Below are positions 1 to 64,000 of a stretch of 64,000 nucleotides of DNA, piece after piece. Position 1 is the stretch's first letter. The number at the start of each line of letters is the position of its first letter. The translations under genes were made by a program, and so were the position numbers. Below the pieces are notes generated by a model. The model was not told where the DNA came from. It saw nothing but the letters and a program-made list of their open reading frames with translations, and ran no database searches. Origin of the DNA: Mycobacterium vicinigordonae (GTDB lineage Bacteria > Actinomycetota > Actinomycetes > Mycobacteriales > Mycobacteriaceae); assembly GCF_013466425.1 (NCBI RefSeq), contig NZ_CP059165.1:4898001-4962000 (forward strand), in the 5' to 3' direction.

Positions 1-137
1 GAGCGCTCGCCGTCGCTTACCGTTGTGTCGGACAGCGCGCTGTAGCCGTCCGCGTCAATCGGAAACAATTCCGCGTCAACCGCATAGCACAGAGCGTGCC
101 CCTGGCATCGGGCGCCGTCGACGCGAAGGTGCAACAT
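1..137 (-). CDS. Ferredoxin of [3Fe-4S] type, N-terminal part (cut by window edge)
   Basis: Seen: from the ATG at 135-137 the minus strand stays open to base 1 (45 codons). The peptide begins MLHLRVDGARCQGHALC and continues with an acidic DAELFPIDADGY stretch. The C-x-x-H-x-x-C spacing followed by an acidic segment is the N-terminal signature of the small mycobacterial ferredoxins that pass electrons to cytochromes P450. An AAAGGG ribosome-binding site precedes the start, and the gene lies 53 bases downstream of the P450 stop on the same strand, so the two are probably co-transcribed and act as redox partners. The C-terminal cluster ligand lies outside the window. Confidence 0.8.
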   Translation of the reverse strand, partial: MLHLRVDGARCQGHALCYAVDAELFPIDADGYSALSDTTVSDGER

Positions 138-190
138 TTGAGGGCCCTTTCTCGCTGGTATACAAGGGATGTCGAGTACAGAGCAGCTGT

Positions 191-1396
191 TCATTGGATG
201 TCGGCGCCCACAGCGCTGGGCGTGAACGTGATTGGTAGGTGTTGCACTTGACGAGTGACCCCGGGTGTCCGCACCACCTGGTCGCGGACCACTGCGTAGT
301 CCGGAATCCGAGTGATCAACTCTTCCAACATGACCCGCACTTCGATGCGCGCTAGATGCATACCGATACACCGGTGCGGTCCGATCCCGAACGCGACGTG
401 CCGGCTGGACGGCCTACCGAAATCGACTTTCTCGGGCTCGTCGAATTCGCTCGGATCGTGATTGGCGGCAAGCCAGTGCAAGGCCACTTTTTGGCCTTCC
501 GGGATGCGTACTCCCGAGACTTCAACATCGCGCGTGGCGGTGCGGGCCAACATCGGCAACGGGCTCAGATAGCGCAACAGCTCCTCGACCGCGTTGGGAA
601 TCAAATCCGGGTGCTCGATGAGCTGCCGACGCAATTCAGGTTGCTCATCGAGCAAGAGCGCGATGTTGGCCGATGCATTTGAGGTGGTGTCCAGGCCGGC
701 CGTAACCAGGGTGACGAGCAGCATGACAAATTCCATCAGTTCGATTTCGCGACCGTCGATCTTTATCCGCCGCGCGATCGAGGGAATGTCGTCGGCTTCA
801 CTACCGGCCTTCTGGTCGTAGAGCGGAGCGAAGTACGCGGCAACCTCGAGCTCCCAGTTCGCGTCCGCGCTGCCCGGCTCCGGAATCGTGAAAGCCAGCT
901 GAGCCCAACGCGAGAAGCTCGGGAAGTCCGATTCGGGGAGGTTGAGCAGTCGCAACGCGGCGAACGCCGGAAATGGCACGAACAGCTCGTCGCAGAGGTC
1001 GGCATGGCCTCTGCCCAGGAAGGCGTCCATCATCTGTCGAACCTTGCGCCGAATCGACGGCTCGAGTTCGGCGACCACCTGCGGTGCGAACTTCCGCAAG
1101 AGTGGATGCCGATACTCCATGTGTCGCGGGGGGTCGATCATGATGGGCGCCGGTTTGGCGATCAGCGGCTCACTGGGGATCGTGACGTCGCGGGAACTGA
1201 AGGTGGTGGCATCCACCGCGGCCGCGCACACGTCCTGGTAGCGGAAGAGGTTCCAAAAGCCGCCGTACATCTCACTGCGCCCTACCGGGCAGGTTTCCCG
1301 CAGTTCGTTGAGCAGTGAATAAGGGTCGGATAGGCCGGCCAGCATCCGTGGGTCCAGGTTGTCGATCGAGGCTTTCCTCGCGTGTCCAGTGGTCAT
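191..1396 (-). CDS. Cytochrome P450 monooxygenase
   Basis: This 401-residue heme-thiolate monooxygenase shows all three family motifs: the oxygen-activating I-helix AGLDTT (about 233-238), the K-helix ExxR in EELLR (271-275), and the heme loop FGIGPHRCIG with Cys343 as the proximal ligand. It is soluble, of bacterial class I type. The ATG at 1396 was preferred over a longer frame because the sequence from there has the usual P450 N-terminus. It precedes a ferredoxin gene and diverges from an acyl-CoA ligase gene across about 280 bases that hold a palindromic operator candidate. The nearby mce operon suggests an imported lipid or sterol-like substrate; this is inference. Confidence 0.93.
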   Translation of the reverse strand: MTTGHARKASIDNLDPRMLAGLSDPYSLLNELRETCPVGRSEMYGGFWNLFRYQDVCAAAVDATTFSSRDVTIPSEPLIAKPAPIMIDPPRHMEYRHPLLRKFAPQVVAELEPSIRRKVRQMMDAFLGRGHADLCDELFVPFPAFAALRLLNLPESDFPSFSRWAQLAFTIPEPGSADANWELEVAAYFAPLYDQKAGSEADDIPSIARRIKIDGREIELMEFVMLLVTLVTAGLDTTSNASANIALLLDEQPELRRQLIEHPDLIPNAVEELLRYLSPLPMLARTATRDVEVSGVRIPEGQKVALHWLAANHDPSEFDEPEKVDFGRPSSRHVAFGIGPHRCIGMHLARIEVRVMLEELITRIPDYAVVRDQVVRTPGVTRQVQHLPITFTPSAVGADIQ

Positions 1397-1511
1397 TTCC
1401 CAAGTGCCCTTCCCGTCGATAGCCCGATGCCGCGTCGCCGCCGAATCGCGCTGGGCCCCAATGGCCGAGATGCCCTTGGTCAATAACTACCGAATTGCTG
1501 AGCGTTTGTCC

Positions 1512-1537
1512 ATACATACGTCTATACTTATGTATAG
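1512..1537. promoter_or_regulatory. Palindromic operator candidate between P450 and fadD genes
   Basis: Two nested inverted repeats overlap here. CTATAC-TTAT-GTATAG (1522-1537) is perfect, and ATACATA ... TATGTAT (1512-1518 with 1529-1535) is a second perfect pair. The site lies in the divergent intergenic region of the P450 and acyl-CoA ligase genes. Its AT-rich TATAC/GTATA half-sites resemble those at 15129-15150 in front of the mce operon, so one TetR-family regulator may bind both. This is not tested. Confidence 0.5.
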
Positions 1538-1673
1538 TCGGCTCTGCGCGCCGAAGGTAACGCGATGTATCTCGGCCCCGGCTGCAAGATCGAATCGACG
1601 CGAACCGGACGCAACCGCCCCCGCGATCGCGGGCGGCGGCGACAGCCATTCGCCAGGAGACGAGGAGCATGAA

Positions 1674-3356
1674 GTGAGCCTCAATCGCCAATCCGTCGAG
1701 CCGAGCCGTCCCGGAATCAAGATCCAGGACGCCCAGACTGTGCACGAATTGCTGTGCTGGGGCGCTGAATTCTGGGCCAATCGCACACTCATCGTGTTCG
1801 AGGACGGGTCCACCTGGACCTGGGCGCAGTGCCTGGCAGAAGCCGGCCGGGCGGCGGGCGTGCTTGCCGCGCGAGACATCAGAGCCGGCGATCGTGTGAT
1901 GGCGGTGCTGCCGAACGGCGCTGACTGGCTCCGAACCTGGTGGGGCGCAACGCTACTTGGCGCGGTATTCGTTCCGGTCAACCCCGCCTATCGCGGTCAA
2001 TTGCTGATCGACGTCTGCGATACCGTCGACGCCGGAGTCATCGTGGTAGCACCTGAATACAGCGAACGCCTGGGCCCGGGCCACCTCCGGTCGAGCCTCG
2101 ACCCCGGTTCGCTGCACGCCGACGCGATCCACTCCCCCGTACTCGACGATCCGCCGCGCCCCAACGACATTCATTGTCTGCTGATGACGTCGGGCACCAC
2201 CGGACCGTCCAAGGCTTCAATGACTACCCACGCCCAAGTCCTCGATGTGGCCGCATGGATGATCGACGCAGCCCGACTCGACGAGCGCGACATTTTCTTG
2301 GCCGACATGCCATGGTTTCACCTGTCCTCGTTTGCGCCCGCTGTCCAGATGATGCGCCTGGGCGGTCGCATTTGCGTTCGCACGACCCCGAATCTGCGGC
2401 AGTATTGGCAAACCGCCAAGGCAACCGGTGCAACCTTTGCCATCGCACCCGGAACGGTCGCGCAGTTCCTGGCGTCGCAGCCGCTGTCGCCCGCCGACCG
2501 CGACCATAGCCTGCGATTCATGTTGTGCGCACCCTTGCCGCCCCACCCGGACCGATTCGCCCGACGATTCGGGTTGCAGGCCGTAACAACGGCATACGGC
2601 TCCACCGAAGCCAACCTCGTGCTCACACTAGGCCTCGACACGCCCGCAAAACCGGGCACTTGCGGGAAGGTGCGACAGGGATTCACCGTGCGCATTGTGG
2701 ACGACCACGACTTCGAGGTGCCCGTCGGCGAGGTTGGCGAGCTGATCGTGCGCGCCGACCGCCCCTGGCTGCAGTCTCAGGGCTATGCCGGGGACGCACA
2801 GGCAAGCGTCCGTTTGTGCCGCAACGGTTGGATCCATACCGGTGACGCCTTACGCGTTGATTCCGATGGCTACTTCTATTTTCACGACCGCTACAAAGAC
2901 GCCCTGCGGCGGCGCGGGGAGAACATCTCTAGCTTCGAAGTGGAGCGCGAGGTGCTCGCCTACCCTGGCGTCGCGGAGGCGGCCTGTGTGGCCCACCCGG
3001 GCGAGTTCGGCGGTGACGACGAGGTCAAGGTATTCGTCGTTCCCGCTGTGGACACGCGGCTCGACTTGGAAGACCTGCTGCACTTCCTGATCGGCCGAAT
3101 GACCTACTTCATGGTGCCGCGTTATTTCGAGCTGATCGACGAGCTCCCGAAGACCCCCACGCAGCGGGTGCAAAAGCACCTGCTGCGCCAGCGTGGCAAC
3201 GGCCCCCAAACATGGGACAGGGAGACGGCCGGTTATCGGCTCACCCGAACTGGGCTGACCACGACGCCCAAACCACCACGTGGTAGCTCAGACGGGATCG
3301 AAACCACTGATCAGCCAGTGCCCTCCGACTTTGTCGAGGGCGACCTTCACAGTTGA
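1674..3356 (+). CDS. Acyl-CoA ligase (FadD/CaiC-like AMP-forming enzyme)
   Basis: This ANL-superfamily enzyme activates a carboxylic acid with ATP and transfers it to CoA. Seen: the ATP-binding loop MTSGTTGPSK (about 171-180), the AYGSTEAN motif near the middle, the hinge region GWIHTGDALRVDSDGY, the RRRGENISSFEVE motif, and the C-terminal PKTPTQRVQK containing the catalytic lysine. The GTG at 1674 is chosen because AGGAGACGAGGAG lies just upstream. Its length of 560 residues is normal. It diverges from the P450 and converges with the mce operon. Its last 69 bases overlap antisense the end of the mce-associated gene, and its proline/acid-rich tail there looks non-conserved. Confidence 0.9.
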   Translation: MSLNRQSVEPSRPGIKIQDAQTVHELLCWGAEFWANRTLIVFEDGSTWTWAQCLAEAGRAAGVLAARDIRAGDRVMAVLPNGADWLRTWWGATLLGAVFVPVNPAYRGQLLIDVCDTVDAGVIVVAPEYSERLGPGHLRSSLDPGSLHADAIHSPVLDDPPRPNDIHCLLMTSGTTGPSKASMTTHAQVLDVAAWMIDAARLDERDIFLADMPWFHLSSFAPAVQMMRLGGRICVRTTPNLRQYWQTAKATGATFAIAPGTVAQFLASQPLSPADRDHSLRFMLCAPLPPHPDRFARRFGLQAVTTAYGSTEANLVLTLGLDTPAKPGTCGKVRQGFTVRIVDDHDFEVPVGEVGELIVRADRPWLQSQGYAGDAQASVRLCRNGWIHTGDALRVDSDGYFYFHDRYKDALRRRGENISSFEVEREVLAYPGVAEAACVAHPGEFGGDDEVKVFVVPAVDTRLDLEDLLHFLIGRMTYFMVPRYFELIDELPKTPTQRVQKHLLRQRGNGPQTWDRETAGYRLTRTGLTTTPKPPRGSSDGIETTDQPVPSDFVEGDLHS

Positions 3357-3977
3357 GGCGGTGCTGGACGGCGCCTCGTCACCGACGTTTACGGTCTGAT
3401 TGACGAACAGCAGCACGGTGGCGTGGGACGCCGTTACTTTGACCTCCGCGACGGCGGCGACGGTGGCTTGCGTGGAGATCCGCTTCTGTTGCGCGCCTGG
3501 GATAATCACGTCATGAGTCAGCGCGGTGTAAGCATCCTTGAACCGCCCCGTCAGCAGTTCGATCGCCGCACCAAGTTGCTGGGCCGCGGTCGCGGGTTGG
3601 TAGGAAAGGATGGCCACCGCGCCCGTCTTGGCCGCGTCCATCGCCGCACCACTGGCATGTTGACTTTCCTGCAATGACGCCGCCTGATACCTCAGTGCTG
3701 CCGCCGCGCCGCCGAGCCCCAGGGCGAGCACCGGCAGGATTACCAGCGCTGCTACCCGCGCGAGTCGGGTGCGCGCCGGCGCCGTGTCCGCCGAGATTCG
3801 ACCACCGTCGGCATCTCGGCGTTTGCGGCGGCGCCCCAGCCGGTGTCTGACCCAGGCGGTGGCCGTCGCGCCGTCGACCGCTACCGCTTGAACCGGGTCT
3901 GGTTCATCGGCATCCGCGCCCACCGACGCCGACGTCTTGTCTTCGACCGCAACGCTGCGGTGGCCAAATGAAATCAT
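3288..3977 (-). CDS. Mce-associated membrane protein (second copy)
   Basis: This 229-residue protein has a charged cytoplasmic N-terminus, one membrane helix (roughly residues 86-108, starting RVAALVILPVLALGLGG) and an extracytoplasmic alpha/beta domain typical of Mas proteins. Members of this family stabilise Mce transporters in the cell envelope. It starts with an ATG overlapping the stop of the preceding Mas gene (ATGA at 3974-3977) and has GGAG upstream, so it is the last gene of the mce operon. Its 3' end overlaps the convergent acyl-CoA ligase gene. Confidence 0.82.
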   Translation of the reverse strand: MISFGHRSVAVEDKTSASVGADADEPDPVQAVAVDGATATAWVRHRLGRRRKRRDADGGRISADTAPARTRLARVAALVILPVLALGLGGAAAALRYQAASLQESQHASGAAMDAAKTGAVAILSYQPATAAQQLGAAIELLTGRFKDAYTALTHDVIIPGAQQKRISTQATVAAVAEVKVTASHATVLLFVNQTVNVGDEAPSSTASTVKVALDKVGGHWLISGFDPV

Positions 3978-4603
3978 GGGACGAACTCCACATTCGAAAC
4001 TTTGTCGCCCTGCGCGGTCCGTTGAACGGCCACCCGCATTCGCCACGACTTCGGTCGCGGCTCGGCGACGCCGGCGAGTGTGGTGTGGACTGTGACGGCG
4101 ACCAGCACCTGCGCGGTATCACCGTCCAGGGACTCCAGACCGGCAGCGGTGGCACTGCTCACAGACTTGGACTGCGCCTGCTTAACCAACTCGATGAAAG
4201 GCGCTGAGCGACGCTGGAAGTCGTCGAAGAACCGTCCCATTGCCCCGTCGAGAATTCTCTTGACGTCCGCGTCGGCCCGCTGCCAGTCGATGGTCGTGAG
4301 GTTGACGACTTCACGCTCGCCGGCGGCCACGAACTGCGCTCGCTTATGCGTTTCTGCGCGGTAATGAATCAGCTGATGACCCGACCAGCCAACCAGGCCC
4401 GCGAGTGCGAGCACGAGAGCTACCGAGACCGCCAGCGCCTGTCGCGGTCCCCGCGGGACTTCCGATTCACCCCGCCCTGCATCGGTGGCTGCGTCGGGTT
4501 CGCAGTCCACCACCGCGTCGTCGCGGTCTGCGGTCACGACTTCGTCTGCGGTCTCGGCCGCCGCGGCTTCTAGCGCGTCGGCGGTAGCAACATCGATTGC
4601 CAT
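3974..4603 (-). CDS. Mce-associated membrane protein (first copy)
   Basis: This 209-residue protein has an acidic, alanine-rich cytoplasmic N-terminus, one membrane helix around residues 56-75 (LAVSVALVLALAGLVGW), and a soluble domain ending in NVEFVP, the usual end of Mas-type proteins. It overlaps the 3' end of mceF by 34 bases and shares ATGA with the second Mas gene. Mas proteins commonly follow mceF and are thought to support assembly or stability of the Mce complex. The exact role of this paralogue is unknown. Confidence 0.82.
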   Translation of the reverse strand: MAIDVATADALEAAAAETADEVVTADRDDAVVDCEPDAATDAGRGESEVPRGPRQALAVSVALVLALAGLVGWSGHQLIHYRAETHKRAQFVAAGEREVVNLTTIDWQRADADVKRILDGAMGRFFDDFQRRSAPFIELVKQAQSKSVSSATAAGLESLDGDTAQVLVAVTVHTTLAGVAEPRPKSWRMRVAVQRTAQGDKVSNVEFVP

Positions 4604-6024
4604 GTTTGATCTTTCGGAGTGCCGGCAAGGTCTGACCGGGTGTACATCTGCCCGTCGGGTCCGATGTAGGTGCCTGTCGCGGGGTCGTATTCGACAGCCG
4701 CGATGGGCGGGGGGCTCGCCTGCGGGGGCGGTTGTGCAGGCGGCGCCGTCGAACCGGGCTGCTGGGGAACTGCCTGCCCCGTATACGTGGCGTTGGGGTC
4801 GCCTTTCCAGTTATAGCCCTCGTTGAGGGGAACGTACTGCTCGTCGCTCTCACACATCTTCACGGTGGGAGCCCGCTTGCCGGGACGCGTCACGCACGGC
4901 AGATTGCGAGCTCCGCGTACGTTGAACATCGCGTCTTGTGGGATACGGCAATACAGATCACCCGCCGGCGCGTCGGGGAAGTCGACGTTGCTGGGCGTCC
5001 GAATCTGCTGTGGCGGAAGGAATCCGGTGGTACACGGCGGCGGCAGGTTGATGTTGAGGTTGAAGTCGAGGAATGCCCCTCGGTAGGGCTGTTTGGTGTC
5101 TCGGTTGGCGGTGCTGATGCCCTGCATGATCTGCGTTCCGAGCGGGAACAGGACGAGCAACTGCTCGACGCTGTCCCGATAGGTCACTGCCACCTGTCCG
5201 ACACTGACCAAATTGGCCAACACGACCGGCAGGCTCACGTTCAGTCGATCAATGAGCTGCTGGCCCGCCGTTGCCGCGGCCGGGCCAGTTTGCAGAATTC
5301 CGGCGACGTCGGCGTTGCGGTCGCGCAACTCACCGGTGATGGTGGCAAGATGCCGTGCCCACCCTTGGATGGCGTCGGAGGTGTCATTTTGGGTGTCGAG
5401 TACGGGTTTGCTGCGATCGATGAGCGCAGTCATTTCGTCGAGGTGGTGCTCAGCGTCGATAGAAAGCGTGGTAGATCCTCTTACGATCCGGGAGATTTCA
5501 GCCCCCAGGCCACCGACGGCAATCGCCGCTTCGTCGACGGCCACCCTGAGGTTGTCGCGTGGAATAGCTTGTAAACCAACGTTGGTGGCATCCAGAAGAG
5601 TGTTGATGTCGGGGGGAATCGTCGTGCGACTACGCGGGATGACGTCGCCGTCCTTCAGATCGGGACCCCCGACACCGCGTGGCAACAACGCGACGAACTG
5701 CTCACCTATTGCGGACTGGCTGTGCACCTCCGCGGTGAGGTTTGCCGGGATCCCGATGTCCGAACGCAGCGAAAGAGTTGCCGCCACGCCGGATTCCGTC
5801 AACCGCACCGCGATCACCCGCCCCACCTCGGTCCCGCGGTAGGTCACATTGCTGCTCTTGTAGAGCCCGGCCGATTCCGGAAGCTCGAGGATGACCTGAT
5901 ACCGGCCAATCCCGAACCAGCGCCCAGGCAGCTGCATATAGTCGAAAACCATTACCGCGCCGGCAAGCAGGGTTATAGCGGCGAACACCGCAAGCTGAAT
6001 GCGAATTCTACGGGTCAGATTCAC
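4570..6024 (-). CDS. Mce family protein MceF
   Basis: This is the sixth and last Mce subunit: an N-terminal membrane anchor (IQLAVFAAITLLAGAVMVF), a MlaD/MCE domain (roughly 40-120, including YRGTEVGRV), a helical region, and a proline-rich C-terminal tail. It is predicted to be part of the hexameric periplasmic channel that carries lipids to the YrbE permease. The GTG at 6024 was chosen because it directly follows the mceE stop and has AAGGA eight bases upstream; an upstream in-frame start would overlap mceE further. Its length of 484 residues is in the normal range. Confidence 0.9.
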   Translation of the reverse strand: MNLTRRIRIQLAVFAAITLLAGAVMVFDYMQLPGRWFGIGRYQVILELPESAGLYKSSNVTYRGTEVGRVIAVRLTESGVAATLSLRSDIGIPANLTAEVHSQSAIGEQFVALLPRGVGGPDLKDGDVIPRSRTTIPPDINTLLDATNVGLQAIPRDNLRVAVDEAAIAVGGLGAEISRIVRGSTTLSIDAEHHLDEMTALIDRSKPVLDTQNDTSDAIQGWARHLATITGELRDRNADVAGILQTGPAAATAGQQLIDRLNVSLPVVLANLVSVGQVAVTYRDSVEQLLVLFPLGTQIMQGISTANRDTKQPYRGAFLDFNLNINLPPPCTTGFLPPQQIRTPSNVDFPDAPAGDLYCRIPQDAMFNVRGARNLPCVTRPGKRAPTVKMCESDEQYVPLNEGYNWKGDPNATYTGQAVPQQPGSTAPPAQPPPQASPPPIAAVEYDPATGTYIGPDGQMYTRSDLAGTPKDQTWQSMLLPPTR

Positions 6025-6025
6025 C

Positions 6026-7168
6026 TCAGTGTCCTTGTTCCCAGCGATAAGGCACGACAAGCGGATTGGTATGGGTGTACGGACTGGGCAGCTGGCCTAT
6101 CGTGCGGCCCCACTGGATCTCGAGTTCGGTGAGGTTGCCCTCCCAACGGGTGCCGGTGAACAACGACGAGTCGATTCGGCTCAACGTGAGATCCACAATG
6201 GCGGTCAGATTGGCGTAGTCACCGCGCACCCATTTTTCCAGAGTCTCGTTGGGCCACGGCAGTGTAGCCAGCAGGCTCAGCGACCTGGTCAGCGCAGGCC
6301 CGGCGTCACCGAGCGAACGCAAAACCGGTCCAAGAGCGTTGATCTCATCCTCCAGCGCCGCATTGGACCGACGAGTGGCGTCGGCAACGAGCGCGTTGAA
6401 CTTTCCGAGTTGGCCAAGAGCCTCGGTGAGATTTCCACGCTGGTCGGCTACCTCCGCCAAAGCGCCAGGGATGGTCTCAAGTGCCCGATCCAGCACCGGT
6501 CTTTGGGCGGCGATCTGTCCGACGAGGTTGTTGAGGCTACGGGTGGCTTCGATGATGTCGCCGGTCTGGCTGTCAACCTTTCCGGCGAACTCGTCGAGCC
6601 GGCCGATCAAGCTGCGTATATCGCCTTCGCGCCCGGCGAAACCAGTGCTCAGCGCCTCGGTGATGTCTTGAACCTGCCCCAGCCCACCGCCATTGAGCAG
6701 CATGGAAAGCGCAGCCAGTGTTTGCTCGGTGGACGGGTACGCGGCTCCGGCCGAAAGCGGTATCAACGAGCCATCGTGCAGCTGGCCGCGCCCCGGTTTG
6801 CCACTGGGCGGCGCCAGTTCTATGTGCAAGGACCCCAGCAGACTGGTCTGTCCCACTGTCGCGGTGGAGTCTTCCGGCAGTCGCACGCCCCTGTCGAGGC
6901 GCATTGTGACCAGCGCATGCCAACCCTGCCGCTCGATCTTGGTGACCTTGCCGACCGTCACATCGCCCACCCGCACCCGCGAGTTGGGCTGGATGTTGTT
7001 CACATCGGGAAGTTGCGCGCGCACAGTGAAGGCACCGGGTTCACTTCCGGCGGTGCCCGGAAGCGGCAGTGAGTTCAGGCCCTTCCACCCGCATCCTGAC
7101 AGTGCCAGGACACCACAGACCGCCGCGACCGCCAGCACGTGGCTGCGTCGGTGCGCCAGGCGCCTCAT
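6026..7168 (-). CDS. Mce family lipoprotein MceE
   Basis: This 380-residue Mce subunit is anchored by lipid. The signal peptide ends in the lipobox LALSGC with Cys26. An MCE domain follows (SRVRVGDVTVGKV, about 63-75), then a long helical segment with LLNGGGLGQ, typical of MceE (LprK-like) proteins. The ATG overlaps the mceD stop (ATGA at 7165-7168), which shows translational coupling in the operon. The fatty-acylated cysteine would hold it at the outer face of the membrane. Confidence 0.92.
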   Translation of the reverse strand: MRRLAHRRSHVLAVAAVCGVLALSGCGWKGLNSLPLPGTAGSEPGAFTVRAQLPDVNNIQPNSRVRVGDVTVGKVTKIERQGWHALVTMRLDRGVRLPEDSTATVGQTSLLGSLHIELAPPSGKPGRGQLHDGSLIPLSAGAAYPSTEQTLAALSMLLNGGGLGQVQDITEALSTGFAGREGDIRSLIGRLDEFAGKVDSQTGDIIEATRSLNNLVGQIAAQRPVLDRALETIPGALAEVADQRGNLTEALGQLGKFNALVADATRRSNAALEDEINALGPVLRSLGDAGPALTRSLSLLATLPWPNETLEKWVRGDYANLTAIVDLTLSRIDSSLFTGTRWEGNLTELEIQWGRTIGQLPSPYTHTNPLVVPYRWEQGH

Positions 7169-8487
7169 GAACCCGCCCCCTCGGGCAGCAGCAGCCCCCG
7201 CAGCCCGGCGGCAGGGTCGCCCGGACGGGCCGGTATCCCGGGCAGTGGACTAGGGGATGCAATGGCTGCCGGTGCGGCCGGTGCGTCCGCACCCGCCGGC
7301 GAGGCCGGCTGTGGCGGAACATAATCGGGCCGCAGCCACGGTTCGGAGTAGGTGATCTCGTTAGGGCGCGCACTTGCTCCGACAAATGGATTGAACCCCA
7401 CCGGCAGGAAGTTCCACTGTCGATTCTTGATGATGGGGGCCAGGTACTGTACGCAGAGTTTGGACGACTGGTCCGCGTTGAGTCTGGATGCAGCCTGAAT
7501 CGCCCCGCAAATGAAGCTGATTGGGTTGGCGAAGTTGTTGATCGCCAGCGCGCCCGTGAGAGCTCCCTGAGCGGGTTGATAAATGTTGACGAAGTCCTGA
7601 AAAGCGTTCGGAGCCACATGCAGGGTCTGCTTGATGTCGTCAAGGCTTTCGGCCAACGCCTTACTGATCGATGCCACTCTGTCGGTCGCGGTGCCGAGTC
7701 CTTCTCGGTTCTCGGTGACGAATTGCGCGGCCTCTCCGACGACGGTGTTGATATCGCGTGCGGCATTGGCGATTTCGTTGGGGTCGTTGGCCAGTAGGCC
7801 GGTGACCGCGTTCATGTTGACGTTGAGTTCTCGCATCAGGTCGGTGCTCGTGGACAACGCCGAAACCAGCATTGACAGATTCTTGACGGTGCCGAAGATG
7901 TCCTGACTATGGTCACCAAGCACGCTGAATGTCTGGGAAAGCTTGATCACGGCCTCGCGGATGTCCACACCTTGCCCACGTAAGTTGTCGGCGGTGGTGT
8001 TGACATAGGCGCCCAGAGTGCTGACTCCACCGGGGTAGGTGGGTTGCAGAGTGTCAGTTAACCGCTCGAGTTGGCGGCGCAGGTCGTCCCACTCGACTGG
8101 CACCGCGGTGCGGGTCTGGGGAATCACGGTGCCGTTGCGCATGATTGAACCACCGGCATAGACCGGGGTCAGCTGGATGGCACGAGCGGTGACCAGCGAC
8201 GGCGACAAGATCACCGCCTTGGCATCCTCGGGCACCGGGACGCGGTCGTCGACCCAGAAGCTAATCTTGGCAGCGGTAGGCTGGGGTTCGATCGCGTCGA
8301 TCTTGCCCACCGCGACGCCGAGTATGCGCACTTCGTCACCAACGAAAACGCCGTTACTGTTGGCGAAATAGGCGACCAGGTTGATGCGACCACTCCGTTG
8401 CACCGTCGACCAAATGACAGCGGCGGCGGCGATCACGACGCACATCGTCGCGGCCAGCGCAACGCGGGCGGTGCTGCGTGCGATCAC
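7165..8487 (-). CDS. Mce family protein MceD
   Basis: This 440-residue Mce subunit has an N-terminal membrane helix (VALAATMCVVIAAAAVIW), an MCE domain (VRILGVAVGKIDAI, about 53-66), a helical barrel region with NDPNEIANAARDINTVV, and a proline/alanine-rich C-terminus. The GTG start overlaps the mceC stop (GTGA at 8484-8487). The conserved RQWNFLPVGFNPFVG near the end fits MceD-type subunits. It acts with MceA-F and YrbEA/B in lipid uptake; the substrate of this operon is unknown. Confidence 0.9.
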   Translation of the reverse strand: MIARSTARVALAATMCVVIAAAAVIWSTVQRSGRINLVAYFANSNGVFVGDEVRILGVAVGKIDAIEPQPTAAKISFWVDDRVPVPEDAKAVILSPSLVTARAIQLTPVYAGGSIMRNGTVIPQTRTAVPVEWDDLRRQLERLTDTLQPTYPGGVSTLGAYVNTTADNLRGQGVDIREAVIKLSQTFSVLGDHSQDIFGTVKNLSMLVSALSTSTDLMRELNVNMNAVTGLLANDPNEIANAARDINTVVGEAAQFVTENREGLGTATDRVASISKALAESLDDIKQTLHVAPNAFQDFVNIYQPAQGALTGALAINNFANPISFICGAIQAASRLNADQSSKLCVQYLAPIIKNRQWNFLPVGFNPFVGASARPNEITYSEPWLRPDYVPPQPASPAGADAPAAPAAIASPSPLPGIPARPGDPAAGLRGLLLPEGAGS

Positions 8488-9827
8488 GGTGTTCCCCCAT
8501 GTGTTGCCGCCGATCCGCCTGGAGCTACCGATGCAGGCTCCTGCGATTCACCGGGAGCCAGGACCTTGGTGGGAACCGTCGCCGGCGGCGTGCCAACGCT
8601 GTTGCGGTCCAGCGGCGGCGCCGGTGGACCCGGCGGCGGGCCGCCGGGAGGTGGCGCCGGCAGCGGTTCGCGATAGGGGTAGCGGGGATCGCCGGGGTTG
8701 CCGGTGATGGCATCGGGCAGAGTCGTCGCAGGTTCTCCGCCCTGACCGGTGCGCGGAAACGGGACCGGCAGCGGCGGCGTGCCCGGTTGTCCCAGCTGCG
8801 GATCGACTCGGTCCGACGGGGCCAGCGTATGGGGATCGAGCCCAAGGTCGGAGAAGGCAGCATCGACGAACGGCTGGACAAATTGACCGGGAAGCAGATT
8901 GGCTATGTAGGCCTTGAAGAACGGGCCCGAGGACAGCGATTCACCCAATGACATTGCATACCTATTGAGCAGCGGGATTGCTTGCTGTATCCGATGCTTT
9001 CGGTTGTCCACGATCGCCAGAACCCCGTTGAGCTTTTCTATCGCACCTTTAAACGTGGCCTTGTTCTCGTCGATGAATCCTCTGATCTGTTGCGCGACAG
9101 CCGATATGTTGGCAGCGATCTGGTCCAGTTCCGCACTTTGGCTGCGCAGCTGGAGCAACAACGAGTTGGCGTCGGCAATCAATCCAACGACGCTGTCGGT
9201 GCGCTGCGACAAGACCGAGGTCACCTTGTTGGCGTTGGCCAATAACGTGCGCAGCTGCGCGTCACGCCTATCCAACGTCCCGGAAAACCGGGCTACGCCG
9301 TCGACCGCTCGCTTGATGGCCGGCGGAGTATCGGCAAATGTCTCGGCCAGCACGTGCAGGGAATCCGAAACCTGACCGGTGTCCAGGCCGCTGATGGTTA
9401 CCGACAAGTCACCCAGTGCGTCGGGCAGCTGGTACGGAGAGCGCGTACGTTCCAATGGAATCGGGCCGCTGAGGTCACCACCGCCGCGCGGGGTGATGGA
9501 CAAGATCTTGGCACCTAGCAGTGACTTGGTCTTGATGGCTGCTTCGGTTCGGTCACCGAGATGAACTGAATCGTCGATGGTGAAGGTAACCCGCACCCGC
9601 TGGGCGTCCAGCGACACAGTCGATACCTGACCCACCCGAAGTCCTGAAACCTGCACTGCTGCACCGGATACCAAGCCGCCTGCTTCGGCGAAGTATGCCG
9701 AGTATCGCCTCGAGGAATCGACGAACGGAATCTTCGAGTAGTTCATCGTGATCAAGACTGCGGCGGCACTGAGCGCGACACCGACGGCGCCGACAGCTAC
9801 CGGATTGCGTTCTGCGAAACGTTTCAT
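8484..9827 (-). CDS. Mce family protein MceC
   Basis: This 447-residue Mce subunit shows a membrane anchor (VAVGAVGVALSAAAVLITM), an MCE domain (VQVSGLRVGQVSTVSL), a helical region, and a long proline-rich tail (PPPGGPPPGPPAPP). The ATG at 9827 overlaps the mceB stop (ATGA). A GTG four codons upstream is also possible but leaves no room for a ribosome-binding site. It belongs to the mce operon between mceB and mceD. Confidence 0.9.
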   Translation of the reverse strand: MKRFAERNPVAVGAVGVALSAAAVLITMNYSKIPFVDSSRRYSAYFAEAGGLVSGAAVQVSGLRVGQVSTVSLDAQRVRVTFTIDDSVHLGDRTEAAIKTKSLLGAKILSITPRGGGDLSGPIPLERTRSPYQLPDALGDLSVTISGLDTGQVSDSLHVLAETFADTPPAIKRAVDGVARFSGTLDRRDAQLRTLLANANKVTSVLSQRTDSVVGLIADANSLLLQLRSQSAELDQIAANISAVAQQIRGFIDENKATFKGAIEKLNGVLAIVDNRKHRIQQAIPLLNRYAMSLGESLSSGPFFKAYIANLLPGQFVQPFVDAAFSDLGLDPHTLAPSDRVDPQLGQPGTPPLPVPFPRTGQGGEPATTLPDAITGNPGDPRYPYREPLPAPPPGGPPPGPPAPPLDRNSVGTPPATVPTKVLAPGESQEPASVAPGGSAATHGGTP

Positions 9828-10852
9828 CGAGGAGCGCACCTTCCGGTGGTCTGTCCGGCAACCTTGACGTAAACCGGTTGCCCGCCTTTACCATTGAGTT
9901 TTAGCACGATGTCACAAAGGTAGAAGCTGAAGTAGTCGCCGTAGAGGCCTTGCCGCGCCAGGATCTGGTATTTGTCCGGCAAGGTGTTCAACAAGTTGTC
10001 CATGTAGTCGTGATCGGCAACCACGATCGTTGCGGCCCGGTCTGTTTCATGCACGATCTGCCGAAGCCCTGGACGAGTCGCGCCCAGCAGTCTTGCGAGA
10101 TTGCCGGCCGCGACGTCGGTGTAGGCGATCGAGTTGGTGATGTCCGTCTTGTGCTCACGCAGGCTGCCCAGCAATTGACTCAACGCATCCACAGCCTTGC
10201 CGAACTGGGTGTTCTGGTCACTCAGCGAACCCATCACGACGTTGAGATTGGTGATCACCTCACCGATCAGCTCGTCACGGTCGGCAAGGGTGTTAGTCAA
10301 GGCAGCCGTCTCGGTCAAAAAAGAAGCAATGGTGCCGCCTTGTCCCTGGAAAGCCTGGATCAGCTGACCCGACAAGGCATTGATCTGATCGGGGTTCAGG
10401 GCGCGAAATAGCGGCCGGAAGCCCCCAATCAGCGCATCGAGATCGAGTGCGGGCGAGGTGTTGGCCATTGGCAAGGTGTCGCCCGGTCGCAGCTTTTCCG
10501 TGCCTGCGGCGCCTTGCTCGAGAGCTAAGTAGCGCCCGCCGATCAGATCGTCATAACGGATGATCGCACGGTCGCTCTTGGTCAGTTGTACCGTGGGGTC
10601 AACGTTGAATTCCGCGATGACTGTGGCATCAGGTTGTATGCGAATCTTTGTGACCTTGCCGACCTCGACCCCGGCAATACGCACGAAATTGCCTCCGGCC
10701 AAACCGGATACGTCGCTAAATTGGGCCCGGTATCCCACTTCCGGCTCAAATCGCAGTTGACCGAACACAACAAACAGCGCGAAGATGCCCAGCAGACAGA
10801 CCACGGTGAATATCCCCAGACGCCACAGCGCGCGGGAAAGATGATCTCTCAC
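9824..10852 (-). CDS. Mce family protein MceB
   Basis: This 342-residue subunit has a membrane helix (LGIFTVVCLLGIFALFVVFG), an MCE domain (VRIAGVEVGKVTKIRI), a helical region and a short C-terminus without proline extension. The second of two adjacent GTG codons (10852) is chosen because AGAGAGG is six bases upstream; the first, at 10855, has only three bases of spacing. It lies 52 bases downstream of mceA and shares ATGA with mceC. Confidence 0.9.
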   Translation of the reverse strand: MRDHLSRALWRLGIFTVVCLLGIFALFVVFGQLRFEPEVGYRAQFSDVSGLAGGNFVRIAGVEVGKVTKIRIQPDATVIAEFNVDPTVQLTKSDRAIIRYDDLIGGRYLALEQGAAGTEKLRPGDTLPMANTSPALDLDALIGGFRPLFRALNPDQINALSGQLIQAFQGQGGTIASFLTETAALTNTLADRDELIGEVITNLNVVMGSLSDQNTQFGKAVDALSQLLGSLREHKTDITNSIAYTDVAAGNLARLLGATRPGLRQIVHETDRAATIVVADHDYMDNLLNTLPDKYQILARQGLYGDYFSFYLCDIVLKLNGKGGQPVYVKVAGQTTGRCAPR

Positions 10853-10904
10853 CACGTACCTCTCTTCGGGTTGATGCGGTCCGCACTGCCTCGACGCGGC
10901 CGAT

Positions 10905-12338
10905 TCACGGTGGGGGCGGGCCGGGTGTCGGCCGAACCTGAGCTGGTACCGGGGGCTGGAAGGGTTCGGCGCCGGGCGGAACCGCGGCAGGGTCCGGTGG
11001 CGGGGTGTCCGATGGAACACCGGGAGGTAGTCCCGGGTACAAGGGAGTTCCGTCTGGGTTGTACAGCGGCGCACCATACGCCGGGGCGCCGGGGTTGGGT
11101 GCGGGCCCGATCGCCGGACCGGGCAGCTGGCCCTGCACCGTGGGTGCCTGCGGAGTCCCGCGCGTCACCGGCAGGTAGTCAGCGTAGAAGGGGTGTCCGA
11201 TTCCCGGATTGGGCCGCCAGTCCAATCCAGTGCCGAAGCCGGTATTGGTGACCAATTGCCGCACGGGCCAGTTGTTGTCGGCGATGGGTAGCGAACCGCA
11301 TCCGGGCGCGCCGCCAGGACCGCCCTTCGCCGCGACGATCGGAAGATTGTCGGGGTATCGGTACGGATCGTCGCCGAAGAGTATCCCGGCGTCAACCAGG
11401 ACCGAACTGCCGTTTGAACCTCCTGCAAAATCGTAGCCACCGTGGTCGAGCATCCATTTCGCACCCACCAGCATGCAGGTGTACTCGGGGTTGTACTTCA
11501 GCAGCAGGTCGATCGTGGGCTGAGCGGTGGTAACCGCGTTGACTAGTGTGTTCGCATTTGGGGCAAGTAACCCGATGCCGCTGTTGGCAAGCCCGATGAC
11601 GTTGACCAACAACGCATCCAGTGACCTGGCATTGGCAGTGATGGTTTGGCTGGTCGCACTGGCAGCGTCCAGAATCGCCATCATGTGGCCAACGGCCGCG
11701 CCGTAGGTATCGGTCACTCCGGCGAATGCCCGCCAGTCGGCCTTGATGGTTTCAGACCTCGAATTGAGTTCCAGCAGTATATGATTCGCTGCCGTTGTGG
11801 CCCGACCGATTGCCGGTCCCTGTCCCCGTAAACCGTCAGCCAACGCGGACAACACCGAGTTCAGCTTCGCCGGGTCGACCTGCCGCAGAACTGCGGTAAG
11901 GTTTTGGAACACCGTGTTGACCTCGGTAGTCACATTCTGCGATGTCAGGACCTGGCCGGCGGTGAGGCGCTGGCGAACCGGGTGTTCCGGATAGATCAGG
12001 TCGACGTATTTGGCACCGAACGCGGTCGTGGCGCGGATTCTGGCTTCGACATTCGCCGGGATAAAAGGGACTTCGTCTGTGTCGATGAGCAATGTGAGCT
12101 GCGCTGCCTCGCCGCCACCGGTCACTCGGGCAACGCGACCGACCTGAACACCACGCATCTTGACCTTGCCGCCCGGCTCCAGCACTAGCCCCGTTCGGCT
12201 GGACGTCAGCGTAACCGTGACGGTGGACCGAAAGGACTGGGTGAACAGTTCGTTGGTAAGCACGAGAACACCGACGATGACAAGCAGCAACACAAGGGTC
12301 CAAGCGCCCTTGGGGAAGTGACGTTTAGGCTGCGGCAT
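10905..12338 (-). CDS. Mce family protein MceA
   Basis: This 477-residue protein is the first Mce subunit of the operon. It has a membrane anchor at about 11-30 (GAWTLVLLLVIVGVLVLTN), an MCE domain with MRGVQVGRVARV, the long helical part typical of MceA, and a proline-rich C-terminal tail of about 80 residues. The tail probably projects into the cell wall. It begins 41 bases after the AttH-like gene. Only a weak GCGAG ribosome-binding site is visible. Confidence 0.92.
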   Translation of the reverse strand: MPQPKRHFPKGAWTLVLLLVIVGVLVLTNELFTQSFRSTVTVTLTSSRTGLVLEPGGKVKMRGVQVGRVARVTGGGEAAQLTLLIDTDEVPFIPANVEARIRATTAFGAKYVDLIYPEHPVRQRLTAGQVLTSQNVTTEVNTVFQNLTAVLRQVDPAKLNSVLSALADGLRGQGPAIGRATTAANHILLELNSRSETIKADWRAFAGVTDTYGAAVGHMMAILDAASATSQTITANARSLDALLVNVIGLANSGIGLLAPNANTLVNAVTTAQPTIDLLLKYNPEYTCMLVGAKWMLDHGGYDFAGGSNGSSVLVDAGILFGDDPYRYPDNLPIVAAKGGPGGAPGCGSLPIADNNWPVRQLVTNTGFGTGLDWRPNPGIGHPFYADYLPVTRGTPQAPTVQGQLPGPAIGPAPNPGAPAYGAPLYNPDGTPLYPGLPPGVPSDTPPPDPAAVPPGAEPFQPPVPAQVRPTPGPPPP

Positions 12339-12379
12339 AAGTTATCTCGCTGACACTGCTCCGCGATGCGCACCCGGTG

Positions 12380-13444
12380 TCATTGCAGGCCTCGCTTACT
12401 GCGGCGCGCGCTGCGTTCCAGGAATCCGTAGCCGACCTCACCCCGCTCGTCGGTCAGCGCGACGATGCCCTCGACCATGATCATCGGATCGCCCTCCAAA
12501 TCCCAGTCCACGCCGTTGAAGTTGTCGTTGGCCTCCGTGATCGTGATGGGCAGTGCGTGAATTAACTTGGCGTGCAGTGCAATAGAGCCCGCGCTGGTTT
12601 CAATCGTCAGTTTCTGCTCGTGCGGTGCACCGTCGAACGAGGCCAGCGGTAGCACGTCGAAGCCGGTCACCGACGCTTGTTCCCCCGGTGTCATGGTCAC
12701 GCCCATGGTTTGTGCTCCGGAGTCCTCGCGAACGATGGTGACCGCATGGACCACCCGACCGGAAATCTCACCGACCAGAAACGCGTGACCAACCCACGTC
12801 TGGAAACTGCGCGCGCCACTGGAATGGTCCTTGAACCCCACGCCGTCCAGGGGGTAGGCGTGGTCGTCGATCCACAGCGTCCCGGTCGTTGCGCTGGCCT
12901 GCTGAATGTGCCCCGCAGAAGCGAAGTCGTGTTGCCACGAGACACCGTCGTACATGTCCCAGACGGGTGCCAACGGCGTGGCGCTGAGCTCCCAGCGCAG
13001 ACGCACCGACGGCGCGGAGCTGCCACGTGAAGCTCGGGTCAGCGATTCGGTATCGCACAGTTGGCCCACACCGTCGAACGTGGCTGCCCATCCCTGCGTG
13101 GTAATCGTCAGGTCCAGTTGATCGCAGGACAATCCGGCCGCGTTGCGATTGCGACACCAGAAGCGGTCGACCGCCAGTTTGTTGTCCGGCAGGTACGCCG
13201 CAACATGCACCCACCACAGGTCGAGGTCTTTTCGGAACCGGCCCGCGTGGATATAGACACCAACTCCGGCCGACGGACTCCAGCAGGTGTGCCAACGCGT
13301 CTCTCCCCACAGCGCAGTGAGCCGGTCCACCATGGCGTTGGGATCGGCAGGCGTACTCGGCGGTGGTGTCATTTCCGTTTCACCAGTCCGCTCCTGGGCG
13401 TTTCGCAGCGAGAGCCCGCTGCCGCTTTCTGGTAGGTCATCCAT
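12380..13444 (-). CDS. AttH/hydratase-like lipocalin-fold protein inside the mce operon
   Basis: This 354-residue protein has no signal peptide or membrane helix. It is rich in beta-strand and aromatic segments (WWVHVAAYLP, VWDMYDGVSWQHDF), with a repeated two-half layout resembling the AttH/carotenoid 1,2-hydratase superfamily of tandem lipocalin-like barrels. It sits between yrbEB and mceA, where most mce operons have nothing, and is spaced tightly to both (2 and 41 bases). It may bind or modify the imported lipid on the cytoplasmic side. The superfamily call is by eye and the function is not known. An ATG 24 codons later (MTPPPSTP) is another possible start. Confidence 0.6.
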   Translation of the reverse strand: MDDLPESGSGLSLRNAQERTGETEMTPPPSTPADPNAMVDRLTALWGETRWHTCWSPSAGVGVYIHAGRFRKDLDLWWVHVAAYLPDNKLAVDRFWCRNRNAAGLSCDQLDLTITTQGWAATFDGVGQLCDTESLTRASRGSSAPSVRLRWELSATPLAPVWDMYDGVSWQHDFASAGHIQQASATTGTLWIDDHAYPLDGVGFKDHSSGARSFQTWVGHAFLVGEISGRVVHAVTIVREDSGAQTMGVTMTPGEQASVTGFDVLPLASFDGAPHEQKLTIETSAGSIALHAKLIHALPITITEANDNFNGVDWDLEGDPMIMVEGIVALTDERGEVGYGFLERSARRSKRGLQ

Positions 13445-13447
13445 CCA

Positions 13448-14302
13448 TCATCCCGAGAGGTTGAAGTTGCCGGATTGCCCGTAAATGGCCAGGCAGGACA
13501 GCATCGTTACGGCCGACGCGGCCACCAACGAAGTGCGCACGGCGCGGCCAACCGCCTCGCCGACGCCTGCCGGCCCGCCGGTGGCGTTGTATCCGTAGTA
13601 GGTGTGCACCAACATCACCACGGCGGCCATCAACAGGGCCTGCAGGAACGACCACAATAGGTCGTCGGGATTGAGGAATGTATTGAAATAGTGGTCGTAG
13701 ACACCGGTGGACTGGCCGTAGATGTAGGTGGTTCCGACCCGAGCCGACAGGAAAGACATCAGGACCGCGATGCAGTAGAGCGGGACCACCACGATCATGC
13801 CGGCGGCCAGCCGGGTCGAGGCCAGGTAGGCGATCGAATGGATACCCATGGCTTCCAGCGCGTCAATCTCCTCGTTGATGCGCATGGCCCCGATCTGTGC
13901 GGTGGCGCCCGCTCCAATGGTGGCAGCCAGCCCGAACGCGGAGGTCGCCGGAGCAAGCAGGCGGACGTTGGCGAAAGCCGATGCGAATCCAGTCAATGCC
14001 TCCACACCCACGCCCGCCAAGGTGTTGTAGCCTTGCACCGCCACCAGTGCGCCGGTGGTGACGGTGAGGAAGCCGACGATCACGACCGTGCCGCCGATAA
14101 TGGCCAAAGCTCCTGTACCCAAACTCATTTGGGCGATCAGTCGCAGAACCTCGGTTCGGTAACGCCGAAGCGCTTCGGCGGTTGCGCCAATGGTCTTGGC
14201 GTAGAACTCGGTTTGCCCGCCGATGCGGTGCCATGTCGCCAAGGCGCCGCGCCCTGCCCGACGCAGACGCGGAAAGGTCGACCGCGGAATGTAGACACTC
14301 AT
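13448..14302 (-). CDS. MlaE/YrbE-type ABC permease, B subunit
   Basis: This 284-residue integral membrane permease has about five or six hydrophobic segments and the MlaE family motif INEEIDALEAMGI near the middle. Together with YrbEA it would form the inner-membrane permease that receives lipids from the MceA-F channel, energised by an Mkl-type ATPase encoded elsewhere. The start overlaps the yrbEA stop (ATGA at 14299-14302). Confidence 0.93.
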   Translation of the reverse strand: MSVYIPRSTFPRLRRAGRGALATWHRIGGQTEFYAKTIGATAEALRRYRTEVLRLIAQMSLGTGALAIIGGTVVIVGFLTVTTGALVAVQGYNTLAGVGVEALTGFASAFANVRLLAPATSAFGLAATIGAGATAQIGAMRINEEIDALEAMGIHSIAYLASTRLAAGMIVVVPLYCIAVLMSFLSARVGTTYIYGQSTGVYDHYFNTFLNPDDLLWSFLQALLMAAVVMLVHTYYGYNATGGPAGVGEAVGRAVRTSLVAASAVTMLSCLAIYGQSGNFNLSG

Positions 14303-15066
14303 CGAGTCATCTCGATTCCGACGGCGGTGGCGAGGATATTGATCAGAAACAGGGCCATGAATGTGTAGACGACGGTTTCATTGACGGCATTGCCCACCCC
14401 CGCTGGCCCTCCCCCGACGGAAATGCCTTTGTGGCAAGCGATCAGGCTTGCGGCCAGGCCGAAAAGCGGCGCCTTGACCAGTGAGATGATCAATTGTGGC
14501 ATCCCGGTTATCAGCGTCAGGCCCGCGACGAACGCTCCGGGCGTGACGTGCTGGAAGAACACCGAGAAGATGAAGGCGCCGACTAGCCCGACGATGGTGA
14601 CCAGGGCCGAGAGCATGAGTGCGACGAACGTGGCCGCCAAAACCCTTGGTACAACCAACGTCCGAATCAGGTCGACCCCCATCACCCGCAGCGCGTCAAG
14701 TTCCTCGCGGATGGTGCGCGCCCCCAAGTCTGCACACATCGCCGTGGCTCCGGCTCCCGCGACAACGAGCACGGTGACGATCGGCCCGATCTGCGTGACA
14801 GTACCGATCGCTGCAGCGGTGCCAGAGAAATCGGCAGCGCCGAACTCGATCAACAAGATGTTGAGGGTGTAGACGTTGAGCACCGTGAACGGGATCGCCA
14901 ACATCAGTGCGGGCGCAATCGAGACGCGGGCGACGAACCAGCTCTGCAGGAGGAATTCGCGCCACGCGAACGGTCTTTGCGGTACGGCGAGCAGCGTATC
15001 GATCGCCATCGCATAGAAGCCGCCGACCGCGCGCACCGGCCGCAAGGCGACAAGCGTTGCGTTCAA
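14299..15066 (-). CDS. MlaE/YrbE-type ABC permease, A subunit (first gene of mce operon)
   Basis: This 255-residue membrane permease has several transmembrane segments and the family motif REELDALRVMG. The start is a TTG at 15066, supported by a strong AGGAGG five bases upstream; no ATG or GTG nearby has such a site. It opens the minus-strand operon yrbEA-yrbEB-AttH-like-mceA-F-mas-mas. The 315-base region upstream separates it from a divergent TetR gene and holds two palindromes. Confidence 0.92.
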   Translation of the reverse strand: MNATLVALRPVRAVGGFYAMAIDTLLAVPQRPFAWREFLLQSWFVARVSIAPALMLAIPFTVLNVYTLNILLIEFGAADFSGTAAAIGTVTQIGPIVTVLVVAGAGATAMCADLGARTIREELDALRVMGVDLIRTLVVPRVLAATFVALMLSALVTIVGLVGAFIFSVFFQHVTPGAFVAGLTLITGMPQLIISLVKAPLFGLAASLIACHKGISVGGGPAGVGNAVNETVVYTFMALFLINILATAVGIEMTR

Positions 15067-15128
15067 CAGCGCCTCCTAAGCAGAGCATCGACAGTGCCGA
15101 CGAGCGAAATCCGTTGTAGTATGACACA

Positions 15129-15150
15129 CGTATACACAGCTGTATATACG
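15129..15150. promoter_or_regulatory. Operator candidate upstream of the mce operon
   Basis: CGTATA-N10-TATACG forms a perfect 6-base inverted repeat about 60 bases upstream of yrbEA, and the inner TATAC ... GTATA pair is also symmetric. Together with the 12-base palindrome at 15231-15242 it lies between the mce operon and the divergent TetR gene. These sites are natural candidates for that regulator. Confidence 0.5.
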
Positions 15151-15230
15151 CGTGATTAGATAGCAGTAAGCCGCTTGCCAAGCACGCGTGTCCGCGACGG
15201 TCCAGATGGCTACCACTCCTGATTGAGCAC

Positions 15231-15242
15231 GTGTCTAGACAC
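15231..15242. promoter_or_regulatory. Perfect 12-base palindrome in the yrbEA-TetR intergenic region
   Basis: GTGTCTAGACAC is a perfect palindrome midway between yrbEA and the TetR gene. It could be a second operator for the divergent TetR. The rest of the 315-base intergenic region shows no gene-like frame. Confidence 0.4.
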
Positions 15243-15381
15243 TTAGACGGATCGGCTATCGGCGTTGTTTCCGCAGGTAGTACACAAGAAGCGGACAGTC
15301 GTCCGCGCCGAGAACGACGGCATGCGCTGCGAACGCTGGTAATCTGGCGTCGCCGTTTGCCGTCAGGAAAGGGATGCTGCT

Positions 15382-16050
15382 TTGCCTAATCCACCTGACG
15401 CCAGGCGCGATTTGGCCGCGGCGCGCTTGGTCGACCGTCCGCGTATCCGCACCGGGGCAAGCGAGACCGAACTGGCAATTTTCAGGGCCACCGAGACCCT
15501 GTTGGAACAACGGCCATTCGCGGAGTTGAGCGTGGCCCAGATCTTAGAGGGGGCGGGCCTGTCCAGGGCCAGCTTCTATCACTACTTCAGCTCCAAGCTG
15601 GGTGTGGTGGCGGGCCTGCTCGTCAACGTCATGGACGAGGTGTTCGCAGTCGCCAGCCCCTTTTTGACTCGGCCAGCTATGACGATGGTGGAGTCGCTGC
15701 GGGTCAGCATCAACTCGGCACTGGAGCTTTGGGGCACGCATCGCGTCCTGCTGCGCGTCGTGATGGAACACTGGCCGGCGTCCCCAGAACTCGAGATCCA
15801 GTGGCAGGGGGCCATGTCGCGGTTCGCCGACGCGATCGCCGCTGAGGTCGACGCGTTGCGAGAACAGGGTGCGCTACCGCCCGGGTTGCCAAGCATCGAA
15901 CTCGCTCGCGCGCTGGTGTGGAGCACCGAGCGCTGCCTGTATATCGCCGGGCGCGGCAACGAACTTGAGCTGCCTGGAGAACAGGCATGGTCCGATACCC
16001 TCGTGACGCTATGGGCCGGTACCTTGCAGCTCGGAAGCCCGCAATCGTAG
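15382..16050 (+). CDS. TetR-family transcriptional regulator (next to mce operon)
   Basis: This 222-residue regulator has an N-terminal helix-turn-helix (roughly 30-76, with VAQILEGAGLSRASFYHYFSS) and an all-helical ligand domain. The likely start is the TTG at 15382 behind AGGAAAGGGA; a close ATG is out of frame. It diverges from the mce operon, which suggests that it senses a lipid or acyl-CoA and controls yrbE/mce expression. It ends at a shared terminator hairpin with the convergent acyl-CoA dehydrogenase gene. Confidence 0.88.
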   Translation: MPNPPDARRDLAAARLVDRPRIRTGASETELAIFRATETLLEQRPFAELSVAQILEGAGLSRASFYHYFSSKLGVVAGLLVNVMDEVFAVASPFLTRPAMTMVESLRVSINSALELWGTHRVLLRVVMEHWPASPELEIQWQGAMSRFADAIAAEVDALREQGALPPGLPSIELARALVWSTERCLYIAGRGNELELPGEQAWSDTLVTLWAGTLQLGSPQS

Positions 16051-16066
16051 GTGCCGAAGACCCGCA

Positions 16067-16100
16067 CTGCTGAACCGGCACCTCAATTCCGGTTCAGCAG
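16067..16100. terminator. Bidirectional terminator hairpin
   Basis: Perfect 12-base arms, CTGCTGAACCGG (16067-16078) and CCGGTTCAGCAG (16089-16100), flank a 10-base loop between the convergent TetR and acyl-CoA dehydrogenase genes. The right arm encodes the last residues of the dehydrogenase. No long T tract follows, as is usual for mycobacterial terminators. Confidence 0.7.
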
Positions 16101-17288
16101 GTCTTTGGCGATGGCGCGAATCTGGATCTCATCGGTGCCGCCGTAGATCTGCAACACCTTGGCATCGCGGCACAGTTGCTCGACATGATTCTCCGCCATG
16201 TAGCCGTTGCCGCCGTACACCTGGACCGCTTCCAGCGCGACGTCCATTGCCGCTTGCGCGGCATAGAGTTTCACAGCCGAGGCCTCGGCCAAAGTGGGCC
16301 GCGCCCCGGCGTCGGCCATCGCCATGTATTGCAGCACCAGGTGCTCGATGTTGAGCCGGGCCACCTCCATCTTGGCCAGCTTGAGTTGAATCAGTTGGTA
16401 GTCGCCAATCGGGCGACCGAATTGAACGCGACTGCGGGCATAGTCGATACATAGCTCGAGGCACCGCTCGACGATTCCCAGTGCCGTGGCGGCCACGCTG
16501 GCCCGCTCCATGGCGAAGGTCGCGGTCGCGCTCTTGTCCTTGGCGCCTTCGCCACCGCGGATCGGCCGATCAGGACCCCGCAACAATCGGTCTTCTTGCA
16601 CGAAGACATCTTGCAGCTGAAACTCCCCGGTAGGCGAGGAGTGTTGACCCATCTTGCGCAGCGGCTTGCTTTGATACATGCCCGGCATGTCCCGGTCGAG
16701 GACAAAAGTCAGGATGGGACGATGGCGCGGCGACACCTCGGCGCCATCATCAAGCTTGCAGATGAAGACCAAGGTATCGGCGTATGGACCGTTGCTGATG
16801 AACGTCTTACTGCCATTGAGCAGCCAGCCCCCGGTCACCGGGCGGGCCGTCGAGCGCATCGACCCGAACGCGTCGGATCCGGACTCCGGCTCGGTAATGG
16901 CCCATGCCCCAATCTTGTTCAGGGTAAGCAAGTCTGGCACCCACCGCCGTTTCTGCTCTACGGTGCCACCGCGAAGGATCGCCCCCGCGGTGAGGTCGAT
17001 ACTGGTCCCCAGCGCAACAGCGATTCCGGGACAGTACCGGGAGAACTCGATGAGCGGAATGAGCTTCTCCGCCGCGAAACGAGGAGGCATTTCTCGTCCG
17101 CTCATCGACGCCTCGAACCGCTCCATAGCGGCCGTACCAACGCCGAACTCGTCGTAGAACTGGCGCAGAATGTCGTACGGCGGCAGGCCCTCGAACTCCA
17201 GTGCCTCGCGCTTGGGCGCCACCTTGGCCTCCACGAACCGACGCACCGCGTGGCGGTACATCAGTTGTTCTTCGGTCCAGCACAGCAT
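16083..17288 (-). CDS. Acyl-CoA dehydrogenase (FadE)
   Basis: This flavoprotein of 401 residues catalyses alpha,beta-dehydrogenation of an acyl-CoA. Seen: WAITEPESGSDAFG (FAD/substrate contact region), GSKTFISNGPYAD, and C-terminal QVYGGNGYMAENHVEQ plus IYGGTDEIQ. The glutamate of the usual YEGT motif is glycine here, so the catalytic base is more likely the glutamate in AMERASVAA, as in isovaleryl/long-chain types. The ATG at 17288 follows AGAGGACC. It is the last gene downstream of two other fadE genes, separated from them by 146 bases that carry three 20-base repeats. Confidence 0.92.
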   Translation of the reverse strand: MLCWTEEQLMYRHAVRRFVEAKVAPKREALEFEGLPPYDILRQFYDEFGVGTAAMERFEASMSGREMPPRFAAEKLIPLIEFSRYCPGIAVALGTSIDLTAGAILRGGTVEQKRRWVPDLLTLNKIGAWAITEPESGSDAFGSMRSTARPVTGGWLLNGSKTFISNGPYADTLVFICKLDDGAEVSPRHRPILTFVLDRDMPGMYQSKPLRKMGQHSSPTGEFQLQDVFVQEDRLLRGPDRPIRGGEGAKDKSATATFAMERASVAATALGIVERCLELCIDYARSRVQFGRPIGDYQLIQLKLAKMEVARLNIEHLVLQYMAMADAGARPTLAEASAVKLYAAQAAMDVALEAVQVYGGNGYMAENHVEQLCRDAKVLQIYGGTDEIQIRAIAKDLLNRN

Positions 17289-17300
17289 GTTTGGTCCTCT

Positions 17301-17360
17301 TCCGTAGTTGACGTAAGGCTTCCGTAGTTGACGTAAGGCTTCCGTAATTGATGTAAGGCC
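17301..17360. repeat. Three tandem 20-base repeats
   Basis: The unit TCCGTAGTTGACGTAAGGCT occurs twice without change (17301-17320, 17321-17340). A third copy (17341-17360) has three substitutions. The array lies directly upstream of the acyl-CoA dehydrogenase start at 17288. The unit is not a multiple of three, so it is not coding. It could be a cluster of regulator sites or replication slippage. Confidence 0.85.
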
Positions 17361-17434
17361 TGTGCCGCCGCGGGGGCTGCCGGCCGGGTTGGGTACTGCC
17401 CAAAGTCGGGGACTAGGGGGTGTGCCGAGGCGGG

Positions 17435-18412
17435 CTAAAGCGGAGCCAGCGGCCAAAGCTGGGCGGTCGCGAGAAGCTGACGGCCTGTCCATTCGGTCAG
17501 TTGTGTCGCCGAGCCCAGCAAAAGGTCAAGAACGCGGCCCCGACGGTAGTAACGGTGAAACGGGTGCTCCCAGGTGAAACCAATCCCGCCCAGCACCTGA
17601 AGGCAGTGCTGGTTGGCAATGTCGACCGCTATTCCTGCGTGCACCTTGGCCATCACCGACGCATTCGGGTGTGGGTCGCTCCACGCCGCTGCGGTAGCCA
17701 GCCGCGCGCTCTCGGCGGCGACGAAAGTCTCCGCAAGACGGTGCTTGACCGCCTGATAGGAACCGACTTTGCGGCCGAACTGGGCTCGTGACTGTGCGTG
17801 GTCTACCGCCATCTGCAGCTGCGCGCCGACTAGACCGTTCATCTCCTCTGCCAAGAGCCGGCGCGCGAGTGCGAGAGCGTGTGCACACCGCTGCGCCGCG
17901 GTGTCACCGATCGCCAGCGGCTCGGCGCCGCCGATTGCGCATGTCGCGTCCACCCAGCACAGTCCGAGATCGGGATCGAGCCCCCGCAGCGGCCTGACCG
18001 TGAGCTCGTCACGTCGCAGCGCGACGACCTGGAGGCCGCCCGCCCGGGTCACGGCCATGACCGCACGGTCCACCCGATCGAGAGCGGTGGCGTACGTCAA
18101 CGCGAGGACCTCGGACCCATCGCCGCGGGTCGGGCCGACGCGTGCGGGCGTCGGGAACAGCGCCGCGCACGGCTCTGCGACACCGGCGAGAACAGGTCCG
18201 GCCAGCAGCGAAAGCATTGCTGACGACTTGGCCAAGCGGCCTTGCTGTGCAAAGAGCGCGTGCGCTGCGGCCTGCGGTTCTTCCTCCCACAGTTCGTACC
18301 AGCCCGAGCGCAGCAGTCGATCGGGTACCTCGGCCGGTTCGCAACCTGCCAGTAGCAACGCGGTCGTGTCATGGAGCTGTTGGTCGACGACGGCATCCAA
18401 CGAAGTGCTCAC
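17435..18412 (-). CDS. Acyl-CoA dehydrogenase-like protein, probable beta-type subunit
   Basis: This 325-residue protein has a recognisable C-terminal dehydrogenase domain (QSRAQFGRKVGSYQAVKHRLAE, QVLGGIGFTWEHPFHRYYRR) but a divergent, shortened N-terminal half. It lacks an obvious YEGT-type motif. Mycobacterial FadE pairs of this build form alpha2-beta2 heterotetramers acting on CoA thioesters with bulky acyl groups, where the beta chain lacks the catalytic base. Its GTG overlaps the stop of the next upstream fadE (GTGA at 18409-18412), which supports a pair. Confidence 0.85.
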   Translation of the reverse strand: MSTSLDAVVDQQLHDTTALLLAGCEPAEVPDRLLRSGWYELWEEEPQAAAHALFAQQGRLAKSSAMLSLLAGPVLAGVAEPCAALFPTPARVGPTRGDGSEVLALTYATALDRVDRAVMAVTRAGGLQVVALRRDELTVRPLRGLDPDLGLCWVDATCAIGGAEPLAIGDTAAQRCAHALALARRLLAEEMNGLVGAQLQMAVDHAQSRAQFGRKVGSYQAVKHRLAETFVAAESARLATAAAWSDPHPNASVMAKVHAGIAVDIANQHCLQVLGGIGFTWEHPFHRYYRRGRVLDLLLGSATQLTEWTGRQLLATAQLWPLAPL

Positions 18413-19566
18413 CTCTCTCGGGGAAGGCGGAGGAGGCGCTCAGCCACGATGTTTCGTTGAATCTCCGCGGTACCGCCATAGATCGACGAGGCGCGCGAAT
18501 AGGTGTGGTCGTAGCGCCAGCGAGCGGCCACAGGACCGTCATTCAGCAGGATCAGCTGCGGTTCGAGCTTGAGCGCGGTGTCAAAGACCGCCTTCTCGGC
18601 AGTCGACAGCAAGATCTTGTCCACCGACGTGCCAGCGCCGACGTCGCAACCCGCCGCCGCGGCGTGGAAGGTTTCCCGCACTCGCAAGCGGAGTGCATGC
18701 AGGGCGACGTACGCATCGCCAACGTGACCAGCTGCGGGCGCACTGGCACCAGCATCGGCACCGGCGATAGCGTCGCGCAGTCGGGTATGCAGCCAGGCCT
18801 GCCGCTGCCACGCCAACACCCCACGCTCGTTGCCCAACACCTTTCGCACCACCTCGCCGCCGCCGTCCACCACACCGACGGTGCGCGCTTTCGGCACCTC
18901 GACCTCGTCGAAGAACAGCTCGGCAAACTCGTCGTCGCCCGTCATCGCGCGCAGCGGGCGGACCTGGACACCCGGCGAGTCCATGTCGACAAACAACGCG
19001 GTAACACCCCGAAATCCCGCGGAGACGTCGCCGGTTCGCGCCAGCAGCAGGCAACGTTGCGCGCCCATGGCATACGACGTCCAGATCTTCTGTCCGCTCA
19101 CCACCCAGTGCGTGTCGGCATCGACCGCTCGGGTGCGCAAAGCACCGAGATCGCTTCCGGCCTCGGGTTCAGAGAATCCTTGGCACCAGACATCGGTACC
19201 GTCGAGCAGACGGGGGAAAAATTCGGCGACCAGCTCCGGGCTGCCGAACTCAAGCACCGCAGGCCCCAGTACTTCGATCAGGCTGCAAGCGAACGGCGGC
19301 GGGTAACCGGCCTTCGTCAGTTCTTCGCCAACGACACCGCGCAATAACACCGATCCGCCGAGGCCGCCGGCGTGGTCGGGCCACCCGTGTCGAGCCCATC
19401 TTGATTCGTACAAGAGTCGTTGCAGCGCACGGGCCTGACCGAGCTGCTCCGCTGGACTGTTTGCCACCATCCGCAACCCGTCGAGCTGCTCAGCCGCACC
19501 GGCAACCCAGCCGCGGAAATCCTCCCGAAACCGCAGCAGTTGCTCCCAACCGACGTCGCTGCTCAC
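18409..19566 (-). CDS. Acyl-CoA dehydrogenase, probable alpha-type subunit
   Basis: This 385-residue acyl-CoA dehydrogenase shows QGFSEPEAGSDLG, VSGQKIWTSYAMGAQRC, a LGNERGVLAWQRQ helix whose glutamate may be the catalytic base, and SSIYGGTAEIQRNI near the end. It is the first gene of a three-fadE operon and is coupled to the beta-like gene by GTGA. The GTG at 19566 was chosen from alignment expectations; a GTG at 19590 behind AGGGGG is a real alternative. A TetR-type operator (19726-19741) lies upstream. Confidence 0.88.
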   Translation of the reverse strand: MSSDVGWEQLLRFREDFRGWVAGAAEQLDGLRMVANSPAEQLGQARALQRLLYESRWARHGWPDHAGGLGGSVLLRGVVGEELTKAGYPPPFACSLIEVLGPAVLEFGSPELVAEFFPRLLDGTDVWCQGFSEPEAGSDLGALRTRAVDADTHWVVSGQKIWTSYAMGAQRCLLLARTGDVSAGFRGVTALFVDMDSPGVQVRPLRAMTGDDEFAELFFDEVEVPKARTVGVVDGGGEVVRKVLGNERGVLAWQRQAWLHTRLRDAIAGADAGASAPAAGHVGDAYVALHALRLRVRETFHAAAAGCDVGAGTSVDKILLSTAEKAVFDTALKLEPQLILLNDGPVAARWRYDHTYSRASSIYGGTAEIQRNIVAERLLRLPRER

Positions 19567-19725
19567 GCGCTCACCCGACTCGCACAGCACGCCCCCTGGC
19601 GCAATGTCTTCGTTGTTCGCAACGTTGCGTCTCCAGCACAGTCGGATAGCCGGTCGGTTCGAGTTGGCCTGGCACCGCCAAGCCGGGGCGGGTAACAGCA
19701 CCACCCGCGTTCCGATGCGACGTTA

Positions 19726-19741
19726 CTTATCAGATGGTAAG
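19726..19741. promoter_or_regulatory. TetR-type operator CTTATC-AGAT-GGTAAG
   Basis: This near-perfect 6+4+6 inverted repeat upstream of the fadE operon matches the perfect TTACC-GAGT-GGTAA at 20468-20481, which abuts the neighbouring TetR gene. The shared arms and identical 4-base spacer point to the TetR at 19853-20464 as the binding protein. Confidence 0.7.
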
Positions 19742-19754
19742 GCGTCAACACCCT

Positions 19755-19776
19755 TAGCATAGTCAAAACTACGCTA
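19755..19776. repeat. Inverted repeat with 9-base arms
   Basis: TAGCATAGT (19755-19763) and ACTACGCTA (19768-19776) pair at 8 of 9 positions around CAAA. CCCTT and AAGGG lie just outside. The element sits between the fadE operon and the TetR gene stop. It could be the terminator of the TetR gene or another operator. Confidence 0.45.
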
Positions 19777-19852
19777 TATCAAGGGTAAATCCCTCTCAAA
19801 ACCGAGCATCGGCTTATCATCTAGTCAATTCAGGCAACCTGCAACGTCCCGC

Positions 19853-20464
19853 TCAGCGAGCCGGCTCCCCAGGAGATCGGGCCCCGTCCATGGCGATGGC
19901 GAAGTACAAGTCGGCGATCTCGCTGGCACTCGCTCGCCCGCCGGGCCGGTACCACCGCGCGGCCCACGACACCATTGCGATGAACGCGTAGCCGGTAAGG
20001 GTGGGATCCATCGGCCTCATGATGCCGGCCTGCATGGCGTCGTCCACCGCGTCGACGACGTAGTCGGTGAATCGCTGCTCCAGAGCGCGCAGCGCCTTGG
20101 CCTGACGACGTGGCAGACAGCTGGACAGCAGCGGCCCCTCCTGGAAAAACACCGTTACTTCCACGGGCATCTGGCGCACTAGATCCATGACGTCGTGCAT
20201 CATCTGATGCAGTCGTCGATCGGGACTCCAATCGGGCGGGTGCCGCTGCACCCGCGCGTTTATCTCCTCGGCAACGTTGCTGTAAATCTCGTAAAGGATG
20301 TCGGACTTGGCCTGGAAATAGTGGTAGAGGGCGGGCTTGGTGAAGCCGAGCGCCGAAGCGATGTCGTCCATCGACGTTCCGCTGTATCCGCAGGCCATGA
20401 ACAACCGCGCAGCCTCTTGCAGTACGCGGGACCGTCTTGAGGTTTTCTCCGAACTCATCGACAC
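19853..20464 (-). CDS. TetR-family transcriptional regulator
   Basis: This 203-residue regulator (201 from the ATG at 20458) has a clear N-terminal helix-turn-helix, MDDIASALGFTKPALYHYFQ (about 32-51), and a helical ligand domain with VFFQEGPLLSS. The start lies directly against a perfect operator (20468-20481), with no ribosome-binding site, so the mRNA may be leaderless and autoregulated. The same operator precedes the fadE operon at 19566, suggesting acyl-CoA-responsive control of those dehydrogenases. Confidence 0.9.
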   Translation of the reverse strand: MSMSSEKTSRRSRVLQEAARLFMACGYSGTSMDDIASALGFTKPALYHYFQAKSDILYEIYSNVAEEINARVQRHPPDWSPDRRLHQMMHDVMDLVRQMPVEVTVFFQEGPLLSSCLPRRQAKALRALEQRFTDYVVDAVDDAMQAGIMRPMDPTLTGYAFIAMVSWAARWYRPGGRASASEIADLYFAIAMDGARSPGEPAR

Positions 20465-20467
20465 AGA

Positions 20468-20481
20468 TTACCGAGTGGTAA
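20468..20481. promoter_or_regulatory. Perfect TetR-type operator TTACC-GAGT-GGTAA
   Basis: The inverted repeat has 5-base arms and a 4-base spacer, and ends three bases before the GTG start of the TetR gene. Binding here would block transcription directly, indicating autoregulation. Confidence 0.75.
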
Positions 20482-20556
20482 ATAGCTACGACGGCTTTGC
20501 AGCCAGGAGACACGCTGGGCCGGCCAGTCCCCAACCCACCGTCCCACCGCGGGTCG

Positions 20557-21429
20557 TCACGCCGGGGACTCGGATGGGAGGCGGATCGCGACCTCCTGCA
20601 CGGCCGTAGCCACCACCGTGTTGCCTGGGCCGCGGACCTGCGCTGTCACCAAGCCGCGACCACCGGCACTCACCGGGGAACGCGACTCGATCAGCAACCA
20701 CTGATCGGTCGTCACCAGGTCGTGGAACCACATGCTGTGCTGCGTCGTGGCGTACCGAATGCGCCTGTCGTCGGCGGCGTAGCCGTTCTCGACGAGCGCG
20801 GGTTCGAATAGATACAGATCACTGATCAACGCCACTATCCCGTGGTGGATGGCCGGGTGGGCGGGTAGTTGCCCCAGGGCTCTGAACCACAACCGCCGCA
20901 CGAAAAACCCGTCCTCGCGGGTATCGAGGTAGCAGACATCAAAGGCCCCCGCGGGGATCGCTCGCGCCGGGTGCGGCAGACCGGGACGAGCACGCGGATC
21001 CGGTGTGGCGTCTCCCACGCCATGCCGATGCGACCAGGCACACGCATCGGGTCGACGAAAGCCGATCGCGGCCAAGGCAACCGGCACACCGTCTTGGCAG
21101 GCGGTCACGTCGCGAACCGCCGACGATTGTCCGTCGTGTGCGTGTCCAACCCGGTACTCGCAGACTGCGCCGCCGTCCCCCGGACGCAGGAACGTCACGC
21201 TAAGACTGCTCGCCACCAGGTGGTCGCCGACCGACTGGTAACCCGCGGTGAGCAATTGGGCAAGCGTTTGGCCGCCGAACATCCGGCCACCACGGGCATC
21301 GGTATGACACGACTGCCACGTGCGTTCACCGATCGCTGCTACGGCAAACACATCATGGACATCGGGTCGACGGTTCAAACGGTTCAACGAGCAAGAGTCC
21401 GTTTCGTTTTGCTCCGGCCGTCCGGCCAC
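20557..21429 (-). CDS. Acyl-CoA thioesterase II (TesB-like, double hotdog)
   Basis: This enzyme of 290 residues hydrolyses acyl-CoA to fatty acid and CoA. Seen: the N-terminal hotdog segment RTWQSCHTDARGGRMFGGQTLAQLL, the LSVTFLRPGD strand, and in the C-terminal hotdog TQHSMWFHDLVTTDQWLLIES followed by GRGLVTAQV. These are standard TesB landmarks. The GTG at 21429 has AAAGGA six bases upstream. It follows a TetR gene by 46 bases on the same strand, so the two are probably co-transcribed. Confidence 0.88.
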   Translation of the reverse strand: MAGRPEQNETDSCSLNRLNRRPDVHDVFAVAAIGERTWQSCHTDARGGRMFGGQTLAQLLTAGYQSVGDHLVASSLSVTFLRPGDGGAVCEYRVGHAHDGQSSAVRDVTACQDGVPVALAAIGFRRPDACAWSHRHGVGDATPDPRARPGLPHPARAIPAGAFDVCYLDTREDGFFVRRLWFRALGQLPAHPAIHHGIVALISDLYLFEPALVENGYAADDRRIRYATTQHSMWFHDLVTTDQWLLIESRSPVSAGGRGLVTAQVRGPGNTVVATAVQEVAIRLPSESPA

Positions 21430-21475
21430 GACACGTCCTTTCGATGGCTGCCGGCAAATACTGCGTCGGGGCTTC

Positions 21476-22153
21476 TCAGACCCCGGCCCCGCCATCGCCG
21501 TCGGTGCCGTATTCCATCAATGCCAGTGCCAGCCGACGGTACCGTTTGGTCAGCTCATCGATGCCGATCGTGCCCGAGGGACGGTACCACTCCGGGATTG
21601 CGTTGAGCGCGGCGATCAGCGTGCGGCGAGCGTCGTCGGGATATGGAGTATGAAAGACACCTGCCGCCAGGCCGGCAGCGATGGCAGCGTCGAACAGGCC
21701 CACCACATCGGCCTGCCGGGTCGAGAGGCGCCGAGCGTAGTCGGGTTCGAGGTTGCGTATCTCGCGGATGAAAAGCAGGCTGTCGACGCGCAGCTTGGCG
21801 CGGTATTCAACCATGCTGTCCACCAGCACCAAGAAATGCTGCACCGGGTCGGTGGTCGAATCGGCCGAGTGCCGCTCAAGGATCTTGTGGAAACTGTCGA
21901 TCGCCTCGTTCAGCACGCCGTAGAGCAGTTCCTGCTTGCTGGCGTAGTAGTGGTATAGCACCGACAGGCTCAAACCGGCCTCTTTGGCGATGTCGCGGAT
22001 CGATACGGCGTGGAAGCCCCGTTCGACGAATTCGCGACGTGCCACCTCACGTAGCGTCGCCAAGCCTGCCGGGTTGTTTTTCAAGGCCCGCGCGGTCGTA
22101 CGTGAACCCGCAAATCGCGCGGATTCGGATTCTGATGGGTCCTTCGGACTCAT
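21476..22153 (-). CDS. TetR-family transcriptional regulator
   Basis: This 225-residue regulator has an N-terminal helix-turn-helix with SIRDIAKEAGLSLSVLYHYYAS and a C-terminal ligand domain resembling the KstR2-type fold (LFIREIRNLEPDYARRL). The ATG at 22153 has AGGAGG nine bases upstream; the longer upstream frame lacks family similarity. It lies between an enoyl-CoA hydratase gene and the thioesterase gene, all on the minus strand. Confidence 0.9.
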   Translation of the reverse strand: MSPKDPSESESARFAGSRTTARALKNNPAGLATLREVARREFVERGFHAVSIRDIAKEAGLSLSVLYHYYASKQELLYGVLNEAIDSFHKILERHSADSTTDPVQHFLVLVDSMVEYRAKLRVDSLLFIREIRNLEPDYARRLSTRQADVVGLFDAAIAAGLAAGVFHTPYPDDARRTLIAALNAIPEWYRPSGTIGIDELTKRYRRLALALMEYGTDGDGGAGV

Positions 22154-22201
22154 CGGCCACCGCCTCCTGCTGGTGTGCGAATGGTTCGCCGGCGAGCAAA
22201 T

Positions 22202-22222
22202 GCACGGTGTGTCGCACCGTGC
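22202..22222. terminator. Stem-loop between the enoyl-CoA hydratase and TetR genes
   Basis: GCACGGTG (22202-22209) and CACCGTGC (22215-22222) form a perfect 8-base stem with a 5-base loop. It is downstream of the hydratase gene and about 50 bases upstream of the TetR start. It may end the hydratase transcript or serve as the TetR operator. Confidence 0.45.
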
Positions 22223-22300
22223 GCCGGGCTGGGGTCGCGGACATTGACGGAGCTGGCCGGACACCCAACCGGAGACGCCCGACACTGCCGCAAAGCACCG

Positions 22301-23077
22301 CTAGCGGCCATTGAACGCCGGACGCCTTTTCTGGCGAAAAGCCCGAATCCCCTCACGAAAATCCTCGGTGTTCATGAGCATTCTCTGCCCGGTGGTTTCA
22401 CAATCTAGCGCGGCATCAAATCGCTCCAGCGTGAACTCGTTGATGGCACGTTTGGTCTCGGCAATGGCCAATGGCGGCCCCGCGGCCAACTTGGCTGCCA
22501 CCGCCTCGACGACCTCGGTGAACTTCGCCTCCTCGACGGCCATCCCGATCAAACCCCATTGCTCGGCCACTGTGGCCGAGACACGCTCAGCCATCAGCGC
22601 CATCCGCAACGCCCGCGCCCGCCCGATAGCGGCGGGTATCACCGCGGTAGCGCCGCCGTCTGGCATCAGTCCGATGTTGGTGAATGCGAGCAAGAAGTAA
22701 GCAGACTCCTGAGCGACAACCACATCGCAGGCAAGAGCGAGGGATGCACCTACCCCGGCCGCCAGCCCGTTGACCGCCGCCACGACAGGTTTGTCCGATG
22801 TTCGGATCGCCTGAACCGCCCGATTTGCGGCGGCTAGCGTGCCCCCGTCGGCGCCACTCTGGTCCCGGGTCGCAACATCGGCTCCCGAGCAAAAGGCGCG
22901 ACCGTTGCCGGTGAGGACGACAACGCGAACCTGCGGGTCGTTGCCGGCTTCTTCGACCGCGGCCGTCAACGCGCTGAGCGTTGCTGCGTCCACAGAGTTC
23001 AAGGTGGCCGGACGGTTCAGGACTAGGCGCAGCTGTGCGCCCTGTCGCTGGCGCAGCAAAGTGTCCTCACTTACCAC
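22301..23077 (-). CDS. Enoyl-CoA hydratase/isomerase, PaaG-like
   Basis: This 258-residue crotonase-fold protein shows GNGRAFCSGADV and VNGLAAGVGASLALACD, which form the oxyanion hole. In the active-site loop it has GLMPDGGAT, where the second catalytic glutamate of hydratases is replaced by aspartate, as in PaaG-type isomerases and delta3-delta2 enoyl-CoA isomerases. An isomerase role is therefore as likely as hydration. The GTG at 23077 has GAGGAGG eight bases upstream. Confidence 0.88.
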   Translation of the reverse strand: MVSEDTLLRQRQGAQLRLVLNRPATLNSVDAATLSALTAAVEEAGNDPQVRVVVLTGNGRAFCSGADVATRDQSGADGGTLAAANRAVQAIRTSDKPVVAAVNGLAAGVGASLALACDVVVAQESAYFLLAFTNIGLMPDGGATAVIPAAIGRARALRMALMAERVSATVAEQWGLIGMAVEEAKFTEVVEAVAAKLAAGPPLAIAETKRAINEFTLERFDAALDCETTGQRMLMNTEDFREGIRAFRQKRRPAFNGR

Positions 23078-23280
23078 CGACGCAACCTCCTCGATTAGTC
23101 CGACGACGCGGGCAGCCAGGAAACAACCAAGTCCGAATCATACCTGCCGAACGTTCGATTAGTAGCCTACTGGATCCTTGCCCCGCACTCGTCGGCATCG
23201 GCCACACGATCCCGCCGCCCGAACAGTCCGCCGCATCCTCGACTCCGAATGATTACCGAGCGACAGGGAATACGGGGTTC

Positions 23281-24618
23281 ATGACTCACTGCTTGGTCAC
23301 CGGTGCCACCGGGTACATCGGCGCGCGACTGGTGCCGCAATTGCTGGAAAAGGGTCACGCGGTGCGTGCGCTGGCACGCAACCCGGACAAACTCGCGCAC
23401 GTGCCGTGGCGCTCTCGGGCAGAGGTCGCCGAAGGAGACCTCGCGGATCTCGATTCGCTGATCGCGGCGTTCGAGGACATCGACGTCGTCTACTACCTGG
23501 TGCACTCGATGGGCGGGTCCAAAGATTTCGCCGCCGCCGAGGCCCAGTCCGTGCGCAATGTAGTGACGGCCGCTCGGCGCGCCGGGATCCGCCGGGTGGT
23601 TTATCTGGGTGGCCTGCATCCCCCCAACGGCCGGCTCTCGCCCCATCTGGAATCTCGCAAGGCGGTGGGCAAGCAACTGATCGATTCCGGCATCGAAACG
23701 GTGGTGCTGCAGGCCGGTGTGGTGATCGGGTCCGGATCGGCGTCGTTTGAGATGATCCGTCACCTCACCGACCGGCTGCCGGTGATGACGACGCCGAAGT
23801 GGGTGCACAACCGAATCCAGCCGATCGCGGTCAGCGACGCGCTGTACTACCTGGCCGCGGCCGCGACCGCGCCGGTGCCGGAATCCCGGACCTGGGACAT
23901 CGGCGGCCCCGATGTGTTGGAGTACGGCGACATGATGCGGATCTACGCCCAAGTCGCCGGATTGCACCGACGCCGCCTGATCGTGTTGCCCTTCCTGACG
24001 CCGACCATCGCCAGCCTATGGGTCGGCACGGTCACCCCCATCCCGCCCAAGCTGGCGCGGCCGCTTATCGAATCACTGGAATGCGATGCGGTAATGCGCA
24101 ATTCGGACATCGACGACATTGTCGACCCGCCGCTGGGCGGGCTGACCGGCTACCGACGTGCCGTCGAGCTCGCGTTGGCTCGCGCGTCGCGCGGTGAGGC
24201 CGGAGCGGACTGGGACTCGCCGCCCCCCGAAGCATTGCCCAGCGATCCGCAGTGGGCCGGCGAGATCGTCTACACCGATGTCCGGACGGCCACGACCGCC
24301 GCCGCGCCCGACGACGTGTGGCGCGCAGCCGAGCATGCCGTCACCGACTGTGGTTGGCAGGTGGTGCAGCGGGAACCTGGCCGGCTGCTGCGGCTGCGTG
24401 GTACCGAGCGCTCCCCGGGTTGCATGTGGCTGGAACTGGCGGTGCTGCCAAAGGTCGGCGGCGGAACGACCTACACCCAGCGGGCGACCTTCCTGCCCAG
24501 CGGCATGCCGGGCCGGATGTACTGGTTCGCGGCGTGGCCGGCACGCGTTGCGGCATTACGAGCGCTGACGCACCAAGTCGTCAGAGCCCGAATAACGGAG
24601 GCAGTGCAAGCACCATGA
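23281..24618 (+). CDS. Atypical SDR / NAD(P)-binding protein with C-terminal DUF2867-like domain
   Basis: This 445-residue protein begins with a Rossmann motif, VTGATGYIGARLVPQLLEKG, and carries a NmrA/complex-I-type atypical SDR domain (about 1-300). The last 140 residues (WQVVQREPGRLLRLRG, MPGRMYWFAAWPARV) look like the DUF2867 domain. The ATG at 23281 is chosen because the Rossmann fold begins there. It converges with the CPBP gene, overlapping it by 38 bases. The substrate is unknown. Confidence 0.82.
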   Translation: MTHCLVTGATGYIGARLVPQLLEKGHAVRALARNPDKLAHVPWRSRAEVAEGDLADLDSLIAAFEDIDVVYYLVHSMGGSKDFAAAEAQSVRNVVTAARRAGIRRVVYLGGLHPPNGRLSPHLESRKAVGKQLIDSGIETVVLQAGVVIGSGSASFEMIRHLTDRLPVMTTPKWVHNRIQPIAVSDALYYLAAAATAPVPESRTWDIGGPDVLEYGDMMRIYAQVAGLHRRRLIVLPFLTPTIASLWVGTVTPIPPKLARPLIESLECDAVMRNSDIDDIVDPPLGGLTGYRRAVELALARASRGEAGADWDSPPPEALPSDPQWAGEIVYTDVRTATTAAAPDDVWRAAEHAVTDCGWQVVQREPGRLLRLRGTERSPGCMWLELAVLPKVGGGTTYTQRATFLPSGMPGRMYWFAAWPARVAALRALTHQVVRARITEAVQAP

Positions 24619-25303
24619 TCAGGCCCCAGAAGAAGTGGGTCAGCATCGGCGCCAACACCCCACCGGTGGCTCGGCGTTCCAGTGCGCACACCATGCCCAA
24701 GATGATCGCCGCAAAGCCCAGCATCGGGTTTCCGCTGGCCATCGTCGCTACCACGTACAGCAGCGTGGAGATCACCACGGGGAACCGCCGGCCCAGCGCG
24801 GTGAAAAGTGCACCGCGGAAGAACATCTCTTCAGCCACTCCGGTGATCACCGTCATCAGCACTACGAGCAGGAACGAACCCTGATGGCTCAGTACCAGGA
24901 CCCGGGTTATCAGGTTGGCCACCGGCGGTATCTCGCGGGCGAGCAGTCCGCCCAGCAAGAAGGCGCCGCCAAGCAACAGCCCGATGCTGGTCCCGGTGAT
25001 GACCGGACGCTGGTTGCGTCCACGCCAGCAGATGCCGCCCAGGTGCAGCGGTCCGGATATCCATGAACCCCCGGCCCACACCGCCGCCAGCAACAACGTC
25101 AACCAGTAGAAGCTTGTCTGGCCGGGTGAAGTGCGCAACGTGAAGCCCAGCGTGACCGCGCCGAGCACCAGCGTGATGGCGACGATGATGCGCCGCCGCA
25201 GTACAAGTGCGGGCGGTTCATGATGGGGCACAGCGACATTGGTGATCGCGCGGCGAAACTCTTGTACCGCGCTGACACGGTGCGGGCTGGCGGTATCAGT
25301 CAT
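24581..25303 (-). CDS. CPBP-family intramembrane metalloprotease (CAAX protease-like)
   Basis: This 240-residue protein has six to eight hydrophobic helices and the Abi/CPBP signature EEMFFRG (Glu158, Glu159, Arg163), with a second metal-site motif at THFFWG (His223). Such proteins act within the membrane; their bacterial substrates are mostly unknown. The start overlaps the stop of the upstream SDR gene (ATGA at 25300-25303), so the two are translationally coupled. Confidence 0.85.
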   Translation of the reverse strand: MTDTASPHRVSAVQEFRRAITNVAVPHHEPPALVLRRRIIVAITLVLGAVTLGFTLRTSPGQTSFYWLTLLLAAVWAGGSWISGPLHLGGICWRGRNQRPVITGTSIGLLLGGAFLLGGLLAREIPPVANLITRVLVLSHQGSFLLVVLMTVITGVAEEMFFRGALFTALGRRFPVVISTLLYVVATMASGNPMLGFAAIILGMVCALERRATGGVLAPMLTHFFWGLIMVLALPPLFGL

Positions 25304-26460
25304 GCAAAGCGGACCTTCGGGGTCAGGGCGAGCAGAATGTCCAAGCTGGTGCGCAGCGCACCGGCCACCGGGCCGGGAACGATGTTAACCAGACGCAGCG
25401 TAGGCCGCACGATCGGCGGTGTCACCGTCCCGGCCCAGCGACGGATGCGCAGCGCGTCGCCGCCCGCCCACGCGGGGTCGGTGTCGGCGAGATGGTGCGG
25501 GTCGGACAGCGCGTTGACGGGACGAGGCGGTTCGTTGGTGTGACCGGACAGCGCCAGCGCGATCGCCTCGTCGGGTCCAAGCCGGCCACCGGGCGGGTCG
25601 GGGACCAGTTCGGTCAAACCGCTACCCGAGGCGCGCATCGGGTGATCCAGCGACTCCACCAGGTCACTGGCCAGACCGCTCGGCACGGGCAGTGCCAGGG
25701 CGGTGAACAGCGAGGCGACCGACGTGTCGATGTGCGGCACCCGCCAGGCAGCGTGCCAGCGTCCCGAGATGCGGGCGTATTTCTTGAGCAGCTCGCGATA
25801 GGACGTGGTCTCCGGGCCGCTGATGTCGTAGGCCCCGGCCGGCACCTGGTCCGCGTCGGCCGCCGCAATCAGGTAGTGCAACACATCGCGGATCGAGATC
25901 GGGTCCAAGTCGTTGTGCATCCAGCCCGGCATTGGCATCACCGGGAAACGGTCGCCGACGTAGCGCAGCATCTCGAAGGACGTCGACCCCGCACCGATGA
26001 TCAGTGCCGCGCCCAGCCACACCAGGTCCGGCCCGCCCTGCACGCTAAGCGCCTGGGCAACCTCGGCGCGACTGGTCAGGTGCTCGGACAGGGCGTCGTC
26101 GTCGGGCACGAAGCCGCCCAGGTAAACGATCCGCGACACCCCGGCCTTGCGGGCGGCGCCAGCGACGTTGGCGGCAGAAGCGTTGTCGGTGTCGCGGAAG
26201 CCGTCCTGGCCGATCCCGTGGATCAGGTAGTACACCACGTCGATCGGGCCGAAAGCTTCAGTACTTGCGGCCAGCGCTGCGTGAGCCTGCTTCCGGTCCG
26301 ACGCATCCAGTTGCACCGGCACTACCTCGTGGGACCAACCGAAATGCTTGAGCCGAGCCGGGTTTCGGGTAGCCGCCAACACCTCATGGCCCTCGGCCAA
26401 CAGCGCGGTGATCAGCCGCGAGCCCACATATCCGGTGGCACCTGTCACCAGAATCCGCAT
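25300..26460 (-). CDS. Atypical SDR / NAD(P)-binding epimerase-like protein
   Basis: This 386-residue protein starts with the Rossmann motif MRILVTGATGYVGSRL and has the atypical SDR elements VVYYLIHGIGQDGF and VYLGG. It resembles the plus-strand SDR at 23281 but lacks its C-terminal domain. The ATG at 26460 fits the fold; a TTG nine bases upstream is possible. It is coupled to the CPBP gene and diverges from the type III PKS gene, so a role in that pathway is possible but unproven. Confidence 0.82.
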   Translation of the reverse strand: MRILVTGATGYVGSRLITALLAEGHEVLAATRNPARLKHFGWSHEVVPVQLDASDRKQAHAALAASTEAFGPIDVVYYLIHGIGQDGFRDTDNASAANVAGAARKAGVSRIVYLGGFVPDDDALSEHLTSRAEVAQALSVQGGPDLVWLGAALIIGAGSTSFEMLRYVGDRFPVMPMPGWMHNDLDPISIRDVLHYLIAAADADQVPAGAYDISGPETTSYRELLKKYARISGRWHAAWRVPHIDTSVASLFTALALPVPSGLASDLVESLDHPMRASGSGLTELVPDPPGGRLGPDEAIALALSGHTNEPPRPVNALSDPHHLADTDPAWAGGDALRIRRWAGTVTPPIVRPTLRLVNIVPGPVAGALRTSLDILLALTPKVRFA

Positions 26461-26509
26461 TCTTTTCAACCTATCCGTCGACGATTCGGCCTATGCCCGC
26501 ATCCCCGAC

Positions 26510-26539
26510 TTAGTACCCCGCCAGTTAGTACCCCGCCAG
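26510..26539. repeat. Two tandem 15-base repeats
   Basis: TTAGTACCCCGCCAG occurs twice head to tail in the divergent region between the SDR and the type III PKS genes. It could double a regulator site or be a slippage product. Confidence 0.8.
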
Positions 26540-26606
26540 CAGCCGACCAAATCGGGCCCGGTGACGCCGGTTTGAACCCATCCGGCCTCGGCAGCGTGAC
26601 AAAGCC

Positions 26607-27680
26607 ATGACTACACACCCTGGCGGAGACCCGTCACACTCTGGCGGAGATCCGTCCGTGGCCGCGGTCTCCGTGAAATTTCCGCGACACCGCTACAGCC
26701 AAGAGGAGGCCGTTGCCGCACTCACCCAATTCGCCGGCCCGCAGTTTCGTCGGTTCGCTGCAAGCACCGGCGTCCGATCTCGGCACACCGCGCTGGCGCT
26801 GGAACGCTATTCGCAATTGTCTGGGTTCACCGAGGCCAACGACGCGTTCGTCGAGGTCGCTCTCGATCTGGCCGAGCAGGCGCTGCTGGAGGCGTTGGAA
26901 AAGTGCGGACTCGATCCGTCGGATGTTGATGTCGTGTTCTCCACCACGGTGACCGGTCTGGCAGTGCCGACTCTCGAGGCGCGCCTGGCCGGCCGGGTGG
27001 GGTTGCGTCAGGACGTCAAACGGGTCCCGCTATTCGGCTTGGGGTGTGTCGCGGGCGCGGCTGGGATCGCGCGGATGCACGACTACCTGTGTGCTTTTCC
27101 CAACCAGGTCGGGGTCTTGCTGGCTGTCGAGTTATGTTCGCTGACCATTCAGCGCGAAGATAGCTCGGTGGCCAATCTGGTGGCATCCAGCCTGTTCGGG
27201 GACGGCGCGGCTGCCGTCATCGGCATCGGCGCGGCGCGGGCGGCGTCGGGACCGAAAGTGCTGGCCACCCGCAGTCGGCTCTACCCCGACACCGAGGACG
27301 TGATGGGCTGGAACATCGGTAGCGATGGCTTCCGGATCGTCCTGTCGGCCGATGTCGCCACCGTGGCCGAGAAGTACCTCGGGGAAGATGTCCGCAATTT
27401 CCTGGCGGATCACCGATTGACGCCCGACGACGTGTCCACCTGGGTGTGCCACCCGGGTGGGCCGCGGGTGATCGAGGCTGTCGAAAGCACGCTCGGGCTG
27501 TCCCCCCACGCGCTGGACTGCACCCGGAAGTCCCTGCACGACAACGGTAATCTGTCTTCCGTTTCGGTATTGGACGTGCTCGCGGCCAATATCGTCGCAC
27601 CCCCACCGCCCGGTTCGATCGGCCTGATGGTCGCGATGGGTCCGGCGTTCTGCTCGGAGTTGGTGCTTTTAGAGTGGTGA
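26607..27680 (+). CDS. Type III polyketide synthase (chalcone/alkylresorcinol synthase-like)
   Basis: This 357-residue condensing enzyme has the full catalytic triad: Cys147 in LFGLGCVAGAAG, His282 in WVCHPGGPRV, and Asn315 in HDNGNLSSVS. It would extend a fatty acyl-CoA starter with malonyl-CoA units. The N-terminus repeats GGDPS, and a GTG at 26658 behind GGAG is an alternative start that removes this stretch. It is followed at once by an ICMT-type methyltransferase and a FAD monooxygenase, the same order as srsABC of Streptomyces griseus, so the product is probably an alkylresorcinol/quinone-type lipid. Confidence 0.92.
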   Translation: MTTHPGGDPSHSGGDPSVAAVSVKFPRHRYSQEEAVAALTQFAGPQFRRFAASTGVRSRHTALALERYSQLSGFTEANDAFVEVALDLAEQALLEALEKCGLDPSDVDVVFSTTVTGLAVPTLEARLAGRVGLRQDVKRVPLFGLGCVAGAAGIARMHDYLCAFPNQVGVLLAVELCSLTIQREDSSVANLVASSLFGDGAAAVIGIGAARAASGPKVLATRSRLYPDTEDVMGWNIGSDGFRIVLSADVATVAEKYLGEDVRNFLADHRLTPDDVSTWVCHPGGPRVIEAVESTLGLSPHALDCTRKSLHDNGNLSSVSVLDVLAANIVAPPPPGSIGLMVAMGPAFCSELVLLEW

Positions 27681-27684
27681 CACG

Positions 27685-28188
27685 ATGTATTACTACCTGC
27701 TGATCTTGGCGGTCGCGCTAGAGCGACTGGCCGAACTGGTGGTGTCCAAGCGCAACGCCACATGGTCTTTCGCACAGGGCGCCAAGGAGTTTGGCCAGCG
27801 CCACTATCTGGTGATGGTGGCCCTGCACACCGCCCTGCTAGTCGGCTGCCTGGTCGAGCCGTGGGCGTTGCACCGGCCTTTCATCGGGTGGCTCGGCTGG
27901 CCGATGGCGGTCGTTGTGGCGCTGTGTCAGGGTCTGCGCTGGTGGTGCATCAATTCGTTGGGCAAGCGGTGGAACACCCGCGTCATCGTGCTGCCGCACG
28001 CGCAATTGGTCAAACGTGGCCCCTACCGGTTCATGCACCACCCGAACTATGTTGCGGTGGTCGTCGAAGGCGTCGCCCTGCCACTGGTGCACACGGCGTG
28101 GATCACTGCGCTGGTGTTCACCGTGGCTAATGCCGCCCTGCTGACAGTGCGGCTGCGGGTGGAGAACTCGGTGCTGGGCTACTCGTGA
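27685..28188 (+). CDS. Isoprenylcysteine carboxyl methyltransferase-family protein (SrsB-like)
   Basis: This 167-residue membrane methyltransferase has four hydrophobic helices and the ICMT-family C-terminal motif RGPYRFMHHPNYVAVVVEG, which binds S-adenosylmethionine. It starts four bases after the PKS stop and overlaps the next gene by GTGA. By analogy with SrsB it would O-methylate or C-methylate a polyketide phenol rather than a prenylated protein. That assignment rests on the gene context. Confidence 0.87.
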   Translation: MYYYLLILAVALERLAELVVSKRNATWSFAQGAKEFGQRHYLVMVALHTALLVGCLVEPWALHRPFIGWLGWPMAVVVALCQGLRWWCINSLGKRWNTRVIVLPHAQLVKRGPYRFMHHPNYVAVVVEGVALPLVHTAWITALVFTVANAALLTVRLRVENSVLGYS

Positions 28189-29210
28189 CGCACCACGACA
28201 CCTTCGACACCGACCTGCTGGTGGTCGGTGGCGGGCCCGGCGGCCTGGCGACCGCGTTACACGCACGTGCCCAAGGGCTTTCAGTAATTGTGGCCGAGCC
28301 CCGACAGGATCCGATCGACAAGGCCTGCGGTGAGGGCCTGATGCCGGGCGGGCTGGCCGAACTCAACACACTGGGCGTCGACCCCGCGGGCAGGCCTTTT
28401 CGGGGCATCGCCTACATCAGCGAGCACCACCGCGCCGAGGCGTTGTTTCGCACCGGGCCGGGACGCGGGGTACGGCGCACCACCCTGCACGCGACACTGT
28501 CAGCCCGCGCCAAAGAGCTAGGCGCCGAGTGGATCCGGGCCAAGGTGAGCACTGTCGAACAGGACACGCACGGAGTGCGCGCGGCTGGGGTGCGGGCGCG
28601 GTGGTTGGTGGGAGCCGACGGTCTGCATTCCACGGTGCGGCGGGCCGCCGGAATCAAGGCCACCGCGGGTAATCCTCGGCGCCACGGCCTGCGCTGGCAT
28701 TACCGGATACCGGCGTGGTCGGAGTTTGTTGAGGTGCACTGGTCGCGGTGGGGTGAGGCGTACGTGACGCCCGTGGAACCCGATCTGGTCGGGGTGGCCA
28801 TCCTGTCTGCGCACCGGCCCGAATTCGATTGGTTCCCAACGCTCTCACGCCACCTTCGCGGTGCCGAGCGCGGACCGGCTCGCGGTTGCGGTCCGTTGCG
28901 GCAAGTGGTGTCGCGCAGGGTCGCCGGTCGGGTGCTGCTGGTCGGCGACGCCGCCGGCTACGAAGACGCGCTGACCGGCGAGGGTGTCAGCCTGGCCGTC
29001 AAGCAGGCCGGGGCGGCGGTGCTCGCTATCGCCGACGACAACCCGCAGTCCTACGAGCGCGCGTGGCACCGCGTCACCCGCGACTACCGGCTGCTCACCC
29101 GCGGCCTGGTGTTGGCCAGCACACCGCGACCGGCCCGCCGCGCGCTGGTGCCCGCGTGCGCGCTGCTGCCCGCGCTGTTCGGTTGGACCGTCAACGTTTT
29201 GGCTTCGTAA
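28185..29210 (+). CDS. FAD-dependent monooxygenase (SrsC-like)
   Basis: This 341-residue flavoprotein has an N-terminal dinucleotide-binding motif (LLVVGGGPGGLATAL), a PHBH-type middle region (LVGADGLHSTVRRAAG), and the second FAD motif RVLLVGDAAGYEDALTGEG. It belongs to the geranylgeranyl reductase/aromatic hydroxylase-like group. The GTG at 28185 overlaps the ICMT stop. In the cluster it could hydroxylate the methylated resorcinol so that it oxidises to a quinone. It converges with echA six bases away. Confidence 0.88.
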   Translation: MTHHDTFDTDLLVVGGGPGGLATALHARAQGLSVIVAEPRQDPIDKACGEGLMPGGLAELNTLGVDPAGRPFRGIAYISEHHRAEALFRTGPGRGVRRTTLHATLSARAKELGAEWIRAKVSTVEQDTHGVRAAGVRARWLVGADGLHSTVRRAAGIKATAGNPRRHGLRWHYRIPAWSEFVEVHWSRWGEAYVTPVEPDLVGVAILSAHRPEFDWFPTLSRHLRGAERGPARGCGPLRQVVSRRVAGRVLLVGDAAGYEDALTGEGVSLAVKQAGAAVLAIADDNPQSYERAWHRVTRDYRLLTRGLVLASTPRPARRALVPACALLPALFGWTVNVLAS

Positions 29211-29216
29211 CGCGTT

Positions 29217-30017
29217 TCAGCGGGCCTTCCAGACCGGCTCACGTTTCTCGGCGAATGCCAGCGGGCCCTCCCGGGCGTCCTCGGTGCGGATCAGCGTCTT
29301 CATCTCCCGCACCGTGCGGTCCCAGCCCGGCTCGTCACCGGTGACGACGCCATCGTCCACGCCGTAGGCGATGCGCTTGCTGGCCTGCACCGACAGCGGA
29401 GCGTTGCAGGTCACCCGGTCGGCCAGCTCCAGTGCGGCATCCAGCACCGGGCCCTTGACCACCTCGTTGATCAGTCCCCAGCGGTGCGCGTCAGCCGCCG
29501 ATAGCGGTTCACCGGTCATCAACAGTTGCATCGCCACCTTGCGCGGCAACTGCTCCATGATCCGGAACACACCACCGGCCGCGGCAATCAAACCGCGCTT
29601 GACCTCCGGCAGCCCGAACTGGGCGCGTTCATCGGCGACCACCAGGTCGCTGGCCAACGCCAGTTCGGTACCACCGCCCAGCGCGGTGCCGTTGACCGCG
29701 GCGATGGTGGGCTTGTCGATGAAGTGGTGCACGTACCCGGCGAAGCCGTACTCAGGATGATCCGGGTGATACAGGTTCTCCCTACGGGCGATGGCCTTGA
29801 GATCCGCACCGGCGCAGAACGACTTGTCGCCTGCGCCGGTGATCACCACCGCCCGTACCTCGGGATCGTGCTGCGCCTCCTCGAGCGCATCGCCGACGGC
29901 AATGCTGACCGCACCGTTGATCGCGTTACGCGCCTCGGGCCGGTTGATCGTGATGATCATCACATTGCCGCGGCGCTCGGTCAGCGCACCCGGAGCGGTG
30001 CCGGAGAGCTGCGTCAC
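29217..30017 (-). CDS. Enoyl-CoA hydratase (EchA-type crotonase)
   Basis: This 266-residue crotonase shows ITGAGDKSFCAGADLKAI and AAVNGTALGGGTELALASD for the oxyanion hole, and FGLPEVKRGLIAAAGG at the active site. The first catalytic glutamate is present in LPEVKRG; the second position is alanine, as in several mycobacterial EchA proteins. It overlaps the thiolase stop by ATGA (30014-30017), so hydration and thiolysis steps are co-translated. It is the last gene of the minus-strand group that starts upstream. Confidence 0.9.
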   Translation of the reverse strand: MTQLSGTAPGALTERRGNVMIITINRPEARNAINGAVSIAVGDALEEAQHDPEVRAVVITGAGDKSFCAGADLKAIARRENLYHPDHPEYGFAGYVHHFIDKPTIAAVNGTALGGGTELALASDLVVADERAQFGLPEVKRGLIAAAGGVFRIMEQLPRKVAMQLLMTGEPLSAADAHRWGLINEVVKGPVLDAALELADRVTCNAPLSVQASKRIAYGVDDGVVTGDEPGWDRTVREMKTLIRTEDAREGPLAFAEKREPVWKAR

Positions 30018-31162
30018 AGAAGCTCGAGGATCGTCGCGTTGGCCTGCCCACCACCTTCACACATCGTCTGCAGACCGTAGCGAATTCCGTTGTCCCGCAT
30101 GTGATATAGCAGCGTAGTCATGATCCGGGCGCCGGAGCCGCCGAGCGGGTGACCCAGCGCGATCGCGCCGCCGTTGGGGTTGAGCTTGTTCTTGTCGGCA
30201 CCGATGTCCTTGAGCCAAGCCAGCGGAACCGGCGCGAAAGCCTCGTTCACCTCGTAGGCGCCGATGTCGCCGATGGACAACCCGGAGCGCTTGAGCGCTT
30301 TCTGGGTGGCCGGGATGGGAGCGGTCAGCATGATCACCGGGTCGGCGCCGGCCAGAGTTGCGGTGTGCACCCTGGCGATTGGCTTCATACCCAGCTCCTT
30401 GGCCTTCTCAGCGGACATGAATAGCAGGGCCGCCGAGCCGTCGGAAATCTGCGAGGAGTTACCGGCGTGGATCACGCCGTCCTCCTTGAAAGCCGGCTTC
30501 AGCGAAGCCATTTTCTCCATCGGGGTGCCGCGGCGAATGCCCTCGTCCTTGAGAACGACGTTGCCGTCTTGATCCTTGATGCCCACGATCTGGTCATCGA
30601 AAGCACCGGAATCTTGTGCGGCAGCAGCCTTTTCGTGCGAGTCCAGGGAGAATTGGTCGAGGTCGGTGCGAGAGAAGCCCCACTGCTCGGCAATCATCTC
30701 GGCTCCGATGCCCTGGTTGGGGATCTGGCCCTTGTAGCGGGAGAGGAAACCTTCCGGGAAGGGCCGTCCGCCGTTGGCTAGTGACGCGCCCATCGGCGTA
30801 CGCGACATCGACTCGACTCCACCGGCAACGACGACGTCATAGTGACCGGCCACCACGCCGGCCGCGGCGAAATGCACCGACTGCTGGCTCGATCCACACT
30901 GACGGTCAACGGTCACGCCGGGCACCGTCTCAGGCCAGCCCGCAGTCAGCAGCGCAGTGCGGCCGATGTCGAGGGCCTGCTCGCCGGCTTGCATCACACA
31001 GCCCCAGATGACGTCTTCGACCAGCTCGGGGTCGAGGCCGGCTCTGTTGACCAAACCATTGAGGACCTGCGCGGACAGCTCGGCCGGGTGGACACCCGAC
31101 AACCCCCCGTTGCGCTTGCCGATCGGGGAACGAACTGCCTCGACGATGACTGCTTCAGCCAT
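30014..31162 (-). CDS. Acetyl-CoA acyltransferase (thiolase, FadA-type)
   Basis: This 382-residue thiolase has Cys89 in DRQCGSSQQS as the nucleophile, NEAFAPVPLAW with the conserved histidine region GHPLGGSGAR, and the C-terminal CEGGGQANA containing the second cysteine. It would cleave 3-ketoacyl-CoA in beta-oxidation. GGAGACAT precedes the ATG at 31162. A 187-base gap, with no gene visible, separates it from the aldehyde dehydrogenase gene upstream, and the palindrome ACACGTGT (31176-31183) lies in its promoter region. Confidence 0.93.
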   Translation of the reverse strand: MAEAVIVEAVRSPIGKRNGGLSGVHPAELSAQVLNGLVNRAGLDPELVEDVIWGCVMQAGEQALDIGRTALLTAGWPETVPGVTVDRQCGSSQQSVHFAAAGVVAGHYDVVVAGGVESMSRTPMGASLANGGRPFPEGFLSRYKGQIPNQGIGAEMIAEQWGFSRTDLDQFSLDSHEKAAAAQDSGAFDDQIVGIKDQDGNVVLKDEGIRRGTPMEKMASLKPAFKEDGVIHAGNSSQISDGSAALLFMSAEKAKELGMKPIARVHTATLAGADPVIMLTAPIPATQKALKRSGLSIGDIGAYEVNEAFAPVPLAWLKDIGADKNKLNPNGGAIALGHPLGGSGARIMTTLLYHMRDNGIRYGLQTMCEGGGQANATILELL

Positions 31163-31349
31163 GGATATGTCTCCTTTGACACGTGTGATTTCCCCCCGAT
31201 TGTCGTCTAACCGCTACGACGGCACAGTGCCGGGGTGCCCAGCCGCAGCTTGCGTCGCGGTCTCGGCGTCTATGAGATGCCTGGGATCGAGCGTGCCCCA
31301 ACCGAAAGACACCCGTACCCCAAGGCACAGGTGGCCGTCGGGCAGCGAA

Positions 31350-32834
31350 TCAGACGGCGGGGTATCCCACCGACTTGATCTCGGTGTACTGGTCGAAGCC
31401 AGCGACACCGTTCTGCCGGCCGACGCCGCTCTCCTTGTAGCCGCCGAACGGAGTGTCGGCGCCATAGGGGGCGCCGCCGTTGACGCCGATGAAGCCGGCC
31501 TTGATTCGGCGGGCCACCGCCAGCGAATGCTCCAGTGAGCCTGACATGACGTTGCCGGCCAGGCCGTACACGCTGTCGTTGGCGATCCGGATCGCGTCTT
31601 CCTCGTCATCGAACGGGATGACCGATAGCACCGGCCCGAAGATCTCTTCCTGGGCGATGGTCATCTTGTTGTCGACATCGGTAAACAGCGTTGGGCGGAT
31701 GAAGTATCCCTTGTCGAAGCCGGTCTCGGCACCGGGTCCGCCGACCAGCGCGGTGGCACCCTCCTCGACGCCCTTCTTGATGTATTCCGTCACCCGGTCG
31801 AACTGGCGCTTGGAAATCACTGGGCCGCAAAGGGTTCCAGGATCCTGCGGGTCGCCGCAGGTGACGTTCTCGTAGATGCTCTTCAGGATCGCCACGCCTT
31901 CCTCGTATCGCGATCGCGGCAGCAGCATTCGGGTGGGATTGGCGCAGCCCTGTCCGGCGTGCATGCAGGGGGCGATGCCGATCGCGCAGGCCAGCCCGAA
32001 GTCGGCGTCCTCCAGGACGATGGTGGCCGACTTGCCGCCCAGCTCGAGGAACAGCCGCTTCATGGTGGCCGCGCCCTTCTCCATGATCCGCTTACCCACC
32101 ACCGTCGACCCGGTGAACGAGATCAGGTCGACCTTGGGCGAGAGCGTAAGTTCCTCGCCCACAAAGTGATCCGATGCGGTGACGACATTGACCACGCCGG
32201 CCGGAATATCGGTCTTCTCGGCGATCAGCCGACCCAGCCGGGTCGCGTTGAACGGGGTGTTGGGCGCCGGTTTGAGGACGACGGTGTTGCCGCTCCCCAG
32301 TGCCTGGCCGAGTTTGTTGATGGTCACTTCGAACGGAAAGTTCCACGGCACGATGGCGCCGACCACACCTACCGGCTCCCGCCAGACTTTGATCGTGGTG
32401 TTCGCTCCGGTCAAACTGATCACCCGGTCGCCGAGGTCGGTCTCCCAGGCGTATTCATCGATCAGCCGGGCCGGGTATTTGAGTCCGTCGGCCAGCGGTG
32501 CGTCCAGCTGCGGACCGAAGGTGATGGCGCGCGGCGAGCCGACTTCGAGAATGAGCTCCTCGCGCAGCTCTTCCTTCTCCTCTTCGATCGCGTCGTGCAG
32601 CTGCAGCAGGCAGCGCTTACGCAGCTCCTTGTTGGTCGACCAGTCGGTCTCGTCGAAGGCCCGCCGGGCGGCGTCGATGGCCCGGTGCATGTCCTCCTTG
32701 GACGCATCGGCGACCTCACCGAGGGACTCCTCGGTGGCCGGGTTGATGTTGGTGAAGGTACCGGCCTGACCGTCGACGAGCTTGCCGTCGATCATCATCT
32801 TCGGCTCGAAACGGACCTTTACAGTTTCAGACAT
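31350..32834 (-). CDS. NAD(P)-dependent aldehyde dehydrogenase
   Basis: This 494-residue enzyme oxidises an aldehyde to an acid. Seen: VPWNFPFEVTINKLGQALG and LKPAPNTP for cofactor binding, ISFTGSTVVGKRI, LELGGKSATIV with Glu264, and GQGCANPTR with catalytic Cys297. The ATG at 32834 has an AAGAGAG site upstream; a GTG nine bases earlier is possible. It follows the P450 gene by 92 bases, which suggests oxidation of an alcohol or aldehyde made by the P450/SDR pair. Confidence 0.92.
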   Translation of the reverse strand: MSETVKVRFEPKMMIDGKLVDGQAGTFTNINPATEESLGEVADASKEDMHRAIDAARRAFDETDWSTNKELRKRCLLQLHDAIEEEKEELREELILEVGSPRAITFGPQLDAPLADGLKYPARLIDEYAWETDLGDRVISLTGANTTIKVWREPVGVVGAIVPWNFPFEVTINKLGQALGSGNTVVLKPAPNTPFNATRLGRLIAEKTDIPAGVVNVVTASDHFVGEELTLSPKVDLISFTGSTVVGKRIMEKGAATMKRLFLELGGKSATIVLEDADFGLACAIGIAPCMHAGQGCANPTRMLLPRSRYEEGVAILKSIYENVTCGDPQDPGTLCGPVISKRQFDRVTEYIKKGVEEGATALVGGPGAETGFDKGYFIRPTLFTDVDNKMTIAQEEIFGPVLSVIPFDDEEDAIRIANDSVYGLAGNVMSGSLEHSLAVARRIKAGFIGVNGGAPYGADTPFGGYKESGVGRQNGVAGFDQYTEIKSVGYPAV

Positions 32835-32926
32835 ACCTGTCACTCTCTTCTGACTCGTACAAGGGGCTATGGAGAGCCTTACTGGAAACTAGCCGATTGG
32901 CAAGCCTGGCGCCGTTGCGGGGTGCG

Positions 32927-34144
32927 CTACTGGGGGTCAAACAACACCGGAACCGAGGTCGGCGACCGGAAAACCTGCCCCCTGATGTGTGGGTCGTCGC
33001 CGTCGGGGTCCAACCGCAGGTTCGGCAGCCGGTCCAGCAGCAGATTGATCGCGGTCCGCATCTCCAACCGGGCCAGGTGCATACCCAGGCAAACGTGCAC
33101 GCCGTGCCCCCAGCCCAGGTGCGCCCTGGCCTGCCGGTGGATATCGAACCTGTCCGGATCGGGATAGCGATCCTCTTGGCGGTTGGCGGCGCCCAGCATC
33201 GGCATCACCGTGGCGCCGGCGGGAATCGCCACTCCGCCGAGTTCGGTGTCCCGGGTGGCCACCCGGGTAATGGTCAGCAATGGCGATTCCCAGCGCACGC
33301 CCTCTTCGATGGCCTGCGGCAGCAACGACCGATCCGCGCGGATCGCTGCCAACTGCTCCGGATCGGAGAGCAACGCCAGCAATAGGCTGCCCAGGGAGCG
33401 GTATGTCGTCTCCACTCCGGCGGGCAACAGCAGCCGCAGGAACGAAAAGATCTCCTCGTCGGCGAGCTTCTCGCCGTCGATCTCCGCCGCACCCAGGGCG
33501 CTGATCAGATCGTCTTTCGGCTCGGCGCGGCGCGCCTCGAGGATGGGCGCGAAGTATTCACACAGCGCCGCCGCGGCAGCAAGGCCGCGCTCCGGATTCA
33601 TCAGCCAGCTCAGCAGGGAAATCGACCAGCGCTGGAACTGCGGATAATCCTGCTCCGGCAGGCCCAGCAAACCGGCGATGATCTGGCTCGGATAGTCGAA
33701 GGTGAACTCTTTCACCAGATCGGCCCTTCCGTTGGGCGCGAACTTGTCGATCAGGCTGTTCGCCACCCGGGCGACCAACTCGTCCTGCCAGCGCGCCAAC
33801 GACTTCTGCGAGAACGCCTTCGACACCAGCGACCGCAGCCGGCCGTGTATCGGCTCGTCCATCCCCAACATGACGCCTTCACCCAGGACAGGCCCGAACG
33901 CCGCAATGACGGCCGCCGAGGAGAATGTCTCGTGGTCGCGCAGCATCTGCTGGATGTCCTCGTGTCGGTAGACGATGAACATCGGCAGCGATTCCTCGTG
34001 CGGCAGCGCCCCCGAGGTTTCCAAGCGTTGCACCGGTTCCTCGCGGCGCAATCGCGCCAACTCGGTGTAGGGGTCGCGGACGTCGCCGGAGATCGCGTCG
34101 TCGAAGGCGCCAAAATCTTCCAGATCGTCGAAAAGCTGTTCCAC
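32927..34144 (-). CDS. Cytochrome P450 monooxygenase
   Basis: This 405-residue P450 has the heme loop GWGHGVHVCLGMHLA with Cys352, the K-helix EEGVRW, and I-helix AGVETTYR (242-249), where the usual aspartate of AGxDT is glutamate. It lies ten bases after an SDR gene and before an aldehyde dehydrogenase gene, in one orientation with the AveC-like and binding-protein genes. No ferredoxin gene is next to it. It could hydroxylate a terpenoid or fatty substrate; the substrate is not deducible. Confidence 0.92.
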   Translation of the reverse strand: MEQLFDDLEDFGAFDDAISGDVRDPYTELARLRREEPVQRLETSGALPHEESLPMFIVYRHEDIQQMLRDHETFSSAAVIAAFGPVLGEGVMLGMDEPIHGRLRSLVSKAFSQKSLARWQDELVARVANSLIDKFAPNGRADLVKEFTFDYPSQIIAGLLGLPEQDYPQFQRWSISLLSWLMNPERGLAAAAALCEYFAPILEARRAEPKDDLISALGAAEIDGEKLADEEIFSFLRLLLPAGVETTYRSLGSLLLALLSDPEQLAAIRADRSLLPQAIEEGVRWESPLLTITRVATRDTELGGVAIPAGATVMPMLGAANRQEDRYPDPDRFDIHRQARAHLGWGHGVHVCLGMHLARLEMRTAINLLLDRLPNLRLDPDGDDPHIRGQVFRSPTSVPVLFDPQ

Positions 34145-34154
34145 TGCTGCTCCT

Positions 34155-35129
34155 CTAATGCTTCCTCGATGTCAGCGCGGCCAACCGCTGCAACACGGGC
34201 TGGGGGATGACGCGTGCGGCTAACACCATCGCTTTCTGGGCCGTTGTCAGCGGCCAGGCTCCGTCCCGCATCGCCCCTTGCCGGGGTATGCCCAGCACGA
34301 CCCGAGACACCTGGTGCATCCCCGGAGAAGGCAGGACCCTGTTGGCCGCCAGCAGCATTGAGGCGTCTACACCCACGCCGCGACGCCGAAACGGCTTGGT
34401 GTCGGCGAGGGCCTTGACTAGGCCGTCGGCGAATCTCTCGGGCGGCCTGGCGAATCGGACCGCGAACCGCCCGCGGGTGTTCATGGTGGTGTGCAACCGC
34501 GCGTAGGCACCAGTGAAGTCGCGCGCGTCGATAGTGCCAGCGTCGGTGATGATCTCGGTGTCGTAGGTGCCGGCGACCAGGACGGTGACGCCGAGGCCGA
34601 ACGGTGCGATTTCCACGGCCATCGCCTCACCCCAACGTTCCAGGGCGCCCTTGGCTGCCGAGTAGGGCGCGGTGCCCGGCTGTCCGCGGACACCGGCGGC
34701 ACTGGACACCAGCACGATGCGCCCCTGCCCCGCCGCTCGCATTGCCGGCAACAGCGCTTGGGTGAGTGCTACCGGACCCAGGACGCTGGTAGTAAACATT
34801 TTCTGCCACAACGCCATATCGCTCTCCTCCACCACCCCGGCAGCGGAGATCCCGGCGTTGTGGACCAGGGCGTAGGGTGCGTCCACGGCCTCTCCGATGG
34901 TTTTGGCCGCCGCGGCGATCGACGCGGGATCGGCGAGATCGAGCTGGACACCGATCATCCTGCCGTCGTCCTCGGCGGCCCCGGTCGCCTGTCGCAGCAG
35001 CGGCAGTCCGCGCTCGGGTGTTCGCATGGCGGCTATGACCCGCCATCCCTCCCGATACAGTCGCACGGCTGAGGCGAAACCCAGCCCGCGCGACGCACCG
35101 GTGATGACGACGGTGCGGGGCTCAGCCAT
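34155..35129 (-). CDS. Short-chain dehydrogenase/reductase
   Basis: This 324-residue classical SDR has TGASRGLG for cofactor binding, NAG in LVHNAGISAAG, and the catalytic Ser-Tyr-Lys set in SSAAGVRGQPGTAPYSAAK. The ATG at 35129 overlaps the AveC-like stop by eight bases. A C-terminal extension of about 60 residues beyond the usual fold ends in LQRLAALTSRKH. It probably oxidises an alcohol made by the neighbouring P450. Confidence 0.9.
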   Translation of the reverse strand: MAEPRTVVITGASRGLGFASAVRLYREGWRVIAAMRTPERGLPLLRQATGAAEDDGRMIGVQLDLADPASIAAAAKTIGEAVDAPYALVHNAGISAAGVVEESDMALWQKMFTTSVLGPVALTQALLPAMRAAGQGRIVLVSSAAGVRGQPGTAPYSAAKGALERWGEAMAVEIAPFGLGVTVLVAGTYDTEIITDAGTIDARDFTGAYARLHTTMNTRGRFAVRFARPPERFADGLVKALADTKPFRRRGVGVDASMLLAANRVLPSPGMHQVSRVVLGIPRQGAMRDGAWPLTTAQKAMVLAARVIPQPVLQRLAALTSRKH

Positions 35130-36273
35130 TCTTACCCGGTGAAGGCGAGATCGCAGCGGCACAAGCGCCTTGACCCGCCGGTGGCGGTTCGACGTGCGGC
35201 CGACCATTGGGCTGCCCGCTCATCCAAGTCGACCAGATACCCACCGAATAGGGGCCCTGTGCACCCTCCCTCTCGTAAAAGCCCTGCGGATCATAGACTT
35301 TCGCCTCAGGATAGGGCCACGGGCAGGCCACCGAGGTCGCCGCGCCGCTGGCCTTGATCACGGCAAACCATGCGCCGTAGGCGAAGTAGGACACATTGAT
35401 GATGGCGAACATCACCAGGAATGTGCCAAGCACGGGGCGGCTCGGGAAGATCTTGGCTTTGGCGGCCAGCTTCTCGGCAACGGATTTACCGGTGTCATCG
35501 CGGTAGCAGAGTATCGCTGCGGGCACCATCACGAACGTCACCGAGAACGATTCCCAGATCAGTGGGAACTGGAATGTGGTGCCGGTGAACAACGAACCCC
35601 ATGGGATCACCTGCGAGTAGATGTACATGCCGGTGTGCACCAACTGGATCTCCAGCCAGGCGTCGAAGATGAACCCGATTACACAGGTGATCGCGCCGAG
35701 GCAGATCAGCGGATGCCGCGAGACGAAGGCTTCCGGCCCGTTCCGGGCCTGCAGCTTGCGCAGTATCCAAACCGCCGGGAAGTAGGGACCGAAATAGAAA
35801 GTGACGTAACCGAATACGACGAACGGCTCTACTGTCGGCGACAGCGACACCAGCGGCCACGACTCTGGCCAGTGCAGCAGGTCGGGGTTGTACACCGCGA
35901 ACGGCGCCCAGTTCATGATCGGGTCCTGCCAGACGATCAGCGTGGTGCACAGGAACATCAGCATCGCCGGGCTGCCCGGGTTGCGCCGCCAGCCCCTGAC
36001 GAAGACGATCACCAGCACGATCAGCATGATCACGGTGGAGATCTGCAGGAACGCGATGTAGTCCAACCCGAAGATAAACCGGACCGGACGGGGCCGGCCT
36101 TCCACATTCGGGTTTGCCACCCGCGGGTCCAACGCGGTACGCGCGTTGACGATGAAGAAAAGCGCGAACGCCGCCACGGCGGCGCCGGCGATCCAGCCGC
36201 CCCAGCCGCGCTTCCCGGTTCGCTTGGGGACCTCGGACTTGTCGTCCGCGACGAGTGATTGGTCTGTGCTCAT
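35122..36273 (-). CDS. AveC-like polytopic membrane protein
   Basis: This 383-residue integral membrane protein has about six or seven helices (for example WIAGAAVAAFALFFIV and ISTVIMLIVLVIVFV) and aromatic-rich loops such as WPESWPLVSLSPTVEPF. It resembles the spirocyclase AveC family known from avermectin synthesis, a call made from overall pattern. It lies seven bases after the binding-protein gene and overlaps the SDR gene, so it belongs to the same transcript. Its role in mycobacteria is unknown; cyclisation or binding of a lipid intermediate in the membrane is possible. Confidence 0.65.
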   Translation of the reverse strand: MSTDQSLVADDKSEVPKRTGKRGWGGWIAGAAVAAFALFFIVNARTALDPRVANPNVEGRPRPVRFIFGLDYIAFLQISTVIMLIVLVIVFVRGWRRNPGSPAMLMFLCTTLIVWQDPIMNWAPFAVYNPDLLHWPESWPLVSLSPTVEPFVVFGYVTFYFGPYFPAVWILRKLQARNGPEAFVSRHPLICLGAITCVIGFIFDAWLEIQLVHTGMYIYSQVIPWGSLFTGTTFQFPLIWESFSVTFVMVPAAILCYRDDTGKSVAEKLAAKAKIFPSRPVLGTFLVMFAIINVSYFAYGAWFAVIKASGAATSVACPWPYPEAKVYDPQGFYEREGAQGPYSVGIWSTWMSGQPNGRPHVEPPPAGQGACAAAISPSPGKNG

Positions 36274-36280
36274 CTGCGCC

Positions 36281-37393
36281 TCATTCTCCGAAGCGGTCGA
36301 CTAGGTGCGAGTTGACACCGTCGGCATCGAGGGTCCGCGCCACCAGATAACCTGCGCCCATCCAGGCGCGGCGCGTCCATTTGCCGAAGGACACCCGCGT
36401 ACCGGGCGCGCCCGAGGCGGCGGGCAGCATCTTGACCCGCTCCAGCGCTTCCTTGACGCCGCGCGGGCTGAGCGGATGGGCGTCGGTAAACGCCCGCACC
36501 AGGGTGGCAGCGACGTCGCGGTTCACCACGGTCACGCAGAACTCGGGGCGACTGCCGTGGTACTTCTTCGCGTAAGCATCAAGGAAGTCCTGCCCGATCT
36601 TGTTCGCCTCGTCGTATTGGTCGACACCGATCCAGCCCATGAACGCGTTCCACATGATGGGGTTGACCCACGCGTTCTGCCACGCGGTAGTGGTGAAGCG
36701 GGGTGGGTCCCAGTTGACGGCCTCCAATGCGGGATTGATGAACACGATCCCGAAGCCGAAGCCCAGGTGCACGATCGCTTCGGCCTTGGCATCGTGCAGG
36801 GTTCGCACGGCTTCGTTGATGTCCTGGGCGGTCTGCGCGACCGTGACTTCCGCGACGATTCGAATACCCTTGCGCCGGCAGGCGCTTCGCAGGTTCTTCA
36901 GGTAGCTCTCACCGATCAGGCTCTGCTCGACCAGGACGCCGATCTCGGTGAGTTCACGCTTGGCGATGAGGTCGGCCAGGAAGATCGGCTCATCGGTCAT
37001 CGATCCCTGTGGAAATGCGAAAGTCCACTCGCCCAGCCAGTCGTCGGTGCCGGTCACGCTGATGGCCGGAACTTTAAATCGTTCCTCGATCGCCTCCCGC
37101 AACGGCACGCAATTGTCGGTGATGTTCGGACCGAAGACCACCAGGCAGCCTTCGTCGACCAGTTCGCCGTACGCATCGATCACTGCCTTGACCGAACCTT
37201 TGGGCAGGCCTTCTACCTCGCGATAGATCATTTGCACGGGACGGTCCATCAGACCTTGGGCGAGCGCCTCTTCGAAGATGAGGTCGAACGTCTGGGTGAA
37301 CGAGGCAAACAGCTCCTCGGGGAAACCCGGCGGAAGCCTGAAGTCCATCAGGTAGCCGACTTTGATCGGCTCTGCCTGGCTTTCGTAGGACAT
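36281..37393 (-). CDS. Substrate-binding-fold protein (Leu/urea-type periplasmic binding family) without signal peptide
   Basis: This 370-residue type I periplasmic-binding-fold protein starts MSYESQAEPIKVGYLMDF and enters the first beta-strand at once, with no signal peptide or lipobox. Conserved stretches include VVFGPNITDNCVPLREAI and IAVTG-like ISVTGTDDW. No permease or ATPase genes accompany it. It may therefore act in the cytosol as a ligand sensor or carrier. The ATG at 37393 follows GGGGAGG. A member of the five-site operator family lies upstream (37425-37439). Confidence 0.82.
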   Translation of the reverse strand: MSYESQAEPIKVGYLMDFRLPPGFPEELFASFTQTFDLIFEEALAQGLMDRPVQMIYREVEGLPKGSVKAVIDAYGELVDEGCLVVFGPNITDNCVPLREAIEERFKVPAISVTGTDDWLGEWTFAFPQGSMTDEPIFLADLIAKRELTEIGVLVEQSLIGESYLKNLRSACRRKGIRIVAEVTVAQTAQDINEAVRTLHDAKAEAIVHLGFGFGIVFINPALEAVNWDPPRFTTTAWQNAWVNPIMWNAFMGWIGVDQYDEANKIGQDFLDAYAKKYHGSRPEFCVTVVNRDVAATLVRAFTDAHPLSPRGVKEALERVKMLPAASGAPGTRVSFGKWTRRAWMGAGYLVARTLDADGVNSHLVDRFGE

Positions 37394-37424
37394 CGACCTC
37401 CCCAATCTGCCGACCCACGCGACA

Positions 37425-37439
37425 AACCTAATATTTGTT
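37425..37439 (-). promoter_or_regulatory. Regulon operator, copy A (binding-protein operon)
   Basis: On the minus strand this reads AACAAATATTAGGTT, matching the consensus [15 protein letters not shown] shared with four other sites at 38355, 40248, 40316 and 44286. It lies about 32 bases upstream of the binding-protein start. Confidence 0.65.
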
Positions 37440-37467
37440 CAGAGACTAGCGCCGCCGCTATGCAGCG

Positions 37468-38319
37468 TCAATTGCGCGCTTCGTCCGGGTCGCCGAGATA
37501 AACGTCGATCATTTCGGCCAACGCCCGGCCCACCGCGACGTCGTCGGTGAGCGGCCCGGCGATCGCGGCCAGCGCCGCCTCCGGCCTGGTCAGCCCCTCA
37601 ACGATCAGTCGACCCGCCGCGATCAGCACGCGGGTCGAGGCAACCTCGCGCAAGCCGCCGGTTTCCAGGCGCCGAATGGCCTGTCCGAAGCGCACCAGCT
37701 CGGCAGCGGTATCGTCGTCCACTCTGGCCTCATGAGCAACAATTCGCTCCTCGACATCTGGTGCAGGGAAATCGAATTCGATGGCAACCATGCGCTGCCG
37801 GGTGGAATCCTTGAGGTCCTTCAGAACACTCTGGTAGCCGGGGTTGTAGGACACCACCAGACCGAACCCGGGCGCTGCGTCCAGAGTCACACCGAGGCGT
37901 TCGATCGGGAGCTGGCGCCGGTAGTCCGCGAGCGGGTGCAACACCACCGTCGTGTCCTGGCGCGCTTCCACCACCTCGTCCAGGTAGCAGATTGCACCCT
38001 CGCGCACCGCATGCGTCAGCGGCCCGTCCACCCACACCGTTTCGTCGCCGCGCAATAGGTATCGACCGACCAGGTCGGCGGTGGTGAGGTCGTCGTGGCA
38101 CGCGACCGTAATCAGCGGCCTGCCCAGGTCGTGGGCCATGGCCTCGACAAATCTCGTTTTGCCGCAACCCGTCGGGCCCTTGAGGACTAATGCCAGCCCC
38201 TGGCGGTAAGCCGCTTTGAACACCGCCTCTTCCCGGCCGATCGGCTGGTAATAAGGACGCGCCCGCTCAACCTCGGATAGAGCACCATTGCGGTAGGCGA
38301 GCCCGGACTCGTCGGCCAT
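37468..38319 (-). CDS. MoxR/CbbQ-type AAA+ ATPase
   Basis: This 283-residue AAA+ ATPase has Walker A GPTGCGKT (48-55), Walker B ICYLDEV (110-116), a sensor-like VVSYNPGY, and the C-terminal CbbQ/NirQ-type domain. Such ATPases work with a VWA-domain partner to remodel or load metal into an enzyme. The partner gene lies just upstream on the same strand. No RuBisCO, nitric-oxide reductase or methanol dehydrogenase is nearby, so the client is unknown. The ATG at 38319 has AAAGGAAG close upstream. Confidence 0.9.
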   Translation of the reverse strand: MADESGLAYRNGALSEVERARPYYQPIGREEAVFKAAYRQGLALVLKGPTGCGKTRFVEAMAHDLGRPLITVACHDDLTTADLVGRYLLRGDETVWVDGPLTHAVREGAICYLDEVVEARQDTTVVLHPLADYRRQLPIERLGVTLDAAPGFGLVVSYNPGYQSVLKDLKDSTRQRMVAIEFDFPAPDVEERIVAHEARVDDDTAAELVRFGQAIRRLETGGLREVASTRVLIAAGRLIVEGLTRPEAALAAIAGPLTDDVAVGRALAEMIDVYLGDPDEARN

Positions 38320-38343
38320 TGACTTCCTTTCGTCCAATTCGGC

Positions 38344-38372
38344 AGCCTAGCCGGAACAGATGTTTGTTTCAA
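38344..38372 (-). promoter_or_regulatory. Promoter with embedded operator, copy B (AAA+ gene)
   Basis: On the minus strand TTGAAA (-35) and TAGGCT (-10) are 17 bases apart. The plus-strand word AACAGATGTTTGTTT (38355-38369) lies inside the spacer and extends into the -35 box. A repressor bound there would block polymerase. Confidence 0.65.
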
Positions 38373-38465
38373 GTACTGCGTGAAAGCGCCGCTGCGTCCG
38401 CCTAGAGCACGAACTACGTTCTGGGACTGGCGATTACACAGGAAGTGCCACCCTTTCGTCGAGTG

Positions 38466-40220
38466 CTAGCGTGACCCGGTGCGACGTGGTGGCCGGGCGA
38501 ACGCGTCTGAGTAGGAGGTCACAGGCGAGACTCTTCGGCGAACCTCCGCCGAGCGCAGCGCGGACCTGAAGAGCCCTCCGATCACGCCGGCGAGTTGGTC
38601 GGGACGGCCGATGGTCGCATGCGCGGTGCTGCCGAACACACGTCGCAGCGAGAGCACGTCGGTGCCGGCGCCGATCGTCAGGCACACACAACCGGTCCCC
38701 CGGCGGCGGGCCTCCGACAACGCACGGCGCGCATCGGCGGCACCGTAGGCCCGCTCGTAGCCGTGGTCGTACGCCAGTCCGTCCGACAGCACTACCAACA
38801 GTCGCCGTGCCGTCCCACCGCGTGCCTCCAGGACCGTCGAACCATGCCGGATCGCCGCACCAAGCCGCGAGTACGCCCCGGGTTCCAGGCTGTTGAGCCG
38901 CCGCATCACCCGGGTGTCGAAATGATCGTCGAACCGTTTGACTGGCACCATGCTCACCGCGCCGCGACCCTGCGAGTAGTACGCATACATCGCCACCCGA
39001 TCACCCAGATCATGCAGCGCTACAGCAAGATTGGCGATGGCCGTCCGCTGTTGCTCGTGCACGGTGCGCCCCACCGTTCCGGGCTCGGCCGCCGACCCGG
39101 ACACGTCGAGCAGCAACAGCACCGACAGGTCACGGCGGCGCCTCAGGCTATCGAGATAGACGGACTCGTCCGGCGCCGACCCGGCCCGCACCTCGACCCG
39201 CGCTTCGACCGCCGCGTCGACGTCGATGTCGTCACCCTGCCATTGCCGAGCCCGGCGGTGCAGCCCCATGCCGAGTCGGGCCAGTGGGCGCCGGACACCG
39301 ATGGCGTCGTCGATCGCCTGCGTCGCAGAGGCTTTGGTCCTGGGCTCCACCTCACGCACGGTGCACCAGTTGGACCGGTAGCGCCTGCGCGTAGCGTCCC
39401 ATTCGGGATATCTCGCGCCGTCGGCCTGGGCATCGTGGATGCGATCCTCCTCGCTAGAGGTCACTGCCAGCGACGAGACCGCCTGGGCACCGCGATTGCC
39501 CGAGTTAGTTCGATGGGTGGGAGTGTCCGCACCCGGCGGCCCGCCCCCCGTCCCGGTTTTTCGCGCCGACGACAGCATCTTCTTGAGCCACTTACCGATG
39601 AACCCACCCCCACCGACCGGACTGGTGAACATGTCGGGGTCATTGGAGTCGTCGATGTCGTCGTCGTCCAACTCCTCGCGTTCGGTTGCGTCTCGTGACC
39701 TGCGGGGAATGTGCTGTGGATTCGCCTGATTCTGTTGCTTGTCCGCTCGGGCGCAGGCGGCCAGCACTTTCGAGGCGCGGATCACGCCGTACTCCGGCGC
39801 CGGGTCGTCGATGGTCGTCCGCCCCTCGGCGAGGCGCAGCGATGCGGCCGGGGATTCGCTGCGGCCGGGGATCTCGCGAGCTGCCAACGGCGCCAGGATG
39901 TTCGGCAGCAGGGCGGCGTTGACGCTCAACGCACGACCGGCCTCGACTGCCAAATACCGTTTGGCCAGTCGCGGGTGGCGGACCAGCGGCCGGATAACCC
40001 CCGCGTCCAGGCTGCCGGCCGCGATCAACGATGCCTGCACCGCAACGGCTTGCAAGGCTGCGAGTTTCGTGCCGGCCCCACCGGAACCAGGTACATAGAT
40101 GCTCTGGCCGTCGGTCCACGAGGGCTCACCCGGCGGCAGGTACCTCACAGCCACCGCTCGACCGGCGAGTGCGGAGGCGAACATGGCGAGTATCTGGTCA
40201 CCTGCAGGGACGTCGCCCAC
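38466..40220 (-). CDS. VWA-domain protein (CbbO/NorD-like partner of AAA+ ATPase)
   Basis: This 584-residue protein has an N-terminal helical domain, a low-complexity acidic linker (REELDDDDIDDSNDPD, about 181-196), and a C-terminal von Willebrand A domain with the MIDAS motif LLDVSGSAAE (Asp372, Ser374, Ser376). CbbO and NorD partners of MoxR-type ATPases share this plan and use the metal site to grip the client protein. The GTG at 40220 has GGGGAGG six bases upstream. It probably forms a complex with the product of the next gene. Confidence 0.87.
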   Translation of the reverse strand: MGDVPAGDQILAMFASALAGRAVAVRYLPPGEPSWTDGQSIYVPGSGGAGTKLAALQAVAVQASLIAAGSLDAGVIRPLVRHPRLAKRYLAVEAGRALSVNAALLPNILAPLAAREIPGRSESPAASLRLAEGRTTIDDPAPEYGVIRASKVLAACARADKQQNQANPQHIPRRSRDATEREELDDDDIDDSNDPDMFTSPVGGGGFIGKWLKKMLSSARKTGTGGGPPGADTPTHRTNSGNRGAQAVSSLAVTSSEEDRIHDAQADGARYPEWDATRRRYRSNWCTVREVEPRTKASATQAIDDAIGVRRPLARLGMGLHRRARQWQGDDIDVDAAVEARVEVRAGSAPDESVYLDSLRRRRDLSVLLLLDVSGSAAEPGTVGRTVHEQQRTAIANLAVALHDLGDRVAMYAYYSQGRGAVSMVPVKRFDDHFDTRVMRRLNSLEPGAYSRLGAAIRHGSTVLEARGGTARRLLVVLSDGLAYDHGYERAYGAADARRALSEARRRGTGCVCLTIGAGTDVLSLRRVFGSTAHATIGRPDQLAGVIGGLFRSALRSAEVRRRVSPVTSYSDAFARPPRRTGSR

Positions 40221-40245
40221 TCAACACCTCCCCACCCGGCCCCCG

Positions 40246-40275
40246 TTGACCAAATATCTGTTCCACCGTAGAGTC
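40246..40275 (+). promoter_or_regulatory. Promoter with embedded operator, copy C
   Basis: TTGACC (40246-40251) and TAGAGT (40269-40274) are 17 bases apart in plus orientation. The spacer carries the complement of AACAGATATTTGGTC (40248-40262). This 30-base block is repeated 68 bases downstream at 28 of 30 positions. It lies between the divergent VWA and fadE genes. Confidence 0.7.
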
Positions 40276-40313
40276 CAGCCGTCGGCCAGTCAATCGGACC
40301 AAGTCGGCGCCAA

Positions 40314-40343
40314 TTGATCAAATATCTGTTCCAACGTAGAGTC
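40314..40343 (+). promoter_or_regulatory. Promoter with embedded operator, copy D (fadE operon)
   Basis: TTGATC (40314-40319) and TAGAGT (40337-40342) are 17 bases apart, and the operator word, reading AACAGATATTTGATC on the minus strand (40316-40330), sits within. The start codon of the fadE operon is 41 bases downstream. This is the nearer of two tandem copies. Confidence 0.72.
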
Positions 40344-40383
40344 GGCGTGGCCGCAGATCATCCCGTGAGGTCGAATAGAAAAC

Positions 40384-41532
40384 GTGGACTTCTCATATCC
40401 GGCGGAGGTGGAGCGCTTCCGCGATGAGCTGCGTACCTGGCTGTCGGCGAACCTGACCGACGAATTGCGCGCCGCCCGCCGACCGTCTGCCCGCGACGAT
40501 GCCACCTTCGACAAGCTACGCAAGTGGGACGCGACCGCCGCTGACGCCGGATGGGGTGCGGTGTCCTGGCCCCGAGAGTACGGTGGCCGAGGCGCGACGG
40601 TGCTCGAACAGCTGGTCTTCACCGAGGAGACCACCCGAGCGCGAGCACCCCTACCGCTCAACGTCATCGGGATGAACAACATCGCGCCGGCCATCATGCA
40701 GTACGGCACGGAACAGCAGAAGACGACACTGCTACCCCGCATGATGCGTGCCGACGACATTTGGTGCCAAGGCATGTCGGAGCCCGACGCGGGGTCGGAT
40801 CTGGCCGCGCTGCGCACCAAGGCGGTGCGGGATGGCGACGACTTCGTCGTCAACGGCCAGAAGATCTGGACTTCGCTGGGCCACCGGGCGAATTGGTGTC
40901 AACTGTATGTGCGCACCGACCCGGACGCCCCCAAGCACAAAGGCATCTCTTGTCTGATCGTGGACATGAGCCGGCCCGGCATCGACGCCCGTCCCCTGGT
41001 CACACTCAACGGCGACTCGGACTTCGCCGAAGTCTTCTTCAACGACGTTCGGGTACCCGTCGGCGCACTACTCGGTCCGCTCAACGGCGGCTGGCAAGTT
41101 GCCACCACCACATTGAGCCACGAGCGGGCCGGCGCCGCCCGGCTGTACGCGGAGTTACATGTTCGACTTGATGAATTGGTGGCCGACTTCGCTGCCGCGG
41201 ACGCCTCGGGGAGCATTCTCGATGACCCGGTTGTGCTACGCCGTCTCGGCGAGCTCGGCGTCCGGATCAAGTATCTGGAAGTGCTTTGCCAGCGGTCGAT
41301 CTCGGCGACACTGCACGGCGGCGACCCACTCGGGTCGGCCAGCCTGGCCAAGACGGTATGGGGCGAGATCGGCCAAGATCTGTCCGCACTCGCATTCGAC
41401 GTGCTGGGCAACCACGGCGGCCATTGGGCTGACTACCGGCTTTCGTCGCGGTCGCTGACCATCGCCGGCGGCACGAGTCAGATCAACAAGAACATCACCG
41501 CACAGCGCGTCCTGGGACTGCCGCGAAAATGA
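40384..41532 (+). CDS. Acyl-CoA dehydrogenase (probable alpha subunit)
   Basis: This 382-residue flavoprotein has QGMSEPDAGSDLAALRT, VNGQKIWTSLGHRANWC, the helix SHERAGAARLYAEL with a probable catalytic glutamate, and AGGTSQINKNITAQRVLGLPRK at the end. It starts with GTG. Its stop overlaps the next acyl-CoA dehydrogenase (ATGA at 41529-41532), the usual layout of mycobacterial heterotetrameric FadE pairs that act on bulky acyl-CoAs. It opens a four-gene operon behind two promoter/operator copies. Confidence 0.92.
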   Translation: MDFSYPAEVERFRDELRTWLSANLTDELRAARRPSARDDATFDKLRKWDATAADAGWGAVSWPREYGGRGATVLEQLVFTEETTRARAPLPLNVIGMNNIAPAIMQYGTEQQKTTLLPRMMRADDIWCQGMSEPDAGSDLAALRTKAVRDGDDFVVNGQKIWTSLGHRANWCQLYVRTDPDAPKHKGISCLIVDMSRPGIDARPLVTLNGDSDFAEVFFNDVRVPVGALLGPLNGGWQVATTTLSHERAGAARLYAELHVRLDELVADFAAADASGSILDDPVVLRRLGELGVRIKYLEVLCQRSISATLHGGDPLGSASLAKTVWGEIGQDLSALAFDVLGNHGGHWADYRLSSRSLTIAGGTSQINKNITAQRVLGLPRK

Positions 41533-42620
41533 ACCTCGAACTCACCGACGAGCAGATCGCCCTGCGAGACACGGTTCGCCGCTTTCTGGCTGAGAAGGCA
41601 TCGATTTCGGCGCATGTGCGCCCGCTGCTCGACGATCCGACCGGCACCACCGAACAGGTTTGGCGCGGCCTCGCCGACCTTGGGACCACCGGTCTGCTGG
41701 TGCCCGACGAACACGGCGGTGCCGGCATGACGATGGTCGAAGCGGGCGTCGTCGCCGAAGAGCTCGGCGGCGCGCTACACCCAGGCCCGTGGCTGTCGAC
41801 CGCGGTGGCCGCGGTGCGGACCCTGACCCGGGTGGGCGGTGAACCAGCCGCGCAGATCCTCGCGCAGATTGCCGAAGGCACCACGATCGCGACCGTCGTG
41901 GGTCTGGGTGCGCGGCCGGCCACGGTGTCGTCCGGTAACGCGGGGCCTCAGTTATCTTCGCCGCCGCTGACGGTCCCCGACGCGGCCGCCGCCGACGTGC
42001 TGCTGGTGCTCGCCGAAGATGGCGACGCCATCGGATTGTGGGCGGTCCAGCCCCCCTTCCCCGGCACCTCGGTGACACCCGAGTGCGGAATCGACAAGAC
42101 CCGCAAGCAATTTCGCGTCGAGTTCACTGATGCCAATGCACAGCACCTCGGCATGGTGACGCCCGACGACGTCGACGCCGTAGTCGACGATATGCTCATC
42201 GCGACGGCCGCCGACGCACTCGGCGCCGCCGGCGCCGTGCTTAACATGGCCGTCGAATATGCCAAGAGCCGAAAGCAATTCGGGGCGCCCATCGGATCTT
42301 TCCAGGCCATCGGGCACCTGTGCGTCGATATGTACGAGACGGTGGAGCTGGCCCGCAGCGGCGTGGTCCACGCGCTGTGGGCAGCCGACTCGTGCCCAAT
42401 CGAGCGACACTCAGCAGCATTGCGGGCCAAGGCATTCGCAGGACGGCTGGCCACGGTCGGCGACACCGCGATCCAGGTTTTTGGCGGCATCGGTTACACC
42501 TGGGAGCACGATGCGCACCTTTACCTCAAACGACTGCTGAGCTGGAGCGCATTGCTCGGCGGACCCGACCGCTATCTCACCGAGGTGGGTGCGCAACTCG
42601 CCAGGAAGGGGCGGCGATGA
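41529..42620 (+). CDS. Acyl-CoA dehydrogenase (probable beta subunit)
   Basis: This 363-residue protein has the dehydrogenase N-terminal helices, a divergent middle domain, and the C-terminal segments KSRKQFGAPIGSFQAIGH and FGGIGYTWEHDAHLYLKR. As in beta chains of mycobacterial FadE heterotetramers, it lacks the YEGT-type motif. It overlaps its partner upstream and the SDR gene downstream by ATGA, so the three are translated together. Confidence 0.9.
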   Translation: MNLELTDEQIALRDTVRRFLAEKASISAHVRPLLDDPTGTTEQVWRGLADLGTTGLLVPDEHGGAGMTMVEAGVVAEELGGALHPGPWLSTAVAAVRTLTRVGGEPAAQILAQIAEGTTIATVVGLGARPATVSSGNAGPQLSSPPLTVPDAAAADVLLVLAEDGDAIGLWAVQPPFPGTSVTPECGIDKTRKQFRVEFTDANAQHLGMVTPDDVDAVVDDMLIATAADALGAAGAVLNMAVEYAKSRKQFGAPIGSFQAIGHLCVDMYETVELARSGVVHALWAADSCPIERHSAALRAKAFAGRLATVGDTAIQVFGGIGYTWEHDAHLYLKRLLSWSALLGGPDRYLTEVGAQLARKGRR

Positions 42621-43546
42621 TCGATTTCACTGACCAGGTCGCTATCGTCACCGGCGCCGGACGCGGTCTCGGGCGCCTGTACGCAATGGAATTGGCCCGG
42701 CGGGGTGCTGCCGTCGTCGTCAACGATCTCGGCGGAACCATGCACGGCGAAGGCGCCGACACCTCCGTCGCCGATGAGGTCGTCGCCGAAATCCGGGCGG
42801 CCGGGGGCACCGCTGTCGCGTCGTACGACTCGGTGGCCAGCCCCGAGGGCGGCGAGGCGATCGTGGCCGCGGCGGTGCAGAACTTCGGCCGCCTCGACGC
42901 GGTGGTGAGCAACGCCGGGATCTTCAACAGCATCCCGTTCGACGAACTGTCCGCCGACGACTGGCGCCGCATGCACACCGTCCATCTTGACGGCGGGTTC
43001 TACCTCAGCCAGCCGGCCTACCGGCTGATGAAGGCGCAGCAGCACGGCCGGTTCGTGTTCGTTTCGTCCTCCGCCGGGATGTTCGGGCAGCCGCTGGAAG
43101 CCCACTACGCCGCCGCTAAAGCCGGCCTGGTGGGTCTGTCAAATGTCATCGCGATCGAGGGCGCCGAACATGGCATCCTGTCCAACACGGTGTTGCCGTT
43201 CGGTGTCTCTCGCATGGTGACCGAAACCCTCGGAGATCCGAAAGCCGTTGAACAGATCGGGTTTCTGAACATGATCAAACCCGAGCTGGTCGTTCCAATC
43301 GTCGCATTCCTCGCCAGCCGGGACTGCCAATTCACCCACCAGAACTACTCGGCCTGCGCCGGGCGGTTCGCCCGAGTCTTCGTAGGCCTCGGCCAGGGTT
43401 GGTTTGCCGAGGCTGGCAGTGAACCGACCGCCGACGACATACTGGCCCATCTCTGTGAAATCTCGGCAACTGAGCCGTTCACCGTGCCCGACTCGATCTT
43501 CGACGAAGTCTTTTCAATCGCCTCGCAGCTCGGCGTCACCACCTGA
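42617..43546 (+). CDS. Short-chain dehydrogenase (hydroxyacyl-CoA/hydroxysteroid dehydrogenase-like)
   Basis: This 309-residue SDR has VTGAGRGLGRLYAMELARRG, VVNDLGG, VSNAGIF, and the active-site set SSSAGMFGQPLEAHYAAAK. The DLGG motif and fold resemble the N-terminal domain of multifunctional enzyme type 2, which oxidises 3-hydroxyacyl-CoA. The ATG at 42617 is coupled to the fadE stop and has AGGAAGG upstream. It could perform the third step of beta-oxidation in this operon. Confidence 0.9.
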   Translation: MIDFTDQVAIVTGAGRGLGRLYAMELARRGAAVVVNDLGGTMHGEGADTSVADEVVAEIRAAGGTAVASYDSVASPEGGEAIVAAAVQNFGRLDAVVSNAGIFNSIPFDELSADDWRRMHTVHLDGGFYLSQPAYRLMKAQQHGRFVFVSSSAGMFGQPLEAHYAAAKAGLVGLSNVIAIEGAEHGILSNTVLPFGVSRMVTETLGDPKAVEQIGFLNMIKPELVVPIVAFLASRDCQFTHQNYSACAGRFARVFVGLGQGWFAEAGSEPTADDILAHLCEISATEPFTVPDSIFDEVFSIASQLGVTT

Positions 43547-43570
43547 CCCCCACCACCAAGCAGCCAGACA

Positions 43571-44218
43571 ATGGACATCGCCTATCTGCTGAGCGCCACC
43601 CGGTCAGCGCGCAAATCACTCGACCTGAGCGCGCCCGTCGACCTCGCCGATATCCGCGACTGCCTGCAGATTGGATTGCAGGCAGCCAACGGGTCGAATC
43701 AGCAGAACTGGCGTTGGCTGGTCGTCACCGATCACGCGCTTCGCGAGGAGATCGCGCAGCTCTTCCGCGAGGCGTATTTGCGCCGCGTCGGCGGGCAGTT
43801 CCTCGCCGGGTTGCTGCCAGCCGGCACCCCGGAGGCGCGGCTGATGTCGTCGACCGAGTGGCTGGTCGAACACCTAGCCCGGATACCGGCGCTAGTAATC
43901 CCTTGCTACCAGCCGTATTTGCCGCGTATCGACGGGGATGAGTCGTTCCATCTGGCGACGCTGTACGGTTCCATCTTCCCAGCAGTGTGGAACTTTCAGC
44001 TGGCCCTGCACACCCGCGGATACGGGACGTGCATCACTACCTTGCACCTGCACCACGAAACCGCCGTCGGCGAGTTGCTCGGCATTCCATCGACGTATGT
44101 GCAAGGCTGCCTCCTACCCGTCGGCCGGCTGCGTGCCGGGCACACCTTCCACCCCGCACCCCGGGTGCCCGTCGAGCAGGTAGTCACCCTGGACCGCTGG
44201 ACCGGGCCACCCATCTAA
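43571..44218 (+). CDS. Nitroreductase-family FMN oxidoreductase
   Basis: This 215-residue protein has the nitroreductase-fold start TRSARKSLDL, the FMN-binding LQAANGSNQQNWRWLVV, and the C-terminal GYGTCITTLHLHHETAVGELLGIP. Family members reduce nitro groups, quinones or enoyl groups with NAD(P)H. It starts 24 bases after the SDR stop in the fadE operon. A role as an enoate or quinone reductase on a pathway intermediate is possible. Confidence 0.88.
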   Translation: MDIAYLLSATRSARKSLDLSAPVDLADIRDCLQIGLQAANGSNQQNWRWLVVTDHALREEIAQLFREAYLRRVGGQFLAGLLPAGTPEARLMSSTEWLVEHLARIPALVIPCYQPYLPRIDGDESFHLATLYGSIFPAVWNFQLALHTRGYGTCITTLHLHHETAVGELLGIPSTYVQGCLLPVGRLRAGHTFHPAPRVPVEQVVTLDRWTGPPI

Positions 44219-44285
44219 GATTGTGTGTCCAGGCGTACGCACGTCCTTAACCAGCGCGTTTGTCGCGGTCAGTCTGATAGCCTCT

Positions 44286-44300
44286 AACAAAGATTTGGTT
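44286..44300 (+). promoter_or_regulatory. Regulon operator, copy E (tandem TetR gene)
   Basis: AACAAAGATTTGGTT matches the consensus of the four sites at 37425, 38355, 40248 and 40316. It lies upstream of the tandem TetR gene, next to a possible promoter (TTGTCG at 44260, TCTAAC at 44283, 17-base spacer). This suggests autoregulation and identifies the likely regulator of the regulon. Confidence 0.68.
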
Positions 44301-44321
44301 CGGCAGGAGGACGGGATTCGC

Positions 44322-44369
44322 ATGGTGCAATCGCTGCGGTCCTCCGGAGCGGCGACCCACCCGCTATGA
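44322..44369 (+). CDS. Possible 15-residue leader peptide coupled to the TetR gene
   Basis: ATG at 44322 lies 11 bases after AGGAGG, the best ribosome-binding site in the region, and encodes MVQSLRSSGAATHPL. Its TGA overlaps the TetR ATG (TATGA at 44365-44369). The TetR gene has only a weak site of its own, so reinitiation from this leader is plausible. The peptide has no recognised family. Confidence 0.4.
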   Translation: MVQSLRSSGAATHPL

Positions 44370-45628
44370 CCGACAGCGCAATCGAAAGCGGCACCCGCCG
44401 CACCGAGATCCTCGAGACCGCCGCCGCGCTGATCGCCACGTCGGGGCTGCGCACCTCGCTGCAGGAAATCGCCGATGCGGCAGGCATTCTCCCGGGCAGC
44501 CTCTATCACCACTTCGAGTCCAAAGAAGCCATCCTGGTCGAGCTGATCCGCCGCTACCAGGCCGACCTGGACCACGTCGGGCAAAGCGCCCAGGCCCGCC
44601 TCGACGAGCCGGACCCCCGCCCCCCCGCCGAGAAGGTCATCGAGTTGGGGCAGGCGATCGCCAACTGCGCCGTGCGGCATCGCGCGGCACTGCAGATGTC
44701 GTTCTACGAGGGACCGAGCGCCGATCCCGAGCTGATGCAACTGACGCAACAGCGCCCCGTCGCGATGCAGGAGGCGATGCTGCAGACGCTGCGCGTCGCC
44801 AGGTGGAGCGGCTACATCAAGGCCGACGTGGACCTGCCCATCCTGGCCGACCGGATCTGCCAGACGATGCTGCAGGTCGGACTGGACGTCATGCGGGCCA
44901 ACTCCTCGGCCGATCAGGTGGCCGCCCTGTTGTGCCGGATCATGTTGCAGGGGTTGGCTTCTCGTCCTCCCACCGACCGGGCGCTGGACCGGTCCAAGGC
45001 GTTCGCCGCAGCGAGTGCGGTCATCGAATCCTGGGCCGACGACAGCGAGGCCGACCCCAGCGACAAAGCGGCGCATCTGCGCGCGGTCGCGCGTACCGAG
45101 TTCGGTCGCAAGGGCTATGAGGTCACCACCATCCGTGACATCGCGTCTGCGGCCGGTCTGGGCACCGGGACTGTTTACCGGGTGATCGGCTCCAAAGACG
45201 AACTGCTGGCCTCGATCATGCGCTCGTTCGGCCAGAAGGTCGAAGCGGGGTGGGTCGACGTGCTGCGCTCGGATGCGACGCCGATCGAGAAACTCGACGC
45301 CTTGAGTTGGGTCAACGTCAACGCGCTGGACCAGTTTTCGGACGAATTCCGCATTCAGCTCGCCTGGATGCGCCAGTCACCGCCGCGCGACACGGTAAAC
45401 CCAGGCTGGTCGTACACTACCCGATTGCGACAGATGAAATCGCTTCTCTCCGAAGGCATTCGATCCGAGGAGATACGGGCCGACACCGGCTCCATCACCA
45501 TGCTGGCCCGGTGCATCATCGGCATGCAGTGGATACCGGAGAACATCCTGCGTGAAGTGGGCACCCGAACGTCGTTGTTGCTGGCGCGGGACACAGTCTT
45601 GCGCGGCGTGGCGGTACGCGGCAAATAG
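44366..45628 (+). CDS. Tandem TetR-family regulator (two TetR units fused)
   Basis: This 420-residue protein carries two complete TetR units. The first helix-turn-helix is at about 15-60 (LQEIADAAGILPGSLYHHFES) and the second at about 238-284 (IRDIASAAGLGTGTVYRVIGS), each followed by a helical ligand-binding domain. Most TetR proteins are half this length and dimerise; a fused pair may bind as an internal dimer. It follows the fadE/SDR/nitroreductase operon and has a copy of the shared operator upstream, so it is the best candidate regulator of the 29-45 kb locus. Confidence 0.88.
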   Translation: MTDSAIESGTRRTEILETAAALIATSGLRTSLQEIADAAGILPGSLYHHFESKEAILVELIRRYQADLDHVGQSAQARLDEPDPRPPAEKVIELGQAIANCAVRHRAALQMSFYEGPSADPELMQLTQQRPVAMQEAMLQTLRVARWSGYIKADVDLPILADRICQTMLQVGLDVMRANSSADQVAALLCRIMLQGLASRPPTDRALDRSKAFAAASAVIESWADDSEADPSDKAAHLRAVARTEFGRKGYEVTTIRDIASAAGLGTGTVYRVIGSKDELLASIMRSFGQKVEAGWVDVLRSDATPIEKLDALSWVNVNALDQFSDEFRIQLAWMRQSPPRDTVNPGWSYTTRLRQMKSLLSEGIRSEEIRADTGSITMLARCIIGMQWIPENILREVGTRTSLLLARDTVLRGVAVRGK

Positions 45629-45680
45629 CCGTCACCGGGCCAAACAGATGGTCCGATGCCCGGCGCGTAACGTCGGAATT

Positions 45681-46325
45681 GTGAAGCGCATTATCGTCAT
45701 CGGCGGCCACGGAAAGGTCGCGCTGCAGCTGGCCCGGATCCTAACCCAGCGCGGCGACCAAGTGACCTCGGTGTTCCGCAATCCCGAACACGCCGACGAC
45801 GTCGCCGCCACCGGTGCCAAACCTGTCACCGCAGACATCGAGCAACTCGGCACCGATGCGCTGGCCAAGCTGCTGTCCGGTCACGACGCGGTCGTCTTCT
45901 CGGCCGGGGCGGGCGGCGGCGACCGGGCCCGGACTTACGCCGTCGACCGCGACGCGGCGATCCGGACGGTCGACGCGGCAACACAGGTAAACGTCAGGCG
46001 CTTCGTAATGGTGTCGTACTTCGGCGCGGGCCCGGACCACGGCGTGCCGCCGGAGGATTCGTTCTTCGCCTACGCAGAGGCGAAGGCCGCCGCCGATGCC
46101 CACCTGCGCGCGAGCGATCTCGATTGGACCGTACTCGGGCCGGGTCGGCTCACGCTGGACGCCGGCACCGGCCGCGTCGAAGTGGACCGAGCAAAGGGCG
46201 AGGTCGCCCGGGCCGACGTCGCGGCGGTCGTCGCCGCCACCCTGCAGGACGACTCGACGATCGCGCGGACCATCAACTTCAACAACGGCGACGTTCCCAT
46301 CGCCGAGGCATTGGCAACCGGATAA
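45681..46325 (+). CDS. NAD(P)-binding SDR-like protein (NmrA/SDR_a5 type)
   Basis: This 214-residue protein begins with the Rossmann motif IIVIGGHGKVALQLARIL and shows VVFSAGAGGG and RFVMVSYFGA, typical of small atypical SDRs. The catalytic Tyr-x-x-x-Lys appears as YAEAK. The GTG at 45681 has only a weak GGA before it. It lies just upstream of the metE riboswitch. The substrate is unknown. Confidence 0.84.
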   Translation: MKRIIVIGGHGKVALQLARILTQRGDQVTSVFRNPEHADDVAATGAKPVTADIEQLGTDALAKLLSGHDAVVFSAGAGGGDRARTYAVDRDAAIRTVDAATQVNVRRFVMVSYFGAGPDHGVPPEDSFFAYAEAKAAADAHLRASDLDWTVLGPGRLTLDAGTGRVEVDRAKGEVARADVAAVVAATLQDDSTIARTINFNNGDVPIAEALATG

Positions 46326-46453
46326 CAACTCACCCGCAGCGCAAGCGAGGTGGCGGCTCTGCTCGAGCAGTGGCGATGGTGCTGCGCGATTCCCGTCCGG
46401 ACGGCGTCGCAGAGTAGCCTGATTCCCGCAGCTGGTCTGCCGTCGCCGTAGGC

Positions 46454-46644
46454 GCCGGCATCGAGTGAGGCAAACCCAGCCTCGCAAGAGGGAACCCGGT
46501 GAGAATCCGGGACTGTCCCGCAGCGGTATGCAGGAACGACCGCCGTCACACAGCACTGGTCCCCCGGGACCGGGAAGCGACGGCCATTAGAAACCGCCGT
46601 CAAGGCGCACGCCTGCGAGTCCGAAGACCTGCCAGTTGTGCCGG
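46454..46644 (+). ncRNA. Cobalamin (B12) riboswitch upstream of metE
   Basis: The conserved cobalamin-riboswitch elements appear in order: AGAGGGAACCCGGTGAGAAT, CCGGGACTGTCCCGCAGCGG, the B12-box region ACCGGGAAGCGACGG, and AGTCCGAAGACCTGCCA. GCCGGCA (46454-46460) can pair with TGCCGG (46639-46644) to form P1. The aptamer would bind adenosyl- or other cobalamin and lower metE expression when B12 allows MetH to work, as is known for M. tuberculosis metE. Confidence 0.92.
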
Positions 46645-46659
46645 ACGCGCCGCGTCCGG
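46641..46659 (+). terminator. Expression-platform hairpin of the metE riboswitch
   Basis: CCGGACG and CGTCCGG form a perfect 7-base stem around CGCCG. The left arm shares bases 46641-46644 with the 3' strand of P1, so the hairpin and P1 exclude each other. This gives a simple switch, although no T tract follows. Another 130 bases lie before the metE start. Confidence 0.55.
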
Positions 46660-46789
46660 CGGCTCATCGCCTCGTGGAATGGGCGTTTGGCCGATGCTGT
46701 TGCGGTTAATGCACTGCGCTGTTGCCGCCGCGACGCGATCGGTTGCGCGTCCGCGGGTGGTGACCACACCGTCGATTGAAGGACCGCAA

Positions 46790-49072
46790 GTGACCGCACC
46801 CGCCAATTCTCCGAAGTTCACCGCAACCATTACCGGATCACCCCGTATCGGTCCGCGCCGCGAACTCAAACGCGCCACCGAGGGCTACTGGGCCGGCCGC
46901 ACCAGCCGCTCCGACCTGGAGTCAGTCGCAGCCACGCTGCGCCGCGACACCTGGACGGAACTGGCCGCAGCCGGCCTGGACTCGGTGCCGGTGAACACCT
47001 TCTCCTACTACGACCAGATGCTCGACACCGCGGTGTTGTTGGGCGCGCTGCCCGCCCGGGTGCAGGGGATCTCCGACGACCTGGACCGCTATTTCGCGGC
47101 CGCGCGCGGCAACGACGAGGTCGCGCCGCTGGAGATGACCAAGTGGTTCGACACCAACTACCACTACCTGGTTCCCGAGATCGGGCCGTCGACCCGATTT
47201 GCGCTCAACCCCGACAAGGTGCTCTCCGAACTCAAGGAGGCCACCGAGCTGGGTGTGCCCGCTCGTCCCGTCATCATCGGGCCGGTCACGTTCCTGCTGC
47301 TCAGCAAGGCCGTCGACGGCGGCGGCGCACCAATCGAACGACTTAAGGAACTGGTGCCGATCTACACCGAACTGCTGTCACTGATCGCCGACAGCGGCGC
47401 GCAGTGGGTTCAGTTCGACGAGCCGGCGCTGGTCACCGACATTTCGCCCGATGCGCCCGCGCTGGCCGAGGCCGTGTACACCGCGCTGGGCGCGGCTGGG
47501 AACCGTCCCGCGATCCATGTCGCCACCTATTTCGGCAACCCGGGCGCTTCGCTGGCGGGCCTGGCCCGCACACCGGTCGAGGCGATCGGGGTCGACCTCG
47601 TCTATGGCGCCGACACCGCGCTCGCCGCCGTTCCCGAGCTGGCCGGCAAGACGCTGGTGGCCGGAATCGTCGACGGCCGCAACATCTGGCGCACCGACCT
47701 GCAGGCCGCGCTGGCCAAGCTGGCGACGCTGCTGGGGTTGGCCGGATCCGTGGCAGTGTCGACGTCCTGCTCCACCTTGCACGTCCCGTACTCGCTCGAG
47801 CCGGAGACCGACCTGGACGATGCATTGCGCAGCTGGCTGGCATTTGGCGCCGAAAAGGTGCGCGAAGTGGTCGTTTTGGCGCGTGCCTTGCGTGACGGTC
47901 GCGAGTCGGTTGCCGACGAGATCGCCGCGTCCAACGCCGCGGTGGCCTCCCGCACGCGCGACCCGCGCCTACACAACGACCAGGTCCGGGCCCGGATCGA
48001 CTCGATTTTAGCGTCCGGCGCGCACCGCGGCGACGCCGCCCAGCGCCGCGCCAGCCAGGACGAACGCCTGCATCTGCCGTCGCTGCCGACCACGACCATC
48101 GGGTCGTTCCCGCAGACCGTGGACATCCGTAAAGCCCGCGCGGCGCTGGTTGCGGGGGAGATCGACGAGGCCGAGTACACCCGCCGGATGCGGCATGAGA
48201 TCGCCGAGGTGATCAAGCTGCAGGAGCGGCTGGGCCTGGACGTGCTGGTGCACGGCGAGCCGGAACGCAACGACATGGTGCAGTACTTCGCCGAACAGCT
48301 GGAGGGCTTCTTCGCCACCAAGAACGGCTGGGTGCAGTCCTACGGCAGCCGCTGCGTGCGCCCGCCGATCCTCTACGGCGACGTCACCCGTCAGCACCCG
48401 ATGACGGTGGAGTGGGCCAAGTACGCGCAGTCGCTCACCGACAAGCCGGTGAAGGGCATGCTGACTGGTCCGGTCACCATCCTGGCGTGGTCGTTCGTCC
48501 GCGCCGACCAGCCGCTGGCCGACACCGCAAACCAAGTGGCACTTGCGATTCGGGACGAGACGGTGGACCTGCAGGCCGCGGGCATCGCCGTCATTCAGGT
48601 CGACGAGCCCGCGCTGCGGGAGCTGTTGCCGCTGCGTCGCGCCGACCAGGACGACTATTTGCGCTGGGCGGTGGGCGCGTTCCGGTTGGCCACCTCCGGT
48701 GTCGCCGACTCGACCCAGATTCACACCCACTTGTGCTATTCGGAGTTCGGCGACGTGATCGGCGCGATCGCCGACCTTGACGCCGACGTTACCTCCATCG
48801 AGGCGGCGCGGTCACACATGGAGGTGCTCGACGACCTGAACGCGATCGGCTTCTCCAACAGCGTCGGGCCGGGTGTCTACGACATCCACTCGCCGCGGGT
48901 ACCTAGCACCGAGGAGATGGCCACCTCGCTGCAGGCTGCATTGAAAGCCGTTCCAGCGGAACGCCTTTGGGTTAACCCCGATTGCGGCCTGAAAACCCGC
49001 AACACCGACCAGGTGACAGCGTCGCTGAAGAACATGGTCGCCGCCGCCCAGGAGGTCCGCGCCGGCGTCTAG
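46790..49072 (+). CDS. metE: Cobalamin-independent methionine synthase MetE
   Basis: This enzyme of 760 residues transfers a methyl group from 5-methyltetrahydropteroyl-triglutamate to homocysteine. The N-terminal duplicated barrel is followed by the catalytic barrel with [23 protein letters not shown], and zinc ligands in [11 protein letters not shown] and NPDCGLKTR. The GTG at 46790 lies after GAAGGA; longer upstream frames run through the riboswitch and are not coding. A B12 riboswitch precedes it and a strong hairpin follows it. Confidence 0.97.
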
Positions 49073-49088
49073 CCCGTCGCCTACCCCC

Positions 49089-49148
49089 GCGAGCAGACGC
49101 AAAAGCACGCGACACGCCGTCGAAAAGAGTGCTTTTGCGTCTGCTCGC
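49089..49148. terminator. Bidirectional terminator with perfect 20-base arms
   Basis: GCGAGCAGACGCAAAAGCAC (49089-49108) and its exact complement (49129-49148) flank a 20-base loop between the convergent metE and Rv1132-like genes. The AAAA/TTTT blocks inside the arms give T-rich runs in both directions. The word GCGAGCAGACGCAAAA recurs in many mycobacterial intergenic regions as far as I recall. Confidence 0.8.
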
Positions 49149-49149
49149 G

Positions 49150-50871
49150 CTACGACGAGAGCACCTCGACAGGAACGTTGTCGTCCCAAGGCTGCCGCGT
49201 CACCATGTCGGCGACCCGCACATAGCCTCGCTCGAATTCGCCTGTGGCAGCGTCGACCAACCGATAGCGCTGGGTCTGCCGGTGGATCGGCTGGGCGTCG
49301 AGCAGCACCACCCGCACCTCGCCAGGTTCGAACTGGCAGCGCCGCTGCAGGGCCGCTATTAACTGCTCGTTGTGCATATGGCCGTCGCCGAAATTCCACC
49401 CGATGGCGGTGCTACAGATCCGCTCCCCGTCGGTGATGACGTAGTCGTCCTCGCTGTGCCCGGCCATTGCGCGGTGCGCCAGGGTGAACAGCGCTCGCCC
49501 GTGAGTATTCATGGCGCGGAACGCATATCCGAGGTACATCGGGATCTGCGCGCGGTCCTTGCCGTAGAAGCGCTCCAGCTGGGCCTGCGGCATGCTGGCG
49601 ATCGCGATGACGCCGCGACTGATCTTGTCGGCCGCCGACGGCTTGATGCACCACAACGTGGTGTCCCAGTTGCCGGCGTAGTACCGCATGCCCGGCAGGA
49701 ACGAGATCTTGCGTGGGAACATGTTGCCCAGGATCACGATCCCCACCAAAAGGGTGAACAGAATCGCCACCGGCGCAAGGTGTTTGACGTCGCTGATGCC
49801 GAGGCAGGCATGACCAACGAACAGCGACAGCACCCCGAAGATCATGAACACATTCCACTCCAGCGGCACCCCCATCGGAATCGCAGTGAGGATGCCCAGG
49901 TGGAAGCACACCATCACAATCGCGGCGACCGTGGTCGGCCAACCACCATGGGAGAAGAACAAGGCCAGCGGCACGAACATCTCGATGAACGTGCTGACAT
50001 GTGCGAACAGCCGGGACAGCAGGCCGGGCCGCAGATCGTCGGGGAACTGCTCGAAGAACATCCGCTTGATGAAGCGGGGCCGGAACAGCGGGTTGTTCGA
50101 CATCATCGTGGAGATGACGAACGGGAAGTGCTTGTTCAGTTTTGACGTCGCCGCGCCCATCCAGATCACCAGGAACACCAACTTGGCGGCGACGATCATG
50201 TCCGGCGCACCGAACAGGAACGTCACCGTCAGCGACCCGTAGACCTCGCCGCGGGCAGCCAGAAAGATCACCTTGTCGCGCAGCCCCGCGGCACCCAACA
50301 CCAACAGGATCGCGACGATCTGCCACGTCGGTAACACTCCGACCGTGCTGCCCAACTCCGGCATCGGGCCGCTGCCGTCGGTGAACAATGCCGTCACGAG
50401 CAGGATCAGCAGCAACGCATAGAGCGCCACATCCAGCGGCTTGCGCTTGGTGCCGTAGGTCATTGGGACGCGGTCCGGCCAGGGTGGCAGCCGGATAGTG
50501 CCGAACCTCAGCCAGTACAAGATCGAGCCCATTGGCGGAAAAAAACGGTTGTTCAGCGGTCCGAACCCGCAGCCCAGACCGACCACTTCGAACAACATCG
50601 TGTACAGCACAACCTTTTCGAAGACGATCGGCTCGGCGTACCAGGCTGCGACATTGGTGAAGCCGTCTATCCCCTTGGTGCTCAGCACGATTAGCCAGGC
50701 GAACAGGATGTAGAGCAGGATCTTGCCGACGTAGAACAAGTGCATCACCACCGGTGTGCCGAAGCCCACCTCGGCCCAGTGCCGGGCCATCGGGCGAATC
50801 TTGTCGGCCCTGGTGCCCTTGCTCCATTCCTCGATGTCGACCTCTGGCAGTTGGGGCTTGAGGAATCCCAT
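49150..50871 (-). CDS. Polytopic membrane protein, DUF3556 type (Rv1132-like)
   Basis: This 573-residue protein has about ten hydrophobic segments followed by a soluble C-terminal domain of about 130 residues. It resembles Rv1132, a membrane protein of unknown function that is likewise convergent with metE in M. tuberculosis; the DUF3556 label is from memory. The ATG at 50871 is preferred over a GTG 12 bases upstream. A KstR-type palindrome lies just before the start, so sterol-responsive control is possible. Confidence 0.8.
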   Translation of the reverse strand: MGFLKPQLPEVDIEEWSKGTRADKIRPMARHWAEVGFGTPVVMHLFYVGKILLYILFAWLIVLSTKGIDGFTNVAAWYAEPIVFEKVVLYTMLFEVVGLGCGFGPLNNRFFPPMGSILYWLRFGTIRLPPWPDRVPMTYGTKRKPLDVALYALLLILLVTALFTDGSGPMPELGSTVGVLPTWQIVAILLVLGAAGLRDKVIFLAARGEVYGSLTVTFLFGAPDMIVAAKLVFLVIWMGAATSKLNKHFPFVISTMMSNNPLFRPRFIKRMFFEQFPDDLRPGLLSRLFAHVSTFIEMFVPLALFFSHGGWPTTVAAIVMVCFHLGILTAIPMGVPLEWNVFMIFGVLSLFVGHACLGISDVKHLAPVAILFTLLVGIVILGNMFPRKISFLPGMRYYAGNWDTTLWCIKPSAADKISRGVIAIASMPQAQLERFYGKDRAQIPMYLGYAFRAMNTHGRALFTLAHRAMAGHSEDDYVITDGERICSTAIGWNFGDGHMHNEQLIAALQRRCQFEPGEVRVVLLDAQPIHRQTQRYRLVDAATGEFERGYVRVADMVTRQPWDDNVPVEVLSS

Positions 50872-50882
50872 GGTTTGACACA

Positions 50883-50898
50883 CTAGAACGTGTTCTAG
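50883..50898. promoter_or_regulatory. KstR-type operator CTAGAAC-GT-GTTCTAG
   Basis: The perfect 7-base inverted repeat around GT fits the published KstR consensus TnnAACnnGTTnnA. It lies 12 bases upstream of the membrane protein start and 100 bases before the divergent secreted-protein gene. KstR represses cholesterol-catabolism genes in mycobacteria. Confidence 0.75.
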
Positions 50899-50997
50899 CG
50901 CCGGGGCGAGTTCTACACCGACATTCCTTTGTCAGCTGCTCCGACCGGGGATACCGTAAGTGCACGACGCTTAGGGACGACTTAGGAAGGGGACGCC

Positions 50998-51213
50998 ATG
51001 CGCCGAATTCGCAATTCCATGTTGCTCCTCGCCGCTGGCTCGATCGCGTTTGCGACCGGCACGGGTACGGCCCACGCCCAACCGCCCTCCGTGGGTGATT
51101 CGTGTACCACCCTGCACGCCACCACCAAGGACGCCAGCGGCCAGACGATGTGGTGCAACCCGACCATGACCGGGAATCACAGCCTGGTGTGGCAGTACGG
51201 CGGCCCGGGCTAA
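50998..51213 (+). CDS. Small secreted protein
   Basis: This 71-residue precursor has a classic Sec signal peptide (basic MRRIRNS, hydrophobic core, AHA at 25-27 followed by QPP). The mature part is about 44 residues with two cysteines (36 and 53) that could form a disulphide, and ends QYGGPG. AGGAAGGGG precedes the ATG. It resembles the small secreted proteins found in many mycobacteria; no function is known. It ends five bases from the convergent cobQ. Confidence 0.8.
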   Translation: MRRIRNSMLLLAAGSIAFATGTGTAHAQPPSVGDSCTTLHATTKDASGQTMWCNPTMTGNHSLVWQYGGPG

Positions 51214-51218
51214 ACCGT

Positions 51219-52694
51219 CTACGACGGAGCACCGGGGGGAAGAAACGGCAGTCGCGCCGGGCAGCCCTTGCGCGCGAGACCGAGCAGCGCACCGACATCG
51301 AGGTGACGTTCGACCAGATCGCCGAGCAGGTCCAGGCGTCCCTCGCGCGCAGCCGAAAAGGATGTGCCCGATGACAATCCGAGCGTCTCGCGCAAGAACG
51401 CCGCGCGGAAGCCGTCGTCTTCCAGCGAGCCGTGCCACATCGTGCCGAACACCGCGCCGTCACGCGAGCCACCGAGGAACTCTTCGACCGCACCGCCGCG
51501 GGTGACCCTGCCGTGGTGGATCTCGTATCCCGAAGCCGGCACGCCCAGCCCTTCGCCATGCGGCAGCCGCAGCACCTTGTCGGCACCAAAGGTTGTCTCC
51601 ACATCGAGAAGTCCCAAACCGTCGATCTGCCCGGGTGGCCCCTCGACGCCGGCCGGGTCACGGATAAGCCGGCCCAGCATCTGAAACCCGCCGCAGACGC
51701 CGAGCACCGGCTTGCCCGCCTTTGCATGCGCCAATACCGCGCGATCCAGTCCTCGCGCCCGCAGCCACGACAGGTCCGCGATGGTGGCCCGAGTGCCGGG
51801 CAGCACGATCAGGTCGGCGTCGTCGAGCGTGCGCGGATTGGCGGCGAACACTACGTCCAGTTCGGGTTCGAGTCCCAGCGCGTCGACGTCGGTGAAGTTG
51901 CTGATCCTGGGCAGGCGCACAACAGCGACCCGGCGAGCCGCGCTACCGGAAGCACGGCGGCCCTTGAGGTCCAGGGCATCCTCGGAGTCCAGCCAAAGGT
52001 CGGGGCGCCAGGGCAAGGTCCCGTAGACCCGGCGTCCGGTGAGCCGCTCCAGCTCGCGCAGACCCGGCGCCAGCAGTTCGAGGTCGCCGCGGAATTTGTT
52101 GACCACGAAGCCCGCGATCAGCGCCTGATCCTGCGCGGACAACAGTGCGACGGTGCCCAGGAACGCGGCGAACACCCCGCCGCGGTCGATGTCCCCCACC
52201 ACCACGGTCGGCAGCGCAGCGTGCCGAGCCAGCCCCATATTCACATAATCGCCTGCGCGCAAGTTGATTTCGGCTGGACTGCCGGCACCTTCGGCGACGA
52301 CGACGTCGTAGCGGGCGGCGAGGTCGTCGAACGCCCGGTGCGCAGCCTCGCCCAGGGCTCGTCGACCCTCGAACCAGTCCGCCGAATCCAGCTCTCCGTA
52401 GGCCCTGCCCATTAACACCACATGGCTGCGCTGGTCGCTGCCCGGTTTGAGCAGCACCGGGTTCATCGACACCTCGGGTGTCGCCCTGGCCGCGAGCGCC
52501 TGCACCCATTGCGCACGGCCGATTTCCGCGCCTTCGCCGTCTGGGCCGCGACAGACCATCGAGTTGTTGGACATGTTCTGGGCCTTGAACGGAGCCACTT
52601 TCACCCCGCGCCGGGCCAACGCACGACATAACCCCGCGGTCACGGTGCTCTTGCCCGCGTCGCTCGTGGTTCCTGCGACCAGCAGACCCGCCAT
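51219..52694 (-). CDS. cobQ: Cobyric acid synthase CobQ
   Basis: This glutamine-dependent amidotransferase of 491 residues adds four amide groups to adenosylcobyrinic acid diamide in B12 synthesis. Seen: the ATP-site start LLVAGTTSDAGKS, FKAQNMSNNSMV, and VVGDIDRGGVFA in the synthetase half, then the class I amidotransferase half with VCGGFQMLG (nucleophile cysteine) and GYEIHHGR. The ATG at 52694 matches the usual CobQ N-terminus; earlier ATG codons are possible. It stands alone here, without other cob genes. Confidence 0.95.
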   Translation of the reverse strand: MAGLLVAGTTSDAGKSTVTAGLCRALARRGVKVAPFKAQNMSNNSMVCRGPDGEGAEIGRAQWVQALAARATPEVSMNPVLLKPGSDQRSHVVLMGRAYGELDSADWFEGRRALGEAAHRAFDDLAARYDVVVAEGAGSPAEINLRAGDYVNMGLARHAALPTVVVGDIDRGGVFAAFLGTVALLSAQDQALIAGFVVNKFRGDLELLAPGLRELERLTGRRVYGTLPWRPDLWLDSEDALDLKGRRASGSAARRVAVVRLPRISNFTDVDALGLEPELDVVFAANPRTLDDADLIVLPGTRATIADLSWLRARGLDRAVLAHAKAGKPVLGVCGGFQMLGRLIRDPAGVEGPPGQIDGLGLLDVETTFGADKVLRLPHGEGLGVPASGYEIHHGRVTRGGAVEEFLGGSRDGAVFGTMWHGSLEDDGFRAAFLRETLGLSSGTSFSAAREGRLDLLGDLVERHLDVGALLGLARKGCPARLPFLPPGAPS

Positions 52695-52849
52695 CAACAT
52701 GAGCATGCCACTGCCCGCCAGCGCGCCCCGAAGCCGACCGGCAACAAAGAAGGTCCGACACGGCCGCGAGTAAGTAGACTTAAAACCCTGTGTCGAGGCC
52801 GCAGGGGGTAGCCGGGTGATCGGCGAATCGTAGCGAAGGAGCGTATGTC

Positions 52850-53152
52850 ATGACTTTGCGAGTAGTCCCCGAGGGATTGGCCGGCGCAAGCGCCGCGGTT
52901 GAGGCCCTGGCTGCGCGCTTGGCCGCCGCACATGCCGCCGCGGCTCCGCTGGTCACCGCGGTGGTGCCGCCAGCCGCGGATCCGGTGTCTTTGCAGACCG
53001 CCGCCGGTTTCAGCGCCAAGGGCGAGGAACACGCCGCCGTTGCGGCACAGGGCGTCGAAGAGCTGGCGCGCGCGGGCGTAGGAGTCGGGACCGCGGGCAC
53101 GGGTTACCTCGCCGGTGATGCTGCGGCGGCGACGACCTACAGCGTCATCTAG
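52850..53152 (+). CDS. PE-family protein (PE5/PE27A-like)
   Basis: This 100-residue PE protein has Pro7-Glu8, a helical hairpin fold and the C-terminal ESX secretion motif YLAGD (86-90). It resembles PE5 of the ESX-3 locus, and its paralogue PE27A, almost throughout. There is no PGRS or PPE extension. It is followed after 35 bases by the EsxG-like gene, but the PPE partner that sits between them in ESX-3 is absent. Confidence 0.9.
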
Positions 53153-53187
53153 CCAGTGCACGTCAATCAAATGAGAGAGGAACAGTT

Positions 53188-53481
53188 ATGAGTTTGTTGG
53201 ATGCTCATATTCCGCAGTTGGTGTCGTCGCAGGCGGCGTTTGGTGCCAAGGCGGGTTTGATGCGGCACACGATTGGCCAGGCCGAGCAGGCGGCGATGTC
53301 GGCGCAGGCGTTTCACCAGGGTGAGTCGGCGGCGGCGTTTCAGGCTGCGCATGCGCGTTTTGTGGAGGTCGCGGCGCGGGTGAACACGTTGCTGGACATC
53401 GCGCAGGCGAACCTCGGTGATGCCGCCGGTACTTATGTGGCTGCCGATGCCGCGGCCGCGTCGACTTACACCGGTTTTTGA
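53188..53481 (+). CDS. esxG: EsxG/EsxS-type WXG100-family protein
   Basis: This 97-residue ESX substrate is nearly identical in sequence to EsxG/EsxS. It has the HQGES turn (43-47) in place of WxG and the C-terminal secretion motif YVAAD (83-87). EsxG forms a 1:1 dimer with EsxH that is secreted by ESX-3 and is linked to iron and zinc uptake. GAGAGG precedes the ATG. The isolated position away from ESX-3 components suggests a duplicate, like esxS in M. tuberculosis. Confidence 0.9.
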   Translation: MSLLDAHIPQLVSSQAAFGAKAGLMRHTIGQAEQAAMSAQAFHQGESAAAFQAAHARFVEVAARVNTLLDIAQANLGDAAGTYVAADAAAASTYTGF

Positions 53482-53509
53482 GCCGGTTCGCTTCTAGGGA
53501 GGATCAGAT

Positions 53510-53800
53510 ATGTCGCAGATTATGTACAACTACCCGGCGATGCTGGCGCACGCTGGGGATATGGCGGGTTATGCGGGCACGATGACGGGGTTGGGTGCCG
53601 ACATCTCTGCTGAGCAGGCCGCGCTGCAGGGTGCGTGGCAGGGTGATACCGGGTTGACGTATCAGGCGTGGCAGGTGCAGTGGAATCAGGCCATGGCGGA
53701 TCTGGTGCGTGCGTATCAGTCGATGGCCAGCACCCACGAAGCCAACACGATGGCGATGATGGCCCGCGACCAAGCTGAAGCCGCCAAGTGGGGCGGCTAG
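53510..53800 (+). CDS. esxH: EsxH/EsxR-type (TB10.4-family) protein
   Basis: This 96-residue partner of the EsxG-like protein has the WQG turn (43-45) and ends AAKWGG as in TB10.4. Of the reported EsxH zinc ligands, His14, His76 and Glu77 are present, but residue 70 is glutamine instead of histidine, as in EsxR. It ends four bases from the convergent MTHFR gene. It is probably secreted as a dimer by the ESX-3 machine encoded elsewhere. Confidence 0.9.
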
Positions 53801-53804
53801 AACC

Positions 53805-54698
53805 TCAAATCAGTTCGGGCGACCAGTAGTCGAGCATCTCCGCGAAGGTCTCGAAGGCCGGCGCTGAAACACCGTAGGTCGCCTCGAGGTGAATGCTCAA
53901 CGGGAAGCCGAGTGGGACCACCCCGTCGATGACCCGCTTGTACAGGTCGAACAAAAGTCGCCGCTTCGCCGCACGCTCGCTGCCAGCCAACCGCTTGACG
54001 AAGGCCTGTTCCTGCGCCACCAGCGCGTTACCCGGGTCCTGGATCAGCCAACCGATCAGTCCGACTTGGGATTCCATCTTCGGGACGAAGCCGAAGGATA
54101 GAAGTACCTCCGGACGGTGATCGGTTTTCTTCGCAAATTCGGTGAGAAAATCGACAATCGCGTCGGAATACAACAGCTGGGTCATCCCGTAGGTCGCGCC
54201 CTGGTTGCATTTGAACAGAAGCCGGTCTTGTTCGCCTTCGCGCGTGGGAATCACGATGACGCCCCGGTTGGGAACCAGCCCACGATAGATCGACAGCGCG
54301 TCGGTAGGCGCGATCCCGGCACCCTCCCCGTCGCCCATCGTGCGGGGTACCCCGACGAAGACGATGCCCTCCATCCCCGCGGCGACCAGATCGGACAAAC
54401 GCTCCCGCAACGGCAGCTCTTCGGTGAACGCGGTCACCTGGGTGCACAAACCCCTCACGCCCGGGATCTGCGACTGGATGATCGAAAAGAATTCCAGCAC
54501 ATCGAGTTTCGGTACGATCAGGACCGGCCGATCATCGTCCTCTTCGATCAGGCCCGGGATCATAACGTGTCGGATCCGGTCGGTGAGGCCGAACTCCGCC
54601 GCATACCGCAGCACCTTCGCCGCGTCCTCGACCGCACGCGGGATGCCGCCGTCTAGGTTCGGCGGCACCAACTCCAGCGCCACCGTGTTCAGTGTCAC
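53805..54698 (-). CDS. Mycobacterial-type methylenetetrahydrofolate reductase-like protein
   Basis: This 297-residue TIM-barrel protein shows VTAFTEELPLRERLSDLVAAGMEGIVFVGVPRT and CNQGATYGMTQLLYSD, which fit the MetF-like family. Length and pattern match Rv2172c, reported as an unusual flavin-independent MTHFR. It would make 5-methyltetrahydrofolate, the methyl donor used by MetE. The GTG overlaps the pyc stop (GTGA at 54695-54698), so it is the last gene of the prp-pyc operon. Confidence 0.8.
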   Translation of the reverse strand: MTLNTVALELVPPNLDGGIPRAVEDAAKVLRYAAEFGLTDRIRHVMIPGLIEEDDDRPVLIVPKLDVLEFFSIIQSQIPGVRGLCTQVTAFTEELPLRERLSDLVAAGMEGIVFVGVPRTMGDGEGAGIAPTDALSIYRGLVPNRGVIVIPTREGEQDRLLFKCNQGATYGMTQLLYSDAIVDFLTEFAKKTDHRPEVLLSFGFVPKMESQVGLIGWLIQDPGNALVAQEQAFVKRLAGSERAAKRRLLFDLYKRVIDGVVPLGFPLSIHLEATYGVSAPAFETFAEMLDYWSPELI

Positions 54699-57600
54699 GG
54701 ATCAAGCACCACCAACAGGTCGCCACCTTCGACCTGGGCGGTGCCGGAAACCGCGACCCGGGCCACCTTGCCGGCTGCGGGTGCGGTCACGGCCGCTTCC
54801 ATCTTCATCGCTTCGATGGTGGCGATGGTCTGGCCGGCTTCGACGTCGTCGTCGACGTCCACACTGACGGTCACGACTCCGGCGAACGGGGCGGCCACGT
54901 GACCAGGATTGTTGCGCTCGGCCTTCTCGGCGGTAGGCACCTCTGCGGCAATGCTGCGATCACGCACCAACACGGGACGCAGCTGCCCGTTGATGATGCA
55001 CATGACGGTGCGCATGCCGCGCTCGTCGGGATCCGAGATGGCTTCCAGCCCGATCAAAAGCTCTACGCCACGTTCCAATTTGACCCGATGCTCTTCTCCG
55101 TACCGCAATCCGTAGAAGAACTGGTTGGCACTTAGCCGAGAGGTGTCCCCGTACTTTTCGCGGTGTACCTCGAATTCTCTGCTGGGCCCGGGAAAGAGTA
55201 GGCGATTCAGCGTGGCTTGGCGCGTAGCGCCAGGCACACGCAACGAACACTTGTCGTCGGCAGACACCGGCTGCTCTACCTTGGCTGCCGCGCGTCCACG
55301 TAACGCTTTGGTGCGCAACGGCTCCGGCCATCCACCGGCGGGATCTCCGAGTTCACCGCGCAGGAAGCCGATGACCGAGTCTGGAATGTCGTAGCGCGCC
55401 GGGTCTTTGGCGAAGTCTTCTGCGGTGATCCCGGCGCCCACCAAAGCCAGCGCCAGATCACCCACCACCTTGCTGGACGGAGTAACTTTTATCAACCGGC
55501 CAAGGATGGAATCAGCCCCGGCATAGGCATTTTCGATCTCTTCGAACCGGTCTCCCAATCCCAGCGCGATGGCCTGTTGACGAAGATTCGACAACTGGCC
55601 GCCCGGGATCTCGTGATGGTAGACCCGCCCCGTCGGTGCCGGTAGGCCAGATTCGAACGGCGCGTATACCTTCCGCAGTGCCTCCCAGTAGGGTTCGAGG
55701 GCGCATACCGCGTCCAACGACAAGCCGGTGTGGTAGCGGGTATTTGCAGCGGCCGCCACGATCGAGGACAGTGCGGGCTGGCTCGTGGTCCCGGCCAGCG
55801 GGGCCGCGGCCCCGTCCACCGCGTCCGCTCCGGCCTGCCATGCCGCCAGGTAGGTGGCGAGTTGCCCTCCCGGAGTGTCGTGGGTGTGCACGTGCACCGG
55901 TAGGTCGAACCTCGACTTGAGTGCGCCGACCAGGGCGCTCGCCGCGGGTGCCCGCAGCAGACCGGCCATGTCCTTGATGGCCAGCACGTGCGCACCCGCG
56001 GTGACAATCTGCTCGGCCAGCTTGAGGTAATAGTCGAGGGTGTAGATGCTTTCGGCGGGATCGCTCAAGTCGCCCGTGTAGGACATCGCGACCTCGGCGA
56101 CCGCGGTGCCGGTCGCACGTACCGCGTCGATGGCCGGCCGCATCGAATCGACATTGTTGAGTGCGTCGAAAACTCGGAAGATGTCGATTCCGGTGCGGGT
56201 CGCCTCCTCGACGAAAGCGGTGGTGACAATCTCGGGATAAGGCGTGTACCCCACCGTGTTGCGGCCCCGCAGCAGCATCTGTAAACAGATGTTCGGCATC
56301 GCCTCGCGCAGGTCGGCCAGACGCTGCCAGGGGTCCTCTTTCAAAAACCGCAGCGCCACATCGTAGGTGGCCCCGCCCCAACACTCCACCGACAGCAACT
56401 GCGGCATCATCCGCGCCACGTAAGGTGCCACCTTGACCAGGCCGGTGGTACGAATCCTGGTGGCCAACAACGATTGATGGGCGTCGCGAAACGTCGTGTC
56501 GGTTACCCCGACGGCGTCGGATTCCCGCATCCACTGCGCGAACCCCTCCGGGCCCAATTCCGTCAAACGCTGCTTGGACCCAGCCGGTGGCGGCGCCATC
56601 AGATCCAGCTGCGGCAGCTTGTCGTGCGGGTACATCGTCGATGGTCGCGGTCCGTGCGGCTGGTTGACCGTCACGTCGGCCAGGTAGTCCAGTATCTTGG
56701 TGCCCCGGTCAGCGCTGATGTGCCCGGTCAGTAACTGAGGTCGTTGCTCAATGAACGATGTAGTCACCCGTCCCGCAACAAAATCGGGATCATCCAGCAC
56801 CGCTTGAAGGAACGAGGTGTTTGTCGTGACACCGCGAATCCGGAACTCGGCGACCGCGCGGCGTGCCCTACGCACCGCCACCGCGAAGTCGGACCCGCGG
56901 CAGGTCAGCTTCACCAGCATCGAATCAAAATGCGGGGACACGTCGGCCCCTAAGTGCGTGGCATCGTCCAGCCGGATGCCGGCGCCGCCCGGGGTGCGGT
57001 ATGCGGCAATCCGTCCGGTGTCGAGCCGGAATCCGTTGCCAGGATCCTCGGTGGTGATCCTGCACTGCAACGCGGCACCGTGCGCAACGATCGACGCTTG
57101 ACTCAATCCAAGATCACGCAGGGTTGCACCGGAGGCGATCCGCAGTTGGCTGGATACCAGGTCGACGTCGGTGATCTCCTCGGTCACCGTGTGTTCCACC
57201 TGGATCCGTGGATTCATTTCGATGAACGCGTAGTTGCCGCGCTCGTCGAGCAGGAACTCCACGGTGCCCGCGCAGGCGTAGCCGATGTGCCGGGCAAATG
57301 CCACCGCATCGGCGCAAATCCGCTCGCGCAGTGCGGGGTCCAGGTTTGGCGCAGGCGCCAGCTCGATGACCTTCTGGTGACGGCGCTGCACGCTACAGTC
57401 GCGCTCGTAGAGGTGGATGACGTCGCCGGTGGCATCGGCCAGGATCTGCACCTCGATATGTCGTGGATTAATTACCGCCTGTTCGAGAAACACGGTCGGA
57501 TCGCCGAATGCGGACTCGGCTTCCCGTGATGCCGCCTCGATGGCTTCCCGCAGATCCGTGGCGTCGGTCACCCGCCGCATCCCCCGGCCACCGCCCCCCG

Positions 57601-58081
57601 CGACCGCCTTGACAAACAGGGGGAACCGCATCGTGGCAGCGGCCGCCACCAGTTCCTCGACTGAGCATGACGATTCCGAAGACGCGAGCACGGGCAGACC
57701 TGCTTCCCGTGCCGCGGCCACCGCGCGAGCCTTGTCTCCCGTCAGCTCGAGCACCGATACCGAGGGTCCGACGAAGGTGATACCGGCCGCCTGGCACGCC
57801 GCCGCCAAGTCCGGATTCTCCGAGAGGAATCCGTAACCCGGGTAGATCGCGTCCGCACCACAAGCCCGGGCCGTCGCAACTATCTCGGCGACGTTGAGGT
57901 AGGCCCGAACGGGATGGCCTGGTTCGCCTATCTGGTAAGACTCGTCGGCCTTGGATCGGTGTGCCGAGTTGCGATCTTCGACCGGGTAGACCGCCACAGT
58001 GCCGATACCGAGCTCGTAGGCCGCGCGGAACGCCCGGATCGCAATCTCGCCGCGGTTAGCGACCAGAACTTTCGAAATCAC
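54695..58081 (-). CDS. pyc: Pyruvate carboxylase
   Basis: This 1128-residue biotin enzyme makes oxaloacetate from pyruvate, ATP and bicarbonate. Domains in order: biotin carboxylase (1-450, with AVAGGGGRGMRR and FIEMNPRIQVEHTVTEEIT), carboxyltransferase (about 530-800, DTTFRDAHQSLLATR, HTHDTPGGQ), and a C-terminal biotinyl domain with EAMKMEAAV. It follows prpC by 21 bases and has no clear ribosome-binding site, suggesting coupling. Placement behind the methylcitrate cycle, which yields pyruvate and consumes oxaloacetate, is metabolically sensible. Confidence 0.96.
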   Translation of the reverse strand: MISKVLVANRGEIAIRAFRAAYELGIGTVAVYPVEDRNSAHRSKADESYQIGEPGHPVRAYLNVAEIVATARACGADAIYPGYGFLSENPDLAAACQAAGITFVGPSVSVLELTGDKARAVAAAREAGLPVLASSESSCSVEELVAAAATMRFPLFVKAVAGGGGRGMRRVTDATDLREAIEAASREAESAFGDPTVFLEQAVINPRHIEVQILADATGDVIHLYERDCSVQRRHQKVIELAPAPNLDPALRERICADAVAFARHIGYACAGTVEFLLDERGNYAFIEMNPRIQVEHTVTEEITDVDLVSSQLRIASGATLRDLGLSQASIVAHGAALQCRITTEDPGNGFRLDTGRIAAYRTPGGAGIRLDDATHLGADVSPHFDSMLVKLTCRGSDFAVAVRRARRAVAEFRIRGVTTNTSFLQAVLDDPDFVAGRVTTSFIEQRPQLLTGHISADRGTKILDYLADVTVNQPHGPRPSTMYPHDKLPQLDLMAPPPAGSKQRLTELGPEGFAQWMRESDAVGVTDTTFRDAHQSLLATRIRTTGLVKVAPYVARMMPQLLSVECWGGATYDVALRFLKEDPWQRLADLREAMPNICLQMLLRGRNTVGYTPYPEIVTTAFVEEATRTGIDIFRVFDALNNVDSMRPAIDAVRATGTAVAEVAMSYTGDLSDPAESIYTLDYYLKLAEQIVTAGAHVLAIKDMAGLLRAPAASALVGALKSRFDLPVHVHTHDTPGGQLATYLAAWQAGADAVDGAAAPLAGTTSQPALSSIVAAAANTRYHTGLSLDAVCALEPYWEALRKVYAPFESGLPAPTGRVYHHEIPGGQLSNLRQQAIALGLGDRFEEIENAYAGADSILGRLIKVTPSSKVVGDLALALVGAGITAEDFAKDPARYDIPDSVIGFLRGELGDPAGGWPEPLRTKALRGRAAAKVEQPVSADDKCSLRVPGATRQATLNRLLFPGPSREFEVHREKYGDTSRLSANQFFYGLRYGEEHRVKLERGVELLIGLEAISDPDERGMRTVMCIINGQLRPVLVRDRSIAAEVPTAEKAERNNPGHVAAPFAGVVTVSVDVDDDVEAGQTIATIEAMKMEAAVTAPAAGKVARVAVSGTAQVEGGDLLVVLDP

Positions 58082-58102
58082 TAGTGGTCACTGGCCATTC
58101 GA

Positions 58103-59236
58103 TCAGCGGGTCGGCGTGAGCGCACGTTGCGGCGGTCCGACGTACTCGCTCAGCGGACGAATCAGCGCGTTCGAAGCGGTCTGCTCGATGATGTGGGCAG
58201 TCCACCCGGTGATCCGGCTCATCACGAAAATCGGTGTGAAGCAACCGATGTCGAATCCCATCAAGTAATAGGCCGGCCCAGTCGGAAAGTCCAGGTTGGG
58301 CTTGATCCCGTTGGCGGCCGCCATGCCCTGCTCCAGGTTGTTGTAGATGTCCAGCCACCGCTGGCCGTCACGCGCCGCGGCAACACGTTCCAGAGCCTTC
58401 TTCATGGTCGGCACCCGAGAGTCGCCGTTCTTGTAAACGCGGTGGCCAAAGCCCATGATCTTCTCCTTGCGGGAGATTTTGCCCCGCAGCCACTCCGAGG
58501 CCCGGTCGGCCGTGCCGATTTCGAGCATGTCATGCATCACCGCTTCATTGGCCCCACCGTGCAGCGGACCCTTGAGTGCACCGATCGCAGCGGTAACCGC
58601 GCTGTAGATGTCGGACTGGGTGGACGTGACCACCCGAGCGGCGAAGGTGGACGCATTGAAGCTGTGTTCGGCGTAGAGCACCATGGACTGCTCGAAGGCG
58701 TCCACGATCACCTGCTCGGGCACATCGCCGAAGCACATGTGCAGGAAGTTCTGCGCGTAGCTCATATGGCTGTGAGGCGCAATGGGTTCCAGGCCGCGCC
58801 GGCGGCGCATGTCGGCGGCGACGATGGTGGGCAGCACCGCATACATGCGCAGCGACTTGGCGTAATTCGCCTCCACGCTGCTGTCCTCTTCTTCGGCGTC
58901 TTCGGCGCCCAGGTAGCTGATCACGGTGCGCACCACATCCATCGGATGGCAGGTGTCGGGCTGCTTGGCGATCAGCGACAGCATGGACCGGTTCAACCGG
59001 CGGTTGGCGCGTTCCCGTTGGGTGAACAGGGCCAGCTGCTGATCGTTGGGCAGCTCACCGTGCCATAGCAGATACGCCACCTGCTCGAAGCTGCAGTTCA
59101 CGGCCAGATCCTGGACCGCGTAGCCGCGGTAGGTCAGGGAGTTGGTCTCTGGCACCACCTTGGAAATGGCGGTGGTGTCCACCACGACGCCGGCCAGCCC
59201 TTTGAAAATCCGTGGTCCCTCTTGGATGCTGCTCAT
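58103..59236 (-). CDS. prpC: 2-Methylcitrate synthase (citrate synthase family)
   Basis: This 377-residue enzyme condenses propionyl-CoA with oxaloacetate. Catalytic elements are GALKGPLHGGANE, GFGHRVYKNGDSR and GFDIGCFTPIF. The short bacterial citrate-synthase length and the position between prpB and pyc support methylcitrate synthase rather than a TCA enzyme; in mycobacteria PrpC can do both. ATGA overlaps the prpB stop. Confidence 0.94.
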   Translation of the reverse strand: MSSIQEGPRIFKGLAGVVVDTTAISKVVPETNSLTYRGYAVQDLAVNCSFEQVAYLLWHGELPNDQQLALFTQRERANRRLNRSMLSLIAKQPDTCHPMDVVRTVISYLGAEDAEEEDSSVEANYAKSLRMYAVLPTIVAADMRRRRGLEPIAPHSHMSYAQNFLHMCFGDVPEQVIVDAFEQSMVLYAEHSFNASTFAARVVTSTQSDIYSAVTAAIGALKGPLHGGANEAVMHDMLEIGTADRASEWLRGKISRKEKIMGFGHRVYKNGDSRVPTMKKALERVAAARDGQRWLDIYNNLEQGMAAANGIKPNLDFPTGPAYYLMGFDIGCFTPIFVMSRITGWTAHIIEQTASNALIRPLSEYVGPPQRALTPTR

Positions 59237-60150
59237 GACGTGACTCCTTGCAGGGTGAAGTTGTAGATGTCGGAATCGAATTGGTTGTAGTCGGAGTAGC
59301 GCAGCAGCTCATAGAGGCGACTGCGCGGCTGCATCCGGTCCAGCACACCGGATTGTGTTCCGGTGTCTGCGATTTCCCGCAGACCGATCTCGACGGCGTG
59401 CATCGCCAGTCGCAACGTGGTCACCGGGTAAATCACCAGGTTGTAGCCGATATCGGAAAGCTGTGCGGCCGTCAGCAACTCCGACTTTCCGAATTCCGTC
59501 ATGTTCGCCAGCAACGGCGTGTCAACGGCATCGCGGAATTGTTCGAAGTCGGTGGGTGTATGCAGAGCCTCGGTGAAGATCAGGTCGGCGCCGGCGTCGG
59601 CATAGGCCTTGGCCCGGTCGATCGCTGCGGGTATTCCTTCGATACCGGCGGCGTCGGTGCGGGCACAGATGATGAAATTCGGGTCACGCCTTGCAGATAC
59701 GGCGGCCCTCAATCGCTTGACCATCTCGCCGGTCGACACCACCGCTTTGCCATCAAGATGTCCACAGCGCTTGGGGTTGACCTGGTCTTCTAGATGACAC
59801 CCCGCCAATCCCGCATCCTCCAGCACGGTCACGGTGCGCGCGGCGCTCATCGGCTCGCCGAACCCAGTGTCGGCGTCGATCAGAGTGGGTAGGTCGGTTG
59901 CACCGGCTACTTGCGCACCGCGCGCACCCACCTCGGTCAACGTGGTCAGCCCGATGTCCGGCAAGCCGAGGTCCGCCGAGAGCACCGCCCCGGACACGTA
60001 TACCCCGTCGAATCGCAGTTCGGCGACCAGCTTGGCAACCAGAGGTGAGAATGCCCCCGGGAATCGCTGCAGCCGACCACTTTCCAGTGCTCTGCGGAAC
60101 TTGGCACGCTTCTGGGCAGCGGGCACCTCGCTGCCGATCAGCCCGCTCAT
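59233..60150 (-). CDS. prpB: Methylisocitrate lyase
   Basis: This 305-residue lyase of the isocitrate lyase superfamily cleaves 2-methylisocitrate to pyruvate and succinate. The active-site motif NPKRCGH with the catalytic cysteine, DADTGFGEP, and ICARTDA are present. M. tuberculosis lacks prpB and uses isocitrate lyase for this step, so its presence here is a difference from that species. It is coupled to prpD and prpC by ATGA overlaps. Confidence 0.94.
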
Positions 60151-61655
60151 CCGAAGATCCCCGCCGGAATGCTCGGCGCCTTGGCCAGCACCTGAGGTGC
60201 GATCACCGGGTTGAGGGCACCGAGAGCTCCGGGCTCCAACGCGGAAAGGTCTTCGACCACCCCCAGGAACCGCTGCTGCTCGGCCTCATCGAGCACGCCT
60301 TCGGCCAGCTCGGTGAATTTGGCCGCGTACTGCTTGCGCTCAAAGGGTCTGGCACCCAACGGGTGCGCATCGGCGACGGCGATCTCGTCGACGATCGCCT
60401 CACCGCTCTTCAGGGTGATCTCGGCGCGAGCGCCGAAGGCCTTCTCCGCAGGGTCGGTCGAGTGGTAACGACGGGTCCATTCCGGATCTTCGCGGGTGGA
60501 GATCTTGTGCCACAACTCGACGGTGTCGGGTCGGTGCGCCCGCTGTGGTGTGTAGGAGCGTTCGTGATGCCAGGTGCCGTCCTGCAGGGCGACCGCGAAG
60601 ATGTACATCACCGAGTGGTCGAGCGTTTCCCGCGACGCGTCCGGGTCCATCTTCTGGGGGTCGCCCGCACCGGTTCCGATTACGTAGTGGGTGTGGTGGC
60701 TGGTGTGCAGCACAATCGAGGCGATCTGATCCAGGTTCCCGATCCGTTCGCGCAGCCGGCGGGCAAGGTCGATCAGCGCTTGACTCTGGTACTCCGCGGA
60801 GTGCTCCTTGGTGTAGCTATCCAGGATCGCGCGCTTGGGCTCGCCCGGTTCGGGCAACGGCACCTGATAGGTGTGCTCGGGTCCGGACAGCAGCCAGGCG
60901 ATCACACCGTCCTCACCCTCCCAGATGGGCGCGGGGGCGCCCTCGCCGCGCATGGCGCGGTCGACGGCTTCGATGCCGACCTTGCCGGCCCAGGCGGGGG
61001 CGAAGGCTTTCCAGCTCGAGATCAGGCCCTTGCGCGACTGTCGGGTTGACGTAGTCAGGTGCAGCGCCTGCCCGATCGCGTTGTAGATGGTCTCCTTGTC
61101 CAGGCGCAGCATGGTGCCCAGGCCCGCGGCGACCGATGGACCCAGATGCGCGACATGGTCGATCTTGTGCTCGTGCAGGCAGATTCCCTTGACCAAGTCG
61201 ATCTGGACTTCGTAGGCGGTAGCCAGGCCGCGAATCAAGTCCGCGCCCGAAAGCGCGAGGTGCTGGGCGACGGCAACCAGGGGCGGGATGTTGTCGCCTG
61301 GGTGGGAGTATTCCGCCGCCAAAAAGGTGTCGTGGAAATCCAATTCGCGAACCGCGACGCCGTTGGCCCAAGCCGCCCATTCGGGCGAGTAGTCGCCTGT
61401 CACGCCGAAAACCTTGGCGCCCTTGACCGATACCGGGTGTGCCAGTGCCTGCGCGCGGGCGACGGCGACCGGACGGCGGAGCACCGAGGCCGCCGATACC
61501 GCAGCGTTGTCGATAATGCGGTTGATCACCATCGCCTCGGTGTCCGCCGGCACCGCCACTGGGTCTGCGGCTACCTCGGCGATCTTCCAGGCCAGGTGCT
61601 GGGCACGGGGAAAGTCGTCGGCGCTGCGCCGGGCTCGAACGTCGTGATTACGCAT
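60147..61655 (-). CDS. prpD: 2-Methylcitrate dehydratase
   Basis: This 502-residue MmgE/PrpD-family enzyme dehydrates 2-methylcitrate to methylaconitate. Family stretches include [21 protein letters not shown] and [20 protein letters not shown]. The ATG at 61655 was chosen; a GTG nine codons upstream is also possible. It is the first gene of the operon prpD-prpB-prpC-pyc-MTHFR and diverges from prpR. Confidence 0.95.
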
Positions 61656-61694
61656 ATCTCGCACCGTACGCAGCCTCGACACTGGCGTAAATGC

Positions 61695-61749
61695 GTTGCA
61701 ACGGCGTAATTTTGTGTCCTTGATCCACCATTTTTGCGAACTTTGCGAA
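61695..61749. promoter_or_regulatory. PrpR-type binding sites between prpD and prpR
   Basis: TTTGCGAA occurs twice nine bases apart (61733-61740, 61742-61749), and the palindrome GTTGCAAC lies at 61695-61702. These resemble the TTTGCAAA core reported for the PrpR/RamB family. They occupy the 110-base divergent promoter region. Confidence 0.65.
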
Positions 61750-61765
61750 AGGGGTCCCCGGTACC

Positions 61766-63202
61766 GTGTCGAAGGTGGCGAAGACTTTCGCCGGTGCGAG
61801 GTTGCGGCGGTTACGCGAAGAACATGGGTTGACCCAGGTGGCGCTGGCGCGCGCCCTTGGACTTTCCACCAGCTACGTCAACCAGCTGGAAAATGATCAA
61901 CGCCCCATCACCGTGGCGGTGCTGCTCACTCTCACCGAACGTTTTGACCTGCCGACGCAATATTTCGCGCCGGATTCGGATGCGCGCCTGGTCTCCGACC
62001 TCAGCGAGGTGCTCGCTGAAGGGCCCGCGACCGCCGCGCAGATCGAAGAGCTCGTCGCCCGCATGCCAGCCGTCGGCCAAACGCTGGTCAATCTGCACCG
62101 CCGGCTGCACGACGCCACCGCCGACCTGGAGGCCCTACACAGTCGCGCCAGCGTCGAGAGCCAGTCGGCCCCGCAGCAGCCGATGCCCTTCGAGGAAGTT
62201 CGCGACTTCTTCTATGACCGCAAGAACTACATCGGCGAACTGGACCTGGCAGCCGAGGAGCTATTCGACCGGAACCGTTTGCGGATCGGGGGCCTCGACG
62301 GCCAACTGGCCGGATTGCTGGACGACAAGCTCGGCGTGAACGTCGTGATCGATGACGGCCAGGCACTGCAGCCCAACTCCAAGCGTCTCTTTGAGCCCAA
62401 GTCCAGAGCTTTGTACGTTGCGCGGTGGCTGCATCCCGGGCAACGGGCCTTCCAACTCGCCACCCAGATCGCGCTGCTCACCCAGGCGGAGCTAATCACC
62501 GGCCTGATCGCCGCAGACGACCAGCTCAGTGACGACGCGCGAAATGTGGCGCGCATCGGCCTGGCTAATTATTTCGCCGGCGCGTTGTTGCTGCCGTACC
62601 GGCGGTTCCTGGCTGCCGCCGAAAGCGCACGCTACGACATCGACTCGCTGGCAAGGCAATTCGAGGTTGGGTTCGAGACAATCTGCCATCGGCTGTCCAC
62701 CCTGCAACGCCCGAACGCGCGCGGGGTCCCGTTTATCCTGGTCCGCGCCGATAGCGCGGGAAACATCTCGAAACGCCAGTCCGCCACAGCTTTTCACTTC
62801 TCCCGCGTCGGAGGTAACTGCCCGCTGTGGGTGGTGCATCACGCGTTCTCCCGACCCGGTCAGTTCCTCACGCAAGTCGCCCAGATGCCCGACGAGCGCA
62901 CCTATTTCTGGGTCGCTCGCACCACCACCAGCGAACCCAGCCGCTACCTGGGCCCGGACAAGAGGTTCGCCATCGGGCTCGGGTGCGACTTGGCCCACGC
63001 CGAGAAGCTGATCTATTCCGTCGGGGTCGACCTGACCGACCCGGAGGCCATGGTGCCGATCGGTGCCGGCTGCAAGATCTGTGCCCGGCCCGCCTGCTCG
63101 CAGCGCGCTTTCCCCTACCTCGGTCATCCGGTGCACGTCGACCCGCACACCAGTACCGATCTTCCCTATCCGCCTGCGATTGGACCGCGCCAACCGGCAT
63201 GA
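61766..63202 (+). CDS. prpR: Methylcitrate-cycle regulator PrpR (short-chain fatty acyl-CoA regulator)
   Basis: This 478-residue regulator has an N-terminal XRE helix-turn-helix (about 10-65, [21 protein letters not shown]), an IrrE/ImmA-like middle domain, and a C-terminal domain with cysteines in [19 protein letters not shown] and LGCDLA. In M. tuberculosis PrpR (Rv1129c) this domain has been reported to bind an iron-sulphur cluster, and the protein activates prpDC in response to propionyl-CoA. The GTG at 61766 follows GAAAGGGG; a GTG three codons later is possible. It diverges from prpD. Confidence 0.95.
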
Positions 63203-63238
63203 TCAGTGCGGGATCGTCGGGCTACTGAGGAGTCGGAC

Positions 63239-64000
63239 ATGACGGACGTCGACTATTGCGTAGTCGGGGCCGGGTTCGCGGGCCTGACGGCCGCGTTGCG
63301 GTTGAAGCAGGCGGGTCACTCGGTGGCTCTGCTGGAAGCCCGTGATCGCGTCGGCGGCCGCACGTTCACAGTGACGCGTGACGACGGGGTGTGGATCGAC
63401 CGGGGCGGCGCCTGGGTGGGGCCGGGCCAGGACCGGATCTACGCACTGATGGCCGAATTCGGTGTCCCGGAATACAAGCAGCACAACGACGGCGACGCCA
63501 TGATGATCGTCGACGGCAAGAAGCATCGGTATGGGGGGATGCTGCCCTGGACCATGAGTCCGTGGGCCGTAGCCAATCTCGGCCTGGCGCTGAAGGCAGT
63601 GGAGCAGATGTGCAAGACGATACCGCGGGAAAACCCTTGGGAAGCAACGAATGCCGCGGAGTGGGACCGGATGAGCATCGGCGACTGGCTGGAACGCAAT
63701 GTTGCATCCAGAGTGGCCCGCGAGATGCTGGACTTGGCTTTGGGCGGCACCTACACCTCGACCTCGGCTGAGGTGTCGATGCTATGGATGCTGCTGCAGA
63801 TGTCCTCCGGCGGCGGGCCCACCTTCGTTATCTCAGGCAGGGGCGGCTCACAGGACGCCCGCCCGGTCGGCGGGATGGGTGCGATCTATCGACCTATGGT
63901 CACCGCGCTGGGGGAAGCGCTGCACTTGTCGCGGCCGGTGCGCCAGATCACTCAAGACGCGGACGGTGTAACGGTGAGCGCCGACGGGCTGACGGTGCGC
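63239..64000 (+). CDS. Flavin-containing monoamine oxidase (partial, runs off window)
   Basis: From the ATG at 63239 the frame stays open to the window end (254 codons). It begins MTDVDYCVVGAGFAGLTAAL, a dinucleotide-binding motif, followed by LLEARDRVGGRTFT and DRGGAWVGPGQDRIY, all typical of FAD amine oxidases such as the mycobacterial AofH (Rv3170) group. GAGGAGTC precedes the start. The substrate-binding C-terminal part and the covalent FAD site are outside the window. Confidence 0.88.
   Translation, partial: MTDVDYCVVGAGFAGLTAALRLKQAGHSVALLEARDRVGGRTFTVTRDDGVWIDRGGAWVGPGQDRIYALMAEFGVPEYKQHNDGDAMMIVDGKKHRYGGMLPWTMSPWAVANLGLALKAVEQMCKTIPRENPWEATNAAEWDRMSIGDWLERNVASRVAREMLDLALGGTYTSTSAEVSMLWMLLQMSSGGGPTFVISGRGGSQDARPVGGMGAIYRPMVTALGEALHLSRPVRQITQDADGVTVSADGLTVR

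Follow-up and report, generated by a model that had tools for sequence, protein, structure and literature searches.

The locus described here lies in the genome of Mycobacterium vicinigordonae (assembly GCF_013466425.1, contig NZ_CP059165.1), within a stretch of 64,000 nt (forward strand, 4,898,001-4,962,000) that we refer to throughout as the window. The interval studied, window positions 29217..45628, encodes the proteins listed below, and their types, as named in an initial annotation of this DNA, are borne out by Pfam.

29217..30017, minus: enoyl-CoA hydratase of EchA type (ECH_1, 196 bits), on the same strand as the BP6-to-ALDH operon
30014..31162, minus: thiolase (Thiolase_N and Thiolase_C)
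31350..32843, minus: aldehyde dehydrogenase, ALDH (Aldedh, 484.8 bits)
32927..34144, minus: cytochrome P450 (p450, 109.1 bits)
34155..35207, minus: short-chain dehydrogenase SDR1 (adh_short, 142.7 bits); start uncertain, the ORF overlapping AveC
35122..36273, minus: AveC-like polytopic membrane protein (AveC_like, PF17198, 227.5 bits; curated cut-off 26.6)
36281..37393, minus: BP6, leaderless protein of periplasmic-binding-protein fold (Peripla_BP_6, 78.3 bits)
37468..38319, minus: AAA+ ATPase of CbbQ/NorQ type (AAA_5 and CbbQ_C; CbbQ_C 89.2 bits)
38466..40220, minus: VWA-domain protein with a NorD-like C-terminal half (VWA_2)
40384..41532, plus: FadE subunit a, acyl-CoA dehydrogenase (Acyl-CoA_dh domains)
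41529..42620, plus: FadE subunit b (FadEb), acyl-CoA dehydrogenase by Pfam, IpdE2-like below cut-off
42617..43546, plus: short-chain dehydrogenase SDR2 (adh_short, 131.2 bits, from residue 106 of a long ORF)
43571..44218, plus: nitroreductase-family flavoprotein (Nitroreductase, 68.8 bits)
44366..45628, plus: double-TetR single-chain predicted repressor of the Mce3R kind (two TetR_N stretches)

The start given for SDR2 is a presumed one, and its reading frame is open from 42320. Two P450/SDR/ALDH-type oxidation steps had been proposed for these genes, a loose description since the interval has a single P450. A type III polyketide synthase-like/ICMT/FAD cluster adjoins the locus at 25.5-29.2 kb of the window, and an mce-type operon, in which we find no site reaching 16 on the PWM described below, is situated at about 4.5-11 kb.

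Our reference motif was the near-palindromic 15-mer of the initial annotation, scanned on both strands, and the five sites reported for it in the window were used to build a PWM 16 bp wide. The predicted operators are:

37425..37440, minus: operator 1, preceding the BP6-AveC-SDR1-P450-ALDH operon; one mismatch to the 15-mer
38354..38369, plus: operator 2, preceding the AAA+ gene; 15-mer at 38355, two mismatches
40248..40263, minus: operator 3, common to the divergent VWA and fadE promoters; exact 15-mer (40248-40262)
40316..40331, minus: operator 4, a second site toward fadE; one mismatch
44285..44300, plus: operator 5, preceding the tandem TetR gene; 15-mer at 44286, one mismatch

All five positions had been given correctly, but calling them matches was loose wording, since one is exact and the other four carry one or two mismatches. 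At up to 3 mismatches, the window contains 9 motif matches against 0.90 expected, a number reached in 0 of 100 shuffles, while at a PWM score of at least 16 it contains five places, all of them the training set of the matrix itself. The EchA and thiolase genes have no operator of their own within the window, and operator 5 is predicted to provide autoregulation of the tandem TetR gene. The -35/-10 pairs found at the sites are as follows:

37443..37471, minus: TTGACG-17-TAGTCT, operator 1 just downstream of its -10
38344..38372, minus: TTGAAA-17-TAGGCT, operator 2 inside the 17-nt spacer
40246..40274, plus: TTGACC-17-TAGAGT, operator 3 inside the 17-nt spacer
40265..40293, minus: TTGACT-17-TACGGT, toward the VWA gene, operator 3 just downstream of its -10
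40314..40342, plus: TTGATC-17-TAGAGT, operator 4 inside the 17-nt spacer

The earlier statement that three sites lie within a 17-base spacer thus holds for 38355 (minus), 40248 (plus) and 40316 (plus); around 44286 (operator 5) no promoter of the -35/-10 pattern used was detected.

Conservation of the operators within and beyond the locus

Conservation in orthologous loci had been set beforehand as the test by which a shared operator set could be refuted, and the sites prove to be conserved. In the best 80 of 233 matches, all of them named Mycobacterium loci, a site (PWM of at least 16) precedes BP6 in 75/80, the AAA+ gene in 73/79 and the VWA gene in 75/76, with the tandem TetR gene providing the least conserved slot (58/67); these counts ignore kinship and are not independent because the loci are related, and some genomes occur in both of our locus sets. 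Two sites in the VWA/fadE intergene are likewise present in L062, a near relative, whereas many other loci show one there. The 1.61 Mb of these best 80 loci contain 375 sites, whereas 50 symmetric column-permuted PWMs gave 2.0 on average and 35 at most, and mean column identity is 0.93-0.99 in the sites as against 0.39-0.77 in their flanks. The position of the sites relative to promoters is similarly retained in loci from the same 80, for BP6 in 72/75, for the AAA+ gene in 71/73, and for the VWA/fadE intergene in 73/75 leftward and 68/75 rightward, where chance would yield about 0.0015; in the TetR slot the promoter pattern accompanies only 3/58 sites. Among 60 genomes of the genus, the 15-mer occurs 105 times at up to one mismatch (the reversed pattern twice), and is present in 34/34 genomes with the locus and 2/26 without it.

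Common ancestry combined with promoter constraint, and no operator function, might in principle account for this similarity, as all of the loci are related and the sites sit on promoters. We consider this explanation very improbable indeed, given that a single 16-mer family appears at four separate places of the locus as well as at distal genes, that the flanks diverge, that no site was found in six paralogous AAA+/VWA loci lacking this TetR, and that the site turns up next to this regulator in a further family as well. In that family (f32), 6/11 loci with the tandem TetR have a site scoring at least 16; the gene modules of L232, L234 and L235/L242 have none, and no site was found in the diverged syntenic locus L063. 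A shared operator set serving several transcription units is supported, as a prediction from sequence.

Moreover, the regulon seems to reach past the window. The M. vicinigordonae genome (6.27 Mb) has 13 places within 2 mismatches of the 15-mer, 5 of them in the window, and one for the reversed pattern. For an SDR gene located at 3.94 Mb in this genome, 37/45 loci of related genes have a site scoring at least 14, and the site at an Abhydrolase_3 gene at 2.81 Mb is also present in genome G007. On the strength of these comparisons we accept, among the 8 places outside the locus, no sites other than those of L183 and L184, and that of L184 (at 4827) lies within the predicted start of an ORF; three others fall inside predicted ORFs (L185, L186, L187), L190 has a weak intergenic site (PWM 14.2), and L188 and L189 have no PWM match of at least 12.

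A double-TetR protein as the likely regulator

In the tandem TetR protein one polypeptide combines a pair of DNA-binding domains of TetR type (Pfam; 48 homologues aligned, including that of the window), and it is predicted to fold in an Mce3R-like manner, as a single chain whose two halves pair with each other. The phmmer alignment with Mce3R covers no more than the DNA-binding parts (E 2.9e-11), and the matched structures are 18% identical. Mce3R is a double-TetR repressor of Mycobacterium tuberculosis with an asymmetric operator of 25 bp (PMC11667970), and because repressors of this type have been described, the protein is not new in kind; what differs is the operator, which here is near-palindromic and 16 bp long, and the content of the regulon, which here includes AveC, P450, BP6 and NorQD-like genes. 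The cholesterol regulons of KstR and KstR2 likewise combine TetR repressors and short inverted-repeat operators with lipid-catabolism genes, but their regulators are single-domain proteins and their consensus is another (PMC3068626).

The proposal that the tandem TetR acts on this operator set is supported as likely, and we infer that it does so as a repressor. It is nevertheless conceivable that these genuine operators are recognised by some other protein, such as a distinct TetR resembling KstR2, with the tandem TetR no more than a neighbour. The N-terminal half of the tandem protein does resemble KstR2 (4w1u, E 8.4e-15), the KstR2 motif AnCAAGnnCTTGnT (PMC3068626) shares a half of A-n-C-A type with our operator, and the slot ahead of the TetR gene is, as noted, the least conserved in the best 80 of 233 matches. 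Yet the sites follow the locus in the 60 genomes, whereas, M. leprae apart, every mycobacterium examined is reported to have a KstR2 orthologue (PMC4482099), and in a distant family it is again the tandem TetR gene that sites precede (L197, L233, L237); we therefore regard a different regulator as decidedly unlikely.

The symmetry of the operators was also considered. In loci from the best 80 of 233 matches the two operator halves are unlike at BP6 (75/75), VWA (74/75) and TetR (45/58). Strict asymmetry as proof of binding by a single chain was rejected, because the halves are alike in 66/73 sites of the AAA+ slot.

The AAA+/VWA pair, AveC and the proposed catabolic regulon

The suggestion that AAA+ and VWA together make up a pair of the metalloprotein-maturing kind finds support in their homology to NorQ and NorD. 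The AAA+ protein matches NorQ (9qhd_A, E 8.9e-92) and CbbQ-type proteins (5c3c_A, E 3.2e-90; 6l1q_C, E 5.5e-84), with Walker A present in 40/41 sequences, while the VWA protein matches NorD (9qhd_G, E 1.9e-34) over residues 263-553 only; the DxSxS part of the MIDAS motif is found in 38/40 VWA sequences. NorQ and NorD are chaperones of nitric oxide reductase, a membrane protein (PMC13036017), and the client is probably a membrane protein here too. In contrast to that system, the AAA+ and VWA genes of our locus have separate operators, the part of the VWA protein ahead of residue 263 has no NorD match, and no nitric oxide reductase genes occur among the proteins scanned (27.7-49.1 kb of the window). 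The Rubisco activases CbbQ/CbbO share the AAA+ family, but there is no Rubisco gene among those identified in the interval.

In the initial annotation AveC was named together with MoxR/VWA but not proposed as their client. Its gene adjoins the AAA+ gene in relatives, and, counted on the AveC matches listed, AveC lies within 5 kb of 59/62 CbbQ_C genes scoring at least 88 bits and of just 5/36 scoring less, a line drawn after the scores were seen; the latter figure indicates that such machines also serve other clients. Across 59 genomes of the same genus, AveC and CbbQ_C occur together in 41, neither in 15, AveC alone in 2 and CbbQ_C alone in 1, kinship being ignored. We infer from this linkage that the chaperone pair probably activates the AveC-like protein, itself poorly understood, and loads it with metal. 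A somewhat unlikely alternative is that the pair serves the P450 or another enzyme of the locus, or general remodelling, and that AveC is linked to it merely through a common pathway. CbbQO-type machines are described as activating Rubisco rather than inserting metal (PMC8718961), the weaker CbbQ_C genes are rarely near AveC among the matches listed, and 46/120 AveC rows have no AAA+ gene nearby. Against this stand the 59/62 strong CbbQ_C genes, on the same matches, and the paralogous loci, in which AveC, AAA+ and VWA stay together while other neighbours vary (P450, wax-ester synthase, GMC oxidoreductase, Lcp-type oxygenase).

Acidic residues of AveC also covary with this linkage, in counts that ignore kinship. 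In the 74 AveC sequences with CbbQ_C within 6 kb and the 46 without, D117 is Asp in 73/74 and 26/46, D204 Asp in 72/74 and 25/46, E208 Glu in 74/74 and 31/46, and the position aligned with E149 Glu in 73/74 and 15/46, although the alignment near E149 shifts between runs. The AveC-family protein of the same-class genome G358, which has no CbbQ_C match, has neither the D259/D260 pair nor a Glu at position 149. A di-iron site, suggested by conserved acidic residues, was rejected, as H134 is Asn in 33/74 linked sequences, and we name no metal for the putative loading. The structure model of AveC is weak (pLDDT 67) with no clear fold match. A tentative proposal, against which the odds lie to some extent, is that the AAA+/VWA-linked AveC-like proteins are an unrecognised family of integral-membrane metalloenzymes, perhaps with carboxylate-bound iron, whose cofactor would be loaded by a dedicated NorQD-type machine, the module being switched on by the double TetR when a bulky lipid is to be attacked oxidatively; the residue counts favour this reading but do not prove it.

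With regard to pathway, beta-oxidation agrees with the presence of a FadE pair, EchA, thiolase and SDRs, and breakdown of one bulky hydrophobic compound is plausible. The closest solved relatives of the P450 by sequence are 6gmf, 8w6z and CYP125MRCA; FadEb scores 167.8 bits against IpdE2, its best steroid-type family (curated cut-off 450), and EchA 277.2 bits against EchA19 (cut-off 400), both below threshold. A biosynthetic locus, with AveC as a cyclase/dehydratase making a lipid or terpenoid product, appears unlikely. AveC_like is named for the spirocyclase of the avermectin pathway, and the polyketide synthase-like cluster adjoins; yet beta-oxidation genes lie in or beside the regulated units, an mce-type operon shares the window, and relief from TetR repression is characteristic of catabolic pathways. 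Our protein shares the Pfam family of the avermectin spirocyclase/dehydratase, an assignment made by profile, but its setting is one of oxidation and beta-oxidation, with no polyketide macrolide and with linkage to AAA+/VWA. BP6 had been called leaderless, and indeed 33/34 aligned rows begin with [MVL]SYES immediately ahead of the domain, so that the protein, which may act as a sensor in the manner of AmiC, is probably cytosolic; its identity with a known solved protein was ruled out by the absence of any PDB sequence match at E <= 0.001.

As an explanation of the whole, we favour a compact mycobacterial catabolic regulon under a double TetR, with a NorQD-type machine for AveC, at a probability of roughly 0.7. 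It is built on computed features, namely conserved operators, promoter geometry, the Mce3R-like predicted fold, NorQ/NorD homology and AveC linkage, to which we add a proposed repression, ligand, client, metal loading, reaction order and substrate. Folded as a single-chain pseudo-dimer like Mce3R, the regulator would bind 16-bp operators inside or just downstream of promoters and, without ligand, shut together BP6-AveC-SDR1-P450-ALDH, the AAA+ gene, the divergent VWA and fadE-fadE-SDR2-nitroreductase units, and tetR itself, until the substrate or a CoA-ester signal freed it. The AAA+ and VWA proteins would then remodel the adjacent AveC, their most likely client, probably loading metal; degradation of a bulky, hydrophobic substrate would start with AveC and the P450, continue with oxidation of the product to an acid by SDR1 and ALDH, and proceed to beta-oxidation by the FadE pair, SDR2, EchA and thiolase.

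Such a regulon would offer a testable client for a large and mostly orphan class of AAA+/VWA machines, a lead on the roles of AveC-like proteins outside antibiotic pathways, and a second well-delimited case of DNA reading by a double TetR (five defined operators, some eighty named homologous loci), as well as defining an accessory catabolic regulon for many non-tuberculous mycobacterial species. The initial annotation knew of no described system with this combination, and none was found in the literature searched, most subscription journals being outside its scope; such genes do appear in one published gene list of a Mycobacterium avium isolate, without analysis in the passage concerned.

Operator sites in the window and across the genus

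The five near-palindromic operators of the window lie at the positions reported for them in the initial annotation, as a motif scan established, and they are listed here together with three distal copies from fetched loci of the host's own genome.

Operators in the window and distal copies in the own genome
37425: operator 1, before the operon of BP6, a Peripla_BP_6 gene (36281..37393)
38355: operator 2, before the AAA+ gene
40248: operator 3, between the VWA gene and fadE
40316: operator 4, toward fadE
44286: operator 5, before the tandem TetR gene (44366..45628)
L184:4827: distal copy, 3.94 Mb
L184:6959: distal copy, 3.94 Mb
L183:5002: distal copy, 2.81 Mb

The 15-base motif as originally written is matched exactly by one of the five, three differing from it by one base and one by two. 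With up to three mismatches allowed, the window holds nine matches (both strands counted, the motif being near-palindromic) against 0.90 expected, and none of 100 shuffles reached nine. At up to two mismatches, the 6.27-Mb own genome contains 13 places, five of them in the window, compared with one for the reversed pattern.

Within the genus we sampled 34 syntenic loci (L031-L064) and six paralogous AAA+/VWA loci (L065-L070). A core of P450-(ALDH)-SDR1-AveC-BP6-AAA+-VWA with the tandem TetR is present in most of the syntenic loci, with variations. Conservation at orthologous loci, which the initial annotation had proposed looking for, is evident: at least one site scoring at least 16 against a 16-bp matrix (PWM) built from the window sites occurs in 33 of the 34, the exception being L063, a diverged locus, and in none of the six paralogous loci. 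The locus matches include fast-growing environmental species such as Mycolicibacterium vaccae and Mycolicibacterium sphagni. In 80 named loci, the best 80 of 233 matches and a set that overlaps the syntenic one in some genomes, a site stands before BP6 in 75/80, AAA+ in 73/79, VWA in 75/76 and TetR in 58/67, the denominators being loci whose fetched stretch contained the gene. These 80 loci carry 375 PWM sites in 1.61 Mb, whereas 50 symmetric column-permuted PWMs gave 2.0 on average and 35 at most, and average column identity is 0.93-0.99 in the sites compared with 0.39-0.77 in flanking 30-mers.

Across 60 genus genomes, the 15-mer with at most one mismatch occurs 105 times, the reversed pattern twice. 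It is found in 36 genomes, comprising all 34 with the locus and two of the 26 without it (G022 and G029). Only VWA and AAA+ fragments of the locus were found in G029, and beside them, in this decayed locus, three sites scoring at least 18 persist.

The tandem TetR also occurs, at no less than 42% identity, in eight genomes of another family of the same class, where six of 11 loci (two of which overlap on one contig) have a site scoring at least 16. Two of these loci (L197, L237) hold the whole module with sites upstream of both VWA and TetR; L232, L234 and L235/L242 hold much or all of it without a site of that score.

Distal copies and promoter geometry

The two distal sites at 3.94 Mb lie between luciferase-like monooxygenase and SDR genes, and between DapB-like and aminotransferase genes, and that at 2.81 Mb lies upstream of an Abhydrolase_3 gene. 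Homologues of the 3.94-Mb SDR (64-88% identity) were fetched in 45 loci, 37 of which have an upstream site scoring at least 14, and in many the gene stands directly behind a tandem TetR gene; the Abhydrolase_3 homologue in genome G007 has an identical site. The operator accompanies these SDR and Abhydrolase_3 genes at different genome places, making common descent of a single locus, taken alone, a poor explanation.

The initial annotation was correct in counting three sites inside promoter spacers, which are those at 38355, 40248 and 40316. Operator 3 additionally lies downstream of a leftward -10 element, which means that one operator can serve VWA and fadE alike. In the best 80 of 233 matches the window geometry is repeated at 72/75 BP6, 71/73 AAA+, 73/75 leftward VWA and 68/75 rightward VWA sites, with a chance expectation of about 0.0015, and the promoter pattern appears in only 3/58 sites of the TetR slot. 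Operator positions on promoters are compatible with repression, and we consider the regulon well supported in silico (probability about 0.85).

Gene content and candidate pathway

Pfam supports EchA, thiolase, ALDH, one P450, SDR1, AveC_like, Peripla_BP_6, a CbbQ/NorQ-type AAA+, a VWA protein, two acyl-CoA dehydrogenases, SDR2, a nitroreductase and, within one protein, two TetR_N stretches. This set fits oxidation to an acid followed by beta-oxidation of a bulky acyl-CoA, and a catabolic role is probable; steroid-type enzyme assignments scored under curated cut-offs. BP6 is leaderless, a [MVL]SYES start directly preceding the domain in 33 of 34 aligned rows, and in the window no more than about 80 bp ahead of the gene contain both its operator and its promoter. 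No solved sequence relative of BP6 was found; the protein may bind or sense a ligand in the cytosol.

As the initial annotation supposed, literature searches found no paper on this combination. In a passage of PMC10876796 the accessory genes given for a single M. avium field isolate include spirocyclase, P450, SDR, ALDH, two TetR and CbbQ/NirQ, which the passage does not go on to analyse, and where PMC5819568 names a 'spirocyclase AveC family protein' it serves as a taxonomic marker only. Each part belongs to a kind already described; within the scope of these searches, what is new is their combination, the operator set and the AveC link.

Elsewhere in the window, a mce-type operon with four MlaD proteins, one with Mce4_CUP1 (4570-11077, about 20 kb from the regulon), has no PWM site scoring at least 16, and acyl-CoA dehydrogenase genes lie at 16.1-19.7 kb. 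Adjoining the regulon (25492-29210) are genes for a type III polyketide synthase-like protein (DpgA-like, under cut-off), an ICMT methyltransferase and an FAD oxidoreductase, and a number of species have these genes next to the regulon as well.

The AAA+/VWA pair and AveC

The AAA+ protein shows sequence similarity to NorQ (E 8.9e-92) and, almost as strongly, to CbbQ-type 5c3c (E 3.2e-90). In the VWA protein, residues 263-553 align with NorD (E 1.9e-34); Walker A is present in 40/41 AAA+ and DxSxS in 38/40 VWA sequences. In PMC13036017, NorQD is described as acting on a membrane protein, into which it inserts non-haem iron.

Among 100 relatives, AveC_like occurs in 45 genomes and the AAA+ marker CbbQ_C in 44. 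The 59 same-genus genomes divide into 41 with both, 15 with neither, two with AveC only (G042, G055) and one with CbbQ_C only, namely G029, where CbbQ_C is a fragment. Among the AveC matches listed, an AveC gene lies within 5 kb of 59/62 CbbQ_C matches of at least 88 bits and of 5/36 below that line, which was chosen after scores were seen. The paralogous loci keep the AveC-AAA+-VWA linkage with other neighbours differing. Glu at AveC position 149 is found in 73/74 rows that have a CbbQ_C gene no more than 6 kb away versus 15/46 that do not (120 rows, kinship uncorrected), and D117, D204 and E208 show a similar contrast in the same uncorrected rows. This residue pattern would fit a cofactor site lost where the AAA+/VWA machine is absent. 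We consider AveC the likely client of the pair; that the pair loads AveC with metal is less probable.

Several acidic residues that are conserved when AveC is linked to AAA+/VWA genes are missing from a short stand-alone AveC type (L091, L094 and others), and some genomes (G018, G043, G045; L191-L194) have 10 to 17 AveC_like matches, several inside one few-hundred-kb region. At about 1.76 Mb of the own genome, locus L182, which has no PWM site scoring at least 12, contains a second AAA+/VWA pair, and near it lie a hemerythrin-domain gene and a further homologue of the binding protein, 44% identical to BP6.
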